From contig CM046858.1 of assembly GCA_025617745.1 (NCBI GenBank), positions 37,403,119-37,467,118 on the forward strand: DNA of 64,000 nucleotides, written 5' to 3'. The stretch comes from Heliocidaris erythrogramma. Lineage: Eukaryota; Echinodermata; Echinoidea; Camarodonta; Echinometridae. A program made the position numbers and the translations under genes. Positions 1 through 64,000 of the stretch are shown piece by piece (the first letter of the stretch is position 1; every line of letters starts with the position of its first letter). The notes under the pieces were generated by a model, which searched no databases, was not told where the DNA came from, and saw only the letters and a program-made list of their open reading frames with translations.

Positions 1-621
1 TCCAGAAGAACATAGTATTTTTGGTCGCTCGCTTGCAAGTTAGGAGTAGAGCAGAATTGCCCATTCAGTGCAAAGATTAGAAAATATATCCTTAAAATTT
101 AATGTGTGTTAAATATAATTTAGGGGTTCAGCAACGTATCAAAACGCCAGTTTCCATTCTTTTATTCACCCTTTATAAATTCCCCCTTTTACCCAGTTGG
201 TTGAATCCCCACGTCTGTGGGTCGTCTTGCCCCTCCTATGAAAATACCCTGGCACCGCCCCTAGCTTTTATTGACTACTTGCACAAACATTTGTACATCG
301 GATATCAAATAAGAAACATGATTATCAACAGAAACACATTATCAACCAAACAAACATAATTTGAAGTGCAATACAAAATCAGGTTCTTCTATTCAAGTCA
401 TGAAAGGAAGAGGAGACCTATGAATGTTTTAATTACGAAAAAATAATACCAAATAATTGATTTTAATAAATTAAATCATTAATATATAAAATGTAGGGGT
501 TTAGATTGATCTTGATATAAGCAGCAACAAGGTGAATAACTCTTAATGCACATTTACTTAGATGACATCTTTGAAGTTTCATTTCTTTAAAGTTTCATTT
601 CCCTGTCCTTTCTCAACTTGC
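1..621. other. Unassigned AT-rich sequence
   Basis: I see no supported gene or element here. Short open frames lack any recognisable motif. Confidence 0.5.
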
Positions 622-885
622 TACTAAATGGCCAGAAGAATAAATAGTAATTAGACCAAATGGCCATTAGACTATATGAAAATTAGACCAAATGATAAGT
701 AGCCCAGCTGGTTATTGTACTAAATAGAATTGGACCAAATGATAGGTAGATCATATGGTATTAGCCAAAGTAGGTGTATCCCAAATGGATATTATACTCT
801 GTGGCTTGTAGCCAAAATGACTTATAGACTATTTGGAAATAGACGAAGTGAAAATTAGCCCAAATGGGTTTTAGACTAAATGGGG
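622..885. repeat. Degenerate short-unit array built on TTAGACCAAATGG
   Basis: About a dozen variants of a 13-20 base unit (TTAGACCAAATGG, TTAGCCCAAATGG, TTAGACTAAATGG) lie one after another with shifting spacing. It resembles the other word-like arrays of the window (near 5040, 25353, 26325 and 55672) in unit length and looseness, but its unit is different. No coding potential is seen. Confidence 0.7.
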
Positions 886-2120
886 TTAGCCATTTATTTA
901 TTCATCTTAGCAAAGCTCATGATAACCCGATCAGAAACAGAAAACGGTGTTGACAGATTTCCATCAAATATTATCATGGATGTGCTTTACACTACCAGTA
1001 TGATTACAATGCATTATTTCTCACTCAGTATCCGTATATTTAAGTATATTACACACGTATTGATAAAAATAACCTTAAAAAATTCTACATTATCTTTTGA
1101 TATATAAACACCGTATTTCATGCACAACCAAATGACAGAATCAGCCACAGATTTTTGTCTTTAAAAAACAATAAAATCAGCACTATTTTCACTTGAGCCA
1201 ACATGATATCAACAACATCAAATAACCAACTCAATGTCCAAGGAGTCACATGGACATTGTGTATATCAGTTCATCCTTCGTCACACAAGACGTAAATAGT
1301 TTCATAAGCTTGAGGCAAGCCTTTTCAGAATTTGTTATTCGTATAGCACGGCAATCTTAATCTCAGTGTGTATACTACCGCCCTCCAGCAGCCCGGCTAT
1401 CAACGCTTGATAGCCAGACTTCGTCCTGAAAGCCAGGACAGGCGATTAATTGTCACGGGCCGAGGGGGAGGGGGACAGGGGGTCATTGACGGTTTGTCCC
1501 CACCACAAAAGAAGATCTTGCATTTTGCAGTTTTTTTAATGCATTTGGAGGACCGAGGGAGAATAATCTGCTGTTAGGAACATTTCGGTCACCCAGGCAA
1601 ATCCAAGCGTTAAGCACAGTTAGCACACAAGGGTATTTACAATTTTCTGGGGGGGGGGGGGACAAATCGTCAAATAATTTAAGGGAGATGCTTTCCTCAT
1701 GCGCTTATTATAGCTAGGTCCTATATTAGGCGTTTACACTGACTAGTGTAAACACAGGAAACTTTCTACCTAAATCAGAGCAATGGTTTAGAGATCTTCA
1801 GTAATATTGTACTATTTGAATACTAGTACACGAGTAAGCGTTGCGACCGAGCAAAAATATTCCTATTTTGAATAATGAAAGTTCACATTTAAACATGGTG
1901 CGTAAACATGGTTTTGCATCCTTTACATGGGAGACAAACTGTTTTATTGGAGGGCCACCCCTTATCTATAAATTTAAAAAAGAAATACTCGTTATTTGCA
2001 ATACATTTTTTCATCATTTTTTCCAGGGGGGGGGATGATCGCCCATTTCCGGGGGGACATGTCCCCCACCCCCACTCCCCCTCCCCTTGGATTTTGTATA
2101 CAATCCAATTGTGGTGTTCA
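886..2120. other. Unassigned, with two G-homopolymer tracts
   Basis: There is no gene I can support. The stretch holds a run of G near 1651-1661 and a G-run/C-run neighbourhood at 2028-2090 that looks like decayed MITE termini. Open frames here are short and driven by the homopolymers. Confidence 0.4.
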
Positions 2121-4291
2121 TTAAAATAGGTGGACGCATGCATTCATGTACAAATTCCCATCATGGCGTTCATTTTCAGTACCATACATAGGGTCATTGG
2201 TTGGTACAGCCGAATATAAGTGATCGTTTAAAGAAAGGGTGCTTTGGAAAACGCCTTCCAACGGCTCACCTGGACCATTACCAGAGAAATCATCGGGTGT
2301 GAGATGGGAAGATTGTGAAACCTGTGAGAGAGATTGGGACATTTTCCTTGTTTCATATCTCATATCTGGTTGGGCGTACATTGCTTCCAACTCTTCGGCA
2401 GATCGTGTCGCGCATGGTACCACTGTATCGCCACTCAAGTCTTCTGTTTATCCTTTGATGAAGTTGAGTTGCTGATCTGGTGGCCAGAAAGACGGGCTCC
2501 ATCATGGTCATCGGATGATTGAAATGGCCTTAGAATGGTCGGAAGCATTAAAGGTTGTTTTTTTAAATCTGGTAGTGCCTTTTACATCATCCACTGAGGA
2601 ATACCCGGTTTCGAGAGACGGTGTCATTGAAAGTGGATTATTTCCGAAGTGCTGCCCAGCGTTTCTGTCATCACATGTGTCTCCTATACACCCTCCTTCT
2701 GCAAAGGTGTTGAGATTACACATGCTTTTGGATAGAAACGAATCTTCCATTTCACAAAGTACCGGGAGGGTTTGAGGTTTACCTCGGTCTTCACTGCGGA
2801 ACTGCGTCGTCTCCTGCTTTGAACTATTGCTGTCCGATGTTGGTGAGCGCTGATCAGAGACCTCAGCAACAATGCTAGGCCGACATGGGTGGGAAGAGAA
2901 ACTCGTCATCTCTTGAGATCTTGAATCCTCCACGGTGTCTTCCTCTGCAGATGAACTCTCCAAAGGATCTGGTGACATATGTCGCCCCACGTGATATCTA
3001 TCTTTTCGCACAAAGTTGTAGTGGCATAACATGACCAAGATGATGCCGATGCTGAAAACAAATGCCAGTGAAGAAGCGCCTGTCATGGATATTAGCACTA
3101 TATTATGAAGATCCTCCGAAATTGTATTGTTGCTTTGATCCGTCACCGTCATCAGTTGATTGCAGGTACTAGTCGATTTGAAGAAATTTGCTCGAGTCAC
3201 ACCATCTTCATTAGGTGACGTCGATTCCGATTTACATTTACATTGATGCTTTCACATCGTTGTTCGTCAGTGGAATTGATAGATTGATTGTTCTGGGTAG
3301 AAGATTTAGTAGCAGTCACAGTGATGTTATCCTGATGGCCCTGCAAATCCAAAACTATCATGCTATGCACTATCATCTGAAGGTCATTATCGTCGATGCA
3401 CAGAAATAGTATGTAGTTGGTATTTGTTACGTTGTACGTTTCTTGCAGACTAAGCTGGACTGTTTTGCCACTGTTACTATACCACCAAACGAGAGAAATG
3501 CTCTCAATTCCAACGCAACACTTGAATTGTAGATCATCAGTTTCCCGGTATTTTAACGTTTGATGTTCAAAAGATACAGAGTTACACGTTTCATTAACAT
3601 GGATATTTTCACGAAAAGTCACACAAATATTTGGTACTCCTTCGCCATCTAATATGTCCTGATAATCAACAAAAACATTGATATCATTGGTCAGTATTAA
3701 ATTGCCATCGAGCTTCCTGTGTGTCGTTCGATGTTTATACAACGCATGGTTTCTTGCTTTGAGTTCTGCGTGATCGTCATTGCCGACTTGCATCCACTGA
3801 CAAGACATTTGTAATTTCTCGCTTTCTCTGTCCAGGAGTGTAATGCAAATGGGATGCCTATCAACAACGGTCAACGTGAATATCAGCGCTGTGCAAATGA
3901 GTTGTTCTTTCTCGTAAATAGTAATGTAGTGAGTTCCCGAATCCAATTTTTGCGCAAGTTCAATCCTTATTTCGAATGTATTGTTAGGGACCGATGAAAG
4001 AAGCATATAACGTCCATGAATGTGCGATTCGTTGCTTATGCACTGGAGAGAATGATTACATCTAACTCTCCAAGCTGCATGTGGAGTCATCCACACAATG
4101 GTTTGGCTTTGCTGTACCGCACCCGTCAGACGAAATTTCATCGAAACATCCACACCATTAAGTACGTCGATTTGCTTCCAGTCGTACTCACATGTACTGT
4201 CATTCTTAGACGAAGTACGTTGAACCAAAATCATCGAAATGAAGATACACAGAAAATGTTTCCAACAGAGAAAAGGTGAACCCCTAGACAT
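2121..4291 (-). pseudogene. Divergent member of the tandem receptor family, two frameshifts
   Basis: Read on the minus strand from the ATG at 4291, this encodes a signal peptide, three ectodomain modules, a membrane span and a cytoplasmic tail, in the same order as the intact copy at 37138-39159. Module 1 has a Trp (IVW) and a D-S-G-T-H turn typical of Ig-like strands. Module 2 carries the family signature SEKLQMSCQW-x-QV. Module 3 has FKCC. The tail has EAMYAQPDM and TRKM, aligning with LYAKPDM...TRKM of the intact gene. The frame breaks near 3200-3235, where the first frame ends in MKMV-stop while the next is open upstream and leads straight into the membrane span. It breaks again between 2440 and 2508. 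These could be real disabling mutations or consensus errors. It is the most divergent copy and ends in extra tyrosines, including YMNA (a YxN, Grb2-type pattern) where other copies have YDDP. Confidence 0.75.
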
Positions 4292-5580
4292 GACTACGGT
4301 AATTCAGATAGTTGAACTCGATATAATATATGTAAAATGTACTTAGTCTATATCGAGTGACTACTGTTTGAGATGTTGCTTGCTTTCTAAAATGTTGAAG
4401 TATTGAATATTGAAAATGTGATAACAATGACGATAATAAAATGTAATCATGGAAATGCTGTAGATAGGGTAGCGTAAAATATTGCCGTCTGATGGTCAAC
4501 GAAGGGCAAACAGGTAAACACGACGATGCAAAGCAGCCCCAAATGCATGGAAGTGAAGTCTCAGTAAATCGTCAGACATGTCAGAGCGACTGTTTCACGA
4601 ACTCGCGATTGCTATTGGGTTGGACTTAATGTGACGTTTTAGTTGTTTAAATGCGGATCTGCAAACCGGACACTCATTAATATCAAGATAGGTGGAGTTT
4701 GATTTCCGACGTATGAAATATATTTCCTTGCATGGATGTTCTCTTTTATTTTAACTGACACAGATGGTGAGTAAAGATACAATCAAAACACTTTTATACC
4801 ACGAAACCGAAAGTGCTTATGTTTATCATTTTGCCCTCGTGTGTATTCAAATATGCACATTTACTTCGCCACTCTCCTTTGCTTGGATTGATCTCTTTTT
4901 TTCTCTCTCTCTCTCTCTCCTCCCCCCCCCCCTTTTTTTTGGGGGGGGGGATTTTAAAGAATCATTACATCAGGAGGGATGAGGAATTTCTACATAGAAC
5001 AAAAACAAATCAAATGAGAGATGGTCGATACAAAGGGGGAATCCCGATAGTCCGCGGGGCCGATAGACCGCGGGACCGATAGACCGCGGCATCTCAATGT
5101 ACACGCCAGTCACCAGTAATTCCGCACATTCGCTCAAATCACTATAGGCCTACACCTCTTGCAATCGAAAGCACTAACAGCAAAACTTTAAAAAAAAAAA
5201 AATAGAAAAATGGGAGGTGGATCGTCACCCCCCTCCTGGATGCGCTCATTAACTTTTTGATGTTCAGTTGATTATGCAATAAGTGACTTCAAGTCTTTCT
5301 TTTTATTTGAAATAAAAGAAACTAACGCTAATAAACAGGACGTGCAATTTGAAACTTTTCATTGAAACTCAAAGTTTTATTGAATAACATCTTTGAAAAT
5401 CAACTTTTTCATATAAACAGTACTTATTGCCTTTATCAAACCCATCTCATAACAAATACACAACTATCACTAATTCATATAAAGAATTCAAACTAAGCAG
5501 CGTTAAACTGAATGAATATCAGAAGAGAAACGAGGAAATGACATAACTGACTATTGATTTTGAAGACTGATTAAAATTAT
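4292..5580. other. Upstream of the divergent receptor; simple repeats, no gene
   Basis: A CT run, C run, T run and G run follow one another at 4903-4951. A small array of CGATAGACCGCGG-type units lies at about 5045-5090. No TATA box or coding exon could be supported. Confidence 0.5.
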
Positions 5581-5893
5581 AAATTGAATAAGTTCCAAAT
5601 ATTGATTTGCCTTGGACACAGCTCACCACTGCATGTTATTTTTTTATTTATTTTTTTCTTTGATTGGTTGTATTCATTCATAACCGTCCTCCATTTATTG
5701 CCACAAATTATTTCACAGGGGCCTACAGCTTTACAAGCTTGCTTTCATGTAGGTCCCATCATATTTCTCTCAGTAAAATTACTACATTATATCGACCATT
5801 TACCTTTATGTTATTTATGTATATCTATTTTGAAATGTAAATGTATGTCCATGAGAAATATGAAAATAAATGAAATGAAATGAAATGAAATTT
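5581..5893 (+). repeat. Probable 3' end of a SINE/LINE with (AAATG)n tail
   Basis: The stretch ends in a short AAATG microsatellite (about 5862-5890), the kind of 3' tail left by target-primed reverse transcription. Upstream sequence is not coding. The family is not recognised, and the 5' boundary is a guess. Confidence 0.35.
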
Positions 5894-6400
5894 TGTTTTG
5901 AAAATTATTGAAAAGAAAAGATAAGGGATTGCGTTATGCTTTTGTTTTTCTTGATTAAAAAACAACGAAAGAAATAATGCTCAATAATGAGGATGAAAAC
6001 GCATGGTCGGAACATGAATAGAAATCCGACTGTCTGTTACAATACGGTACATATAAAAATAAGACAAAAATCAACTTCTCAAAGAAACATAACTGGCAAG
6101 AATTGAAACACAAAAACGAATATACGTACAATTATTTACCATTTTGAAAATGCATATCACAACTAGAAAATTTAAGAAGCTCCCTAACAAAATACCAAGA
6201 TCCTATACAGAGATTTATAGGAGTGAACTTTTCCATTCAACATCCGCAGGTTGATTTGCCGTTTATCAACAAAATATTCTGTATTATCTACTCAACATGC
6301 TCAGTACGGTTCTAGGACACCTACCCCCTGGACAACAACCCCCCGGATAACAACCCCTAGGATAACCACCCTCTAGGACAACTACCCCCTAGGACAACCA

Positions 6401-7362
6401 CCCTGATAGCAGAAAGTGGTAAAAATTACGTGATAATTACGTCGTGGTTTTCGTCTTTTTAACGTCCTGTAATTACGTCAATAAGACGACAACTTGCACC
6501 AACGCAAGACGTCAAGAGGACGTCTTATTTTGACGTCATCTGTACACTATAAAAACTGAAGTGCTGTATATAGCACTTTTTGAGGGCATGCATAGGGACT
6601 ACACTCAGAGTGCTATTGAATGCATACAGCGTGCTATTTCAGCACTTTCACGGGAGCTGGACCGGCTCCTTAAACTGCTAAACATTCATAAAAAAAATGA
6701 TTTGGGCGAGCTTCGAACCAGGGTCCGCTGATCGAGAATTGCTGGCATTACCGCTAGACTAACTCACATTGTACGATTTAGAGCAGATCATATTGTTACA
6801 TAGTGAATTTACGACACCACATAGTTCATGTTATCTACTTGACTCCCATGACTAAACTGGATTGCAAGAAGCATTCGTTAGTCCATCGGTAACGTCAGCG
6901 GCTCTCAATCAGCGGAACCTTGTTCGAGGCTTGCCACGGTCACATTTTTTTTTGGCTGGTAAATTAGCACACTACAAGTGCTATAAACAGCATTTCAGGT
7001 GCAGTCACTATACATGCCCCTAAAAGTAGCACTTTAGTTTTTACAGTGTACAAGACGTAGAGATGACGTAAAAATAAGACGTCCTCTTGACGTCTTGCGT
7101 TGGTGCAAGTTGTCGTCTTATTGACGTAATTACAGGACGTAAAAAATACGAAAACCGCGACGTAAATATCACGTCATTTTTAACACTTTCTGCTATCAGG
7201 GAAGAGGAATGAAGACGTAGAGATTACGTCAAAATAAGACGTCCTCTTGAAGTCTTGCGTTGGTGCAAGTTGTCGTCTTATTGACGTAATTACAGGACGT
7301 AAAAAAGACGAAAATCACGACGTTAAATATCACGTCATTTTTTAACACTTCTGCTATCAGGG
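6401..7362. mobile_element. MITE with CCCTGATAGCAG termini, nested in the foldback element
   Basis: It begins CCCTGATAGCAG at 6401 and ends CTGCTATCAGGG at 7362, and the dinucleotide CA sits at both junctions. The arms are inverted copies rich in ACGTC words. A complete right end occurs at 7201, followed by a second partial right arm (7202-7362), so the element carries an extra half. The left arm is split by a further insertion at 6545-7048. It is non-coding. Confidence 0.75.
6545..7048. mobile_element. TA-flanked MITE with tRNA-like arms
   Basis: Termini are CACTATAAAAACT (left) and the complement of CACTGTAAAAACT (right), with TA at 6543-6544 and 7049-7050, as for Tc1/mariner-type MITEs. 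Inside, two copies of a tRNA-like segment face each other: about 6700-6765 (minus sense) and 6868-6935 (plus sense). Each has an A-box-like TTAGTCnANCGGTAA and a B-box-like GTTCGA. A palindromic MITE has therefore captured or duplicated a tRNA-derived sequence. Confidence 0.7.
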
Positions 7363-7689
7363 CACCCTCTAGTACAACTACCCCCGGACAACTACCCCCC
7401 AGGCCCAAGGACAACTACCACCGGACAACTACCCTCTAGCACAATTACCCCCGAACAACTACCCCGTGTTCGGGGGGTAGTTGTCTTAGAGGGTAGTTAG
7501 CTGGGGGGGAGGGGGGGGGGGGTAATCATCCTAGAGGGTAATTGTCCCGGGGGGTAGTCATCATAGGGGTTGGTAGCCCTAAGGGGTAGTTGTCCTAGGG
7601 GGTAGTTTTCCTGGAGGGTGGTTATCCTAGGGGTGGTTATCCGGGGGGTGGTTGTCCAGGGGGTAGGTGTCCGGATACGGCTCAGTACG

Positions 7690-8089
7690 ATCTGATCGTC
7701 GTTGTATGCTTGGAAAATCCAATCTTCAAAAGGATATGCAATCATGAGCCTTTCTTGCTGCTTAAAAGTCAGTTGGTATGATTATACCAAACTAAACAAT
7801 CACTATTTATTCTGTGCATGGTATTTGGTGTCCCTTTAGAATTTTTCTTCTAATTTTCCTACAGTGTTCAAGTTGATTATTGTGACGTATTGCCTCGCAG
7901 GTTTATTATTATTTTTTTACATTCTCCAGAGAGAAAAATAAAGAATCTGAAAGTGGACTGAGGCTGCCTCCGGAGGCGGCTCGGCGTATGTGTAACACCA
8001 AAAGTTTTTAAAAAGCTGGACTGAAGCCGCCTCCATCTCAATAATGTTATTTCCCGACTAAAATGTTCGCCCTTGCAGAAAAGAAAAGA
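7690..8089. other. Unassigned
   Basis: No gene or defined element was seen. Two short CTG/GGAGGCGGCT words recur near 7960 and 8020. Confidence 0.3.
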
Positions 8090-8345
8090 GAAAGAAAATT
8101 TTAAATAAAGACGTAAAGAAAGAAAGAAATATAAAAGCAGATATAAAGAAAGAAAAAGAAAAAAGTCAATGAAGGAAGAAAGGCAGATGGAAAGAAATAT
8201 AAAAGAAAGAAAGAAAAAAAAATAGAGGAAAAAGAAAGAAGTAAAGAAATGGAGAAATCGGAGAAAGAAATATAAGGAAAGAAATAAAGATAGTAAGACA
8301 GACAGAAAGAAAGAAAGAAAGAAAGGAAAGAGAGAAAAAAGAAAT
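8090..8345 (+). repeat. Polypurine tract (GAAA-rich)
   Basis: About 250 bases of nearly uninterrupted purine on the plus strand, dominated by GAAA and AAAG. It is low-complexity and non-coding. Such mirror-rich purine tracts can adopt triplex structure, but nothing here shows a function. Confidence 0.8.
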
Positions 8346-9316
8346 ATCAGCTTATGAAAAGGTCACATGACCAAAGACCGGCCTATGTTTGGACAAAAAC
8401 TTTAGGCTCCAAGCCATGTGTATTGATTTAATGATCTCGAGGCGGCTTTTACTGCAGGCGTGAAGCCGGCTTTGCAAGCCGTCACATGTGTAACAGGGTC
8501 AAAGCTTTGCTGTTTTATTGTCTGTACACAAAATACGAAAGTTGCATTTCGTGCGAATCATGCTCATACCAAACGATAATGAGAAAATAACGAACTGTGT
8601 AATTATGCATAAGTTACGCTCGTTTCACGTATCCACTGATGCTTAGTTCAAGTACCATTGAATTATTCAATGCAAACAAAAGCCACGATAATAGAATTAA
8701 TTAGTTAAACATCCCAGATGTCTCTTTCTCTGTTCTTCTTCACTAGCGCAACTGGGGGGGGGCAGAGTGTCCGAGTGTCCCCATGACACAATCTTTTTTT
8801 TTCTTTGCTCGTCAGAAAATTTGTCATGGGAAAGGGATTCTGCAAACGGTAATCTGACTTACATTCTTCCTTGTTTTTTGTCTTTCTTGCTGGTCAGGAA
8901 GTTTTGTCCCTCATCACCAAGTTTGACAATGCTCTTCTTCCTTTTTTCTTTTCTTCACTTTCTTTTTTCACTATTTGGAAAATCGGGGGGGGGGGGGTCG
9001 TCGTCGTCCCCTGCCACCCCCACCCCCGCTCCTTCAGAATCGCTCCTTCAGAATCCTTAGTTACCAACTATTTGGTGCACCTGCTATGCATAATGGCATC
9101 TCTATAGATGGAATCCATTTTGCATACATTAGTTGTTGCTATGTCGGGCAAGCCTCTGGCAAGCTTTTGGGTCGTCAAGAGAAACTTTTGTTCTAAAGTA
9201 TGCATAAAATTAGTAAACAGGTCTATTATTGCACCTTTCTGACAATGAAAAGAGTTGAAGGCCATCACACATTCTCTGTGCACTTTTTATGCGTGTGCCA
9301 GCACGGCCCCGCAGGT
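8346..9316. other. Unassigned, with G-run and T/C-rich low complexity
   Basis: Pyrimidine-rich low complexity (8785-8985) and G runs at 8753 and 8985 create spurious open frames. Two TATGCATAA words near 9085 and 9200 precede the promoter-like block. Confidence 0.35.
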
Positions 9317-9480
9317 ATATGAATATGCATAACAATAATTATGAGTAACCAATCACAGCGCTCAAAGACGGCGAGCCGAGATAACGTTTGGCAACAACAC
9401 GAGCTTTTAAGAAAAATAAATATGCATAAGGCAATTAGAGCGCTGACCAATCACAGGGTGCGAAGTCGGCGAACTTCCAT
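9317..9480 (+). promoter_or_regulatory. Two tandem octamer-like/CCAAT modules, candidate promoter
   Basis: A block of about 100 bases occurs twice: TATGCATAA followed by ACCAATCACAG and then a GACGGCGA/GTCGGCGA word (9321-9383 and 9419-9475). TATGCATA is octamer-like, and ACCAATCA is a good NF-Y (CCAAT) site. An ATG with a GC-rich leader follows at 9561. Two phased copies suggest selection or a tandem duplication of a promoter. No TATA box is evident. A repeat-derived origin is possible. Confidence 0.3.
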
Positions 9481-9560
9481 TATGTCACGTCACTCAGGGC
9501 CCTAGTAACGAAAGAGACGTGCGCAAAGCTCGCTGTTGAGGATCTGTCGTTTTTGCGAAG

Positions 9561-9710
9561 ATGAAACTCCCGTCGATGCGATTTGGAAGAGGTGATTTAA
9601 AACATTATTTTGAGGTACTTTCGGGACGTGGTAGAGGAATAATCAAAGCTTCGGAATATGTAAAAAAAAAAAAAAAAAAAAATTGGTACAAAATGACATT
9701 TTCATTATAA
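9561..9710 (+). CDS. Small open frame after the promoter-like block, function unknown
   Basis: From the ATG at 9561 the frame runs 49 codons. It starts MKLPSMRFGRGD and becomes lysine-rich where it crosses a 21-base A run at 9662-9682, then stops at 9708-9710. I do not recognise it. The A run may be a retroposed poly(A) tail, in which case only the first 34 codons are of interest. It might be a first exon or chance. Confidence 0.15.
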   Translation: MKLPSMRFGRGDLKHYFEVLSGRGRGIIKASEYVKKKKKKNWYKMTFSL

Positions 9711-9734
9711 AAACCCTTGTTTCTAGACAATGAC

Positions 9735-12700
9735 CGATTGCGACTTCCGCCTGATTCCGACCCGTTGGGACACATATTCCATTATGCTGCGGACCTGTGC
9801 ATTGCAGACAATAGGTCTACCCTTTATATCGAGCTTATTAGCAACTTTCCTTAGAGCCCCAAGTTTTTGCCCAGCTCTAGAGGCAACCGTCTGTATATGC
9901 TTGGTCCAGGTTAATTTCCTGTCAATTGTTACACCCAAGATTTCGATCTCATCCTGAGCGACAAGAGGCAATCACCAAATTGCAGGTTTAATTGCGAGGA
10001 GGTTCTCTTCCTTGAAATAGTCATCATTTTAGACTTGGTAGGTTCAAATGTGACTTTCCATTTGTTAGGCCAGGATTTTATGTTTGGCAGGTCCCTGTTG
10101 AGACTATCTTCAATTGATCTGATGTCACTGTTTGCAGGAAAACGAGCAAACAATGTTGAATCATCAGCATACAAGTACAGCTCATTCTCACAGACATCCA
10201 CAAGGTCATCAATGTAGATGGAGAAGATCAGTGGTCCCAGAACAGAGCCCTGAGGTACTGAAGCATTGACAGGGATGGCTTCAGAAGCTTGACCAGCAAG
10301 GACTACTAAGACGTGACGGTCTGACAAATAATTACGTAGCCAAGCAAGAGCTTTTCCATCCACTCCTTTGGATTTCAAGTTCGTTACAAGACCGTTGTGC
10401 CACACTTTGTCGAATGCTCCCTTAATATCAAGGGCCACAATACAGACCTCTTCTCCTTTATCTAGTGAAATGTTACCTTCTTGGGAGATTATTGTTAGGA
10501 GGTCGGCAGTACTGTGACCTGGTCTAAAACCAAATTGTCTGTGGGAAATAAGATTCCTTCTGAACAAATAGCTTTGAAATTGTAAAGAAACAGCGGATTC
10601 CATTACTTTACTAATGATACTAAGTAAAGAGAAGGACGATATTTAGTGGGCTCAGACCTTGAGTCCCTTTTATGAATGGGAACAACATTTGCTGTCTTCC
10701 AAGAACTTGGGAAAACACCACTTTTGAAGCAGAGTTTGAAAAGCCGACTTAAAGGGCTGGCCAGCGCAGCACTACATTCTTTTAATACTCTGGTAGGAAT
10801 ATGGTCCGGACCAGTGGCTTTATCTGGAACAAGTTGTCTGAGAAGCCTATTAATCTTTGGTTTGAATATGACATTCTCAAATGAGGACTGTGTGGACTTA
10901 TCTAAGAAAGGAGCATCTTCTTGTGCTCCTTGAAGGTTGCATTTTTCTGCAAAGGTATTACAGAAGGCTTGAGCCTTTTCTTTAGCAGTACTGTGCACAA
11001 CATTGTCGTTTACTATCACAGGTATATCTGTGTGACCCGATTTACAAGAAAGAGCATTGGCAACCCGCTACCACTTTTTACTACTGATATTTTGGTCTGT
11101 TAGATGTTCTTTGAGTTTTAAGTTGTATTGCTTTTTTGCTTTTTTCTCTAAGACTTTCGGGCTTTAGTGAATTTTTCCTTTGTGGAAGTAGATTTGTCCT
11201 TCTTGTTTTGACGATAGATTCTACGTTTCTTCGTTGCTGCTCTTCTACATTCATCATTAAACCAAGGTTTGTCACCTGTCTTTTTTATGACCATTTTGTG
11301 AGGAATGAATGTTTCCATGGCATCATAAATAATATCAGTGACCTTAGTGCATGCAGTTTCTGGGTCCTTGTCATGAAAGACTTCAGGCCAGTGAACGGAT
11401 GAGAAATGGGCACGCATTTCCCAGAAATCAGCCTTCTCATATTGCCAGACCTTTCGTGTGAAGGGCTTGCCCATAAAAAAACATGGAGGTCCACTGTGAC
11501 CAGGACCAGGTTATGGTCTGAAGTTCCTACATTTTCTAGGGTAGAAGAGGAAGACGGCAAATCTGTCAGGACAAGGTTCAAAATTTGATCCCTTCTAGTC
11601 GGTTCTTTCACTATTTGGTTTAGACCGTATCCGGACACCTACCCCCTGGACAACCACCCCCGGATAACCACCCCTAGGATAACCACCCTCTAGGACAACT
11701 ACCCCCTAGGACAACTACCCCCTAGGGCAACCACCCTCTAGGACGACTACCCCCCTAGGACAAGCACCCCCCGGACAACTACCCCCGGACAACTACCCCC
11801 TAAGACAACCACCCTCTAGGACAACTACCCCCGGACAACTACCCCCTGGACAACTACCCCCCGGACAACTACCCCCTGGACAACTACCCCCTGGACAACT
11901 ACCCCCCCCCGGACAACTACCCCCGTAGTTGTCCTAGGGGGTGGTTGTCCGGGGGTAGTTGTTGGGGGGTAGTTGTCCCTGGGGGTAGTTGTCCGGGGGG
12001 TAGTTGTCCGGGGGTAGTTGTCCAGGGGGTAGTTGTCCGGGAGGTAGTTGTCCGGGGGTAGTTGTCCGGGGGGTAGTTGTCCGGGGGTGGTTGTCCTAGG
12101 GGGTAGTTGTCCTAGGGGGTAGTTGTCTGGGGGGTAGTTATCCGGGGGGTACTTGTCCTAGGGGGGTAGTCGTCCTAGAGGGTGGTTGCCCTAGGGGGTA
12201 GTGGTCCTGGGGGGTAGTTGTCCTAGAGGGTGGTTATCCTAGGGGTGGTTATCCGGGGGGTGGTTGTCCAGGGGGTAGGAGTCCTAGAACCGGTTTAGAC
12301 AATGTGAGTTGGCAAACTGAAGCATAAGGCGTCCAGCAGCTTCCGTATTATGGCTGCCCAACCATTCTTCATGGTGGACGTTAAAGTCCCCAGCAAGTAT
12401 GACAGAGAATGCACCAAACTCTTCCATCTTGGACAAGAGGTTGGAGTCTAAGTATTCAGTTCTGTGGCTGTCAGTATTTGGCGGTTTGTAAACAGCTGCG
12501 ATTAGTAATTTTTCAGACTGCAATATAGTTGTCAACCACACAAGTTCAAGATCATATGGATCTTTTGTTGGATCATGGTGGACTGCTATCCCTTCCAAGC
12601 AGTATACAAGTACACCTCCACCAGAGGATCTACTTCTATAGCAATACAGTCAGCACCATCCTGAATTGAGGAATCTAGAAAAGTCTCCACAACAATAACA

Positions 12701-12978
12701 ATCAATGGCTTCCTATTGTGACAAATGTTTGAAAGCTCTCCAATATTAGACCTAAGGCCACGAATGTTAACTACCAGTAATTGCAGTTCCGAATCACGTA
12801 GTCTGGGGGCAAGCAGGGGTCGATTCCGTGAAGAAAAGATGCAGGGGCAGCTAACCCATGCACCTTTGTGGAGGCGCACTCGAGTTGTGCGGCAGAGGTA
12901 CACACTATACATGGCCTGGTCTGAAAGCATCGTTGGACTCATATCAGACCGGGTTCAGGAGGAACCACCTAGCCAAGT
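9735..12978 (-). mobile_element. CR1/Jockey-type LINE, degraded, split by a foldback insertion
   Basis: Minus-strand open segments give an apurinic-type endonuclease followed by reverse transcriptase. The endonuclease shows VNIRGLRSN near 12750, AGDFNVHHEEW near 12380 and TSDHNL near 11520. The RT shows DKATGPDHIP near 10815, LDIKGAFDKVWH near 10420, PQGSVLGPLIFSIYIDDL near 10230 and the catalytic YADD near 10170. The segments lie in different frames with several stops, so it is dead. The 3' end is missing: the RT thumb stops abruptly near 9735 with no tail. The 5' limit near 12978 adjoins the LTR-like sequence of the next element. A 666-bp foldback element sits inside the endonuclease domain. 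Confidence 0.85.
11626..12291. mobile_element. Minisatellite foldback element 2, 9-bp target duplication, inside the LINE
   Basis: Left arm units are GGACAACTACCCCC and right arm units GGGGGTAGTTGTCC, meeting in the middle near 11930. The ends are CGTATCCGGACACC (left) and GTCCTAGAACC (right), i.e. the two ends of element 1 in the opposite orientation. The 9-bp repeat GGTTTAGAC lies at 11617-11625 and 12292-12300. Taking out the element plus one repeat brings the endonuclease frame of the LINE back into register, so the junctions are exact. The last 120 bases of the right arm match those of element 1 closely in unit order. Confidence 0.9.
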
Positions 12979-12982
12979 TTTG

Positions 12983-13127
12983 TGTTAAAGGATACATAAA
13001 GGAAAAGATTGTAAGTCTGGAAAGAAGACTACGGGATTGCAAGATGGCGAGAATAAAGTTACGTTGAGTTTTGATCTCGCAAAAATATGGAGTCAGTTTT
13101 CTTCGTTTCATTGTACTGCATATAACA
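12983..13127 (+). repeat. Candidate 5' LTR of the Ty3/gypsy element
   Basis: It starts TGTTAAAG and ends TATAACA, the TGTTA...TAACA inverted ends usual for LTRs. It is followed directly by TTTGGCGACGAGG, which could act as the primer-binding site, and then by the gag ATG. No matching 3' LTR was found after the integrase, so the call rests on position and ends only. Confidence 0.45.
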
Positions 13128-13140
13128 TTTGGCGACGAGG

Positions 13141-13960
13141 ATGGCTGGTCTACAACCACCTCCACCATTTCTCAATACTCCAGGTCATCCTCCAATTGCC
13201 TGGAAACAGTGGAAGGGACTTTTTCAAACTTATATGATTGCCAGTGGTGCTACTAAGTTTGCGGAGGAACGCCGTCGTGCCTTGTTATTACACTGCTTAG
13301 GACCTGAAGGGCAGCGGGTGTACAATACACTACCGTCTACTGTTCCGACGGGGAGTGCTCAGGCGCAGGGTGATGCTGGTGATGGTCCTACTCCAGTGGG
13401 TTCGTATGAGGAATCATTTGCACGCCTTGATAAGCATTTCAGTCCTGCAGTCAATGTTGTAGCTGCCAGATATCAATTTCGCCAACGAGCTCAAAGACAG
13501 GATGAGTTGGTCGATGATTATGTAAGTGCCTTACGTGAACTTTCCATTAACTGTGACTTTGGTAAATTCAGCGATGAGTTTATTCGAGATCAGCTTGTGG
13601 AAAAGACTCTTTCTGATCGTATTCGTGAACGTTTGTTGATTGAACCAGCTCTTACCTTACAAACTGCACTTACAATCACAAGGCAAATGGAAAGTGCAGC
13701 TAGAAATGCTCTAGTGATTGACTCTGCTTCAGCTCCTATTGAGCCAGTTCATGCTATCGGCCGTGCACCAACTCCCAAGCATCAACAGCAACGAAAGCAT
13801 CGCAAGAAGCATAGCTTCGCTTCAAAGCAGCAAAATGTGAGCACACCAACCTCAAGTGACTTTACTGCATTTTACCGCTGTGGTAAGAAGTCTCACAAAG
13901 CGAATGATGCGTCATGTAAGGCAAGAGGGGCTACATGTAATGCTTGTGGGATAAATTGCG
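13141..13960 (+). pseudogene. Ty3/gypsy gag (capsid and degenerate zinc knuckle)
   Basis: The ATG at 13141 (MAGLQPPPPF) was preferred to an earlier TTG in the same frame. The product has a capsid-like helical region (WKQWKGLFQTYM, then YEESFARLDKHF, then RQDELVDDYVSALREL), a basic stretch and a CxRC/CxAC zinc-knuckle region that has lost a Cys (FYRCGKKSHK, ATCNACG). Near 13950 the frame jumps straight into reverse transcriptase sequence. The protease and the start of RT are therefore missing, by deletion. The product would be the structural Gag of an LTR retrotransposon. It is fossil. Confidence 0.85.
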
Positions 13961-15309
13961 TCGTCTACCTTTTGCTCTACGCGACAAGGTATCTGCAGAG
14001 CTTGTTCGACTCGAGAAAGCAGATATCATTGAGAAAGTGGATGCTAGCGAATGGCTCTCTCCTCTCGTGGTGGTTCATAAGAAATCTGGTGATATCCGCC
14101 TTTGCGTTGACCTTCGGGAAGTCAACTATTAATCAGGCTATTAATATAGATAAATATCCACTTCCCAACAAGAATTGTTTGGAGAGCTAAGAGGTGCGAA
14201 TATATTCAGTTCTCTTGACTTGGCTTCAGCATATCTACTGCATGAAGATTCGCGTGATATGACTTCCTTCATTACACAGGATGGGTTGTTCAGATTCAAG
14301 CGCGTGTGCTTTGGTCTATCTTCAGCACCATCAGCCTTTCAAAAGTTGATGTCCTCTGTCCTGAGAGGTTTCAATGGAGTCCAGTGTTATTTCGATGACG
14401 TGATCGTGTACGGATCTACGCAATCTCAGCAAAGTTCTTGAGCGTTTACATAAGCGTCGGTCTTTCGCTGAATTTGCAGAAGTGCCAGTCCAACCTTACG
14501 CAGATTCGCTATCTGGGACACATAGTGTCTGCTAGAGGGATGGAGCCAGTTCCGGCTCACGTGGAAGCGATTCGGGATGCTCCAGTGCCTACTGATGTCA
14601 GATCATTCTTGGGACTTACAATCACTGAGCCACTCCAAGTGCTAACAAGAAAGGACGTCCCATTCGTATGGACACCAGAAGTTCAGCATGCCTTTGATAA
14701 GGTGAAGGAGATAATTGCCAGCAGTGACACTCTGCACCTCTTTGACCCAGACCTACCAGTCGTCATAGCTACAGACGCATCTGCATATGGTCTAGGTGCG
14801 GTTCTTCTCCAACAGAAGGATGAAGCTGAGGTTCCTGTAGCGTTCGCATCACGTACATTGAGTGAAGCTGAAAGGAACTATTCGGTTGGAGAAAAAGAAG
14901 CATTGGCCTGTGTATGGGCCTTTGAAAAATGGTTTCAATACATATGGGGACGCCATTTCATACTGAGGACGGATCATCAGTCGCTGACTACTTTGCTCTC
15001 ATCGCTGGGCTACACGTCTTATGAGATTCAACTACACCGTTCAGTACAGTCCTGGTGCCCAGAACTGTGCTGCAGACGCGTTATCGCGGTTACCCCTACC
15101 TACAGATGATGTGATTGTGGATGACAACAACGAGATTGTCATCCAAGCCATTGATATGCTTATCGCAGGGAATCCATGTAGCGTTACTAGAGCGGAATTA
15201 CGACGAGCAACTGCGGAAGATTCAGTTCTGTCCCGATTGATCGCGTACGTGGTGAAGGGATGGCCACGTAAAGTTGATGATGAGATTATGCCATTTAAAG
15301 TAGAACTTT
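13944..15309 (+). pseudogene. Ty3/gypsy pol: reverse transcriptase and RNase H, frameshifted
   Basis: Successive frames give RT (VHKKSGDIRLCVDLREVN, SSLDLASAY, RFKRVCFGLSSAPSAFQ and the catalytic YFDDVIVYG) and RNase H (ATDASAYGLGAVLLQQ, then RTDHQSL). They are followed by the start of the integrase linker. Stops or shifts occur near 14132, 14165, 14440, 14620 and 15030. YFDD replaces the usual YLDD or YVDD. The RT palm/thumb region between about 14440 and 14640 is shortened. The frame is cut at 15309 by an inserted element and resumes at 16236. Confidence 0.85.
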
Positions 15310-16229
15310 AATGATTTTAAATATTGGCTTAATACTTATTATTGCATAGATGGCATAAATTAAACAAGGTTATCCAAATTCAACGCTTGGAAACATTTGA
15401 ATTAATGATTATTATCAATTATAAAACGGTAAAATACAGCCCCCGATATAGCAGCTGAAGAGCTCCTCGAACGCTGCTGAGATATGTGACGACACACCAT
15501 GGACCAGTCCTGTCTAAGCAGACGATGTCCCATAACATCTTACACATTTTTCAAAGCCTATTTTGTCATCTCCTCTTCACTTATTTCTCTTCCTTCACTA
15601 GCGTCAGTCTTAATGTTAGTATGTTGCCTCACTCTTAACTTCGTGTATGGTATTATTTTGATGAAAAATGCAGCGTTAAAAAAATAAAGGAATCAGTCAC
15701 TTGTAAACAAAATAAGACGCCATTGTATTTTCAGCTGCTTGCACCGGGGCATGTTCGGCGTTTCAAGAGGGAACGAATACCATCCTGCTATTATTCGGAG
15801 GGCTTTTCAATTTGAAAGTGGGGTTTATTTCATTGATCATTCTCCTGTGTATTTACAATCAAACGGTTTTAGCTATCAGAATCAGTTTCACTTTCCCTTT
15901 ATAATGGTGTGAAATAAGGTCATGTTTAAATACACCAAACTCTTTATAATTTGATAAATAATTGCATTGCAATTACGTTCATTCATTATAGGACGTCGTC
16001 TGCTTAAGCAGGATCGATCCCGAGTGTGACGACATCAAAACATCGCTATATTTATGGCGAATCCTCGGATATTCCAGATGCTGAGAAGAGCTTTTATTTG
16101 TGTTGTTTTTATAATCATCAGATACGCAGTTGACATAAAACTTATACGATTGCCATATGTAAGCTTCCCAGTTTCTAGTGATACATTAATTGCCATATTT
16201 GTGATTTTCTTTGAATATCTACTTTAAGA
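15310..16229. mobile_element. 920-bp palindromic element inserted in gypsy integrase
   Basis: The insertion interrupts the integrase zinc-finger region. AACTTT sits at both junctions (15304-15309 and 16230-16235). Removing the insert plus one AACTTT restores the reading frame across the junction. Inside, GTGACGACA...AGCAGACG words at 15486-15530 are inverted at 15993-16030, so it is at least partly foldback. No transposase is visible and the family is unknown. Confidence 0.7.
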
Positions 16230-17111
16230 AACTTTCTGGTGAGTTGTCAATTATTGATGGGTGTCTCTTCAGAGGGGAGCGAATTTTCGTCCCTACTCAA
16301 CTTCAGTCAAAGCTCATCACTTTTGCGAGATCTCTACTGGTGGCCTGCCATGGATCGAATGGTAGAGGAAGCCATCAATAGTTGTTACGCATGCCAACGT
16401 AGTGATAAAGTAGCACGTACGCACAACACACCACTGCAAAGTGTGCCATTGCCTTCTGGTCCATGGGAGAAAATCGGAATCGACATAACAGGTCCTTTCA
16501 ATTCGCATGAGTACACGTACGCGATAGTTGTGATTGATTATTATTCGAAGTGGCCGGAAGTTCCATTCGTATCTGAAGTGACGTCGAGTTCAGTGATAAA
16601 GTTCCTTCTGAGATTGTGTCAGACAATGGAGTTCAGTTTGTGTCTTCTGAGTTCCAGCAGTTCCTCCAACAGCTGAATATTCAACACTACAGATCTTCGC
16701 TGTACTACCCGAGAGCGAACGGCGAGGTTGAGCGATGGAATCGCGTTTTGAAACAGACGTTACAGATTGCTACTACTGAGCACAAGTCTTGGAGAGAAGC
16801 AGTTTCTGAGCTTCTCATGTCTTACCGAGCTACACCTCATCCAACTACGGGAAAATCGCCAGCGTTGTTGTTGCACGGTAGGAAAATGATCACCCCAGTC
16901 AACATTCGCATACAATGTTTCACAGGTGTACCAAGTGATACCGATTCAGAAATTCACGAGCGAGTGCACAAGAAACAAGCAAAATCAGAAGCGTACACTG
17001 ATAGAGCTACTGTCCCTCGATTCAGGATTGGAGAGAGTGAAACGACCCGTAAAATCTAGTGGTTCAAAGTACTACGCACCACAGAGAATCGTGGGTAAGA
17101 AAGGTCGTTAG
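16230..17111 (+). pseudogene. Ty3/gypsy integrase remnant
   Basis: This is the continuation of pol after the insert. It has the HHCC-type zinc-finger tail (DLYWWPAMDRMVE, CYACQR), then the core with GIDITGPF and VVIDYYSKWPEV, and DNGVQF and the Glu of NGEVERWNR. Short deletions and shifts occur near 16305 and 16610. The reading ends at KKGR-stop near 17111. No 3' LTR follows, so the element is truncated. Confidence 0.8.
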
Positions 17112-17562
17112 ACATATGTCTTAGAAGACAATCATGTAACACCAAGGATGGGGTGATCAGTGTCAAGGATGGGGTGATCAATATCGATATTGAAGTATCG
17201 ATATTAAGTACCTCTACTATCCCTATTATTGAACGACCCACTCGTGATTAACTTATATAAGTTTCTGGGCATTATACAAGCTTTGCTTTTAAACATTTCA
17301 GATTTCGATTTCAGATTTCGATTTGATTTCATTTCATTTTTCAAAGTACATGTATATAACAATATGTATTGTGCAATTAACAATATATAAAATAATTGAC
17401 AACACAGCTTAGTGCAGAAAAGTTTTCGATCATTACAAGCAAAATAAAGTGCATTAAAGTTTGAGTTAAAGTTTGAGAAAAAAAGTAGCAGTAATGAAGA
17501 CTATGTTAGATTAGTTTTATGAAAATGAGATTGAAACAGAGACCAGCATAGAAGCATAGCTC
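17112..17562. other. Unassigned AT-rich spacer
   Basis: It contains a duplicated AAGGATGGGGTGATCA word (about 17141-17180) and a palindromic ATCGATATTGAAGTATCGAT. Nothing coding was seen. Confidence 0.35.
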
Positions 17563-17815
17563 GTAATAATAATAATAGTAATCCACTCCAAATTGTATTA
17601 ACCGAAATGGAAATTCTTTTTGCCCAATTGATCGTGGGCCCGTCAGCCACTTTGCAGCTCCAGATCGACGTTGCTCTATACTTCGATTGTTGAACGCCAA
17701 ACAAGGTAGCAGCAACTCCCATCTTTTAACGTCTTTTGGTATGACGCGGCCGAGGTTTGAACCCACGACCTCCCGATTGTGAGGCGGACGCTCTACTGAC
17801 TGAGCCAACACATCA
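17563..17815 (-). mobile_element. tRNA-derived SINE with (ATT)n tail
   Basis: On the minus strand it opens with a tRNA-like head: an A-box TGGCTCAGTCAGTAGAGCG and a B-box GGTTCAAACC 40 bases later. A non-tRNA body of about 170 bases follows. It ends in a short ATT repeat (plus-strand AATAATAAT at 17564-17577). This is the architecture of a pol III SINE copied by a LINE. The long open frame crossing it on the minus strand is accidental. Confidence 0.8.
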
Positions 17816-18337
17816 TACTTGTAGAAGCGCAGGTCCCTGGCAAGCATACAGTACAAAAAAAAATAGACTGCGCAATCATGCATAATATGCCCAATAAAAG
17901 GGAAAAAGAAGATAGATACATGGCCATGGAAAGCAAATAAATCATAGGCATAGCACACTTTCCATCGAAGAGAAAAATCTGGGAACAGTAACAATTGAAA
18001 GGAGTAAACTTTACAAAAGACAAAACAAGAAGGACAAAGTGACAGGGGTGAGGAAGGGGGAGGGGCAGGATGTGGAAGGTTTCATTTATAGATTTTACTA
18101 CACAGGTAAACAAGAATCATCATACTTATGAATTGCCCACTGTCTTCAATAATATATTTACAGCAAATAATCAGATCCATCATTATCCCACTAGACAAAT
18201 CAATCTACATCACTTACTGTTTTCAACTGTTTTCAACTCAATAGATCAATATTTGTGCATCATATTTTTTACTTATTGATATTTGATATTGGGCCCATTG
18301 TGTCTATGGAAAAAAATCATTGTTATATTTTGTTACC

Positions 18338-18424
18338 CACGCCGATGAATAGGCAGGGTTATGTAAAGGGCTCCGTATTTACCCACGCCGATGAATCGGC
18401 AGGGTTATGTAAAGGGCTCCGTAT
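18338..18424 (+). repeat. Tandem pair of 43-base units, followed by (GTTT)n
   Basis: The unit ACCCACGCCGATGAAT...GGGCTCCGTAT occurs twice head to tail with one base difference. A GTTT microsatellite follows at 18433-18470. The next 130 bases (GAACGGATTTGCACCAAATT and onward) look like an interspersed repeat. Confidence 0.75.
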
Positions 18425-18599
18425 GTTTGGGGTTTTTTTTTTTTGTTTGTTTGTTTGTTTGTTTGTTTGTGTACAAGATAACAAGAGAACGGGTGAACGG
18501 ATTTGCACCAAATTTTCAGGGAATGTTCAGAAAGTGACAGGAAAGAATCGATTAGATTTTGGTGATGATTGGTTGACCCCTGCACATTCTGTGTGACCT

Positions 18600-19963
18600 T
18601 GAAGTTTTGACCCTGTAGTAAATTATAGGAACTTCAGTTCAGATAGTGACAGGAAAGAAACGAGAAAGATTGATGACCCCAAACTTCGCAAGCAGATGCA
18701 GAAATATTTTGGCCAATCAAAACACTCATTACTTCGTCTCACCAAAAGTCTATTTCAGGTTTATGAATTTAGAAGACTTTTAGACCCATTATTTGCCATT
18801 TCACTTCAAATCCGTACGAGCCTGCAATGAATATTCAAAGCCAACGTATCCCAGCAACAGGCGGCTCTATAGCTTATAGCTAGCTATCGCGCGCGCGCGA
18901 TACCTTTTTTTATCTACAAATTCATTTAGATTCAGGCTACCCTAGCCCTACGGCTTCTCCTCTATTTCTTATCTTCTGTGCATTTCTGTTTATTTTCCCC
19001 GGTTCTTTCCACTTTGTTGTGGAAGTTTTTGTGATTTATTTTATCCTGGTGGACGTGTAGTACGTGATTTTAATTGTTTTCGGTGAAAATCTGGTGAGTT
19101 TGTTCGACGTGAGTGAGTTTATCGCACTCGCGAGCGTTCGCGTGTGTTGATCTGAGTGAGTGGGCTGTGTAGCTAGCTGTATGTACTTAACTATACACAG
19201 TGCTGTCGCGAAGTGACGGCGATCTGGTCGGGCTAGGGAGTACATAACCCCAGGGAGTACAGTGCCTGTGCCTGGCCGATTTTAGTAGTAGGATTGAACT
19301 TTTTTCTTTGGGTTATAACGGTCCTGTCATTTGAGATTTGAGTTAGTTTATAACTCATTTATGTCTGTCTGAGTGGATTTCGTAGTTGTAAAATATAATT
19401 ATACAAAAACTGTATTTTTTAAAATTTGTATGGATTTGCAAAATTTGGTGGCTGATCGATGCACGCTAGTATCCACTTTGACTTTGTTGATGGGTGGTGA
19501 CTGAGCTGAGTGAGTAAGCTCTGTGCCTCGCATGCATGTCATTTTGAAGTCGAGATCCAACTTATTTTGTCGTCATATTTATTTTATCCAAGCCCGATGA
19601 AAAAAAAACAACAACCCCAATTGCAATGTAATTTAAAGATAGAACATGAATACATTTACTAACACTTACATGACTGAACACTGAATACAAATTGCTAACA
19701 TTTTTTCCTCACCACGCCACGCTCTCTGACATGTCTAATCAATTACTTTTAGGGGAGAGATATTTCAATAATAAAATATCTTTTTCAGAAGAATTTTTTC
19801 AAGGGTGGGGACACACAAAACTATGACCTGGATATGGCAAAATTTATTGGGGGGGGGGGGAGCCTCTTGTTATCCCCTTTGAATGGCTACTACTTACAAA
19901 AATAATCGCAACAAAAAAAAACCTATATTGGGTTTACTTTTTATACACGACAGGAAAACCAAC
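18600..19963. other. Unassigned; no supported gene
   Basis: It holds a CGCGCGCGCG run near 18890, a G run near 19850 and diffuse repeats. I find no coding segment with a recognisable motif. Confidence 0.35.
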
Positions 19964-20285
19964 CAGTGGCGGCACCAGGATTTTTAAAATGGGGGGGGGG
20001 GGCAAAAGAAAATGTTGGGGGGGGGGGCAGGGGCGGATGCAGGATTGAGTAAAAGAGGGGGTACAAAAATGAAAGTTTGTCAAAACGTAGACCCGTATTT
20101 TTTTTGGTCTCGCCAGCTTCTCAAAAAGTCGCTCATTGGGGGGGGGGGGGGGGGGGGGTTATAGGGACAAAAAAAAAATCGCCAAACTTAAAAAAAAAGC
20201 TAAGTAAAGGGGTTATGGGGCCCAGTTTCCCTCCATGGGGGGCAAATGCCCCCCATGCCCCCCCCCCCCCCTGGTGCCGCCACTG
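19964..20285. mobile_element. hAT-type MITE with CAGTGGCGGCACC termini
   Basis: The ends are CAGTGGCGGCACCAGG and CCTGGTGCCGCCACTG, exact inverted repeats with the CAGTG start typical of hAT elements. The 8-bp flanks are AAACCAAC (19956-19963) and GAACCAAC (20286-20293), one mismatch. The interior is non-coding and dominated by G and C homopolymers of 10-20 bases. Confidence 0.85.
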
Positions 20286-20575
20286 GAACCAACCAGTAAA
20301 AATATATCTGCAGTTTCAAGAATAATAGCTCCGCTAAGGCGTGGGTCTGCCGCCTTTGACGGCCTTTCTAGTTGTTATTGTATTCATTTTATGTTATACA
20401 CTACAGTACTGTGTTAATTCTGTTAATATGATTGAAAACAGTCAATAAAAGCTGAATCTGAAATCTGAATCATGTATTATTTCCTTTAGCAATACTTAAA
20501 AAAACACATGTCTTCACTCACATTTTCCCCCAAATGAGAAACTACGCACTGCCTTGGCACAATACTTGCATCATA

Positions 20576-21113
20576 CAGGGGCGTCGCTAGAACATTTTAA
20601 TGGGGCGGGGGAGGGGGAGGGTGACACCCACATTTTTAGGGTGTGACACAAATATTTTCCGACAAAAATGTTCACCCTAATCCCGCCACCCTACAAATAA
20701 TACAAAAAAATCCTCCTTGGCGCATGCGCACCTGATCCTTTCCGATCTAAATCAATTTCGCAATCATAGGGTTTATTGCGTAAGCAATATAATAACGGTT
20801 GCTCCCAGCGTCTTGCTGTGGCGAGATGCGTTAGCCCTCGGACATTTAACCCGAGGTATGTGGGTTCGACTCTCAGTTTGGACATTACAAAAATAACGTG
20901 TTTTTTTTAATTGTTACTAAAAGTAGGATGAAACTTTGAAACCCCATCCAACTCCAAGCATTGTAGGGCTATTTCAAAGTTGCGCATGCGTCAAGGACGA
21001 TAGTGACAAAAAGTTCGTGGGAAAAAAAAGTTCGCGGGCGGGTGACCCCCATACGGACACGCGAATTCACACATACACACGCACACACATATACCTCTCT
21101 AGAGACGCCCCTA
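20576..21113. mobile_element. hAT-type element in the receptor relic
   Basis: It begins CAGGGGCGTC and ends GACGCCCCTA. The 8-bp flanks are GCATCATA (20568-20575) and GCAACATA (21114-21121), one mismatch. The uninterrupted homologues at 33410 and 38510 have no such insert at this point. It carries a tRNA-like segment at 20825-20885 and no transposase. Confidence 0.85.
20825..20885 (+). repeat. tRNA-like segment inside the hAT element
   Basis: TGGCGAGATGCGTTAGCCC resembles an A-box region and GGTTCGACTCT a B-box. A stem CCTCGG/CCGAGG brackets a nine-base loop where an anticodon arm would be. There is no acceptor stem, so it is a tRNA-derived fragment rather than a gene. Confidence 0.4.
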
Positions 21114-21316
21114 GCAACATATAGCTTTTCAGGAGGGACAAAGATGTATGTTGGTGAGATCATATTGATTACCCACATTCATCTCAGAAGTTTCATATTC
21201 ATATAACACGGGATCTCCTGCTACAAGTCGTTCACCTGCAACCACTGACAAAACATCTGCAATGTCCAGCTCCCCTTGTGGAAAAAAGTCTCGCACATTG
21301 GCTTCAATCTGTCATT

Positions 21317-21913
21317 TAAAGGGCCCCTGCGACCAACGTAACCCAAATGCAAGTTGGTTGCTGTTGATGTGCAGGGATGCTTAAACTAATATTCTCTTAT
21401 TCAAACATCTAGATATGTTTCATAGTTTTTAAAATGTATTTTTTTGAAATATTTTTGCCAACCTCCTAAGCTCCATTCTAAAAGGAAGCTCCAGATCTCA
21501 TTCCTGCAGTGGCATCATTTGTTAATCATCAGTCAGCTACACTAATACTCTACAACAGACAGTGAGATGTAACTTCTCCCAGCTCAGCACATGCTCACAA
21601 TTGCATGCTTTCAAACAATACTACTATACAAGCATTGTATGGTCTATTAGAATAGATGGCCATCTCTGGCCAAGCTACATACCACTGTCTCTCCTAAGCT
21701 CACTAATGATTGACAGATTATGTCACTGCATCAATGAGATCTGGAGCATTTTTTAGGGTGGAGCTTAATTAGCATGTTTGAGAAAATGATTTCAAAAAAT
21801 ATTTTAAACTCTCTGAAACATATTTAGATGTTTGAATAACAAAATATGAGTTGTATGCATCCCTGCACATCAACAGATATCAACATGCATTTGGGTTGCA
21901 GGGGACCTTTAAA
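21317..21913. mobile_element. Fully palindromic MITE in the receptor relic
   Basis: The arms mirror each other almost from end to end: AAGG(G/T)CCCCTGC at the tips, then TTGATGTGCAGGGATGC, AAACATCTA and AGATCTGGAGC words inverted on the other side. Flanking TTTAAA occurs at both ends. It has no coding capacity. Confidence 0.75.
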
Positions 21914-22519
21914 TAGTTAAATTCAGTAACAAAATAGTACAAAGTGGCGTCCTCGTTCATACAATATTAGTGTGCGCAATCCAGTATCGTTTTCTTCAAA
22001 GAGCATAATCGACGTCTCAAAGTTCTTTTTTCTGTTTTGATAGTAAGTCAAACTATAACGTTCAGAATGTACAAACGTAAAGATATGAGGTACTCACCTT
22101 CTTATAAATTTCTCTGACAATATATCTCATGTTTGTTTGTACCATTTATCTTGTTTGTACAATTATATTGTTTGTGCCATTTATACTGTAAAAACACATT
22201 GTAGATGTGAAATAGGCAACAATAAATTGAAACTAAACTGAAACTAAACTAAAGTATTGTCCATGATAGATATGTTAAACCCTATTTCCTGTTTTGACTC
22301 TGCTTTACTCCACACAATACTTTGTGATAACATTTAACAAATTCATAGTGACGAAGCTTTTCGACCTGCACTCATCGGGTCACAACGCAGGAATGAGAGA
22401 ATACAAGAAAGTACAAAAGTCAAGGAAGTGTGTGTACAGGGTCCCGGATATGATCCGGGCACGCTAAAATAATCGAAGCACTTGTACAAACTCCTTTTGT
22501 CGGCACAATAGCGGATCGA

Positions 22520-22575
22520 ATTGTTGATATCAAGAATTGAATTCTTGATATCAAGAATTGAATTCTCGATATCAT
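22520..22575. repeat. Short self-complementary array of GATATCAAGAATTGAATTC
   Basis: TTGATATCAAGAATTGAATTC words repeat, each a palindrome overlapping the next. It can form alternative hairpins. Its role is unknown. Confidence 0.6.
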
Positions 22576-22639
22576 GAAATAGGATTAAATGTTAAAAGGG
22601 CTTGCCATACGACCATAAGATGTGCGGTGGCCTTTAGCC

Positions 22640-23060
22640 AAGCCAAATTGCTAAGTAAAATGCTCACTTATTTAATTTGAATACCGCCCTTGATTTCTTG
22701 AATGATCTTATTGTTGTGAAGGGAAAAAAGGCACAAAGGGTTGAAGTATTAAGCTCATATTGAGCCATTTCACTTTCATAATTTTTCATCACCTTAGGTA
22801 CTCATTTACTCAAAGTATCGGACATAATCATAAGCCTTAATAACTTGGTTTTGGCAATAATAAAAAAGACAAGTAAAGGATAAAAATTGTTTTCGTTCGT
22901 GAAAGGAAAATGAAGTGGTTCCTTGCCATTGCATGTCAATTGCTTTAACAATGAACTATCACTCAAGGTAAGAGTCGCCAAACAATCACGATCGATCATT
23001 TCTTTGAGTATGAATAGCAATTAATTGCTTTGTTCTTTGCGATATCATCTGTGAAAGTGT
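22640..23060. repeat. Old, diverged copy of the receptor upstream flank
   Basis: TGAAGTGGT, CATGTCAATTGCT, CAAGGTAAGAG and AACAATCA words occur in the same order as in the upstream flanks at 39480-39620 and 34370-34470. This fits its position next to the relic at 20465-22330. Confidence 0.55.
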
Positions 23061-23823
23061 AGTTTTAAATTGCACGAAACAAACCATAAGTTATGTAAAG
23101 TGTCATTATTTGAAGTGGCAATGGCCACTTTAGCGGGCTGGTTCGTTTGGTTCTCTATGTCATAGAAAATAAATCGCGTGCTGTTTTCTTTTTCTATTCC
23201 CCTTTCCCTACTTATGTTAACCCTGTAGCTTATAATGTGGATTGGAAGTTGATTTTAACAATCCATATAAAAGACTAATGTGCAAAGTGATCTGATTATA
23301 TAGAGAAACTTTCCTGAAATGCGAAGAACATTCTGTTAATATAACGAATTAAGATTTCAGTAATTATATGAAAATGAGAATAAAACCAGAGGCCAGCAAA
23401 GAAACCGAGGTTGTGAGAGCACTGGTCTCTGGCAAATGGTAAATTATAATTTTTGGAATACATACTATCGATTTGCGTTTTATCAGTAAATAAATGAAGC
23501 ATTTGCTTTCCCGACTTGAATTATAAACCACGATTTCAAATAAGTAGCTTTTATATTAGTAAATGCTTCTAACAGCCTTCAAAGCAAACAAAGATGGTAA
23601 TAAATCAAGCGGATATTCAGGCTTTTATGCTTTGTAAGTGATAATGATAAATACAACGTTGTGTTTAAGAATAAATTGAAGAAAAAAATATTTATTTGCT
23701 TTTATCAGCTGTACATTGTACTCCAGTGATAATTCATTCCAGATTATGCATTCTAAGGTACAAAATACGGATACATGTTGTGTTTGTGACAGAATTTACA
23801 ATTCATCCCTTCCCCCCCCCCCC

Positions 23824-23857
<34 letters not shown>

Positions 23858-24060
23858 TGATAGTAACATATTAGGAATGCGGAATATTTAGGTTCCCTAC
23901 ATTTCAAGATCATGTAACAGAGAACAGTCTTATCTATATAAATCATTTCACATTAGATAGCATTTTGCCCGGTCTATACATGCATACTGAAAGCTAGTTC
24001 TCGACGTTTGTTTTATCATCTTGAGACTTGAGATTTTTTTTTTCCTTCAGAAAAGCAGCG
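23061..24060. other. Unassigned, with C/CT/CA microsatellite
   Basis: A compound C-run, (CT)n, (CA)n tract lies at 23813-23858. No gene was supported. Confidence 0.4.
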
Positions 24061-24090
24061 GCAGCTGTCTAGTCAGATTGACCACACATA

Positions 24091-24142
24091 ATGGCAGCGC
24101 CGGGACAGGGGCACAGTGTGATATCCACAACTGACTGGAGTG
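24091..24142 (+). other. Possible first coding exon (MAAPGQGH...) before a GTAGGT donor
   Basis: An ATG in a GC-richer context opens a frame that reads MAAPGQGHSVISTTDW and meets GTAGGT, a plausible 5' splice site, at 24143. No downstream exon was identified and the protein is not recognised. About 60 bases of the sequence just downstream (24195-24255) recur inverted at 24552-24612, which argues that part of this region is repetitive. Confidence 0.15.
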
Positions 24143-24689
24143 GTAGGTATAATCCCGGGTATAATGGGGTGACCTACTGCGTACTTTACTGTACGCCGAG
24201 CTCCTTGGCTGATCAATCTGGTATAGTGGTAGTGGTACTACTGGCCTCCGCAGCTATATGGGGAGCCTTAGGTCTGCGCACCTAAGGTTTTGACGGGAAA
24301 AATAAACAAGAAATTCTTTAATATTCCTCTAAAGATTTATTTTATTTTATTCCTGATATTCTAAAGAGTAAGTTTGAAAAAAATTGCATCAAAATTAGAG
24401 CAAGAACAATGCCATTTTCACAAGAAACGGTGGCCTGGTCATTTCAAGTAATTCAATTTCAACATTGAATAAACAATCATGGTTCCCAATCCCATGTCCG
24501 CGCACTTATTCATTTACACGCAGTTCGGGAGTTTTAGACACTTAGTTGGATCCCGTGAACGGCTCCGTAGGCCAGTACTAGTACCAGATTGATAAGCCAA
24601 GGAGCTCATATAGGTAGGATCCATACCGTGTGTGGAGGCATATAATGAGGTATCAACCCCCCCCCCAAAAAAAAAAAAAAAAAATACAT

Positions 24690-24876
24690 CTAAAATAAAT
24701 ATCGCCATTTCTCACATACTGTGAGTCATGCAAACCATCCTCAGAGTCAGAGTTTGCTAAAGGGATTACCTTCCACTCCAGGATCAACTAAGATTGTAAA
24801 AATTGATTGACTATAAAAAAAAAACACAAACTGGCAGGTGTGATCAGGTTTTTTTTTTTTACTTGCACATGTAAGT

Positions 24877-24909
<33 letters not shown>

Positions 24910-25135
24910 GAATACCCATGCAAGGTAAGGTTTGTGTAGTCCCATATATACAAGTTACACATGCCAGGTATAAACAAACCTGATCACGCCTGCCGATTTC
25001 TGTTTTCTTTTTTAGTCATTCAATTTTTACAATCTTAGTTGATCCTGGTAGGCAACCCCTTCAGCAAACTCCGAAGGTGGTTTGCATGGCTCACATTATG
25101 TGAGAAATGGTGATGCGTGCGTGTATTTAGATATA
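24690..25135. mobile_element. Foldback MITE with (AT)n loop
   Basis: CCATTTCTCACATA at 24706 is inverted at about 25098-25111. Inner words (TTTGCATG/CATGCAAA, GATCAACTAAGATTGTAAAA, TGATCAGGTTT) are mirrored all the way to a TATATA loop at 24878-24907. Arms are about 190 bases. It is non-coding. Confidence 0.75.
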
Positions 25136-25352
25136 GACTTTTTGGCTATTATAGCTAATATGCCCAGTAATCCTCAAATTGGCAAGAATCCTACCTAGGA
25201 TATAAAAAAAACCCAGCAGAACGGACGTAGAAAGAGAATACTCCGACAGTCTGACCAGACGCCTTTACCACTAGACCACGAGCAATTGACAGTGAATCTG
25301 TTCTTGCTGCACTGACTATATACCTCCGCTCCATACAAATCTTATCGGTATC

Positions 25353-25470
25353 CGGTCAAAACGTCCCCGCGTCAAAACGTCCCCGCCTTGCCACGACCAA
25401 AACGTCCCCGGGTAGCGTACCAAAACGTCCCCGTGTAGCGTACATGTACCAAAACGTCCCCGCCCTGCCT
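25353..25470 (+). repeat. Short-unit array of CAAAACGTCCCCG
   Basis: Five copies of CAAAACGTCCCCG are spaced by 3-14 bases. It belongs in style with the other word-like arrays of this window, with a different unit. Confidence 0.8.
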
Positions 25471-26324
25471 CTGGCTCAATTTTTGCGTCATTCGCTCTTT
25501 CTATGGCTGCTTACTCTTATTTTTTTTCTTCTGCAAAGTATAACTAATTAAAAGACAAAGTTTGACTCACGAGTGAACTTGCTTTAAAAACCCTAAAACC
25601 GAGTGCATGCCTCCACAAAACTGGAAAACTCGGCCACACATCGGCCAGTATAGCATCAGCACCATCTTCCATCATCCGGCGTTGGTACGTACCACGATCC
25701 TTATTCTTGAACTTTCACTTGGATATTTTTGGGTCTCATGTCGGCTTACAACGGAGTGACAACTTTGACTGTTAATTGTTTTATGACTAAAATATACATT
25801 AACCAAATCACGCAACTTCGTAATGTGTTTTTATTTTATTCGTTTTTAAACTCTTAATTCTGTATCACACCAGCATTGCGTGCTTATAGGTTAAGAGCAG
25901 TTCACAAACACTGAGAAACGTTTATCCTAATATGTATTTAATAGGCTCCCTCCGCCCCCACCCTTGTCCAACCCTGGATCCGCCCCTGCATAAATTCATC
26001 CCCAAATAACTTAATCCCACATGTTTTTGATTATTATTATGGAGTTATAGAAAACCCTAAATATAGTTTTGGTAAAGATTAAACAATGTTAATTACATGG
26101 GATGCGTAAGAAGTTTCGTTAGCCTACCATTATTTTTCATGAATCAAGAATTTGTGAAAATGTGAATTAAATTGGACCGTTAAATCAAATTGAGCACCAT
26201 CTCTTTTTGGTAACATTAAAATAGTATACACAAGAATGAAGTCATGATCCGTTTTGGTTATAATACGAGGTCATTAAAAGTCTGCCCCACTCTCCCCTCT
26301 CTCTCGCTCTCTCTCTCTCTGCTA

Positions 26325-26383
26325 TCTATCGGGTGTCGGTCTATCGGACCCGCTAACTATCGGACCTTCTAGCTATAGGGATG
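26325..26383 (+). repeat. Short-unit array of CTATCGGACC
   Basis: Three or four variants of CTATCGGAC/CTATCGGGT follow a CT microsatellite (26290-26320). The array ends exactly where the orphan receptor 5' end begins. A related array (CGATAGACCGCGG) lies near 5045-5090 on the opposite strand sense. Confidence 0.65.
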
Positions 26384-26513
26384 ACCCCGATTCTTCTTGT
26401 TCATCGTCACACCAGAATATGTTATCATTTGAAATTGCATGATGGAAATATGCTTGCAAAGTAAAGAAAATTAGAAATATTTTCACAACGAAGGTAAGGC
26501 GTCCAACGAACAT
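26384..26513 (-). pseudogene. Orphan 5' end of a receptor gene (signal peptide plus first residues)
   Basis: From the ATG at 26513 the minus strand reads a clean signal peptide (MFVGRLTFVVKIFLIFFTL...) and the first mature residues including FWCDDEQEES, matching FWCNDEQEES of the intact copy. Homology stops at 26384 in a short-unit array. The upstream side carries the full upstream flank. Without the rest of the ectodomain it is a truncated gene, although the open frame is undamaged as far as it goes. Confidence 0.85.
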
Positions 26514-27812
26514 TTTGCCGTGGTAATGTCGAATCTCACTCGAAAAAATTGACGTACGTGGAAGATTTACGAATTTGTGCCTAAAAATCGGAACAACAGG
26601 TTATCTTATGATTTAAAATGACACTCCTTATCCTTTGAATGACCTTATTGGTGCGGAAGAAATCTTACCTGATAATGCTGGCGGATCCTCTTAAGGCATC
26701 ATGTACATATTTTTTCATCGTATTTGTCACTTGAGGTAATCACTAGTTGAAAGGTGATAATGATAATAACACAAAATCAGACAGATTACAAGATGTATAG
26801 TTAAAGGAAGGGTAATTAACAGAAGGTATGTTTTTATAACTGAAAGTAAAACGTGAAGTGGTATCTTGTCATAACAGGTCATGTGCTCTGAACAATTAAT
26901 CATTCTCCAAGGTAAAAGTGTTTTAAGCAACCAATCATTTTTCTTCAGTATGAAAAGTAATTAATATATTTTTTCTTTTGTGTCATCACTGTTTAATCCC
27001 ACAAAATGTATAATGCCTAAACATGTTCAATTGGCAATGTAATTATTTTCTTTTTTATTTATATTTGCACTTGAGACGTACGATAATTGCCCGTTGCCGT
27101 GCCTGGAAAATGCCTGCAAATTGCCTGCAAATTGTTTTTCATCAATGTTTTTCATTAACCAGGTGCGGACTGCGAGTGAAATTTCGAAGGGGAATTTCTG
27201 TCAATGTGACGCGCCGGCAGGATATGCATTCGCAAACCCGTCCAAGTTATTCTCATCGACCTTATTATGATACAGTATTGTTAATTTGGCGAGACCGGCG
27301 TTCAACGAGTCCATTGGCGTGCGGGAGTCGTTTGCTCGAAAATCAACTTTAGGATGTTTGCACGGGCGTAGACACTCATAATATCCGTTGTTAGTGGGGG
27401 GGGGGGGGGGGTGATCTATTCATCACTAACAACAGAAAATGTGTTCGTATCTACGCCACTGTATGTGTGTTTAGTGAAACTGATATACTGATATGAAAAA
27501 TGCATAACTTTTTATCACCCGCAATGAGACTATCAGCCGACCGGCCCCAATTAAGGCAGAAATAGCACGCAGCTCGCGGGGAAAACTCCCCGAATTCTCC
27601 ACGGCCAGGCCGCCTGTACACAAATTATACAAAACTTATCGCTGACGTCATACGGGGTACGACCAATCCCAGACATGTTTTAGTGAATGAGATTAAAGTC
27701 AGTTCTATAGTTGATCAATATCAAGTTCTGTCCATCAATTATCAACCAAGATTTGGATCATTCATTTACCTCAAAATACTATTATCAATTTGTCAAAGAG
27801 ATTTCAAAGGTA
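26514..27812. repeat. Receptor upstream flank, copy over the orphan 5' end
   Basis: It corresponds to 39160-39930 and 45079-46445. Shared words include CCTTTGAATGACCTTATTG, TTACCTGATAATGCTGGCGG, CCGTGCCTGGAAAATGCC, ACTGATATACTGAT and GGGGAAAACTCCCC. It includes a candidate 5' UTR exon ending at 26669 (minus strand) with donor GTAAGA. Confidence 0.8.
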
Positions 27813-29877
27813 ACATACGGATAAACTTTATATACATCTAGGTTACAAAAAAAAACATTATTATTCAATCAGTCAGAGTAATATACACTGTATTTTACTT
27901 AAAATTGTAATGTGAGACTGAAATTACTTTTCATTTGGGGTAAAATGTGTTAAACATTGCGATCAGTACAGTGATAAAAAAAGAAAAAAAAGGAGGTGAT
28001 ACCTCTACTAGAGTATACTGTAATATTCATTCATAAATGTGCAGAATATGTGTTTTTTTATGGCCAGTGTGCAGTCTTTCCTGTCAAGTGTCTATATGTA
28101 CAACCACTTCAAGGTGTGTTAATGTTTTTATAAAAGAAATTAAAATTTATGATTCGAATCATAGTTATCCGAAACAAATATATGAATGAAGGCTGTTATG
28201 AAAGAATGTCATCAAATCATTAAAAACGTTGACTCTGCGGATAGAAAATGGAGAGCGACATCTGCTCGTTATCAGTATGATGCTCTGATCATTTTATGAA
28301 ACAGGTTTTATAGAGATGACGCTTATCTTGCGCCTATAGGGTGCATTTAGGGGTACCCATTTTATAATTGAGGTATTAGAGAAACTAGATACTATTACTA
28401 TACTTGAAAATTTCAGATGGTAAAGGTCACGAATAGGCATGATGGTGATATAAGTAAAATAGAAATGCAAGACCTGTTCTTAGATAAAAAGTACCTTCGA
28501 AAAATCAACTCAAGCGCAATTTCAAAAGCTTATTGTATTGATTATAGAAGTCATGTTACTTAATACTTAATATGCCATCGCAATGTTGGCACACCATTCT
28601 AAAGGTGATGGCAAGGGCTATTGAAATAGCTCTAAAGGGTCTCTGAGGCCAAAAAAGAATAAAATGTATACAGTTAGATTGTATAAAATTAACCCCAAAT
28701 AAATTTACCCGGCATTCTACAGGTTAGCCGCTAAGGATTTTGAAGAAAACAAAAGACAGCGTAAACGATCGACGCGCGGAACTCAACTCCAGTTGAGTTA
28801 CGCGCGAGCAGAATACATTTTAAATATCGAATCGAAACTTGATTTGGCGCTTTAGCTTAGGGATTATACAACCCAGATAAAACATCATATGGATGAAGTA
28901 TACAACGCAAACTGTTTTTATCGAACTGAAAATTTATGGAGAATCTACAACTCAAACAAACCAACAGATGAATCAAGTATTCAACACAAAACGTTTAAAT
29001 CGATGTATCGTTAGGTGAGCTATCGTGATCGATCGACTAGTCTTTGCTCAAGTTTTATTGATATTAATTTTGGGGGTATTTTATTTTCAAAAATCAATAT
29101 CTACTGTATGCTTTCACCGTTGAATGTCGTGTTAAGTTTTCTGGGGTCGAATTTGTGTAACTATACACACATTATTTTTTTTCAGGCATCAGGTACCCTT
29201 TAAAGTTGATTTTTTTTTCTCCGAAAGTAGTTTTTATCGTGTTTATGTACATGTAAGTGCTCCAGACAGACTTATTAAGCAAGGACGTAAAGAAATGTGT
29301 TATTATTCTAAATTAACCTCAAATTATAGTATGATATAGATTTCAAAATTTTCGTAACTCTACTTAGGGGGCTAGCGTTAATGTAATATAATACTGGATA
29401 TTTCTTTTTCTTTTTTCCTTTTTTTAAATTGAATTCTCACTACACTAGACGTATAGTTGCTGGGAACGTGGATTTTCTTCAAACAGAGGTTCTATTTTTT
29501 AGTAAAAGGCAGACAAGGTTGTCCGGAATTAGTGATACTGTACTTCGGGGGGGGGGGGGGTAGAGAGGGGCGTGTATCAAAGTACAAACGCGAGGAAAAA
29601 TTGAGTAAACTTTTGGTTTGTTCAATCAACGCATAACAGAGTGTCTGAAATGTACCCAATAGGCCCTACATAATAGCTGCTCATAACAACCAGAGACTGG
29701 AAACTTGGCAAGGGTCTGCTCAAGGCTTTATATTTAAGCAGGGAGATGGAAGTTTTAAAAAGTTTTTAAAACTCCCATCTCCCTGATTTAAGTTTCAATA
29801 GTTGAATCTGTCCCTTCAGTCTAGGTAAAATATACATGTAAAAGGTGACCTGCTTTTACATGACATGTGTCACGGTG
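27813..29877. other. Unassigned AT-rich sequence
   Basis: No gene was supported. It includes a G run near 29549 and a small perfect hairpin around 29744-29785 (GGGAGATGG...CCATCTCCC). Confidence 0.4.
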
Positions 29878-30590
29878 TTGCAGGCGCAAACCCTTATCAA
29901 TCATTAGGCGTAACAAAGGGTCTGAACAGTAGACTGCATCTCAAAGGCTGAGTAGCAACATAGTGAAAAAGTTAGGCTATGCTCAAGACCTTAAGGAAGT
30001 TTGTATCAAAATAGCTATGTACCTGCAGACTAGGCCTTTGTCAATATACAGTGTATAGCATTACAATAATTTTTTTTAACCCCTTCACATTTGGCGCTGG
30101 GTCGACTGTAGGTCTGGTATATAGACTGAATAACCTTAAAATGGTGTCCCAAAGTCTCAATTTGGGGATTTTTCATGAACAAATTAATGTAATCAAAATA
30201 AAAGGCTTTGTTTGTAAGTTCATGATTAAAGTCATAAGGATACGTGTTCAAGTTTGCAAGGGGGTGTGCGTCTCTTGCCCGAATATCGAATTGGGTGTTT
30301 TCAATAAGCAACAAAATTATGTAAAGCGTTTTCAAATACACTTTTGAGATGCGTCTGGGCAAATTTCATGTCACAAATAAAGTGAAACTGCGTGAATATT
30401 GATAGCACTTTTGCGCTGCAGATTGACAATGGCGTGTACATGAATAACTTTTCTATCCCGTTATAATTCTCTGCGGATTTTACACGAACCATACCTAAAT
30501 ACAATCAAGTCTCTCACCCCCGCCCCGGAAAGTTTGAAGACTAAGAAAATTGTTAAAGAAAATAATGAGTAAAAGGGTTCAACGCCCAGT
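29878..30590. repeat. Spacer block of the tandem unit
   Basis: It matches 47285-47700 joined to 49080-49410, and also 59250-59387, 61540-61850 and 63475-63840. Shared words include ATCAATCATTAGGCGT, TAGACTAGGCCTTTGTCAATA, TTTTTCATGAACAAA, GCGCTGCAGATTGACAATGGCGTG. Here the block is more compact because the segment carrying the Tc1-like palindrome and GA tract is absent. Confidence 0.8.
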
Positions 30591-32238
30591 TTAGGCTCTG
30601 ACGTGCGCTAAAATTAACACACAGTCAAACCACAGGTCCCCAAAAATTTCCAGTTTTGCTTGACTGGGTCAGTCTCTGAATACATAATGAGCAGGAATCC
30701 CAAGGAACATTCAATTTCCAAGAGGTTGATTGAACTCGTTAACATTTACCGATTGTCATGATTTACACATCAAATAAAAGAGGAGGAATTAGATATTCAT
30801 GACATACTCAATTTGTCTATGAAAAATATGACAAAATTGGTGAAAATAATGTTATTTTATGACCAAAAATTGGAAACGAAACGAAAAGTAAACCTGTAAA
30901 ATACTCACATAGTTTTATTATGAGCCAGGTTGAATTTGACACGAGTGCGAAGGGAAATATGTCTATACTTTACAAATATTTAAATAATATGAATGTACAC
31001 TTTATGACAGGGTCAGGATCCAGCAAAATGTAACCGAAGTACACATTGTGTCCTTCAAACAGTTGATTCCAGCACTCTGATTGGTTACTTCACAAGCCCT
31101 TTCCCCAAAATAGATCAACATGTTTGTCACAGCCAGGACCATGTTTGCACAAGAGGTCAAGAGTTCACCCAATCGGTGGAATGTGCTTTCAAATATCGCG
31201 CCCTAATCTTGCAGGGTGGCCTTGTCAGCCAATCAAAGTGCTAGGATTCTATGGTCTTGACAATATTATCACTGTCAAGATATATTATGTACTTGGGTTG
31301 AATATTGCTGGATCATGAGCCTGTCATAAATTTATGGGTGTTTTGAATATGACAATGTAAAAGATGAAACTTCAACGCTTCCATACATATGCGTTTTAAT
31401 AGTGGATCATATACTTTTTATATGTATTTTATGGACTTGAAATCTTATAAAGAAAAGTGTTTTGTTTCACTATTTCATCACTTATAGTCAACTACTTATC
31501 ATTTGAAATATAACTTAAACAAGGTATGTCTGTGTTGATAAAGTATCCATTCATCTTTCCAGAAAATTTGATGACCATAGCATTAATATTTTTTGAGTTA
31601 ATGAACTTTGAATATGACCATGCAAAACAGCCCACTGGTTGCAAGGAGAGTGTGCCATTTCAGGCACTGCAAATAAAATCAGCCCTTTTTGCTCATTTGC
31701 ATACGACCTGCGGTCTGACTGCACATCTACTGTTCAAGTAGTACTGTAAAAGATCAAATCTCTAAACCGCAGATATTATTTAGGCAGAAATTCCCCGTGT
31801 TTTACAATAGACAATGTAAAGTCCCTACTCAGCAATTCAGGGGGACGGGGGATGCCTCTCCATGGAATCATTCTAGGGGTCTACCACCAACCCCCCCCCC
31901 CCCCCGAAAATTAGAAATACTCGATTCTTATTTATAAATGGTGTTTAACGCTTGGATGTGTCTAAGTGATCAGAATTGTTCTAAAAGGCTGTTCCAAACC
32001 GCGAAATGTTCTTCCTCCTAAATAACAAACAGAATTTCGTGACGAATGCACTAAATCGCGAAGTTTTTATGCTTCAAAATCTTCTCTCTTTTCCCCCTTT
32101 TTTATTACCTCATAATGCATAAAAATTTGTTAGGGTTTTATTACAGTTTATCTGACTTTGTGGTATTTTTCAAAGCTGCTACCTCGGTGATCATATGGTA
32201 CCCTGTTGTACCAGTATCAGTAGGTGTGGCAGCATTGT
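30591..32238. other. Spacer leading into receptor downstream flank
   Basis: Nothing coding was seen. From about 31768 it matches the downstream flank at 49478-50008 (TATTATTTAGGCA, ATGTAAAGTCCCTA, GATGCCTCTCCAT). A C run lies at 31890-31905. Confidence 0.55.
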
Positions 32239-34053
32239 TCAGGATTGGCCATTATTATGAGCTAGAATCCTCTGCCAGAAATCTTCACCGGGATCCCTTG
32301 GATCATCATAATGCGATTCCGATGTAGCCATTTTCCTGGTCTTTTGACTCATGTCTGGTTTAGCGTACAGGAGGTCCACGTCTGTTGACGGTCCTCGTAA
32401 GTTGTCTATCAACGGATCTGCAGGTGCTGTCTTTCGATTGCCTGCTGAAGATGATGACGACTTGCTCACACTGTACGGGGCAAAAAGACCTTTGTGGTCG
32501 TCGGATGGCAAACCTAACCCTTGAAACGACATCGGTATTACTTGAGAGGTTCTTGATATTTTGTCGTCATCCGGAGAAGATTGTCTTGCCAGGTGTAGAC
32601 GCTCTCCAGTAGGAAGAGCTTGCTCTAGAGGACTTCCCATGCAATTTACGAAGGGCGTGCATATCATGTCGTGTCTCGCAGGGAGCATCCTGACATTCAT
32701 TTGGCATTCTTGCGAGGACAACATGGGTGCCTTATTTGGATCAGATTCTTCCCTGTCTGATGTGCGCCGACAGGGCACATCTCGACCAGTTGTCATTTCG
32801 ACAGACTCTTCATCGGTATTACCAAAGGTTGTGGCTTTCATTCGAAAAATTTAGATTCGTCTCACTTTGACGATCATATTGCTTCCTCTGATTTTGCACA
32901 GGTATTTACCAAATTGAATAACCATGCTCAACGCAAATGTAAGGACTGTAATTACGACAATGATAATCAGTATATTCCGTTCACTTTCATTATGTGTTCT
33001 GCTCTCATTTACTTCTCCATTACCACACGTTGTGGAAGAACTGATAATTAGTAGGGCTGTCCTGACTTGTTGCAGGTGACGTCGATGTTGTATCAGTAGC
33101 TTCAGTCAACTCTCTTCCTGTAACATTTACGTTATTAAGTGTTTCACATCTATAAGCATTTGAGTCTCCAGATAAAGTCGATGAGACTGAAACGAACGTT
33201 CAGTAAGATTTAACGGTGTTAGTGATTTGCCATCGAAAATGTACCTTGTAAGAGACACATTCTCTTTTCCTAAGCAGTATATAAAAGCTGAAACGTCGCC
33301 TCCCTTTGTTGTATTATATTGATTTGCTGTAAGAAAATCACATCTCTTGGTCGAATTTCCTCCCAAATGAGAAATTGCACATTGTCTTGGCACAGTACCC
33401 GCATCATGCAGCTTTTCAGGAGGAACAAAAATGCTATATTTGTTGGTGATATTATATTGACCCCCGACATTCATCTCAGAAGTTTCATGTTCATATAAAA
33501 TCTGATCTCCTGCTACAATTGCTGCTCGATCTGCAACGTTCACCTGCACCCATTGACAGGACATCTGCAATTTTTCACTCCCCTTGTTGAAATGTGTCGT
33601 GCAGATTGGCTCTGTCTCGTCAATGGTTAAATTAAGGTGGAAAACGGTGCATAATGGCCGTCCTCCTTCATACGTTTTCAGAGTATGCAATCCACTATCG
33701 TTTTCAGTGAGCATAATCGACATCTCAAAGTTCTTTGTTCTGTTTTCATAATAAGTCAAACTATGACGCCCATAATATAAAGAGGTAATCTCCGTTATAG
33801 ATATTAAGTTGAACCGTATTTCCAAATCTGACTCTGCTTTACTCCAGACAATGCTTTGTATTGAGGGGTTTTCTTCCAGGTTGAATAAGAATTCTACATG
33901 GATCGTTTGCCCGTTCATCGCGACCCTCGATTCTTCTTGTTCATCGCCACACCAGAATACGGTATCATATGAAATTGCATGATGGAAATATGCTTGCAAA
34001 GTAAAAAGAATTAAAAATACCTCCACAACGGAGGTCAGACGTCCACTGAACAT
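32239..34053 (-). pseudogene. Receptor-family copy 2, disabled by deletions and frameshifts
   Basis: The ATG is at 34053 (MFSGRLTSVV, signal peptide), not the longer open frame from 34134. The ectodomain is intact through module 2 (SEKLQMSCQWVQV) and into module 3 (YIFDGKSLTPLNLT). About 120 bases encoding the end of module 3 are then missing and the frame shifts, with a stop near 33127. The membrane-span region survives at about 32890-33000 in another frame, and the tail is open again from 32841 to 32239. A block containing the YCSLDDV motif is lacking, but LYAKPDMSQKTRKM and YDDPRDPGEDF remain. Apart from these lesions it is close to copies 3 and 4. Confidence 0.9.
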
Positions 34054-34726
34054 GTTTGCGTAACAATGTCGAATTTCACGTGAAAAAATTGACGTCGAAG
34101 ATTTACAAAGTTGTACAAGAAATATCTGAAACAACTAGTTATCCTTTGATCTTACTGGTGCGGAAGAAATGTTACCTGGCAATGCTGGGGGATCCTCTTG
34201 AAGGCATCACGTGATCTTTCTTTCATCGTATTTATCACGTCATGTAATCACTAGTTCAAAGGATAGGCGATAATGATAACACCAAAATCAGTTTCGGTAA
34301 CAGAGTACAAAATTCGAAGTGAAAGGAAAGGGGATCAACCGAATATTTGTTTTTATAACTGAAAGTAAAACGTGAAGTGGTATCTTGTCATTACATGTCA
34401 AGTGCTCTGGACAATTAATCATTCTCCAATAGTCCAAGGTAAGAATATTCTAAACAACAAATCGTTTTTCCTGAGTAGTGATGAAAACTAATTAATTTCT
34501 CTTTCTTTCATGTAATAATTGCATTTTGCTCACGGTTAAATCAAAGAAAATGTATTATGTCTAAACATGTACAATGGGCAATGCCACATTTATTTATTTT
34601 TTATTTAAATTGACGCTAGAGATATGCCACTTAGCTCTCGATGCCGTGCCTGGAAATTGCCTGCAAATTACTTTTAATTACTTCCTCCTTAACCAGGTTC
34701 AGACTGGGACTGGAATTTGGTCACAG
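34054..34726. repeat. Upstream flank of copy 2 (first part)
   Basis: It matches 39160-39890. It includes a candidate 5' UTR exon ending at 34176 (minus strand, CAG then GTAACA) and an acceptor-like TTGTTTCAG ending at 34126. Homology continues at 36043 beyond the inserted LINE. Confidence 0.75.
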
Positions 34727-36042
34727 TTTTTTTTTTTTTTTTTAAGATTTTTTTATTTTTCCATTCAATGAACAAACAAACAAAATAACATAACATAACA
34801 TATATAATATGCATCCTTAATTAACATACTTATTTACATGCAAATAATATGCATATCACAATTATGAACATTCGCAATATAAACATATAAATTATATTAC
34901 ATCACATAATACAAATTGTAAAGTACCTACAAATTCAATAACGTATACACAACCGAAAAAATATAATAACCCTGATTCAGTTAATGGAAAAAGAGAAGAA
35001 AAAACAAAACAAAAACCCTATAACTTAAGGATAATCCCTATACCTCCATACTTAAACTGCCATGCCCCCACCTCCCTCTCCCTCTCTCCCTTTCCCAAAC
35101 GACATCTCGCTCCTCAGTGTTCAACCTCCCCTCCCTCCCCCCACCTTCCTCCGCCTTCCTATGCCCATACTCAGAAATTAACCCTATAAAGATAATTTCA
35201 ACAATGAACCAGGCTTACTCTATTCATTGAAATTGCGTCTGCCTCAGCATCCCTAGTAAATAAACTTATCCCATTTTCTGAAATGACTTGGTAATAATCC
35301 TCTCTGTTCCGCTAATTTTCTTTCTTCTTTTTTGTCCTCTTGAATTTTTTTCTTTATCTCATTAGAAGTAGGGGGTTTTCTTTTAACTCTACTATTGATA
35401 AATATCATGTACTTTATCTTAATTATTATATGATTCAATAATTGCTCTTCTCCTATATTTGATCCGTGCACCCCAATATGAACACCTTTCCAGTCTATGT
35501 TTGAAATATTGGGAAGTTGAAAAAAGTTACCACATTCATTCCATAATATTTTTATCCGTTCACAAGTAAAAAATAAATGATTATAGGTTTCCTCCTCTTT
35601 ATGACAAAAAGAGCATAAATTGTCTGCTATAATCTTAAATAGGTACAAATGTTTTTTTTGTGTAGACTATATTGTGTAACATTTTAAACTGAAATTCTCT
35701 GAGTCTACTGTTTAAAGTAGACTTCCGAGGTCTCAAAAAAATCAAAGAGGTATCCTTTTTTGAAAAAGTATACATTTCCTCTAATTTTTGTATAGCCTTT
35801 GGTTTTTCTGTTCTCATGTTTAACAAAGCCTCATATATTCTTTTTGATGTAATATCTTGTAGGGAAAAACATTTACCTTTAAATTGAAATTCCAAGTTCA
35901 AACCACTATCTTTGACCGCATAATCATTCTTTTTCAAAAAACCTTTCCAAACATATGGAATATTCTTAAAAATTTCTAATATCTTGTTTATTTCCAATTG
36001 ATCTAGACCCATTCTTTGAAGGTTTGAAATAGATTGGTAGAG
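34727..36042 (-). mobile_element. 5'-truncated L1-like LINE inserted in the receptor upstream flank
   Basis: Poly-T at 34727-34743 (poly-A on the minus strand) marks the 3' end. The minus strand encodes the C-terminal part of ORF2: RPRKSTLNSRLREFQFKM, then a zinc-binding region CSFCHKEEETYNHLFFTCE typical of the RT C-terminal zf-RVT domain. A frameshift in a T run at 35645-35653 separates the two segments (35635-36012 and 35253-35648). The uninterrupted homologue at 45890-45910 gives the empty site, between TTTGGTCACAG and TTGGTAGAGG. It is related to the LINE at 53071-55225. Confidence 0.85.
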
Positions 36043-36708
36043 TTGGTAGAGGAATATCGATCACTGTGATGTCCGGCCAACCTGCAGGATACGCATTCCA
36101 AAATTGTCCAAGCATTTTCATGCAAATTATTGTTAACGTGGCTAGGCCGACGTCCCACTAGACCATTGTCGCACGGTCGTCTTTTTCTCAAAAATCATCC
36201 TTCTTGTATGTTTGTTTAGTGAAACTGATATACTGATTTGAAAACTACATAACTTTTAGATCAACCGGCACTCAGACTACCAGCTGACCAGACCAAATGC
36301 AAAATTAGCAAGCGGCCAGCGGGGAAAACTCCCCAAACTCTCCAAGGCGAGTCCGTCTATATACATATGTTTATATATGAAGAATGATAGTTTACGTCAT
36401 ACGGGTTATGAAAAATCCAAAGCCTGTTTGAGTGAATGAGATTAAGGTCAGGATGTGTTCTATGATGGATCAATATTAATTTCTTTCAGTCACTTTTAAA
36501 CAAAGATTTAGGTCATTCATTTACCTCATAATGCTCTGGCTATTGTTAATTTGTCAAAGAGCTTTTCAGAGGAAACATTACAATACTTTAGAGCTCAAAA
36601 TGGCATTTTCGCCAGGAATGCGGCCGGTGTCTGCTCGATAACTGCGGGCTCCACCGCATTTTAAGGGGTCGGCTAACATCCGCAGGGCACCGAAACCTGC
36701 TACCCAAG
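36043..36708. repeat. Upstream flank of copy 2 (second part) and start of GC-rich block
   Basis: It continues the alignment with 45901-46570: ATCGATCACTGTGATGTCCGG, GGGGAAAACTCCCCAAACTC, AAAATGGCATTTTCGCCA, then the first 100 bases of the GC-rich block, after which homology ends at about 36708. Confidence 0.8.
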
Positions 36709-36998
36709 TATCTGCTAGTATCTTTTCTGGGGGCACCCCATATAACGTATACCTGTGTGCCCCTGTGTATTTACTTCATGAGTCAGTTTATCTAATTTTG
36801 TCGAGTGCTTCCAACCTGCCACTCTATGTACTTTGCCAGTCATGTCCACGAAGGTTTGCATCGAAAAGTAATCAACACTTTTATGCTGTTTATATACATA
36901 CTTGACTTGGAACTGAATAATATATAACAAATATGTAGCTGAAAATTGTGTGCACGTCTATCTCGTTATACTCTCGACGGCTTTTAAATGTACTATAC

Positions 36999-37137
36999 CT
37001 TATTATTACCTCATAATGCATAAAACTTTGTTACAGGCCTATCAGTCAGCTTGTCCAACTTTGTAGTATTTTTGAAAGCTGCTACGTCGGTGATCATTAT
37101 GGCACCCTGTTGCACCAGTATCAGTAGGAAACATTGT
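36999..37137. repeat. Downstream flank of copy 3
   Basis: It matches 49870-50008 and 32105-32238 (CCTCATAATGCATAAAA, TTTGTAGTATTTTT, GCTGCTAC, GATCATTATGGCAC), so the 3' flank was duplicated along with the gene. Confidence 0.8.
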
Positions 37138-39159
37138 TCAGGATTGGCCATTATTATGAGCTAGAATCCTTTGCCAGAAATCTTCACCGGGATCCCTTGG
37201 ATCATCATAATCCGACTCCGATGGCGCCATTTTCCTGGTCTTTTGGCTCATGTCTGGTTTAGCGTACAGGAGGTCCACGTCTGTTGACGTTCCTCGTAGG
37301 TTGTCTACCAACGGATCTGCAGGTGTTGTCTTTCGATTGCCTGCTGGAGATAATGACGACTTGCTCACACTGTACGGGCCAAAAAGACCTTTCTGGTCGT
37401 CGGATGGCAAATTTAACCCTTGAAACGACGTCGATATTACTTGAGAGGTTGTTGATCTTGCATTTGCAGTAGCACCTTCGACATCATCTAGGGAACAATA
37501 CGTATTATCTATGATCGGTGCGCTAGGAACGACGACCCTTTTATCGTGATGCCCAAGAATTTTGTCTTCATCCGGAGAAGATTGCCCCGCCTGGTGTAGA
37601 CGCTCTCCAGTAGGAAGAGCTTGCTCTTCATGACTTCCCATGCTATTTACGAAGGGCCTGCATATCAAGTCGTTTCTCGCAGGGAGCAACCTGACATTCA
37701 TTTGGTATTCTTGCAAGGACGGCTTGGTTGTCTTATTTGGATCAGATTCTTCCCTGTACGATGTGCGCCGACAGGACACATCTCGACCAGCTGTGGTAAT
37801 TTCGACAGACTCTTCATCGGTATTACCAAAAGTTGTGGCTGAGTTCGGTCGAAAATTTAGATTCCTCTCACTTTGGCGATCATATTGCTTGCTTCCTCTG
37901 ATTTTGCATAGGTATTTACCGAATTGAATAACCACGCTCAACACAAATGCAAGGGCTGTAATTGAGACAATGATAATCAGTATATTTCGTTCACTTTCAT
38001 TATGTGTTCTGTTTACTTCTCCTTTAACACACACTATAGTAGAACTGGAATTGATAGGGCTGCCATGACTTGTTGTAGCTGGTGTATCAGTAGCTTCAGT
38101 AAATTGTCTTCCTGTAACATTTACGTTAAGTGTTTCACATCTAGAAGCATTTGAGTCTCCAGATAAAAAAGTTGATGAGACTGAAATATCAAGAGTTTCC
38201 TGTCTGCCAAAAGTCATATGTCCAATGCTTTTTGATATAGCAATGGAGTCACCGCTTTCTTCACTGCAGAAGAAAATAAGAAAACTTGTAGAAGTCTTAA
38301 ACGAACTTTCAGTTAGATTTAACGGTGTGAGTGATTTGCCATCGAAAATGTACCTTGTTAAAGACCTGTTCTCCTTTTCTAAGCAGCATGTAAAATCTAC
38401 ACCCTGACCGCCCAAAGTTGTATTATATTGATTTACTGCAAGGAAATCACATGTCTTGGTCGATTTTCCTCCCAAATGAGAAACTACACATTGCCTTGGA
38501 AAAGTACTTGCATCATTTAGCTTTTCATGAGGAACAAAAACGCTGTACTTGTTGGTGATATTATATTGACCCCCGACTTTCATCTCAGAAGTTTCATGTT
38601 CATATAAAACCCGATCTCCTGTTACAAGTCTTGCTCGGTCTCCATTGTTCACTTGCAACCACTGACAGGACATCTGCAATTTTTCACTCCCCTTGAGGAA
38701 AAGAGTCTTGCAGATTGGCTCTGTCTCGTCAATGGTTAAATTCAGGTGGAAAATGGTGCAAAGTGGCCGTCCTCCTTCATACGTTTTCAGAGTATGCAAT
38801 CCAGTATCGTTTTCAGTGAGTATAATCGACATCTCAAAGTTCTTTGTCCTGTTTTGATGGTAAGTCAAACTATGACGTCCAGGGTATAAAGACGTGTTGT
38901 TCATGACAGAAATATTATATCGTTGTTCCAGTTCTGACCCTGCTTTATTCCACACAATGTCATGTGCTGGTTGTAGGGTGTCCAGATTGAATGAGAATTC
39001 TGCATGGATCGTTTGTCCGTTCAGCGCGACCCTTGATTCTTCTTGTTCATCGTTACACCAGAATGTGTTATCATTTGAGTATGCATACCTAAAATATGTT
39101 TGCAAAATTAAGAAGATAAAAACTATCTTCACAACGGAGGTAAGGCGTACACGATACAT
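37138..39159 (-). CDS. Intact single-exon type I receptor, Ig-like ectodomain, tyrosine-motif tail (copy 3)
   Basis: 673 codons without interruption, ATG at 39159, stop at 37138-37140. Residues 1-28 are a signal peptide (KIVFIFLIL core). Module 1 (about 30-145) has C35, W70 and D118-T-G120, as in Ig-like folds, but the second Cys (C134) falls late. Module 2 (about 146-240) carries SEKLQMSCQWLQV with C150, C165, C224, C237. Module 3 (about 250-345) has C258, C259, C298 and C341. There are some 15 N-glycosylation sequons, then a Ser/Thr-rich stalk, a membrane span at about 392-414 and a 255-residue tail. Tail tyrosines sit in YQMN (485), YCSL (554), LYAKPDM (631-637) and YDDP (651-654). Known motif classes suggest Abl/Crk-type signalling at the last two; that is inference. 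The adhesion or pathogen-recognition role is unknown. A CDS with a signal peptide, span and tail in one exon fits retroposition or an intronless immune-type family. Confidence 0.92.
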   Translation of the reverse strand: MYRVRLTSVVKIVFIFLILQTYFRYAYSNDNTFWCNDEQEESRVALNGQTIHAEFSFNLDTLQPAHDIVWNKAGSELEQRYNISVMNNTSLYPGRHSLTYHQNRTKNFEMSIILTENDTGLHTLKTYEGGRPLCTIFHLNLTIDETEPICKTLFLKGSEKLQMSCQWLQVNNGDRARLVTGDRVLYEHETSEMKVGGQYNITNKYSVFVPHEKLNDASTFPRQCVVSHLGGKSTKTCDFLAVNQYNTTLGGQGVDFTCCLEKENRSLTRYIFDGKSLTPLNLTESSFKTSTSFLIFFCSEESGDSIAISKSIGHMTFGRQETLDISVSSTFLSGDSNASRCETLNVNVTGRQFTEATDTPATTSHGSPINSSSTIVCVKGEVNRTHNESERNILIIIVSITALAFVLSVVIQFGKYLCKIRGSKQYDRQSERNLNFRPNSATTFGNTDEESVEITTAGRDVSCRRTSYREESDPNKTTKPSLQEYQMNVRLLPARNDLICRPFVNSMGSHEEQALPTGERLHQAGQSSPDEDKILGHHDKRVVVPSAPIIDNTYCSLDDVEGATANARSTTSQVISTSFQGLNLPSDDQKGLFGPYSVSKSSLSPAGNRKTTPADPLVDNLRGTSTDVDLLYAKPDMSQKTRKMAPSESDYDDPRDPGEDFWQRILAHNNGQS

Positions 39160-39930
39160 CGTGCCGTAACAATCTCAAAAATTGAAAAGTGGAAGATTTA
39201 CAAAATTGTACAAGATAAATCTGTAAAGCATGTTATCCTATATGATTTACAAATGACTCTCCGTATCCTTTGAATGATCTAATTGCTGCGGAAGAAATGT
39301 TACCTGATAATGCTGGCGGATCCTCTTGAAGGCATCATGTGATTTTTCTTTCATCGTGTTTATCACTTCAGGTAATCACTAGTCATGCTAGTGCAAAGGA
39401 TCGGCGATAACTATAACACCAAAATCAGTTTCGGTAATGGATCACAAGATTCGTATTTAAAGGAAAGGAGTTCAACCGAAGATTTGTTTTTATAAATGAA
39501 AGTAAAACGTGAAGTAGTATCTTATCATCACGTTTCAAGTGCTCTCTCTCTCTCCTTCTCTCTGAACAATTAATTGTTATCCACGGTAAGAGTATTCCAA
39601 ACAACCAATCATTTTTCTTGAGTAATTAATGAAAACTAATTAATTTCTCTATATATTGTCATCGATATACAAAGTACACTTTTCTCGTGGCTGAATCAAA
39701 CAAAGCTTAAAATGTCTTAACATATTAAATGGGCAATTCTATTAGTTTGCCTTTTATTTATATTGACACGAGAGACATACGATTAGTCCTCGATGCCGTG
39801 CCTGGAAAATACCGGCAAATTATTTTTCATTACTTCCTCCTTAACCAGGTGCGGACTGGAACTGAAATTTGGTTGGGAAATTTCGGTAAGTGTGACCGGC
39901 CCACTCACCCAATAGAATAATATTACACAT
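39160..39930. repeat. Upstream flank of copy 3 with candidate 5' UTR exon and 73-bp intron
   Basis: It is conserved with the flanks at 26514, 34054, 45079, 51981 and 56764. On the minus strand a segment ending at 39304 (ATCCGCCAGCATTATCAG) is followed by GTAACA. GCTTTACAG ends at 39231, giving a possible 73-bp intron just upstream of the ATG. The upstream segment contains its own ATG out of frame with the receptor, so it would be 5' UTR with a short upstream frame. No TATA box was identified. Confidence 0.55.
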
Positions 39931-40785
39931 TCTACATTTTTCAAAATATCTTTATCCAATTTGTGATAAAGTATAATTATAGAGAAAAAAAATCTTTATT
40001 TTCTCAATATGAAATCTTCCAGGTGCGTGTTTATTCATCTCTGCTTCATTGTGCTTATTTGGTCTTCTATGGAACGCCATCTATAGCAAAGACATCATTT
40101 TAAATTATGTTACACAGAATAACCAATTCATGTGTAACAAGAGAGATGATCTCAAACTGTAAAAACATAAAAGATAATTAAGCAAATATATGCATGCATA
40201 GAATTTTTATTTTATATTATACATTAACCTAAATCTTATAGACGCGTAGCAATCAGATATGGTTATTACACCTGGAGACCGACTATTAACTTTCGAATGA
40301 GGATCCGTCAGAGTCCGTTTGTAGGCGAAGACAGAGACTTAACCGAGCTGCTAGACCAAGGGGTTATCTTTGGCTAGACCAAGTCAAATCTCATATCTTC
40401 TTTATCCCTGTTTATCCCGGGTTAATGTTGTCTCCAAACATCGTTAGTTATTTGATATAGTAAAAAATAAGATATATTATAATGTCATCTGGTTAAGTCG
40501 TCATAACTTTCCAAAGTTAAATAAGTTTCATCCGCTTTTTTCATGTTTTACTTATAAAGTACACAAGTATTTCAGAATTACACACATTGTTTGTCATTAT
40601 TATATTGAAAATATTACGGGGTTGTTTAGTTGAAATCATGTGCTTTCTTGTTTAATAGAAAGACGTTGAAAGACTCTCCTAGGTCGAGGACAATGTCATT
40701 TCAGCATAATCTACAGATGTGGATAATTCGCTTGAGGGCCTTGCTGCATTACGTTTTTACGGATACATTCGGTGAAGTGGCCTCC
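39931..40785. other. Unassigned AT-rich sequence
   Basis: It diverges from the flank of copy 4 at about 39910 and holds nothing I can name. Confidence 0.4.
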
Positions 40786-41255
40786 TTAACACCTACATTT
40801 CCAGAGGCTCATACTCGATGCACGTATTACGACTGAGCAAACTGACATGGAAATGATCAATACTTGCTCTTCGTAGCTACTTTGACTGCCGACATCAAAA
40901 TCCACTCTTTTACATCTTGACGTGGAGTTGATCTGCTGGCTTGAGGTAATCGAGCAGTAAGCACTTCCCATGCTCCTGTAGATGTTTATGGTTAGGACTT
41001 CACATCTAGAACATGTATAAGTATTCAAATTGCTAGAAGCATTTTTGTCTCCAGATGAATATGTTGAGGCTGAAATATTAAGAGTTTGCTGTCTGCCAAA
41101 AGTCAGATATCCAATGCTTCTCAGTATCACAATGGAGTCACCGCTCTCTTCACCGCACAAGAACTTTCCTAAGAAAACTTTATCTCTTTAGCACAAATCT
41201 CTTTACCATTCAGTAAGATTTAGCGCTGTTGGTGATTTGCCATCACTTAAAGCAT
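40786..41255 (-). pseudogene. Receptor-family fragment (membrane-proximal ectodomain)
   Basis: The minus strand reads CGEESGDSIVILRSIGYLTFGRQQTLNIS and on to the stalk, matching residues about 275-390 of the intact copy (excerpt of the match: GRQETLDIS against GRQQTLNIS). The part nearer 41255 is frame-shifted. A membrane-span-like stretch (QVLIISMSVCSVVI) is followed by unrelated sequence and a stop, so there is no tail. It is divergent from copies 2-4, so it is an independent family member. Confidence 0.8.
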
Positions 41256-41279
41256 ATAAATATATAAATATATATTCCC

Positions 41280-42030
41280 CCCCTTGCTGTATTGGGATAA
41301 CCTCGCTAGTCATAATACATATACAGGGTTGCTATTCATAATACCAAATCGGGTCGTTAATCGTAAGGGTCGCTACTCATAATCGAAGAAGCTTGCTAAA
41401 ATGTCAAAGTTTTCGCGCTTCACGCGGGAAGGGGGAAGTAACTCACCATCCATGCATCCACCCCTGATACATACAGTGCAGCATTGCGTCCAATAATTGA
41501 AAGCAGTCCGGGTGTCGAACTAACTTTCCGCCTAAAAGAAGGTGTTACATGTACGAGCCGCTATCTTATTCTTAAATTTGCTATAAAACGTCACAGGTTT
41601 CGCGTTTCGCGTGGGAAGGGGACAAATTGTAAACAGTCTGGGCGTCGAACTTAACTTTCCGCCTAAAAAAGAATTGTTTGCTACGATCCTTTATCCTTCT
41701 TTATCTCTCAAATTTTCTACAAAACGTCAGAGCTTTGCGCGGGAAGGGGACCCCCCCCCCCCCCCCCCCCCATGCACCCACCCCTGTTACATACAGTGCA
41801 GTATTGCGACGAGGCATTATCTTTATCTCAGATTTTGCTATAAAACGTCAGCGCTTTCGCACTTCGCGCGGGAGGGGGAAAACCATAGAGTTACATACCC
41901 CTAACAACTCTATGGGGAAAACTGCCCCTCCCTGCACCCACCCCCTAGGGAGCACGCAAAGAGTGCTCATCACCAAAATTCCCACGCTTCGCGCTCTTAC
42001 AAACGCTCCATATTGACAAATCCTGGCTAG
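41280..42030. repeat. Degenerate GCTACTCATAAT and CGCGGGAAGGGG words
   Basis: CTACTCATAATnnn words (41295-41390) are followed by four or five dispersed copies of a module with AAACGTCA, TTTCGCGCTTC and GCGGGAAGGGG, about 180 bases apart (41400, 41590, 41715, 41845). It contains a 22-base C run at 41749-41770. It is a tandemly reiterated MITE-like sequence with no gene. Confidence 0.6.
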
Positions 42031-42639
42031 TCAGTTTTTGTTTTGTTTTTCATTATTTTCATTATAATGTTAAAGCACATATAAAATCGCATTTTCAATG
42101 TTCTATGTACACTTGAAAGAAATATCAACTTTCGGTGGCCCTCCGAAATTCCCGTATTATTTCTCACTTGTGCCGTCAGTGCTGTGCCCCCCATTTAACA
42201 AAGAAGTGAGAAAAGGAACTTTTATCAATGTTCAATATTTAGATCTTGGCCTAGATCGCAGTAGTTATTTGCGAATTTTCCTTAGTACATCGAATAAGAA
42301 ATGACGTTTTTGCAGCTTAAAAATGCAAAAAATAAAAAAAAGCTTGTACAATTCTGTAGATAACTTGAAGGGGGATATAGGCGTACAAAGGGCTGCAGCC
42401 CCTTGAGGATTTTGAGAAGGGCAATATTGGTTCGACTATCACTTCAGCCCCTCCCAAAATTATGCATTTACGCCTATGGGGAGGTCGAAAACGCAATTCC
42501 CCCCCCCCCCCCCATTTTGTTGGGGGCGGTCGCCCCTCCACTTCAGCGCCTATGAATGCATCCTACATCTCAGTTAGGTTTAAATGACGTCACAGTTTAT
42601 GGCAGGTTTCTTCCCAAAAACCGTACCCTTCTGGAGAAA

Positions 42640-43260
42640 ACTAGAAGAAAAATATAAAACAAAATCAAAGAATGAGAGATAGAGGAAAGATCAAAAGAGA
42701 AAATACACGGGGTAGGGTAGAACAAAGATGAAGAGATGAAAGAAGGAAAGAATAAAGGAAAACATAAGGAGAGAAAAAGACAAAATGATGGAAGGACAAA
42801 ACAAAGACTAGCATTTATAAGGGAAAGACAGCAAGAGAAGATAAAGAAAGGGAACTAAGAACAATATATGGAAAGACAGAAAGAGAAGATCCAAGAAAAA
42901 TCAAAATACAGAAAGAGAAGAACAAATAAAGATCAAAACAAAAAAAACATGAGAGAAGACAACAAAAGAAGATGAAGAAAGAACAAAACAAAGAATAACA
43001 AGAAAGGACACAAAGAGAAAATGAAAAAAAAAGCCCAAACCAAAGAATAACATAAGCAAAGAAGGAAAGGAAGAAGAAAATAAAGAGAGACGAATGCAAG
43101 GATAAAAGTAAAGAAGAAGGGGGAAAGATAAAGATAAAGATAAAGATAAAATGATACTAAAACAAAAAATAACATAAAAGTTAGGGAACACAAATGCAGA
43201 AAGATAAAGCAATATTAAGTTTAGGACAGAAGAAAAGATAAAATGTTGAAGCCAGCCAGA
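42640..43260 (+). repeat. 600-base purine-rich tract
   Basis: The plus strand is almost entirely A and G (AAAGA, GAAGA, ACAAA words), with only isolated pyrimidines. The long minus-strand open frames over it, rich in Phe, Ser and Leu, are a by-product of base composition. Confidence 0.8.
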
Positions 43261-43351
43261 TTTCGATATAAAATAAGACAAAGGTTTCGACCCGAAGTAT
43301 TAGAAGTAAACTGGATGGATCTATTGTTACTTCATCTTGTCGTTTCACATT

Positions 43352-43388
<37 letters not shown>

Positions 43389-44920
43389 TGGACATTTGTA
43401 TTGCGACATTTGTATTTACATCATTTCATGACGATGTGCGAGTTATTATACATGTAGAAGTACTGCATCGATCACAAATCCAATATTCCTTGATTCCTTA
43501 CTTCCGTGAAAACTGTATGAATGAATGAGACATTTAATGCATGTTATCTGAAGTATAATGATCATCTAGATGGCTTCGATCTCATTCAACGTTTACATAT
43601 TGAACTTAAATATCAGATATGCAATTCAATATTAAACTATAAATTTAGGACTTGCAAATTAGTAACAAAGTGAGAATATCAAGCAGAGTGATCAATAAAT
43701 CAGAGTTATCAAAGTTAAGAATCTTTCTCACTCTATAATCTGCTAAATAACTATCTTTATATTTTTCCATTAATATTCTTCTTTATCATTAAATAAAAGC
43801 ACAATGCAATGTGTATTTCACTGACTTAGGGCCTATGTCTATTTTCTACATGTTTATTATAACTCCTGTATAAATGCATACAAATTATTTACTGGCATGG
43901 GAATAGGGGGAAAATCAATCTAACTTTAAAGGTTCTCTTTCCCTTCATCAAATCAAATTAAAAGTGTACTTAATAAACAATAATGAACTGACCTCTTTGC
44001 CTCTTTTCGAACGAATATAACTTCAAGATTCTGCAGGATGGCTGTGCATTTTCTGGATTTCAAATGACTGTCATATAGCTATACTGTCTCTCTATCTGCA
44101 GTGTCATAGTACAGCTGTAGGGAAGTGCTAGTCCTATTACATAACCAATAATCCTATAGTGCATGGGTCAGTGTACCTGACTGAAAAGTAATCTTTAAAG
44201 TGCAAACAAATTTTAGTGTACTTTCACTACATGGCTCCTTTAAATTAATAATTAATTTACCTTATAACGAAACAATTAAGTTTCTTTGATCATATTGATA
44301 CAAACGTGCCAAATAGACATACACTTTGCTTCTAAAGTTTATCAAGATTAGATAGAGCCCTTGCTTTACTAATTCATATAAAAAATGATAGATAGGCAAA
44401 TTCAAGCAACTTACAATTTTATGTTTTAAACACTTTGCAAGCCATAATAAAACTGCATGAAACTCAATTAACATTCAGCATGAATCTTTATATGCTTTAA
44501 GTGACATCCGTCAAATATTTCAAATTTGAAAAATTCTAATAAACTCATAATTATTTATCCATGAATTATAAATAAATGGTTTGTTTTTGCCTTTTCTATC
44601 ACTTTCAAATTGCTTGACTTGATAAAATCACCGATAAGTAACAACTGAATTTTCCGAATGGTTCTTAAATTACAAAAAAAAAATGTGTCCACAAACCCAA
44701 AACCAAAATTTTAGATTATATAATGCTTTGCTTTAATAATTTTCTATGTTTCTATGCCCCCCTTGGAACCCAGACCTACTATAAACAGACGACTCCCAAC
44801 ATTACAAACATGCACAAACCAACCAACAATCAACACATTCCACACAAGGCGATAGCACACATGGTCAAGTGAATGCTGCAATCATCAACCCTCAACACAT
44901 ATTTCAAATAACAACGCCCT
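43261..44920. other. Unassigned AT-rich sequence with (AAT)n
   Basis: An AAT microsatellite lies at 43354-43388. No gene was supported. Confidence 0.45.
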
Positions 44921-45080
44921 TATATCCAATGTGTCTCAGATTACTGTCCAATTTCTTGTCTCCTACCATAACCTTTACCTTGCGAATATAGTCATCGTTT
45001 GAATCAAATACCTCAACAACTCTTGCTAGAGGCCATTCATTGCGGGGAGTATTAACATCCTTGATAATCACCACACTTTG
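44921..45080 (-). pseudogene. BEL/Pao retrotransposon fragment (C-terminal domain after integrase)
   Basis: Minus-strand translation gives VVIIKDVNTPRNEWPLARVV followed by a DDYIRKVKVMV segment. This is the conserved domain that follows the integrase in BEL/Pao polyproteins (VLIKDDNxPRNxWPLGRV type). The frame is open for about 50 codons, then lost. It ends exactly at the start of the receptor upstream flank at 45079-45081, so the duplication breakpoint lies in or against this element. Confidence 0.75.
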
Positions 45081-45341
45081 TTTTTATAACTGAAAGTAAA
45101 ACGTGAAGTGGTATCTTGTCATAACAGGTCAAGTGCTCTGAATAATTAATCATTCTCCAAGAGTCCTAGGTAAGAGTATTCTAAACAACCAATTATTTTT
45201 CCTGAGTAGTGATGAAAACTAATTAATTTCTCTTTCTTTCAATGTCATATATAAAGTGCATTTTGCTCACGGTTAAATCAAAGAAAACGTATTATGTCTA
45301 AACATGTTCGAAAGGCAAAGCCATATTTATTTTTTTTTTTA

Positions 45342-45784
45342 CAGTCAAACCTGCTTTTAGCGACCACCTGGATAGAAAGACCACCTGTAGAAAGACCACA
45401 ATTTTCGTTTTCCTTGAACAGTGTTTCTCATTGAAATGTGTATTAAAGGAACCTGTCCATAAAGACCTCCTGCTCATAAAGACCGCTTTTCTTGTCTCCC
45501 TCGAGTGGCCTTTATTAGACAGGTTTCATTGTATTTAGATATAGATATAGATATAGATATAGATAATTTGTTGTCATGTCATATCAAAGATATAACATAA
45601 AATTTGTTTTCAGACTTTTCTTTGACAGAAAAATATACAAGAGCAAGACATAAAGTATACATATTCATTTGCACAGAAGTAATACATGTAAATACTATAC
45701 ACAAGGTTAACACCTCCGATATCAAAATTCATTCTGGCCTTTTACCCCAAATTAGTCATGTTGTTCACAAACTTAAAATAGCCC
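45342..45784. mobile_element. MITE (ACAGTCAAACCTG) and ATAGAT microsatellite inserted in copy A
   Basis: It is absent from copy B between TTTATTTTTT and TTGACGCTTGAG. It starts ACAGTCAAACCTGC. CAGGTTTCATTGT inverted at about 45516-45528 marks the other MITE terminus. Words such as AAAGACCACCTG and AAAGACCGC recur within. (ATAGAT)n at 45535-45563 and about 200 further bases complete the insert. Confidence 0.65.
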
Positions 45785-46452
45785 ATTGACGCTTGAGATA
45801 TGCCACTTAGCTCTCAATGCCGTGCCTGGAAATTGCCTGCAAATTACTTTTAATTACTTCCTCTTAACCAGGTGCAGACTGGGACTGAAATTTGGTCACA
45901 GTTGGTAGAGGAATATCGATCACTCTGATGTCCGGCCAACCTGCTAGATACGCATTCCAAAACTTTCCAAGCATTTTCATGCAAATTATGAAACAGTATT
46001 GTTAACGTGGCTAGGCCGACGTCCCAATAGACCATTGTCGTACGGCCATCTTTTTCTCAAAAATAATCCTTCTTGTTGGTTTGTTTAGTGAAACTGATAT
46101 ACTGATTTGAAAACTACATAACTTTTAGATCAACCGGTCATCAGACTACCAGCCGACCGGACCAAATGCAAAATTAGCAAGCGGCCAGCGGGGAAAACTC
46201 CCCAAACTCTCCAAGGCGAGTCCGTCTATATACATATGTTTATATGTGAAGAATAATCGTTGACGTCATACGGGTTATGAAAAATCCCAAGCCTGTTTTA
46301 GTGAATGAGATTAAGGTCAGGATGTGTTCTACGATGGATCAATATTAATTTCTTTCAATCAATTTTAAACCAAGAATTGGGTCATTCATTTACCTCATAA
46401 TGCTCAGGCCATTGTTAATTTGTCAAAGAGCTCTTCAGAGGAAACAATTACA

Positions 46453-47290
46453 AAATGGCATTTTCGCCAAGAATACGGCCGGAATGCGGCCGGTGTCTGC
46501 TCGATAACTGCGGGCTCCGCCGCATTTTTAAGGGGTCGGCTAACATCCGCAGGGCACCGAAACCTGCTTCCCCCAAAAACTCAGCGATTTTCCAGTGGCG
46601 AATTTTGAGGTTGCAAGCTCGGAAACAGGTCATCCGGAGATTGCTCGGGCATCGGAAAACATTCGATCGATATTCGGGCGGCAATCCGAGGATTTTAGAC
46701 TTTTTTTATTTTTTTTTTTTTTTTTGCTTTAAAATTCGGACGGAGGTCGGCAGAGCTGCGCGGCCGCCACACAGGCTCCCTACGATACTCGAATGACCCC
46801 CTTCCGTATCCAGCCCGACTTCTACAAAATCGGGCGTGCTTCGAGCGCGCTCCGTGCTGATGTCGGGTCGGCGTCGGGCGGCTTCTACGGGCCCCGGCCG
46901 GGCTCCTCCTGCCAACTCAGATAGTTGCCTCTTGGGTATACTCATAACATATAATTAACGCCCTTCTGGCTCCAAAGAGACAATATTTTCGAGGCGCGGA
47001 GGCGTCGGAGGACGCTAGATAGGACGTCGGGCGGAACTCGCCCGGGCGTCACCCGGGTGTCGGGCGGCACCGACAGAACTAGTGATCATCGACCGAAACT
47101 CGGACGGCGTCCGCCCTTATGCCGAGCGGGCTTCGCTGGACTCCCGTCTGGGTGACTTCTGATGATTAGTTTTCAAAGGGCTCCGCCCGAGCCCCGTCCA
47201 ATATGTGACAGGGTAGATTTAAAGCGAAAAATACGCTCGACGGCGACTTTGTGGCAATCTACAAATTTGGCCGGAGATCGTTGGATATGT
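46453..47290. repeat. GC-rich block of the tandem unit, copy A
   Basis: Much richer in G+C than its surroundings, with CGGGCGTC, GTCGGGCGGC and CGGCGTC words reiterated many times. It matches 57423-58246 closely, and its first 110 bases also occur at 36599-36708. Open frames differ between the copies by frameshifts, so I do not regard it as coding. It may be a relic of a GC-rich transposon. Confidence 0.7.
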
Positions 47291-47734
47291 GACGCAGGCT
47301 TTATCAATCATAAGGCGTTACACATGGTCTAAACAGTAGACTGCATATCAAAGGCTCAGAAGCAACAGAGTGGAAAAATTAGGCTATGCTCAAGGCCTTA
47401 AGGAAGTTTGTTTAAGTGTCAAAATAGGGCCTGTACCTGTAGACTAGGCCTTTGTCAATATAGAGTGTATAGCATTACAATAATTCTTTTTTAACCCCGT
47501 TACATTTGGCACTGGACGTACTGTAGGTCTGGTATGTAGACTGAATAATCTTGAAATTGTGTCCCCAAGTCCCAGTTAGGGGATTTTTCATGAACAAATG
47601 TAATGAAAATAAAATGATTTCTTTGTAAGTTCATGATTAAAGTCAAAAGGATACGTCTTCAAGTGGGCTTGCGCCTCTTGTCCGAATATCGAATTTCAAA
47701 TACTTGTTTTTTTACGAGAAATTTTGCATTTGCA

Positions 47735-47965
47735 TTTTTTTAAACCGGAAATCAGCATCTATTTACAATCGCCTGACATAAAATTACAGCTGTCTTTTTC
47801 CTGTAAAACAACAGCAAGTTTGTTGGGCGATTGTAAATATATGCTGATTTCCGGTAAACCAACAAACTTGCTGTTGTTTTACAGGAAAAGAACTGTAAAA
47901 TTGACTTTTAATTTCAAGGGCCAAAACCCGGTAGTTTCACAGTTATTTTTTACAGTGTAATCTTT
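47735..47965. mobile_element. Palindromic MITE with GGAAATCAGCAT/ATGCTGATTTCC
   Basis: GAAATCAGCAT and TTTACAATCGCC on the left are inverted as GGCGATTGTAAA and ATGCTGATTTCC on the right. A second inverted pair uses AACAAACTTGCTGTTGTTTTACAGGAAAA. The ends read TTTTTACAGTG. It is non-coding and is present in copy B with an internal duplication. Confidence 0.65.
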
Positions 47966-48235
47966 TTACGAGCGACCAAAACAAAGATTTGGACACATTG
48001 TTATAACAGAAAAATTGCAGTACAGAAGATATAAAACTTTAATACAAAACGACCATATTGCTTCGCGATTTTCCGATGAGGTGACAGTTTACCCGAATGT
48101 TGGTCATTTTACAATTCTCATGCCAGACCTTTTTTGGGGGAGGGGTATTCTTTTATTCATTTTTTCAATAGTCTGTACGTGTGGCTCTAATTGCAAATAA
48201 TGACCATTTCTCTTACTGAAGTCTGTCACTGAAAT

Positions 48236-48425
48236 AGTTAGCGGAGAGAGACAGAGAGAGAGATAAAGAGAAGAGAAGAGAAGAGAAGGGAAATAGAGAG
48301 GGGTAGTTATGGAAAAGATGGAGAGAAGATATAGAGAAAGAGAAAGTGGGGGAAACGATAGTAATAGAGAGAAAGAAAGAAGAAAGAGAGAAGAGAGAGA
48401 GAGGGGGGGGGGGGGGGGGGGAGAT
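48236..48425 (+). repeat. GA-rich tract ending in a G run (copy A)
   Basis: GAGA/GAAGA low complexity, shared with copy B at 62695-62870. In copy A it ends in 20 G residues. In copy B the G run is absent. Confidence 0.75.
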
Positions 48426-50008
48426 AAATGTAGATATGAATTACCTCCATAGTGTTAAGCAGTTGAAAGAATCGTGTCAACACTTTTTTATAGTTGCAAT
48501 TTGCAAAGTAAACTACTTTAAGATTGTTATTCAAATATACATGTATATAGGCGGGGAATCATTGAAGTTACCCGATATCTTAACCCTTAAATATGTTAAA
48601 TAAAATCATTCACAAAATGAAACCAAAAATGTAAAAATCCACGGAACGTGCCGTCTAGATATATTCAAATCATGAATGTAGAAATTCTAAAATGTATAAC
48701 TATTTTTAATATGCTTTAGATCCTATCCAACATGTTGAACTGACTATGACAAAGACGTTTCTCTAATAACTGCATTTTGATGGTATTCAAGTGGAATGTA
48801 ACGTTATGAAATCGATATTGAAGCATTTTTCAATTTCTACAATATAAAATGTGACACTGTAAATTCTAAGCAAATTTCAAGTGCATTTATTTTCAAGATA
48901 TTATTGATAAAAAGTGTCAATATTCCTAGCTCTTAGCACTAAGATACAAATCGTATCATATGCAACATTTTAATATATGCAGCATGCAATGTCTGAATTG
49001 TGATAAATATTCCTTCATCACAAAATCACCGAAAGGCACTGCTTGTGTATTTAATTTTAACAATAAATACATTGTCCCGTTGGGTGTTTTCAAGCAACAA
49101 ATGTAAAGCGTTTTCAAATACACTTTTGCGATGGGTCTAGGCGTTTCATGCCACAAATATAGTGAAACTGCGTATTGATAGCAGTTTTGCGCTGCAGATT
49201 GACAATGGCGTGTGTGTGATTACCTTTTCTATCTCGTTATTATTCTCTACGGTCTTTACACGAACCATACCTAGATACATTGAGAATAAAAATGTCCCTT
49301 GGATTTTTTTTTCTATGGGGACAAGTCCCCCCCCCCCCCCCCCGAAATTTTGAAAACTAAGAACACTTTTAAAGCAAATAATGAGTAAAATGGGTTCAAT
49401 GCCCACTTTAGGCTCTGAGGTTCTTTAAAATTAAAACTTTTATTATTCAAGTACACTTGTACACTATTGTAGAAGATCAGAAAATCTGTAAATGGCAGGT
49501 ATTATTTAGGCAAAGATTCCCTTTTGCTTAACAATAGACGATGTAAAGTCCCTATTGTATGGTCAGCAATTTAGGGGGACCGGAGATGCCTCTCCATTTA
49601 ATTATTCGAGGGGTTTACCACTCCCCTCTCCCTAGAAATTGAGAAATACTCGATTTTAAAAAGATCAAAATTGTTGTACAAGGCTTTTTCCAAATAAAAT
49701 AAACAGAATTTACTGGCAAATGCGCTAAAATGCGAAGGTTTTATGCTGCATATATAATTATATATATTTATATTTTTTTTTTTTTTTTGGGGGGGGGGGG
49801 TTGAATTGTCATAGACCCCCCCCCCCCAGCCGTGACAAAGAAATCGCTGCCCCTGCCCACAGTTTTGAAGTTTTAGTTACCTCATAATGCATAAAACTTT
49901 GTTACAGGCCTATCAGTCAGCTTATCCAATTTTGTAGTATTTTTCAAAGCTGCTACCTCGGTGATCATTATGGCACACTGTTGCACAAGTATCAGTAGGA
50001 AACATTGT

Positions 50009-51980
50009 TCAGGATTGGCCATTATTATGAGCTAGAATCCTTTTCCAGAAATCTTCACCGGGATCCCTTGGATCATCATAATCCGACTCCGATGACGCCG
50101 TTTTCCTGGTCTTTTGGCTCATGTCTGGTTCAGCGTACAGGAGGTCAAAGTCTGCTGACGGTCCTCGTAGGTTGTCTACCAACGGATCTGCAGGTGCTGT
50201 CTTTCGATTGCCTGCTGAAGATAATGACGGCTTGCTCACATTGTACGGGGCAAAAAGACCTTTCTGGTCGTCGGATGGCAAATTTAACCCTTGAAACGAC
50301 GTCGATATTTCTTGAGAGGTTGTTGATCTTGCATTTGCAGTAGCACCTTCGACATCATCTAGGGAACAATATTTATTATCTATGATCGGTGCGCTAGGAA
50401 CGACGACACTTTTATCGTGATGCCCAAGAATTTTGTCTTCATCCGGAGAAGATTGCCCCGCCTGGTGTAGACGCTCTCCAGTAGGAAGAGCTTGCTCTTC
50501 ATGACTTCCCATGCTATTTACGAAGGGCCTGCATATCAAGTCGTTTCTCGCAGGGAGCAACCTGACATTCATTTGGTATTCTTGCAAGGACGGCTTGGGT
50601 GTCTTATTTGGATCAGATTCTTCCCTTTCTGATGTGCGCCGACAGGACACATCTCGCCCAGATGTAGGGACCCGAGATGTTGTGGTCATTTCGACAGACT
50701 CTTCATCGGTATTACCAAATGTTGTGGCTGAGTTTGGTCGAAAATTTAGATTCCTCTCACTTTGGCGATCATATTGCTTGCTTCCTCTGATTTTGCATAG
50801 GTATTTACCGAATTGAATAACCACGCTCAACACAAATGCAAGGGCTGTAATTGAGACAATGATAATCAGTATATTATGTGTTCTGTTTACTTCTCCATTA
50901 CCACACGCTGTAGTAGAACTGGAATTGATAGGGCTGCCCTGACTTGTTGTAGTTGACGTCGCTGGTGTATCAGTAGCTTCAGTAAATTGTCTTCTTGTAA
51001 TATTTACGTTAAGTGTTTCACATCTAGAAGCATTTGAGTCTCCAGATAAAAAAGTTGATGAGACTGAAATATCAAGAGTTTCCTGTCTGCCAAAAGTCAT
51101 ATGTGCAATGCTTTTTGATATTGCAATGGAGTCACCGCTTTCTTCACTGCAGAAGAAAATAAGAAAACTTGTACAAGTCTCTAATGAACTTTCAGTTAGA
51201 TTTAACGGTGTGAGTGATTTGCCATCGAAAATGTACCTTGTTAAAGACCTGTTCTCCTTTTCTAAGCAGCATGTAAAATCTACACCCTGACCGCCCAAAG
51301 TTGTATTATATTGATTTACTGCAAGGAAATCACATGTCTTGGTTGATTTTCCTCCCAAATGAGAAACTACACATTGCCTTGGAAAAGTACTTGCATCATT
51401 TAGCTTTCCATGAGGAACAAAAACGCTGTACTTGTTGGTGATATTATATTTTGCTCGGTCTCCATTGTTCACTTGCAACCACTGACAGGACATCTGCAAG
51501 TTTTCACTCCCCTTGAGGAAAAGTGTCTTGCAGATTGGCTTTGTCTCGTCAATGGTTAAATTCAGGTGAAGAATGGTGCAGAGTGATCGTCCACCGTCAT
51601 ACAATATTAGAGTATGCAATCCAGTATCGTTTTCAGTGAGCAGAATCGACATCACAAAGTTCTTTGTTCCGTTCTCATGATAAGTCAAACTATGACGTCC
51701 AAAATATGAAGAAGTACTGTCCATGATAGGAATGTTGAACCACATTTCCAGATCTGACTCTGCTTTACTCCAGACAATGCTTTGTGTTGAGGGGTTTTTC
51801 TTCCAGTTCAAATAAGAATTCTACATAGATCGTTTGTCCGGTCAGCGCGACCCTTGATTCTTCTTGTTCATCGTTACACCAGAATATCTTTTCATTTGAG
51901 TATGCATAATGGAAATATGCTTGTAAAATTAAAAGGATTAACATTATCTTCACAATGGAGGTGAGGCGTACACGATACAT
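50009..51980 (-). CDS. Receptor copy 4, one-base frameshift near the N-terminus
   Basis: The minus-strand ATG at 51980 (MYRVRLTSIV) starts a signal peptide and FWCNDEQEES. The frame is lost at a T run, 51795-51799. Copy 2 has four T at this point and copy 4 has five. From there a second open frame continues without a stop through module 2 (SENLQMSCQWLQV), module 3, the span and the whole tail to 50009. Compared with copy 3 it lacks 21 residues of module 2 (including YEHETSEM), has six extra residues in the tail near TSRVPTSGRD, and lacks an ESER segment of the stalk. The tail keeps YCSLDDV, LYAEPDM and YDDPRDP. It is either a functional gene with a homopolymer error in this sequence or a very young pseudogene. 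An in-frame upstream ATG at 51998 would add six residues. Confidence 0.85.
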
Positions 51981-52750
51981 TGTGCCTGATAATCTCAAAT
52001 GTCACTTGAAAAAAATGACGTAGAAGATTTACAAAGTTGTACAAGAAAAATCCGAAATAACAGAAATAACATGTTATCCTATATGCTTTACAATGACTCT
52101 TCGTATCCTTTGAATGATATCTTTGCTGCGGAAGAAATGTTACCTGATAATGCTGGCGGATTCTCTTGAAGGCATCATGTGATTTTTCTTTCATCGTGTG
52201 CATTACTTCAGGTAATCACTAGTCATGCTAGTGCAAAGGATGTGCGATAATTATACCAAATCAGTTTCGGTACTGGGGTACAAGATTCGTAGTTAAAGAA
52301 AAGGTGATCAACCGAAGATTTGTTTTTATAAATGAAAGTAAAACGTGAAGTGGTATCGTATCATTACGTGCCAATTGCTCTCTCTCTCTCTCTCTCTCTA
52401 TGAACAATTGTTCTCCAAGGTAAGAGTATTCCGAACAACCAATCATTTTTCTTGAGTAATTAATGAAAACTAATTTCTCTAACATATTGTCATCGATATA
52501 CAAAGTGCACTCTTCTCAAGGCTGAATCTAACGAAAAATTAAAATGCCTTAACATATTAAATGAGCAATTCTATTAGTTTGCCTTTTATTTATATTGACA
52601 CTTGAGACATACAATTACTCTTCGATACCATGCCTGGAAAATGCCTGCAAATTATTTTTCATTACTTCCGCCTTAACCAGGTGCGGACTGGAACTGAAAT
52701 TTGGTTGGGGAATTTCGATAAGTATGACCGGCCCACTTAACTAGTAGAAT
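51981..52750. repeat. Upstream flank of copy 4
   Basis: Closely matches 39160-39930. The candidate 5' UTR exon ends at 52144 with donor GTAACA, but the acceptor position reads TTTCGG instead of TTTCAG, so splicing as proposed for copy 3 would not work unchanged. A CT microsatellite lies at 52379-52398. Confidence 0.75.
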
Positions 52751-53070
52751 AACATTTTACATTTCACAATTTTAACACTACGTATGTGTATATTACACAA
52801 GTCTTGTTACTGATCTCACTACAGGGCGACTCTTAACTCTGATATCGTTGATATCGCCGATTATAGCCCATAAAAGCATCAAGGCGATCTCATCGATCAA
52901 TTCGACCAAAAGCGATCTCACCAATCACTGCTATCAAATTAGTATAGCATACTCGTAGGCATTAGTATCGATACTCTTCATTGCTTCGATCAAGCTCGAT
53001 CACGCTGGATTTCAGTGTTTTTACAATAATTTATCGCTGAACAAAATTTTGTGAAAATAAAGAGGTGGTA
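52751..53070. repeat. Degenerate GCGATCTCATCGATCA words
   Basis: GCGATCTCA and ATCGAT words recur at 52850-53000. This is another loose short-unit array with no gene. Confidence 0.5.
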
Positions 53071-53439
53071 CATTTTTTTTTAAAGACGTTTTATTGTTTT
53101 CTCTCAAATCAAATTTACAAGATACAAAGCACAATATATATTACAAATCACAAGAAACAATGTTTACTTAATCTTCTAACTCAATACAGCTATACAATTG
53201 TACCTCAATCATCGAAAGAATTCTGAAAAAATGATATTGATGAAAAGTATACCTTGCATCGTACAAAAAAAAAATATTATAATATCTTAAAGCAATAGAG
53301 AGAAAACAAAATATATCAGGTGCTATGTACCCTCCCTCCCCTTCCCTAAGAGTGGAAATTTATTTATCAAAAACTATAAACAAAAACCAAAACAAATAAC
53401 GAGAAGGGGAGAAAAGAAAAAAAAATAGCCCCCCCCAAA

Positions 53440-53470
<31 letters not shown>

Positions 53471-55225
53471 CAAAACAAAACGAAGAACACTCACACACAC
53501 ACACACACACACACACACGCTCACAACACATACATTCCCCATTCACAGTGCATCTGGAGCATCACCGCCGTTCCCACAAACAGAAACAGAGCAAGCAAAA
53601 AAAACAAAAAAACAAACAAACAAACGTGATCCCATTCGCTTCATCGTCTCTACACACATGAAAGAAAGTATTCCCACTTCATCAAATGTTTTGATAGTTT
53701 ACCTCGCGCTACGGCTAATATTTTCTCCTCTCGTTCATTTTCCAACAATTTTTGCTTAATTTCATTAGGAGTTGGTAGTTTAGATTTAGTTCTGCTGTAG
53801 ACGAAGATTAAATGTTTAATTAAAAGAATGATGTGATTGATTATCTGTTCCTTCCCTACAATAATATGCTTCACGCCAAAGTGGACATCCACCCAACTGA
53901 CATTTTTAATTTGATATATATTGAACAAGTCACCACAATCTCTCCATAGACCTCTTGTCTTTTCACAAGTAAAAAACAAGTGCTCATATGTTTCTTCATT
54001 TTTTCCACAGAATGAACAATCTCTGCTTAAGGAAATTTTGAATGAATATAAATGTTTCTTTGTATATATTAGTTGATATAACATTTTAAACTGAAATTCC
54101 CTTAGCCTACTATTTAGAGTGCTTTTTCTGGGTCTTAAAAGTATAACACGAATATCTTTTTCTGAATAATTGTATATTTTCTCTATATTTTTTAACAGAG
54201 CATTATATATTTTCTTCGATGTAACATTAGCCAAAGTGTTAGTTTTTCCATTAAATATAAATTCTAATTTTAAGCCAGTGTCTTCACATGTATCTGGTTT
54301 CTTCAAAAGGTGTCTCCAAGTCCCTGGAATATTCTCAAACATCTTATAAATTTTAGTTATTTCCTCCTCTTTTAATCCAATTCTCAGGAAATCCCTCGTT
54401 GGTTTGATATTACCTTCCATATCGACTATATGATGTAATTTGTAGATATGTTTAAAAAAAAGGTTTTCATCAAATAGCATCTGTCCATCTAATCGTATAA
54501 ATTTGTTGTTAAAAATAATCTCATTTCTTTTAGACATTTCTTTCCTAAGTAATACTTCTTTTGAAGCAGCCCATATGTCTAACATATCTCTATAAAACTT
54601 TCCCCACTCTCATAATATGATGCTCTGGATCTAATTTTAACACCTTCATTCACATAATCATAAATCGCTTTTAATTCATCTCGTTTACACTCTAATAATT
54701 CTATTTTTTCCTTATCAACCTTTTCTAATAACTCTTATTCCAAAGATAATATGTCCTTTTCTTCATTTTTTTAAATCCTATATAACCCTTTAATGTTTAA
54801 GTTCTCCTTCTTATTCCTCGTTTACCTTTAGGATTTCTTCTTTCATCTTTTTTTTAATAATTTTCATCATTGCATAAACTGCTATTGAATTTCCAATACG
54901 AACCTTTGAATATAACATTAAATGACATATTATAACAATGCAGTTGAATTGCCGAATGATCTGGTGCCACAGAGGGCATTATTTGACATTTGCAGACAAT
55001 TTCATCTATTTTCTCAGAAACAAACCAATAATCTAATCTGCTTTGCATGAATGGGTTATTTTGTCTATAAGTAAATTGTTTTTTGAAATTTTCCAAAAAG
55101 ATTATTTGTTCCGATTCCTTCTCTCGAACCGGGAAATACACATTGGCTAAGATACATGGTATCGGATATTGATCAACGATCACAACAATCATCATTGCAT
55201 TTAGTACTGCTCCGATCATACCCCT
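53071..55225 (-). mobile_element. L1-like LINE with the reverse transcriptase core deleted
   Basis: The minus strand begins with an endonuclease segment (55219-54854; SRLDYWFVS, APDHSAI), followed by the endonuclease-RT linker (IYDYVNEGVKIRSRA at about 54600-54680). It then jumps to the ORF2 C-terminus (54585-53650) with RPRKSTLNSRLREFQFKM and the zinc-binding CSFCGKNEETYEHLFFTCE. The palm with its catalytic Asp pair is missing. The 3' UTR holds (AAAAC)n at 53443-53480 and (CA)n at 53493-53518. The C-terminal 311-codon frame is intact, so the deletion may be recent or the element was mobilised in trans. Confidence 0.85.
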
Positions 55226-55380
55226 TCTCTAGTCACATTCGATCACATTCGATTATCAATAGTTGATAAAATTAGATTTCCGTGGCTTTTAGCCACCAGC
55301 GCAGCCCCATCCTTGCCTGCCCACAGCGCCGGGGAGGCTAGTTGGGTTTACGGTAGCCACAAAATCATTGCAGCTGCGAC

Positions 55381-55465
55381 ATGACACAATCCAGTAGTAA
55401 AGAGTACAGCAGCGCTAGCTCAGCTCAGCTGAAGCAAGCCATCACAGACTCACTGGAACGATCAG
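55381..55465 (+). other. Possible first coding exon of a LisH-type (CEP20/FOPNL-like) protein
   Basis: The ATG at 55381 opens MTQSSSKEYSS followed by AQLKQAITDSLERSG, and the frame meets GTAGGT, a good donor, at 55466 in phase 1. The segment resembles the start of the CEP20/FOPNL/CEP43 N-terminal domain (pattern A-x-L-K-x-x-L-x-D-x-L-E-x-x-G). ENY2 is a weaker alternative. The leader is GC-richer than its surroundings, as in a promoter-proximal exon. I found no second exon in the remaining 8.5 kb, so this is tentative. Confidence 0.3.
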
Positions 55466-55671
55466 GTAGGTCCCAGCATTGGGAGGAGAGGGTTGGAGGT
55501 ATTATCATATCGCGGACTAATGTTGGATCCTTTGGATCTAGCATTAAAACTGTTTTTATGTCCAGAAATCTGATTTAAAAGCAAATAAGTTAGGCGTAGA
55601 CGGTAACACTAACATAATTCATTCACTGGCTAGCTGGCTGCTGGATGACGTTTCTACTGGATCTGTAGCCG

Positions 55672-55850
55672 GTGTCATAGGCGATTGGTTCCGGGCAGGC
55701 GATTGGATCCTCCGGAACCAATCGCCTGAATATTTACCCTTCGATTGGATCCGCGTCGGTCAAGACTCTGCGATAGTCACATGTGATTCGTTCCGGGCCA
55801 GGCGATTCGTTCCGTGGAACCAATCGACGAGGGATTTAGCCGCAAAGGCG
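55672..55850. repeat. Short-unit array of GGCGATTGGTTCCG, both orientations
   Basis: GGCGATTGGTTCCGG and GGCGATTGGATCC units face CGGAACCAATCGCC and GGAACCAATCG, about seven units in all. Units on both strands make a small imperfect foldback, like the minisatellite elements at 6308 and 11626. Confidence 0.75.
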
Positions 55851-55935
55851 ATCCGAATCTCTATTGTGCTAACATACCACGTCATGATAACACCCCTACA
55901 GAAAAATGTACATGGGCATCAATCCATGGGGAACA

Positions 55936-55970
55936 CGCCCCCCCCCCAAAAAAAAAAATAATAATAATAA

Positions 55971-56013
<43 letters not shown>

Positions 56014-56092
56014 AAATGCAAATAAAAATAAAATAAAAATAATTAAAGGGTGGGGGACACAATAGGACACCCCCCCCCCCCCAAAAAAAAGG
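55936..56092 (+). repeat. C run, A run, (AAT)n, (AAAT)n and second C run
   Basis: A compound simple repeat, with C runs at 55939-55947 and 56070-56082 followed in each case by an A run. It generates spurious Ile/Tyr-rich frames. Confidence 0.8.
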
Positions 56093-56233
56093 TCTTATAC
56101 AAAGCCCTGTGTGGGACAACTTCAAATAAAGTACTGAGATTCGGCTCTAAATTATGATTTTAATCGGCGAAAACTCGCATTATTATGGATCATGAACTAC
56201 TTTGATGATAAATAAGTGCTTGGTACTGCAAAA

Positions 56234-56384
56234 TCGGAAAATAGCGTTAAACACGGACATAATATGTACAAAATACTAAAGCTTTTCGACATGCACTCAT
56301 CATGCGAATTTACTCTGATGAGTGCATGTCGAAAAGCTTTAGTATTTTGTACATATTATGTCCGTGTTTAACGCTATTTTCCGA
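56234..56384. repeat. Near-perfect hairpin, 69-bp arms and 13-base loop
   Basis: The left arm 56234-56302 and right arm 56316-56384 are exact complements as far as I can read. The tip sequence CGACATGCACTCATCA/TGATGAGTGCATGTCG closes on CATGCGAATTTACTC-type loop bases. A similar word (AGCTTTTCGACCTGCACTCATC) occurs at 22357. The lack of arm divergence suggests a young palindromic MITE or a structured transcript. Confidence 0.85.
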
Positions 56385-57422
56385 CTTTGATGATAATAGT
56401 ACAATAGGCCTATTATAAGGAAATCAGCTAACAATTGTACACCCAGCTCTCTTCTGTCGATATTTCTTCTTCCACTAATAAATATATATTTTTTTCAAAT
56501 CGAAAGTGAAAATGAAAGGAAATATGACCCTTTTCTGTTCAGGTGCTCATTTACGCCAACACGGCTTTTTCATCTTTGTTCACATCCTAATCGATGTGTT
56601 TGGTAAAATAAAATACAAGTTTAAAACATTGGCTTTTTCTGTTATTAAAGGGGCTCATGTACTATCGGGGAAAATCCGTTTTGAGGGGGGGGGGGTGATC
56701 GACTTTTTTGCCAAAGATTTCTTGCCTGGTCTCACACTTAAGTATATCTTCACTCACCTGCCTAATCATTCTCCAAGAGTCCTAGGTAAGAGTATTCTAA
56801 ACAACAAATCATTTTTCCTGAGTAGTGATGAAAACTAATTAATTTCTCTTTCTTTCATGTCATATATTAAGTGCATTTTTGCTCACGGTTAAATCAAAGA
56901 AAACATATTATGTCTAAACATGTTCAATGGGCAAAGCCATATTTATTTATTTTTTTATTTAAATTGACGCTTGAGACATGCCACTTTAGCTCTCGATGCC
57001 GTGCCTGGAAATTGCCTGCAAATTATTTTTAATTACTTCCTCCTTAACTAGGTGCGGACTGGGACTGAAATTTGGTCACAGTTCGTAGAGGAATATCGAT
57101 CACTGTGATGTCCGGCCAACCTGCAGGATACGCATTCCAAAATTTTCCAAGCATTTTCATGCAAATTATGAAAAAGTATCATATACATATGTTTATATAT
57201 GAAGAATAATATTTGACGTCATACGGGTTATGAAAAATCCCAAGCCTGTTTTATTGAATGAGATTAAGGTCAGGATGTGTTCTACGATGGATCAATATTA
57301 ATTTCTTTCAATCACTTTTAAACCAAGAATTGGGTCATTCATTTACCTCATAATGCTCCGGCCATTGTTAATTTGTCAAAGAGCTCTTCAGAGGAAACAG
57401 TAACAATACTCTAGAGCTCAAA

Positions 57423-58246
57423 ATGGCATTTTCACCAGGAATACGGCCGGAATGTGCTCTGTGTCTGCTCGATAACTGCGGGCTCCGCCGCATTTTTAAG
57501 GGGTCGGCTAACATCCGCAGGGCACCGAAACCTGCTTCCCCTCCAAAACTCAGCGATTTTCCAGTAGCGAATTTTGAGGTTGCAAGCTCGGAAACAGGTC
57601 ATCTGGAGATTGCTGGGGCATCGGAAAACATTCGATCGATATTTGGGATTTTAGACCTTTTTTTTTTTTTGCTTTAAACTTCGGACGGTGGTCGGTAGAG
57701 CTGCGCAGCCGCCACACAGGCTCCCTACGATACTCGAGTGACATGACCCCCTTCCGTATCCTGCCCGACTTCTACAAAATCGGGCGTGCTTCGAGCGCGC
57801 TCCGTGCTGATGTCGGGTCGGCGTCGGGCGTCTTCTACGGGCCCCGGCCGGGCTCCTCCTGCCCACTCAGATAGTTACCTCTTGGGTATACTCATAACAT
57901 ATAATTAACGCCCTTCTGGCTCCAAAGAAACAATATTTTCGAGGCGCGGAGGTGTCGGAGGACGCTAGATAGGACGTCGGGCGGAACTCGCCCGGGCGTC
58001 ACCCGGGTGTCGGGCGGCACCGACAGAACTAGTGATCATCGACCGAAACTCGGACGGCGTCCGCCCTTATGCCGAGCGGGCTTCGCTGGACTCCCTTCTG
58101 GTACCTACGGGCGCCGGGCGATTTCTGATGATTAGTGTTCAAACGGCTCTGCCCGAGCCCCGTCCAATATGTGACAGGGTAGATTTAAAGCAAAAAATAC
58201 GCTCGACTCCCGGGCGGATTCGAAATTCGGCGACTTTGTGGCAATC
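57423..58246. repeat. GC-rich block of the tandem unit, copy B
   Basis: Matches 46453-47240 with scattered substitutions and a few small indels, including an extra CTACGGGCGCCGGGCG segment near 58106. No coding signal is conserved between the two copies. Confidence 0.7.
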
Positions 58247-58396
58247 TATACTGACGCACAATAAAAAGTACCCACGATTTTTATAATGGTATATCATATT
58301 TATATTGACAAACACAGAATGACAATGAACCAGGGTGGAAAGATTGACCTTTTATTGAAACATTTCACTAATTTCGGAAGACAATATTGTCTCTTG

Positions 58397-58744
58397 TCAG
58401 CGGGCATTACAGCGCAGAACACAAGAAGTTGAAAAGTGAAAGTCACAGATCAATAGCGTGTGTGGCAACCATTTTGTTTGCAGACAGGCATTGCATCTGC
58501 GACGCATACTGCGCACCAGCCTTTGAATGAAATCTTGTGGAATCCTGTTCCATTCATCTTGCAAAGTCTGGATCAGTTGTGCACGAGTCCTGACCCTGCC
58601 AGCAATGCGCCTCCCAAGCTCATCCCACAGATGCTCAATGGGATTGAGGTCAGGGGACATCGCCGGCCACTCCATGGTGTTAATGGACGATATCCTGAGA
58701 CCACACCTGGTGCCATTCCTGCAGAACAACCGAGGACTGCGCAT
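58397..58744 (-). pseudogene. Tc1-like transposase C-terminal fragment, left arm
   Basis: It encodes MEWPAMSPDLNPIEHLWDEL, the region with the third catalytic acidic residue of Tc1-type DD34E transposases (Glu of NPIEHLWD), then RTRAQLIQTLQDEWNRIPQ and a short tail. The first two catalytic Asp and the paired-type DNA-binding domain are missing. Confidence 0.85.
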
Positions 58745-58819
58745 CTTTCAGCATGATAATGCCCGACTCATGCTGCACGGCTAACCACTGCATTCCTGAG
58801 GGGTGAGAACATTAACACC

Positions 58820-59044
58820 ATGGAGTGGCCGGCGATGGCCCCTGACCTCAATCCCATTGAGCATCTGTGGGATGAGCTTGGGAGACGCATTGCTGGCAGG
58901 GTCAGGACTCGTGCACAACTGATCCAGACTTTGCAAGATGAATGGAACAGGATTCCGCAAGATTTCATTCAAAGACTGGTGCGCAGTATGCGTCGCAGAT
59001 GCAATGCCTGTCTGCAAACAAATGGTGGCCACACACGCTATTGA
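58820..59044 (+). pseudogene. Tc1-like transposase C-terminal fragment, right arm
   Basis: The mirror copy of the left-arm fragment, with the same MEWPAM-PDLNPIEHLWDEL core (Ala instead of Ser in one position). It shares the lack of upstream domains. Confidence 0.85.
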
Positions 59045-59387
59045 TCTGTGACTTTCATTTTTCAACTTGTTGTGTTCTGCGCTGTAATGCACTCTGACAA
59101 GAGACAATATTGTCTTCCGAAATTAGTGAAATGTTTCAATAAAAGGTCAATCTTTCCACCCTGGTTCATTGTCATTCTGTGTTTGTCAATATAAATATGA
59201 TATACCATTATAAAGTCGTGGGTATTTTTTATTGTGGGTCAGTATATAAATTTGGCCGGAGATCGTCGGATATGTGACGCAGGTTGTATCAATCATAAGG
59301 TGTTACACAGGGTCTGAACAGTAGAATACATATCAAACGGCTCAGAAGCAACAGAGTGGAAATATTAGGCTATGCTCAAGGCCTTAA

Positions 59388-61539
59388 CCCTCTACCGTGC
59401 CTCCCATTCTGTACATTCCCCCCTTGTCTGGCCACCAAAAAAAGAGGCAAAGTCAGACTTTAACCTTCATGCATGTTTATCACCATTTTATACCTTCTCT
59501 TCATCCTACACAATTAATTTCTACACAAAATATATTCTCTAATATATCCTTTCAATGAAAACATTAAAAGTAATTCACTTTTCCACCCCTAAATTCACAA
59601 ACTAAATGATATAAAAGTCTTATTTTTTGAGGTCAAAACTCCAATTTTCTTCTCTGTTCATACATGTAAACCCTATTGACCCATTTCAGGGCACGAATAA
59701 TAGGAATGTTCTATTCAGGAAAAATAGGGTGTTGCATTAGCAAGTTCATTGGACCAATCCAAGTGAAAAATAGGGGTTCTGTCAGAAATGTACAGAGGGG
59801 CTAGCATTACAAAAAATACGAAGAATAAATTATTAGGATGATACCATGTATCCCTACAAAATATATTGTACAGTTTTACAGTCCATTTTGAAAATGCATT
59901 CAAATTGATAACCATTCAGGGAGGTATTATAGGGAGATAATCTCAGCTGAGAGCTTTCTATTCATAGTGCCTGGACTTGAACGTGTCTTTTTTTTTTTTG
60001 GACAAAAAGTCTTTGCAGAACCCTGCCTTTTTGTCCTATTACATAACGCTCCTTTGTTCCATTTCCTGTCGTAGAAATGCCTATAGGATGGAGTTTTTGT
60101 ATTATAAGCCCAGGATACTTTCTGTTATGTATTTATTACATTGTGATCACAGCTTGTATACAAGTAGGAGAGTGGGATTATAATGTACATGTACATTCCA
60201 AGTAATATGTAAAGGACCTTTACTGGGCCCAGCGACGTGTAATGCATTCTGGGATATGTTTTCCGCGCGCGCGAGCTCAAGAAAGTTATCCTAGCATATT
60301 ATACCTTTGTGATCTGACTTTCTACCAAGAAATCATGTTTTCTCACTAAATTCGAATGTAACCCCATAAAACTGACTCGAAATCGATAGTTGGCGGGCGG
60401 CAGATGCCGCCCACGGCCAGCTGTAAGGATAACTCCCGGGCGCGTCTTTTTTTTTTTGTAACCAAGCCTAGGCAGGAACCCCTTTTTGAAGACTTTGATG
60501 AAACAGACTACAAGTATCTGACTTGTATTTTCTTACTCAGTCACCTTATTTTTAAATAAGCAAAAGAAAATTTCGTAATATAAACTTCTGCCGAGGTTCG
60601 AACTCGTGGTTCTTTCACCAAGACCCCGTTTACACAGAGACTGAACTCGACTTTAGTCGAATTTGAACTCGAGTTCATTTGTGTGTAAACAGGGTAGTCG
60701 CAATTAGAACTCGAGTTCAAAACTCGAATTCGAATGACGACCCAGAGCAACATTTATCGAATTCAAACTCGACTATTATCGACTTTAAATTCGCTATTTG
60801 CAGTGTGAACGGACACGTAATTGAAAGTCGACGAGCAAATATCCAGCCAGTGACCCCGTCATACGTAACTTCCGGTATTGCTAAGCAACGCTAAGCGTCG
60901 CGTCAGTAAAACAAGCGTCATTCAACAAGTGAACCACAACGAACGACGACACATTCACCGAACTGGCTTGATTCAATCCACCACGCGCTCATCATATCTG
61001 CAAATATTCGTTCATAATTTTGTAATTCCAACGTAAAATCATACAAAACGAGATCAAAATGGCTGCGCTTACAATACTCGCTACCGCCATTTTGAACTCA
61101 CTCGCGGGGTTTTCACAAATTTAACCCGGAAGTTGATTATCACGATATTCCCACCAAGCGAGGGCGTAATCAAGTCGAATTCACTTTCCTTCTGAATTCG
61201 AGTTCGTCCAACGCTTGGTGTAAACAGCCCACCGAAAAATAATTTATGCTAATCCAAGGTCGCAATTGAATTCGCTGTCGAATTTGAACTCGAGTTCACT
61301 CTGTGTAAACGCGGTCCTAGAGAGGACTGGATTATCCGATTGCGCCACACAGAACAGCTGCTCGATGCCCTTGCTCGTTTTATTATATCGCTATAATTCG
61401 TTTTCATGAATATTCATGCAGATTAGTCTTGACGGAATAAACCGTATAAGTATGAAAAAATGCGAAATCTGCCTAGGCTTGGTTAAAAAAAAAAAAGACG
61501 CCTCCCGGGCGGATATAACCGCCCACGGCCCACTAGGGG
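59388..61539. mobile_element. piggyBac-like non-autonomous element, TTAA target
   Basis: TTAA lies at 59384-59387 and 61540-61543. Between them the ends are CCCTCTACCG and ...CTAGGGG, i.e. TTAA followed by CCC on both sides, as in piggyBac-type elements. Copy A (about 47398) has the uninterrupted GGCCTTAAGGAAG. No transposase is seen. The interior includes a CGTCTTTTTTTTTT/AAGCCTAGGCAG motif at about 60445-60477 that is inverted at 61474-61505, and a nested foldback MITE. Confidence 0.85.
60622..61316. mobile_element. Foldback MITE (CGTTTACACAGAG) splitting a tRNA-like sequence
   Basis: The ends GACCCCGTTTACACAGAG and CTCTGTGTAAACGCGGTC are inverted repeats. GAACTCGAGTTC-type words fill both arms. 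The flanks form the two halves of a tRNA-like sequence on the minus strand: TGGCGCAATCGGATAATCC (A-box side, about 61325-61350) and GAGTTCGAACCTCGG (B-box side, about 60590-60610). Confidence 0.7.
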
Positions 61540-61919
61540 TTAAGGAAGTTTGTTTAAGTGTCAAAATAGGGTCTGTACCTGTAGACTAGGCCTTTGTCAA
61601 TACAGAGTGTATAGCATTACAATAATTCTTTTTTTAACCCCTTCACATTTGGCACTGGACCTACTGTAGGTCTGGTATGTAGACTGAATAATCTTAAAAT
61701 TGTGTCCCCAACTCCCAATTAGGGGATTTTTCATGAACAAAGTAATGAAAATAAAATGACTTCTTTGTAAGTTCATGATTAAAGTCAAAAGGATACGTCT
61801 TCAAGTTAGCTTGCGCCTCTTGTCCGAATATCGAATTTCAAGTTTCTGTAAAAAAAAAATGCTGTTTTTTTACGGGATATTTCCTGGCAGTCAGGATGCC
61901 GGGAATGCCCGTTTTGCCA

Positions 61920-62250
61920 ATCTTTTTTTTAAAACCGGAAATCAGCATATATTTACAATCGCCTGACATAAAATTACAGCTGTCTTTTTCCTGTAAAACA
62001 GCAGCAAGTTTGTTGGGCGATTGTAATTTACAATCGCCTGACATAAAATTACAGCTGTCTTTTTCCTGTAAAACAGCAGCAAGTTTGTTGGGCGATTGTA
62101 AATATATGCTGCTTTCCATTAAACCAACAAACTTGCTGTTGTTTTACAGGAAAAAAAACTGTAAAATTTGAACTAACAGCAAGAACTTTTAATTTTAAGG
62201 GCCAACACCCTATAGTTTTACAGTTATTTTTTACAGTGTAATCTTTTTAC
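61920..62250. mobile_element. Palindromic MITE, copy B, with internal 76-base duplication
   Basis: The equivalent of 47735-47965. The segment TTTACAATCGCC to GGGCGATTGTAA is present once in copy A but twice head to tail here (about 61953-62027 and 62028-62102). The duplicates look identical, so the event is younger than the A/B duplication. Confidence 0.8.
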
Positions 62251-62694
62251 GAGCTACCGAAACAAAGATTTAGACACATTGTTATAGCGGAAAAATAAAT
62301 TTGTCATCAAATTATAGTACAGAAGATATAAAAAAAATTATTTTTTTTTTTAATATTTATGCTTTTATTATAAATCACAATATTTACAAAAGATTGACAT
62401 GATAAGAATATAAAAAAAATATAAAAAGACTGACAAAGGACGTATGATAGAGACACCAACCAATATTTGCCTCACCTCCCTAAAAAGATATAAAACTTTA
62501 ATACAAAACGACCATGTTGCTTCCCGATTTTCCGATGAGGTGACAGTTTACCCGAATATTGGTCAATTTACAATTCTCATGGCAGACCCTTTTTTTTTCT
62601 TGTATTCTTTTATTCTTTTTTTTTTTCAATAGTCTGTACATGTGGCTCTAATTGCAAATTTAATGATCATTTCTCTTACCGAAGTCTCTCACTA

Positions 62695-62870
62695 AAATAG
62701 TAAGGGGGAGAGCGACAGAGAGAGAAGGGGGAATAGAGAGGGGTATGGAAGAGATGGAGAGAGAGAGAGAAGATATAGAGAAAGAGAAAGTGGGGAAAAG
62801 ATAGTAATAGATTTAAAGAAAGAAAAGAGAGAAGAGAGAGAGGGTGAGAGAGAGTGGGAATGGAGGATAT
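62695..62870 (+). repeat. GA-rich tract (copy B)
   Basis: The counterpart of 48236-48425. The boundaries match, but the internal GAGA phasing and the terminal G run differ. Confidence 0.7.
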
Positions 62871-64000
62871 AAGTGTAGATATTATATTATATTATAGTTG
62901 CAATTTGCACAGTAAACTACTTTAAGATTGTTATTCAAATATGCATGTATATAGGCGGGGAATCATTGAAGTTACCCGATATCTTAACCCTTAAATATGT
63001 TAAATAAAATCATTCAAAAAACGAAACAACCAAAAATGTAAAAATCCACGGAACGTGCCGTCTAGATATATTCAAATCATGAATGTAGAAATTCTAAAAT
63101 GTATAAATATTTTGAATATGCTTTAGATCCTATCCAACATGTTGAACTGACTATGACAAAGACGTTTCTCTAATGACGTTTCTCTAATAACTGCATTTTG
63201 ATGGTATTCAAGAGGAATGTAACGTTATGAAATCGATATTGAAGCATTTTTCAATTTCTACAATATAAAATGTGACACTGTAAATTCTAAGCAAATTTCA
63301 AGTGCATTTTTTTCAAGATATTATTGATAAAAAAGTGTCAATATTCCTAGCTCTTAGCACTAAGATACAAATCGTATCATATGCAACATTTTAATACATG
63401 CAGGATGCAATGTCTGAATTGTGATAAATATTGCTTCATCACAAAATCACCGAAAAGCACTGCTTGTGTATTTAATTTTAACAATAAATACATTGTCCCG
63501 TTGGGTGTTTTCAAGCAACAAATGTAAAGCGTTTTCAAATACACTTTTGCGATGGGTCTAGGCGTTTCATGCCACAAATATAGTGAAACTGCGTATTGAT
63601 AGCAGTTTTGCGCTGCAGATTGACAATGGCGTGTGTGTGATTACCTTTTCTATCTCGTTATTATTCTCTACGGCCTTTACACGAACCATACTTAGATACA
63701 TTGAGAATAAAAAATGTCCCTTGGATTTTTTTTTCTAGGGGACAAGTCCCCCCCCCCCCCCCCCCCCCCCCCCGGAAATTTTGAAGACTAAGAACAATTT
63801 TAAAGCAAATAATGAGTAAAATGGGTTCAACGCCCACTTTAGGCTCTGAGGTTCTTTAAAATTAAAACTTTTATTATTCAAGTACACTTGTACACTATTG
63901 TAGAAGATCAGAAAATCTGTAAATGGCAGGTATTATTTAGGCAAAGATTCCCTTTTGCTTTACAATAGACAATGTAAAGTCCCTATTGTATGGTCAGCAA

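Follow-up and report, generated by a model that had tools for sequence, protein, structure and literature searches.

A tandem array of intronless Ig-type receptor genes with two kinds of membrane end in the sea urchin Heliocidaris erythrogramma: a candidate paired-receptor-like repertoire

The stretch analyzed here (the window: 64,000 nucleotides of Heliocidaris erythrogramma contig CM046858.1, positions 37,403,119 to 37,467,118) had been described preliminarily as holding seven minus-strand copies or remnants of one receptor gene family, and a tblastn search of the window with 32 family proteins recovered all seven (Table 1). As that description also held, a single copy is intact: its frame is open from 37141 to 39159 (673 aa) and encodes a signal peptide, three modules, one membrane span and a tail of 260 aa in a single exon.

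Table 1. Family copies in the window and features of the intact gene (window positions)
Feature	Position	Strand	Remarks
Broken copy	2124..4303	-	Different subfamily, closest to L028/L029; frame broken; tblastn
Remnant	21150..22327	-	Fragments of modules 1 and 2; tblastn
Remnant	26388..26513	-	Signal peptide / N-terminal 42 residues; tblastn
Broken copy	32242..34053	-	Tail and ectodomain in different frames; tblastn
Intact single-exon receptor gene	37138..39159	-	673 aa + stop
Signal peptide	39076..39159	-	Residues 1-28; hydrophobic N-terminus, boundary by eye
Module 1	38725..39075	-	Residues 29-145; V-type Ig domain
Module 2	38440..38724	-	Residues 146-240; Ig-like
SEKLQMSCQWLQV signature	38650..38688	-	Module 2 strand B
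Module 3	38125..38439	-	Residues 241-345; predicted beta domain; CC motif, Cys298, Cys341
Membrane span	37918..37983	-	Long-tail type
Cytoplasmic tail	37141..37917	-	Long; shared tyrosine motifs
Tyr554	37498..37500	-	NTYCSL; ITIM-like site, not a strict ITIM here (Asn at -2)
Tyr632	37264..37266	-	LLYAKPDM; most conserved tail site
Tyr651	37207..37209	-	SDYDDP
Remnant	40918..41241	-	Module 3 and stalk; tblastn
Copy with break near N-terminus	50012..51980	-	603 open codons; tblastn

Module 1 had been left as either a new domain or a fast-evolving Ig variant with an altered cysteine pattern. The cysteine pattern is indeed altered: the intact copy retains Trp70 and a D118-x-G120-x-H122 motif, lacks the strand B and F cysteines, and instead has Cys35 ahead of strand A and Cys134 within strand G. 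Across 32 proteins W70, D118 and G120 are invariant and H122 nearly so, Cys35 and Cys134 are the conserved cysteines, and neither strand B nor strand F has a conserved one, so that the canonical B-F disulfide is missing. Many accepted Ig domains do without that bond. The module has the V-type Ig beta-sandwich together with the core Trp and D-x-G-x-[YH] motif, and the fold match rules out a new domain; of the two initial options, the Ig variant is the one that stands, and the module belongs with the V-type Ig domains but is devoid of the core cysteines. In profile searches, the Pfam V-set model scored 14 bits in one of four window proteins, below the gathering cut-off of 26, and reached E <=0.1 in 3/32 members (best 0.033). 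Kinship with the SLAM/CD2 receptors was considered and rejected: 2B4 and CD48 are among the weak profile matches (E 0.05-0.09), and these reflect only a general Ig signal because myomesin, PD-1 and TIM score equally.

Module 2 shows an Ig fold with cysteines in strands B and F (Cys165 and Cys224) and two more in strands A and G (Cys150 and Cys237), all four being presumably paired. The near-invariant SEKLQMSCQW signature noted at the outset is strand B of this module; in 49 aligned ectodomains its Cys is invariant and the Met, Trp and Gln nearly so. Module 3 appears beta-rich in the model and its fold is not firmly assigned; when it was sought, matches to module 2 filled the fold-match list. 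A Foldseek search with modules 2 and 3 together gave no match at E <=0.001; the best was a non-Ig protein (E 3.9e-3), below which stood the IL-1 receptor, pIgR, KIR and LILR (E 4.6e-3 and worse). Pfam scans yielded no LRR or TIR match of the kind found in the single-exon Toll-like receptors of sea urchins.

The long tails share the tyrosine motifs YCSV/L, YAKP, YDDP and YxN, and Tyr632 is present in 24/24 non-redundant rows having a letter at that column. Compared with shuffled tails (a weak control, since common descent links the tails), YxxP is found in 31/32 tails (shuffled mean 13.2, maximum 23), YxN in 26/32 (12.9, 21) and a strict ITIM in 17/32 (8.1, 15), 14 of these at the shared site, with two further tails being ITSM-like. 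The strict ITIM is absent from both the intact copy of the window and its neighbor L002, and none of the 32 tails has an ITAM. Columns flanking the tyrosines are barely more conserved than random columns, 243 of 5000 sets of which scored as high.

Copies elsewhere in the genome align with those of the window over their full length at E values of 0 to ~1e-30, so the window copies are not chance matches. The seven copies are one end of a far larger array (C6:36518859-37469573, ~0.95 Mb of the 1.06-Gb genome) with ~81 merged gene or remnant places, 81/81 on the minus strand; nine further places outside it bring the genome-wide count to 90, an approximate figure as at least two genes are fused at 37211407-37214497 and some weak places were missed. 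The genome also carries a bindin gene, in line with a sea urchin. The family had been called rapidly decaying, but this is true of the window and not of the family: 38/58 examined frames of >250 aa are full-length receptors with signal peptide, three modules and membrane span within one open frame. It is possible, though we lean against it, that part of the place count is an assembly artefact in which unmerged haplotypes were placed side by side. Sea urchins are very heterozygous, and the loci at C6:37.04-37.19 Mb pair with those at 37.35-37.45 Mb, ~295-310 kb away, in blocks of ~91-97% DNA identity, flanks included, the window falling in the second block. However, further family members sit between the two blocks, no doubling is seen over most of the array (36.5-37.0 Mb), and the subfamilies differ by 30-75% in protein sequence.

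Not all members end in a long tail. Short-tail forms in five ectodomain lineages carry one common and different membrane segment, STxAHxVSIxAF, followed by almost no tail. This segment occurs at 18 places genome-wide, including C20 and C6:38.38 Mb; its membrane His is conserved in 18/18 places, and Lys or Arg is found in none of them within the segment, only at its inner edge. Its core identity is 72% between the five lineages, versus 27% for the long-tail span (seven representatives). The pooled pN/pS of the segment is 0.39, with a pS of 0.47-0.78 in 8/10 pairs; in one of the ten, L019/L074, pS equals pN. The majority of these 18 places hold only remnants, and a full open frame is retained in only three short-form genes (L019, L040 and L042).

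Genes of the family have exchanged both their ends and their first modules. The ectodomain tree has five changes between long and short ends, five being forced by the starred branches; the tree of module 1 (D1) conflicts with that of the tail; and dS varies along the genes. Similar ectodomains thereby occur on long- and short-tail forms, the arrangement expected of paired receptors. Pooled pN/pS values from 20 overlapping pairs are 0.53 for D1, 0.54 for D2, 0.66 for D3, 0.60 for the membrane span, 0.64 for the tail and 1.06 for the stalk. The joints upstream of the shared short segment differ between genes, and one free-standing cassette lies 173 nt downstream of its gene (stop codon to ST codon); the segment of L086 is not free-standing, its upstream letters being a gene remnant. 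A run of pyrimidines with CAG, resembling a 3' splice site, precedes the segment in free-standing and joined copies alike, so that L064 and L071 keep it inside their frames. This retention in frame speaks against a retroposed spliced transcript as the origin of the short forms and for genomic joining. Long-tail genes may also be alternatively spliced into a downstream cassette. No shared splice acceptor was found by eye in the upstream regions, which are still compatible with a 5' non-coding exon.

On balance, we judge it somewhat probable that the array is a germline repertoire of Ig receptors that resemble paired receptors and arose by swapping of ends. Its ~0.95 Mb hold dozens of Ig-superfamily receptor genes, intronless and all oriented the same way, and each combines a V-type D1 and an Ig-like D2 with a third module of beta type, a rapidly changing stalk and a single membrane span. 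D1 may bind variable ligands, carried either by microbes or by the animal's own or foreign cells. The long tails, once phosphorylated, could dock SH2 proteins via YxxP, YxN and, in some copies, ITIM-like sites, and would thereby restrain or reshape the signal; the short forms might hand the signal to a partner protein via the polar face of their shared membrane helix. Both the signalling and the immune role are here read from sequence features. More tentatively, and as something short of probable, we propose an independent echinoderm paired-receptor system: an intronless Ig repertoire of ~1 Mb in which a long phosphotyrosine tail and a short His-bearing cassette are interchangeable and have been attached at least five times to differing ectodomains, new switches drawing on the free-standing cassettes that still lie downstream of long-tail genes.

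The short forms could alternatively be decoys or adhesion molecules, their segment being kept solely by gene conversion and no paired signalling taking place. The lack of Lys, Arg and ITAM, the preponderance of remnants and the generality of exchange across the array would all agree with this. We nevertheless think it unlikely: the segment has retained its amino acids while its synonymous sites are far diverged in most pairs, which counts against conversion because conversion would have reduced pS too, and it is also kept on C20 and at C6:38.38 Mb. The same anatomy might also serve another kind of recognition, of self and non-self or of gametes, with ligands from the own species as in Hydractinia Alr and Botryllus FcoR. 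Tandem IgSF genes with tyrosine motifs do mediate colonial allorecognition (PMC12065747, PMC11999971). Mosaic exchange between copies would likewise suit polymorphic recognition. However, solitary sea urchins are not known to undergo natural fusion or rejection, and we regard this reading as quite unlikely.

Should the paired-receptor-like reading be true, a lymphocyte-less invertebrate deuterostome would possess a large repertoire of Ig receptors of its own, equipped with two signalling ends, and an independent origin of paired receptors would become testable in an animal whose immune cells are easily sampled. The array would then be a natural experiment in which signalling output is swapped and the binding part retained. 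The large families listed in reviews of echinoderm immunity are TLR, NLR, scavenger receptors and SpTransformer, and the available portion of a 2026 review nowhere mentions "IgSF" or "ITIM" (PMC13428168). The titles and abstract openings of the papers listed in literature searches likewise contained no description of this urchin family, which may have been mentioned earlier in Hibino 2006 or Rast 2006.

The proposed working resembles that of vertebrate paired receptors (Xenopus XFL, KIR and fish NITR) and would have been reached independently; with His in place of Lys/Arg, the short forms are not classed as members of the KIR, FcR or NITR families, only as working alike. Xenopus XFL comprises at least 75 tandem FcR-like genes in which Ig domains are combinatorially linked to either of two membrane-segment types, so that distinct segments carry similar outer parts, and in which tails bear YxxV/L/I motifs; it differs in having several Ig-domain subtypes in varying numbers and activating forms that bind FcR gamma (PMC2413239), whereas the urchin array has one fixed three-module exon, a His-bearing segment and a postulated partner. 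No sequence match between the two rises above chance level. The fish NITRs are clustered V-type receptors, mostly ITIM-bearing with few activating forms, and in some species one exon encodes both the V and the I domain; unlike the urchin receptors with their three modules and membrane His, they have one or two Ig domains, and their activating forms have a positively charged residue within the membrane and associate with Dap12 (PMC2442602). Among invertebrates, the fester co-receptors (FcoR) of Botryllus cluster at one locus and likewise have Ig domains of the V and C2 types, a single span and a long tail, which bears ITIM, hemITAM or Yxx[ILV] motifs; they differ in their sushi domain, fewer genes and alternatively spliced exons, and are paired with fester proteins in allorecognition (PMC12065747). 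Hydractinia Alr is a tandem family of 41 IgSF genes that have V-like domains, and candidate genes also show ITIM/ITAM-type motifs; these are cnidarian allorecognition genes, for which the available parts of the sources describe no exchange of a common membrane segment among lineages (PMC11999971, PMC12065747). Within sea urchins, IgTM also combines Ig and transmembrane parts but, judging by its description only, is a single protein of primary mesenchyme cells that regulates skeletal branching (PMC6768484). SpTransformer (Sp185/333), a clustered immune family of ~50 members, is likewise shaped by duplication and mosaic exchange (PMC5491942), but consists of small two-exon genes for secreted-type effectors without Ig modules.

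We searched the genome (1.064 Gb in 26 contigs, the window being C6:37403119-37467118 on contig CM046858.1, here C6) with proteins of the family of single-exon receptors, which combine a signal peptide, three modules (D1, a V-type Ig; D2, Ig-like; and D3), a stalk and a membrane span. A bindin match in this genome (E 2.1e-68; 0 of 14 control genomes had one) indicates a sea urchin; as bindin occurs in sea stars too, an echinoid source is likely. The preliminary description had claimed seven copies or remnants in the window, and all of these were recovered at their places. Genome-wide, the window's intact copy matched 82 stretches and two further family proteins matched 102 and 63; merging the matches of the three queries gave 90 places (family loci bear L-numbers below), a count that is approximate, as the searches give lower bounds, the merging fused neighbours at one site and other searches add weak places. 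An array spanning C6:36518859-37469573 holds 81 of the 90, all 81 on the minus strand and with a median gap of 6.5 kb, and of the nine places outside it, some are on C6 around 38.2-38.4 Mb and the others on contigs C9, C16, C20 and C21. With the most divergent member, L062, as query, the search returned family loci and no group of spliced-looking relatives elsewhere in the genome.

Two blocks on C6, at 37.04-37.19 Mb and 37.35-37.45 Mb, are about 91-97% identical in DNA including their flanks and stand some 300 kb apart; the window falls inside the second. Their matching pairs are L051/L053, L046/L052, L059 with window 31742-34708 and L057 with window 37079-39528. Such blocks could stem either from segmental duplication on a large scale or from haplotypes left unmerged in the assembly. 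At this identity, such haplotypes may make up part of the family count.

To assess integrity, we examined 58 frames, each longer than 250 amino acids and with family ectodomain sequence. By completeness thresholds of our own, 38 of them carry the signal peptide, all three modules and the span in a single frame, and the array holds 36 of these; L011, L034, L037 and L062 fall short narrowly or on one point. L062 and L076 (C6:38.16 and 38.18 Mb) form a divergent pair of family genes, whose membrane span is of a third type and is followed by next to no tail; the frame of L062 is open and that of L076 broken.

The long-tail form has a cytoplasmic tail with tyrosine motifs. The mean column identity of the long tails is 0.32, and seven tyrosine columns common to them rank among the better-conserved ones (percentiles 0.80-1.00). 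The residues flanking these columns average 0.44 as against 0.34 for the tail, a level that 243 of 5000 randomly drawn column sets also attained, and thus the LYAKPDMSRKT block carries most of the signal. YxxP and YxN, which we take to be Crk-type and Grb2-type SH2 sites, respectively, are present in 31 and 26 of 32 long tails. A strict ITIM is found in 17 of the 32 (14 at a common YCSV/YSSV site), an ITSM in two and an ITAM in none. The tail of the window's intact copy contains NTYCSL, YAKP and YDDP.

The short form came to notice in seven copies that terminate directly after a different span, a shared segment with the motif STxAHxVSIxAF. A genome search with this C-terminus yielded 18 places: three are full open genes (L019, L040 and L042), ten are remnants and three are free-standing cassettes of the membrane segment alone; in L064 the segment is joined in frame to an ectodomain whose N-terminus is absent, and L063 is its broken near-twin. 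One cassette lies downstream of a long-tail gene at a distance of 173 nt, measured from stop codon to ST codon, and another follows such a gene at 2.8 kb; it is possible that the free-standing cassettes serve as alternative 3' exons. A membrane His is conserved in 18 of 18 short-form places; among 32 predicted spans of the long-tail type, two have a His, both near an edge, and six have any charged residue or His. The core of the short segment is 72% identical among five short representatives, whereas seven long-tail spans share 27%. Its pooled pN/pS is 0.39, with pS equal to pN in one pair (L019/L074). The broken short-form copies L074 (C6:36917) and L075 (C21:48852) lie on different chromosomes and are 96.6% identical including flank, which by sequence marks them as a recent copy between chromosomes.

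Mobile elements are also found in the window, and the gag-like frame of the LTR-type element there has no Pfam matches.

Free-standing short-form cassettes, and mobile elements of the window
Feature	Position	Strand or orientation	Remarks
Cassette L079	C6:36944077-36944184	gene orientation	
Cassette L084	C6:36801794-36801892	gene orientation	
Cassette L083	C6:36739842-36739958	gene orientation	
LINE-type element, broken	window 9929-12954	-	reverse transcriptase (Pfam RVT_1) and endonuclease (Exo_endo_phos_2)
LTR-type retroelement pieces	window 13126-17059	+	RNase H and integrase domains
LINE-type 3' part	window 35253-36060	-	frame resembles 53650-54609; adjoins receptor copies
LINE-type 3' part	window 53650-54609	-	zf-RVT match; adjoins receptor copies

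The members of the family have exchanged parts. On the D2-D3 DNA tree (43 rows, 8 short and 35 long), the long and short states need five changes, with gain and loss indistinguishable; its starred branches likewise force five, and none of the bootstrap trees has one change. Similarity to long-tail relatives breaks off ahead of the ST codon, by 38 nt in L074, 54 nt in L064 and 99 nt in L071; the end points being unequal, the joints differ. Moreover, the D1 and tail trees disagree at well-supported branches in four cases: {L046,L051,L052,L053} (99/97) against {L038,L046,L048,L052} (100/100), {L046,L052} (100/99) against {L048,L052} (100/98), {L012,L013,L015,L034} (100/99) against {L009,L014,L034} (97/91), and {L023,L025} (100/99) against {L025,L027} (95/81). 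Synonymous divergence also varies within genes; between D1 and the tail, for example, it drops from 0.69 to 0.02 in L001/L002 and from 1.23 to 0.10 in L046/L048.

Together with this exchange, the family displays a receptor anatomy and sequence constraint. In the working model, the ectodomains would bind ligands, the long tails would be phosphorylated and the short form would pair with an adaptor, probably in an immune setting. We do not class the family among the paired receptors of vertebrate immunity (of the KIR, FcR and NITR kind), because it lacks their charged membrane residue and its adaptor link is a predicted one; nevertheless, it would work like them, with similar ectodomains placed on two kinds of end.
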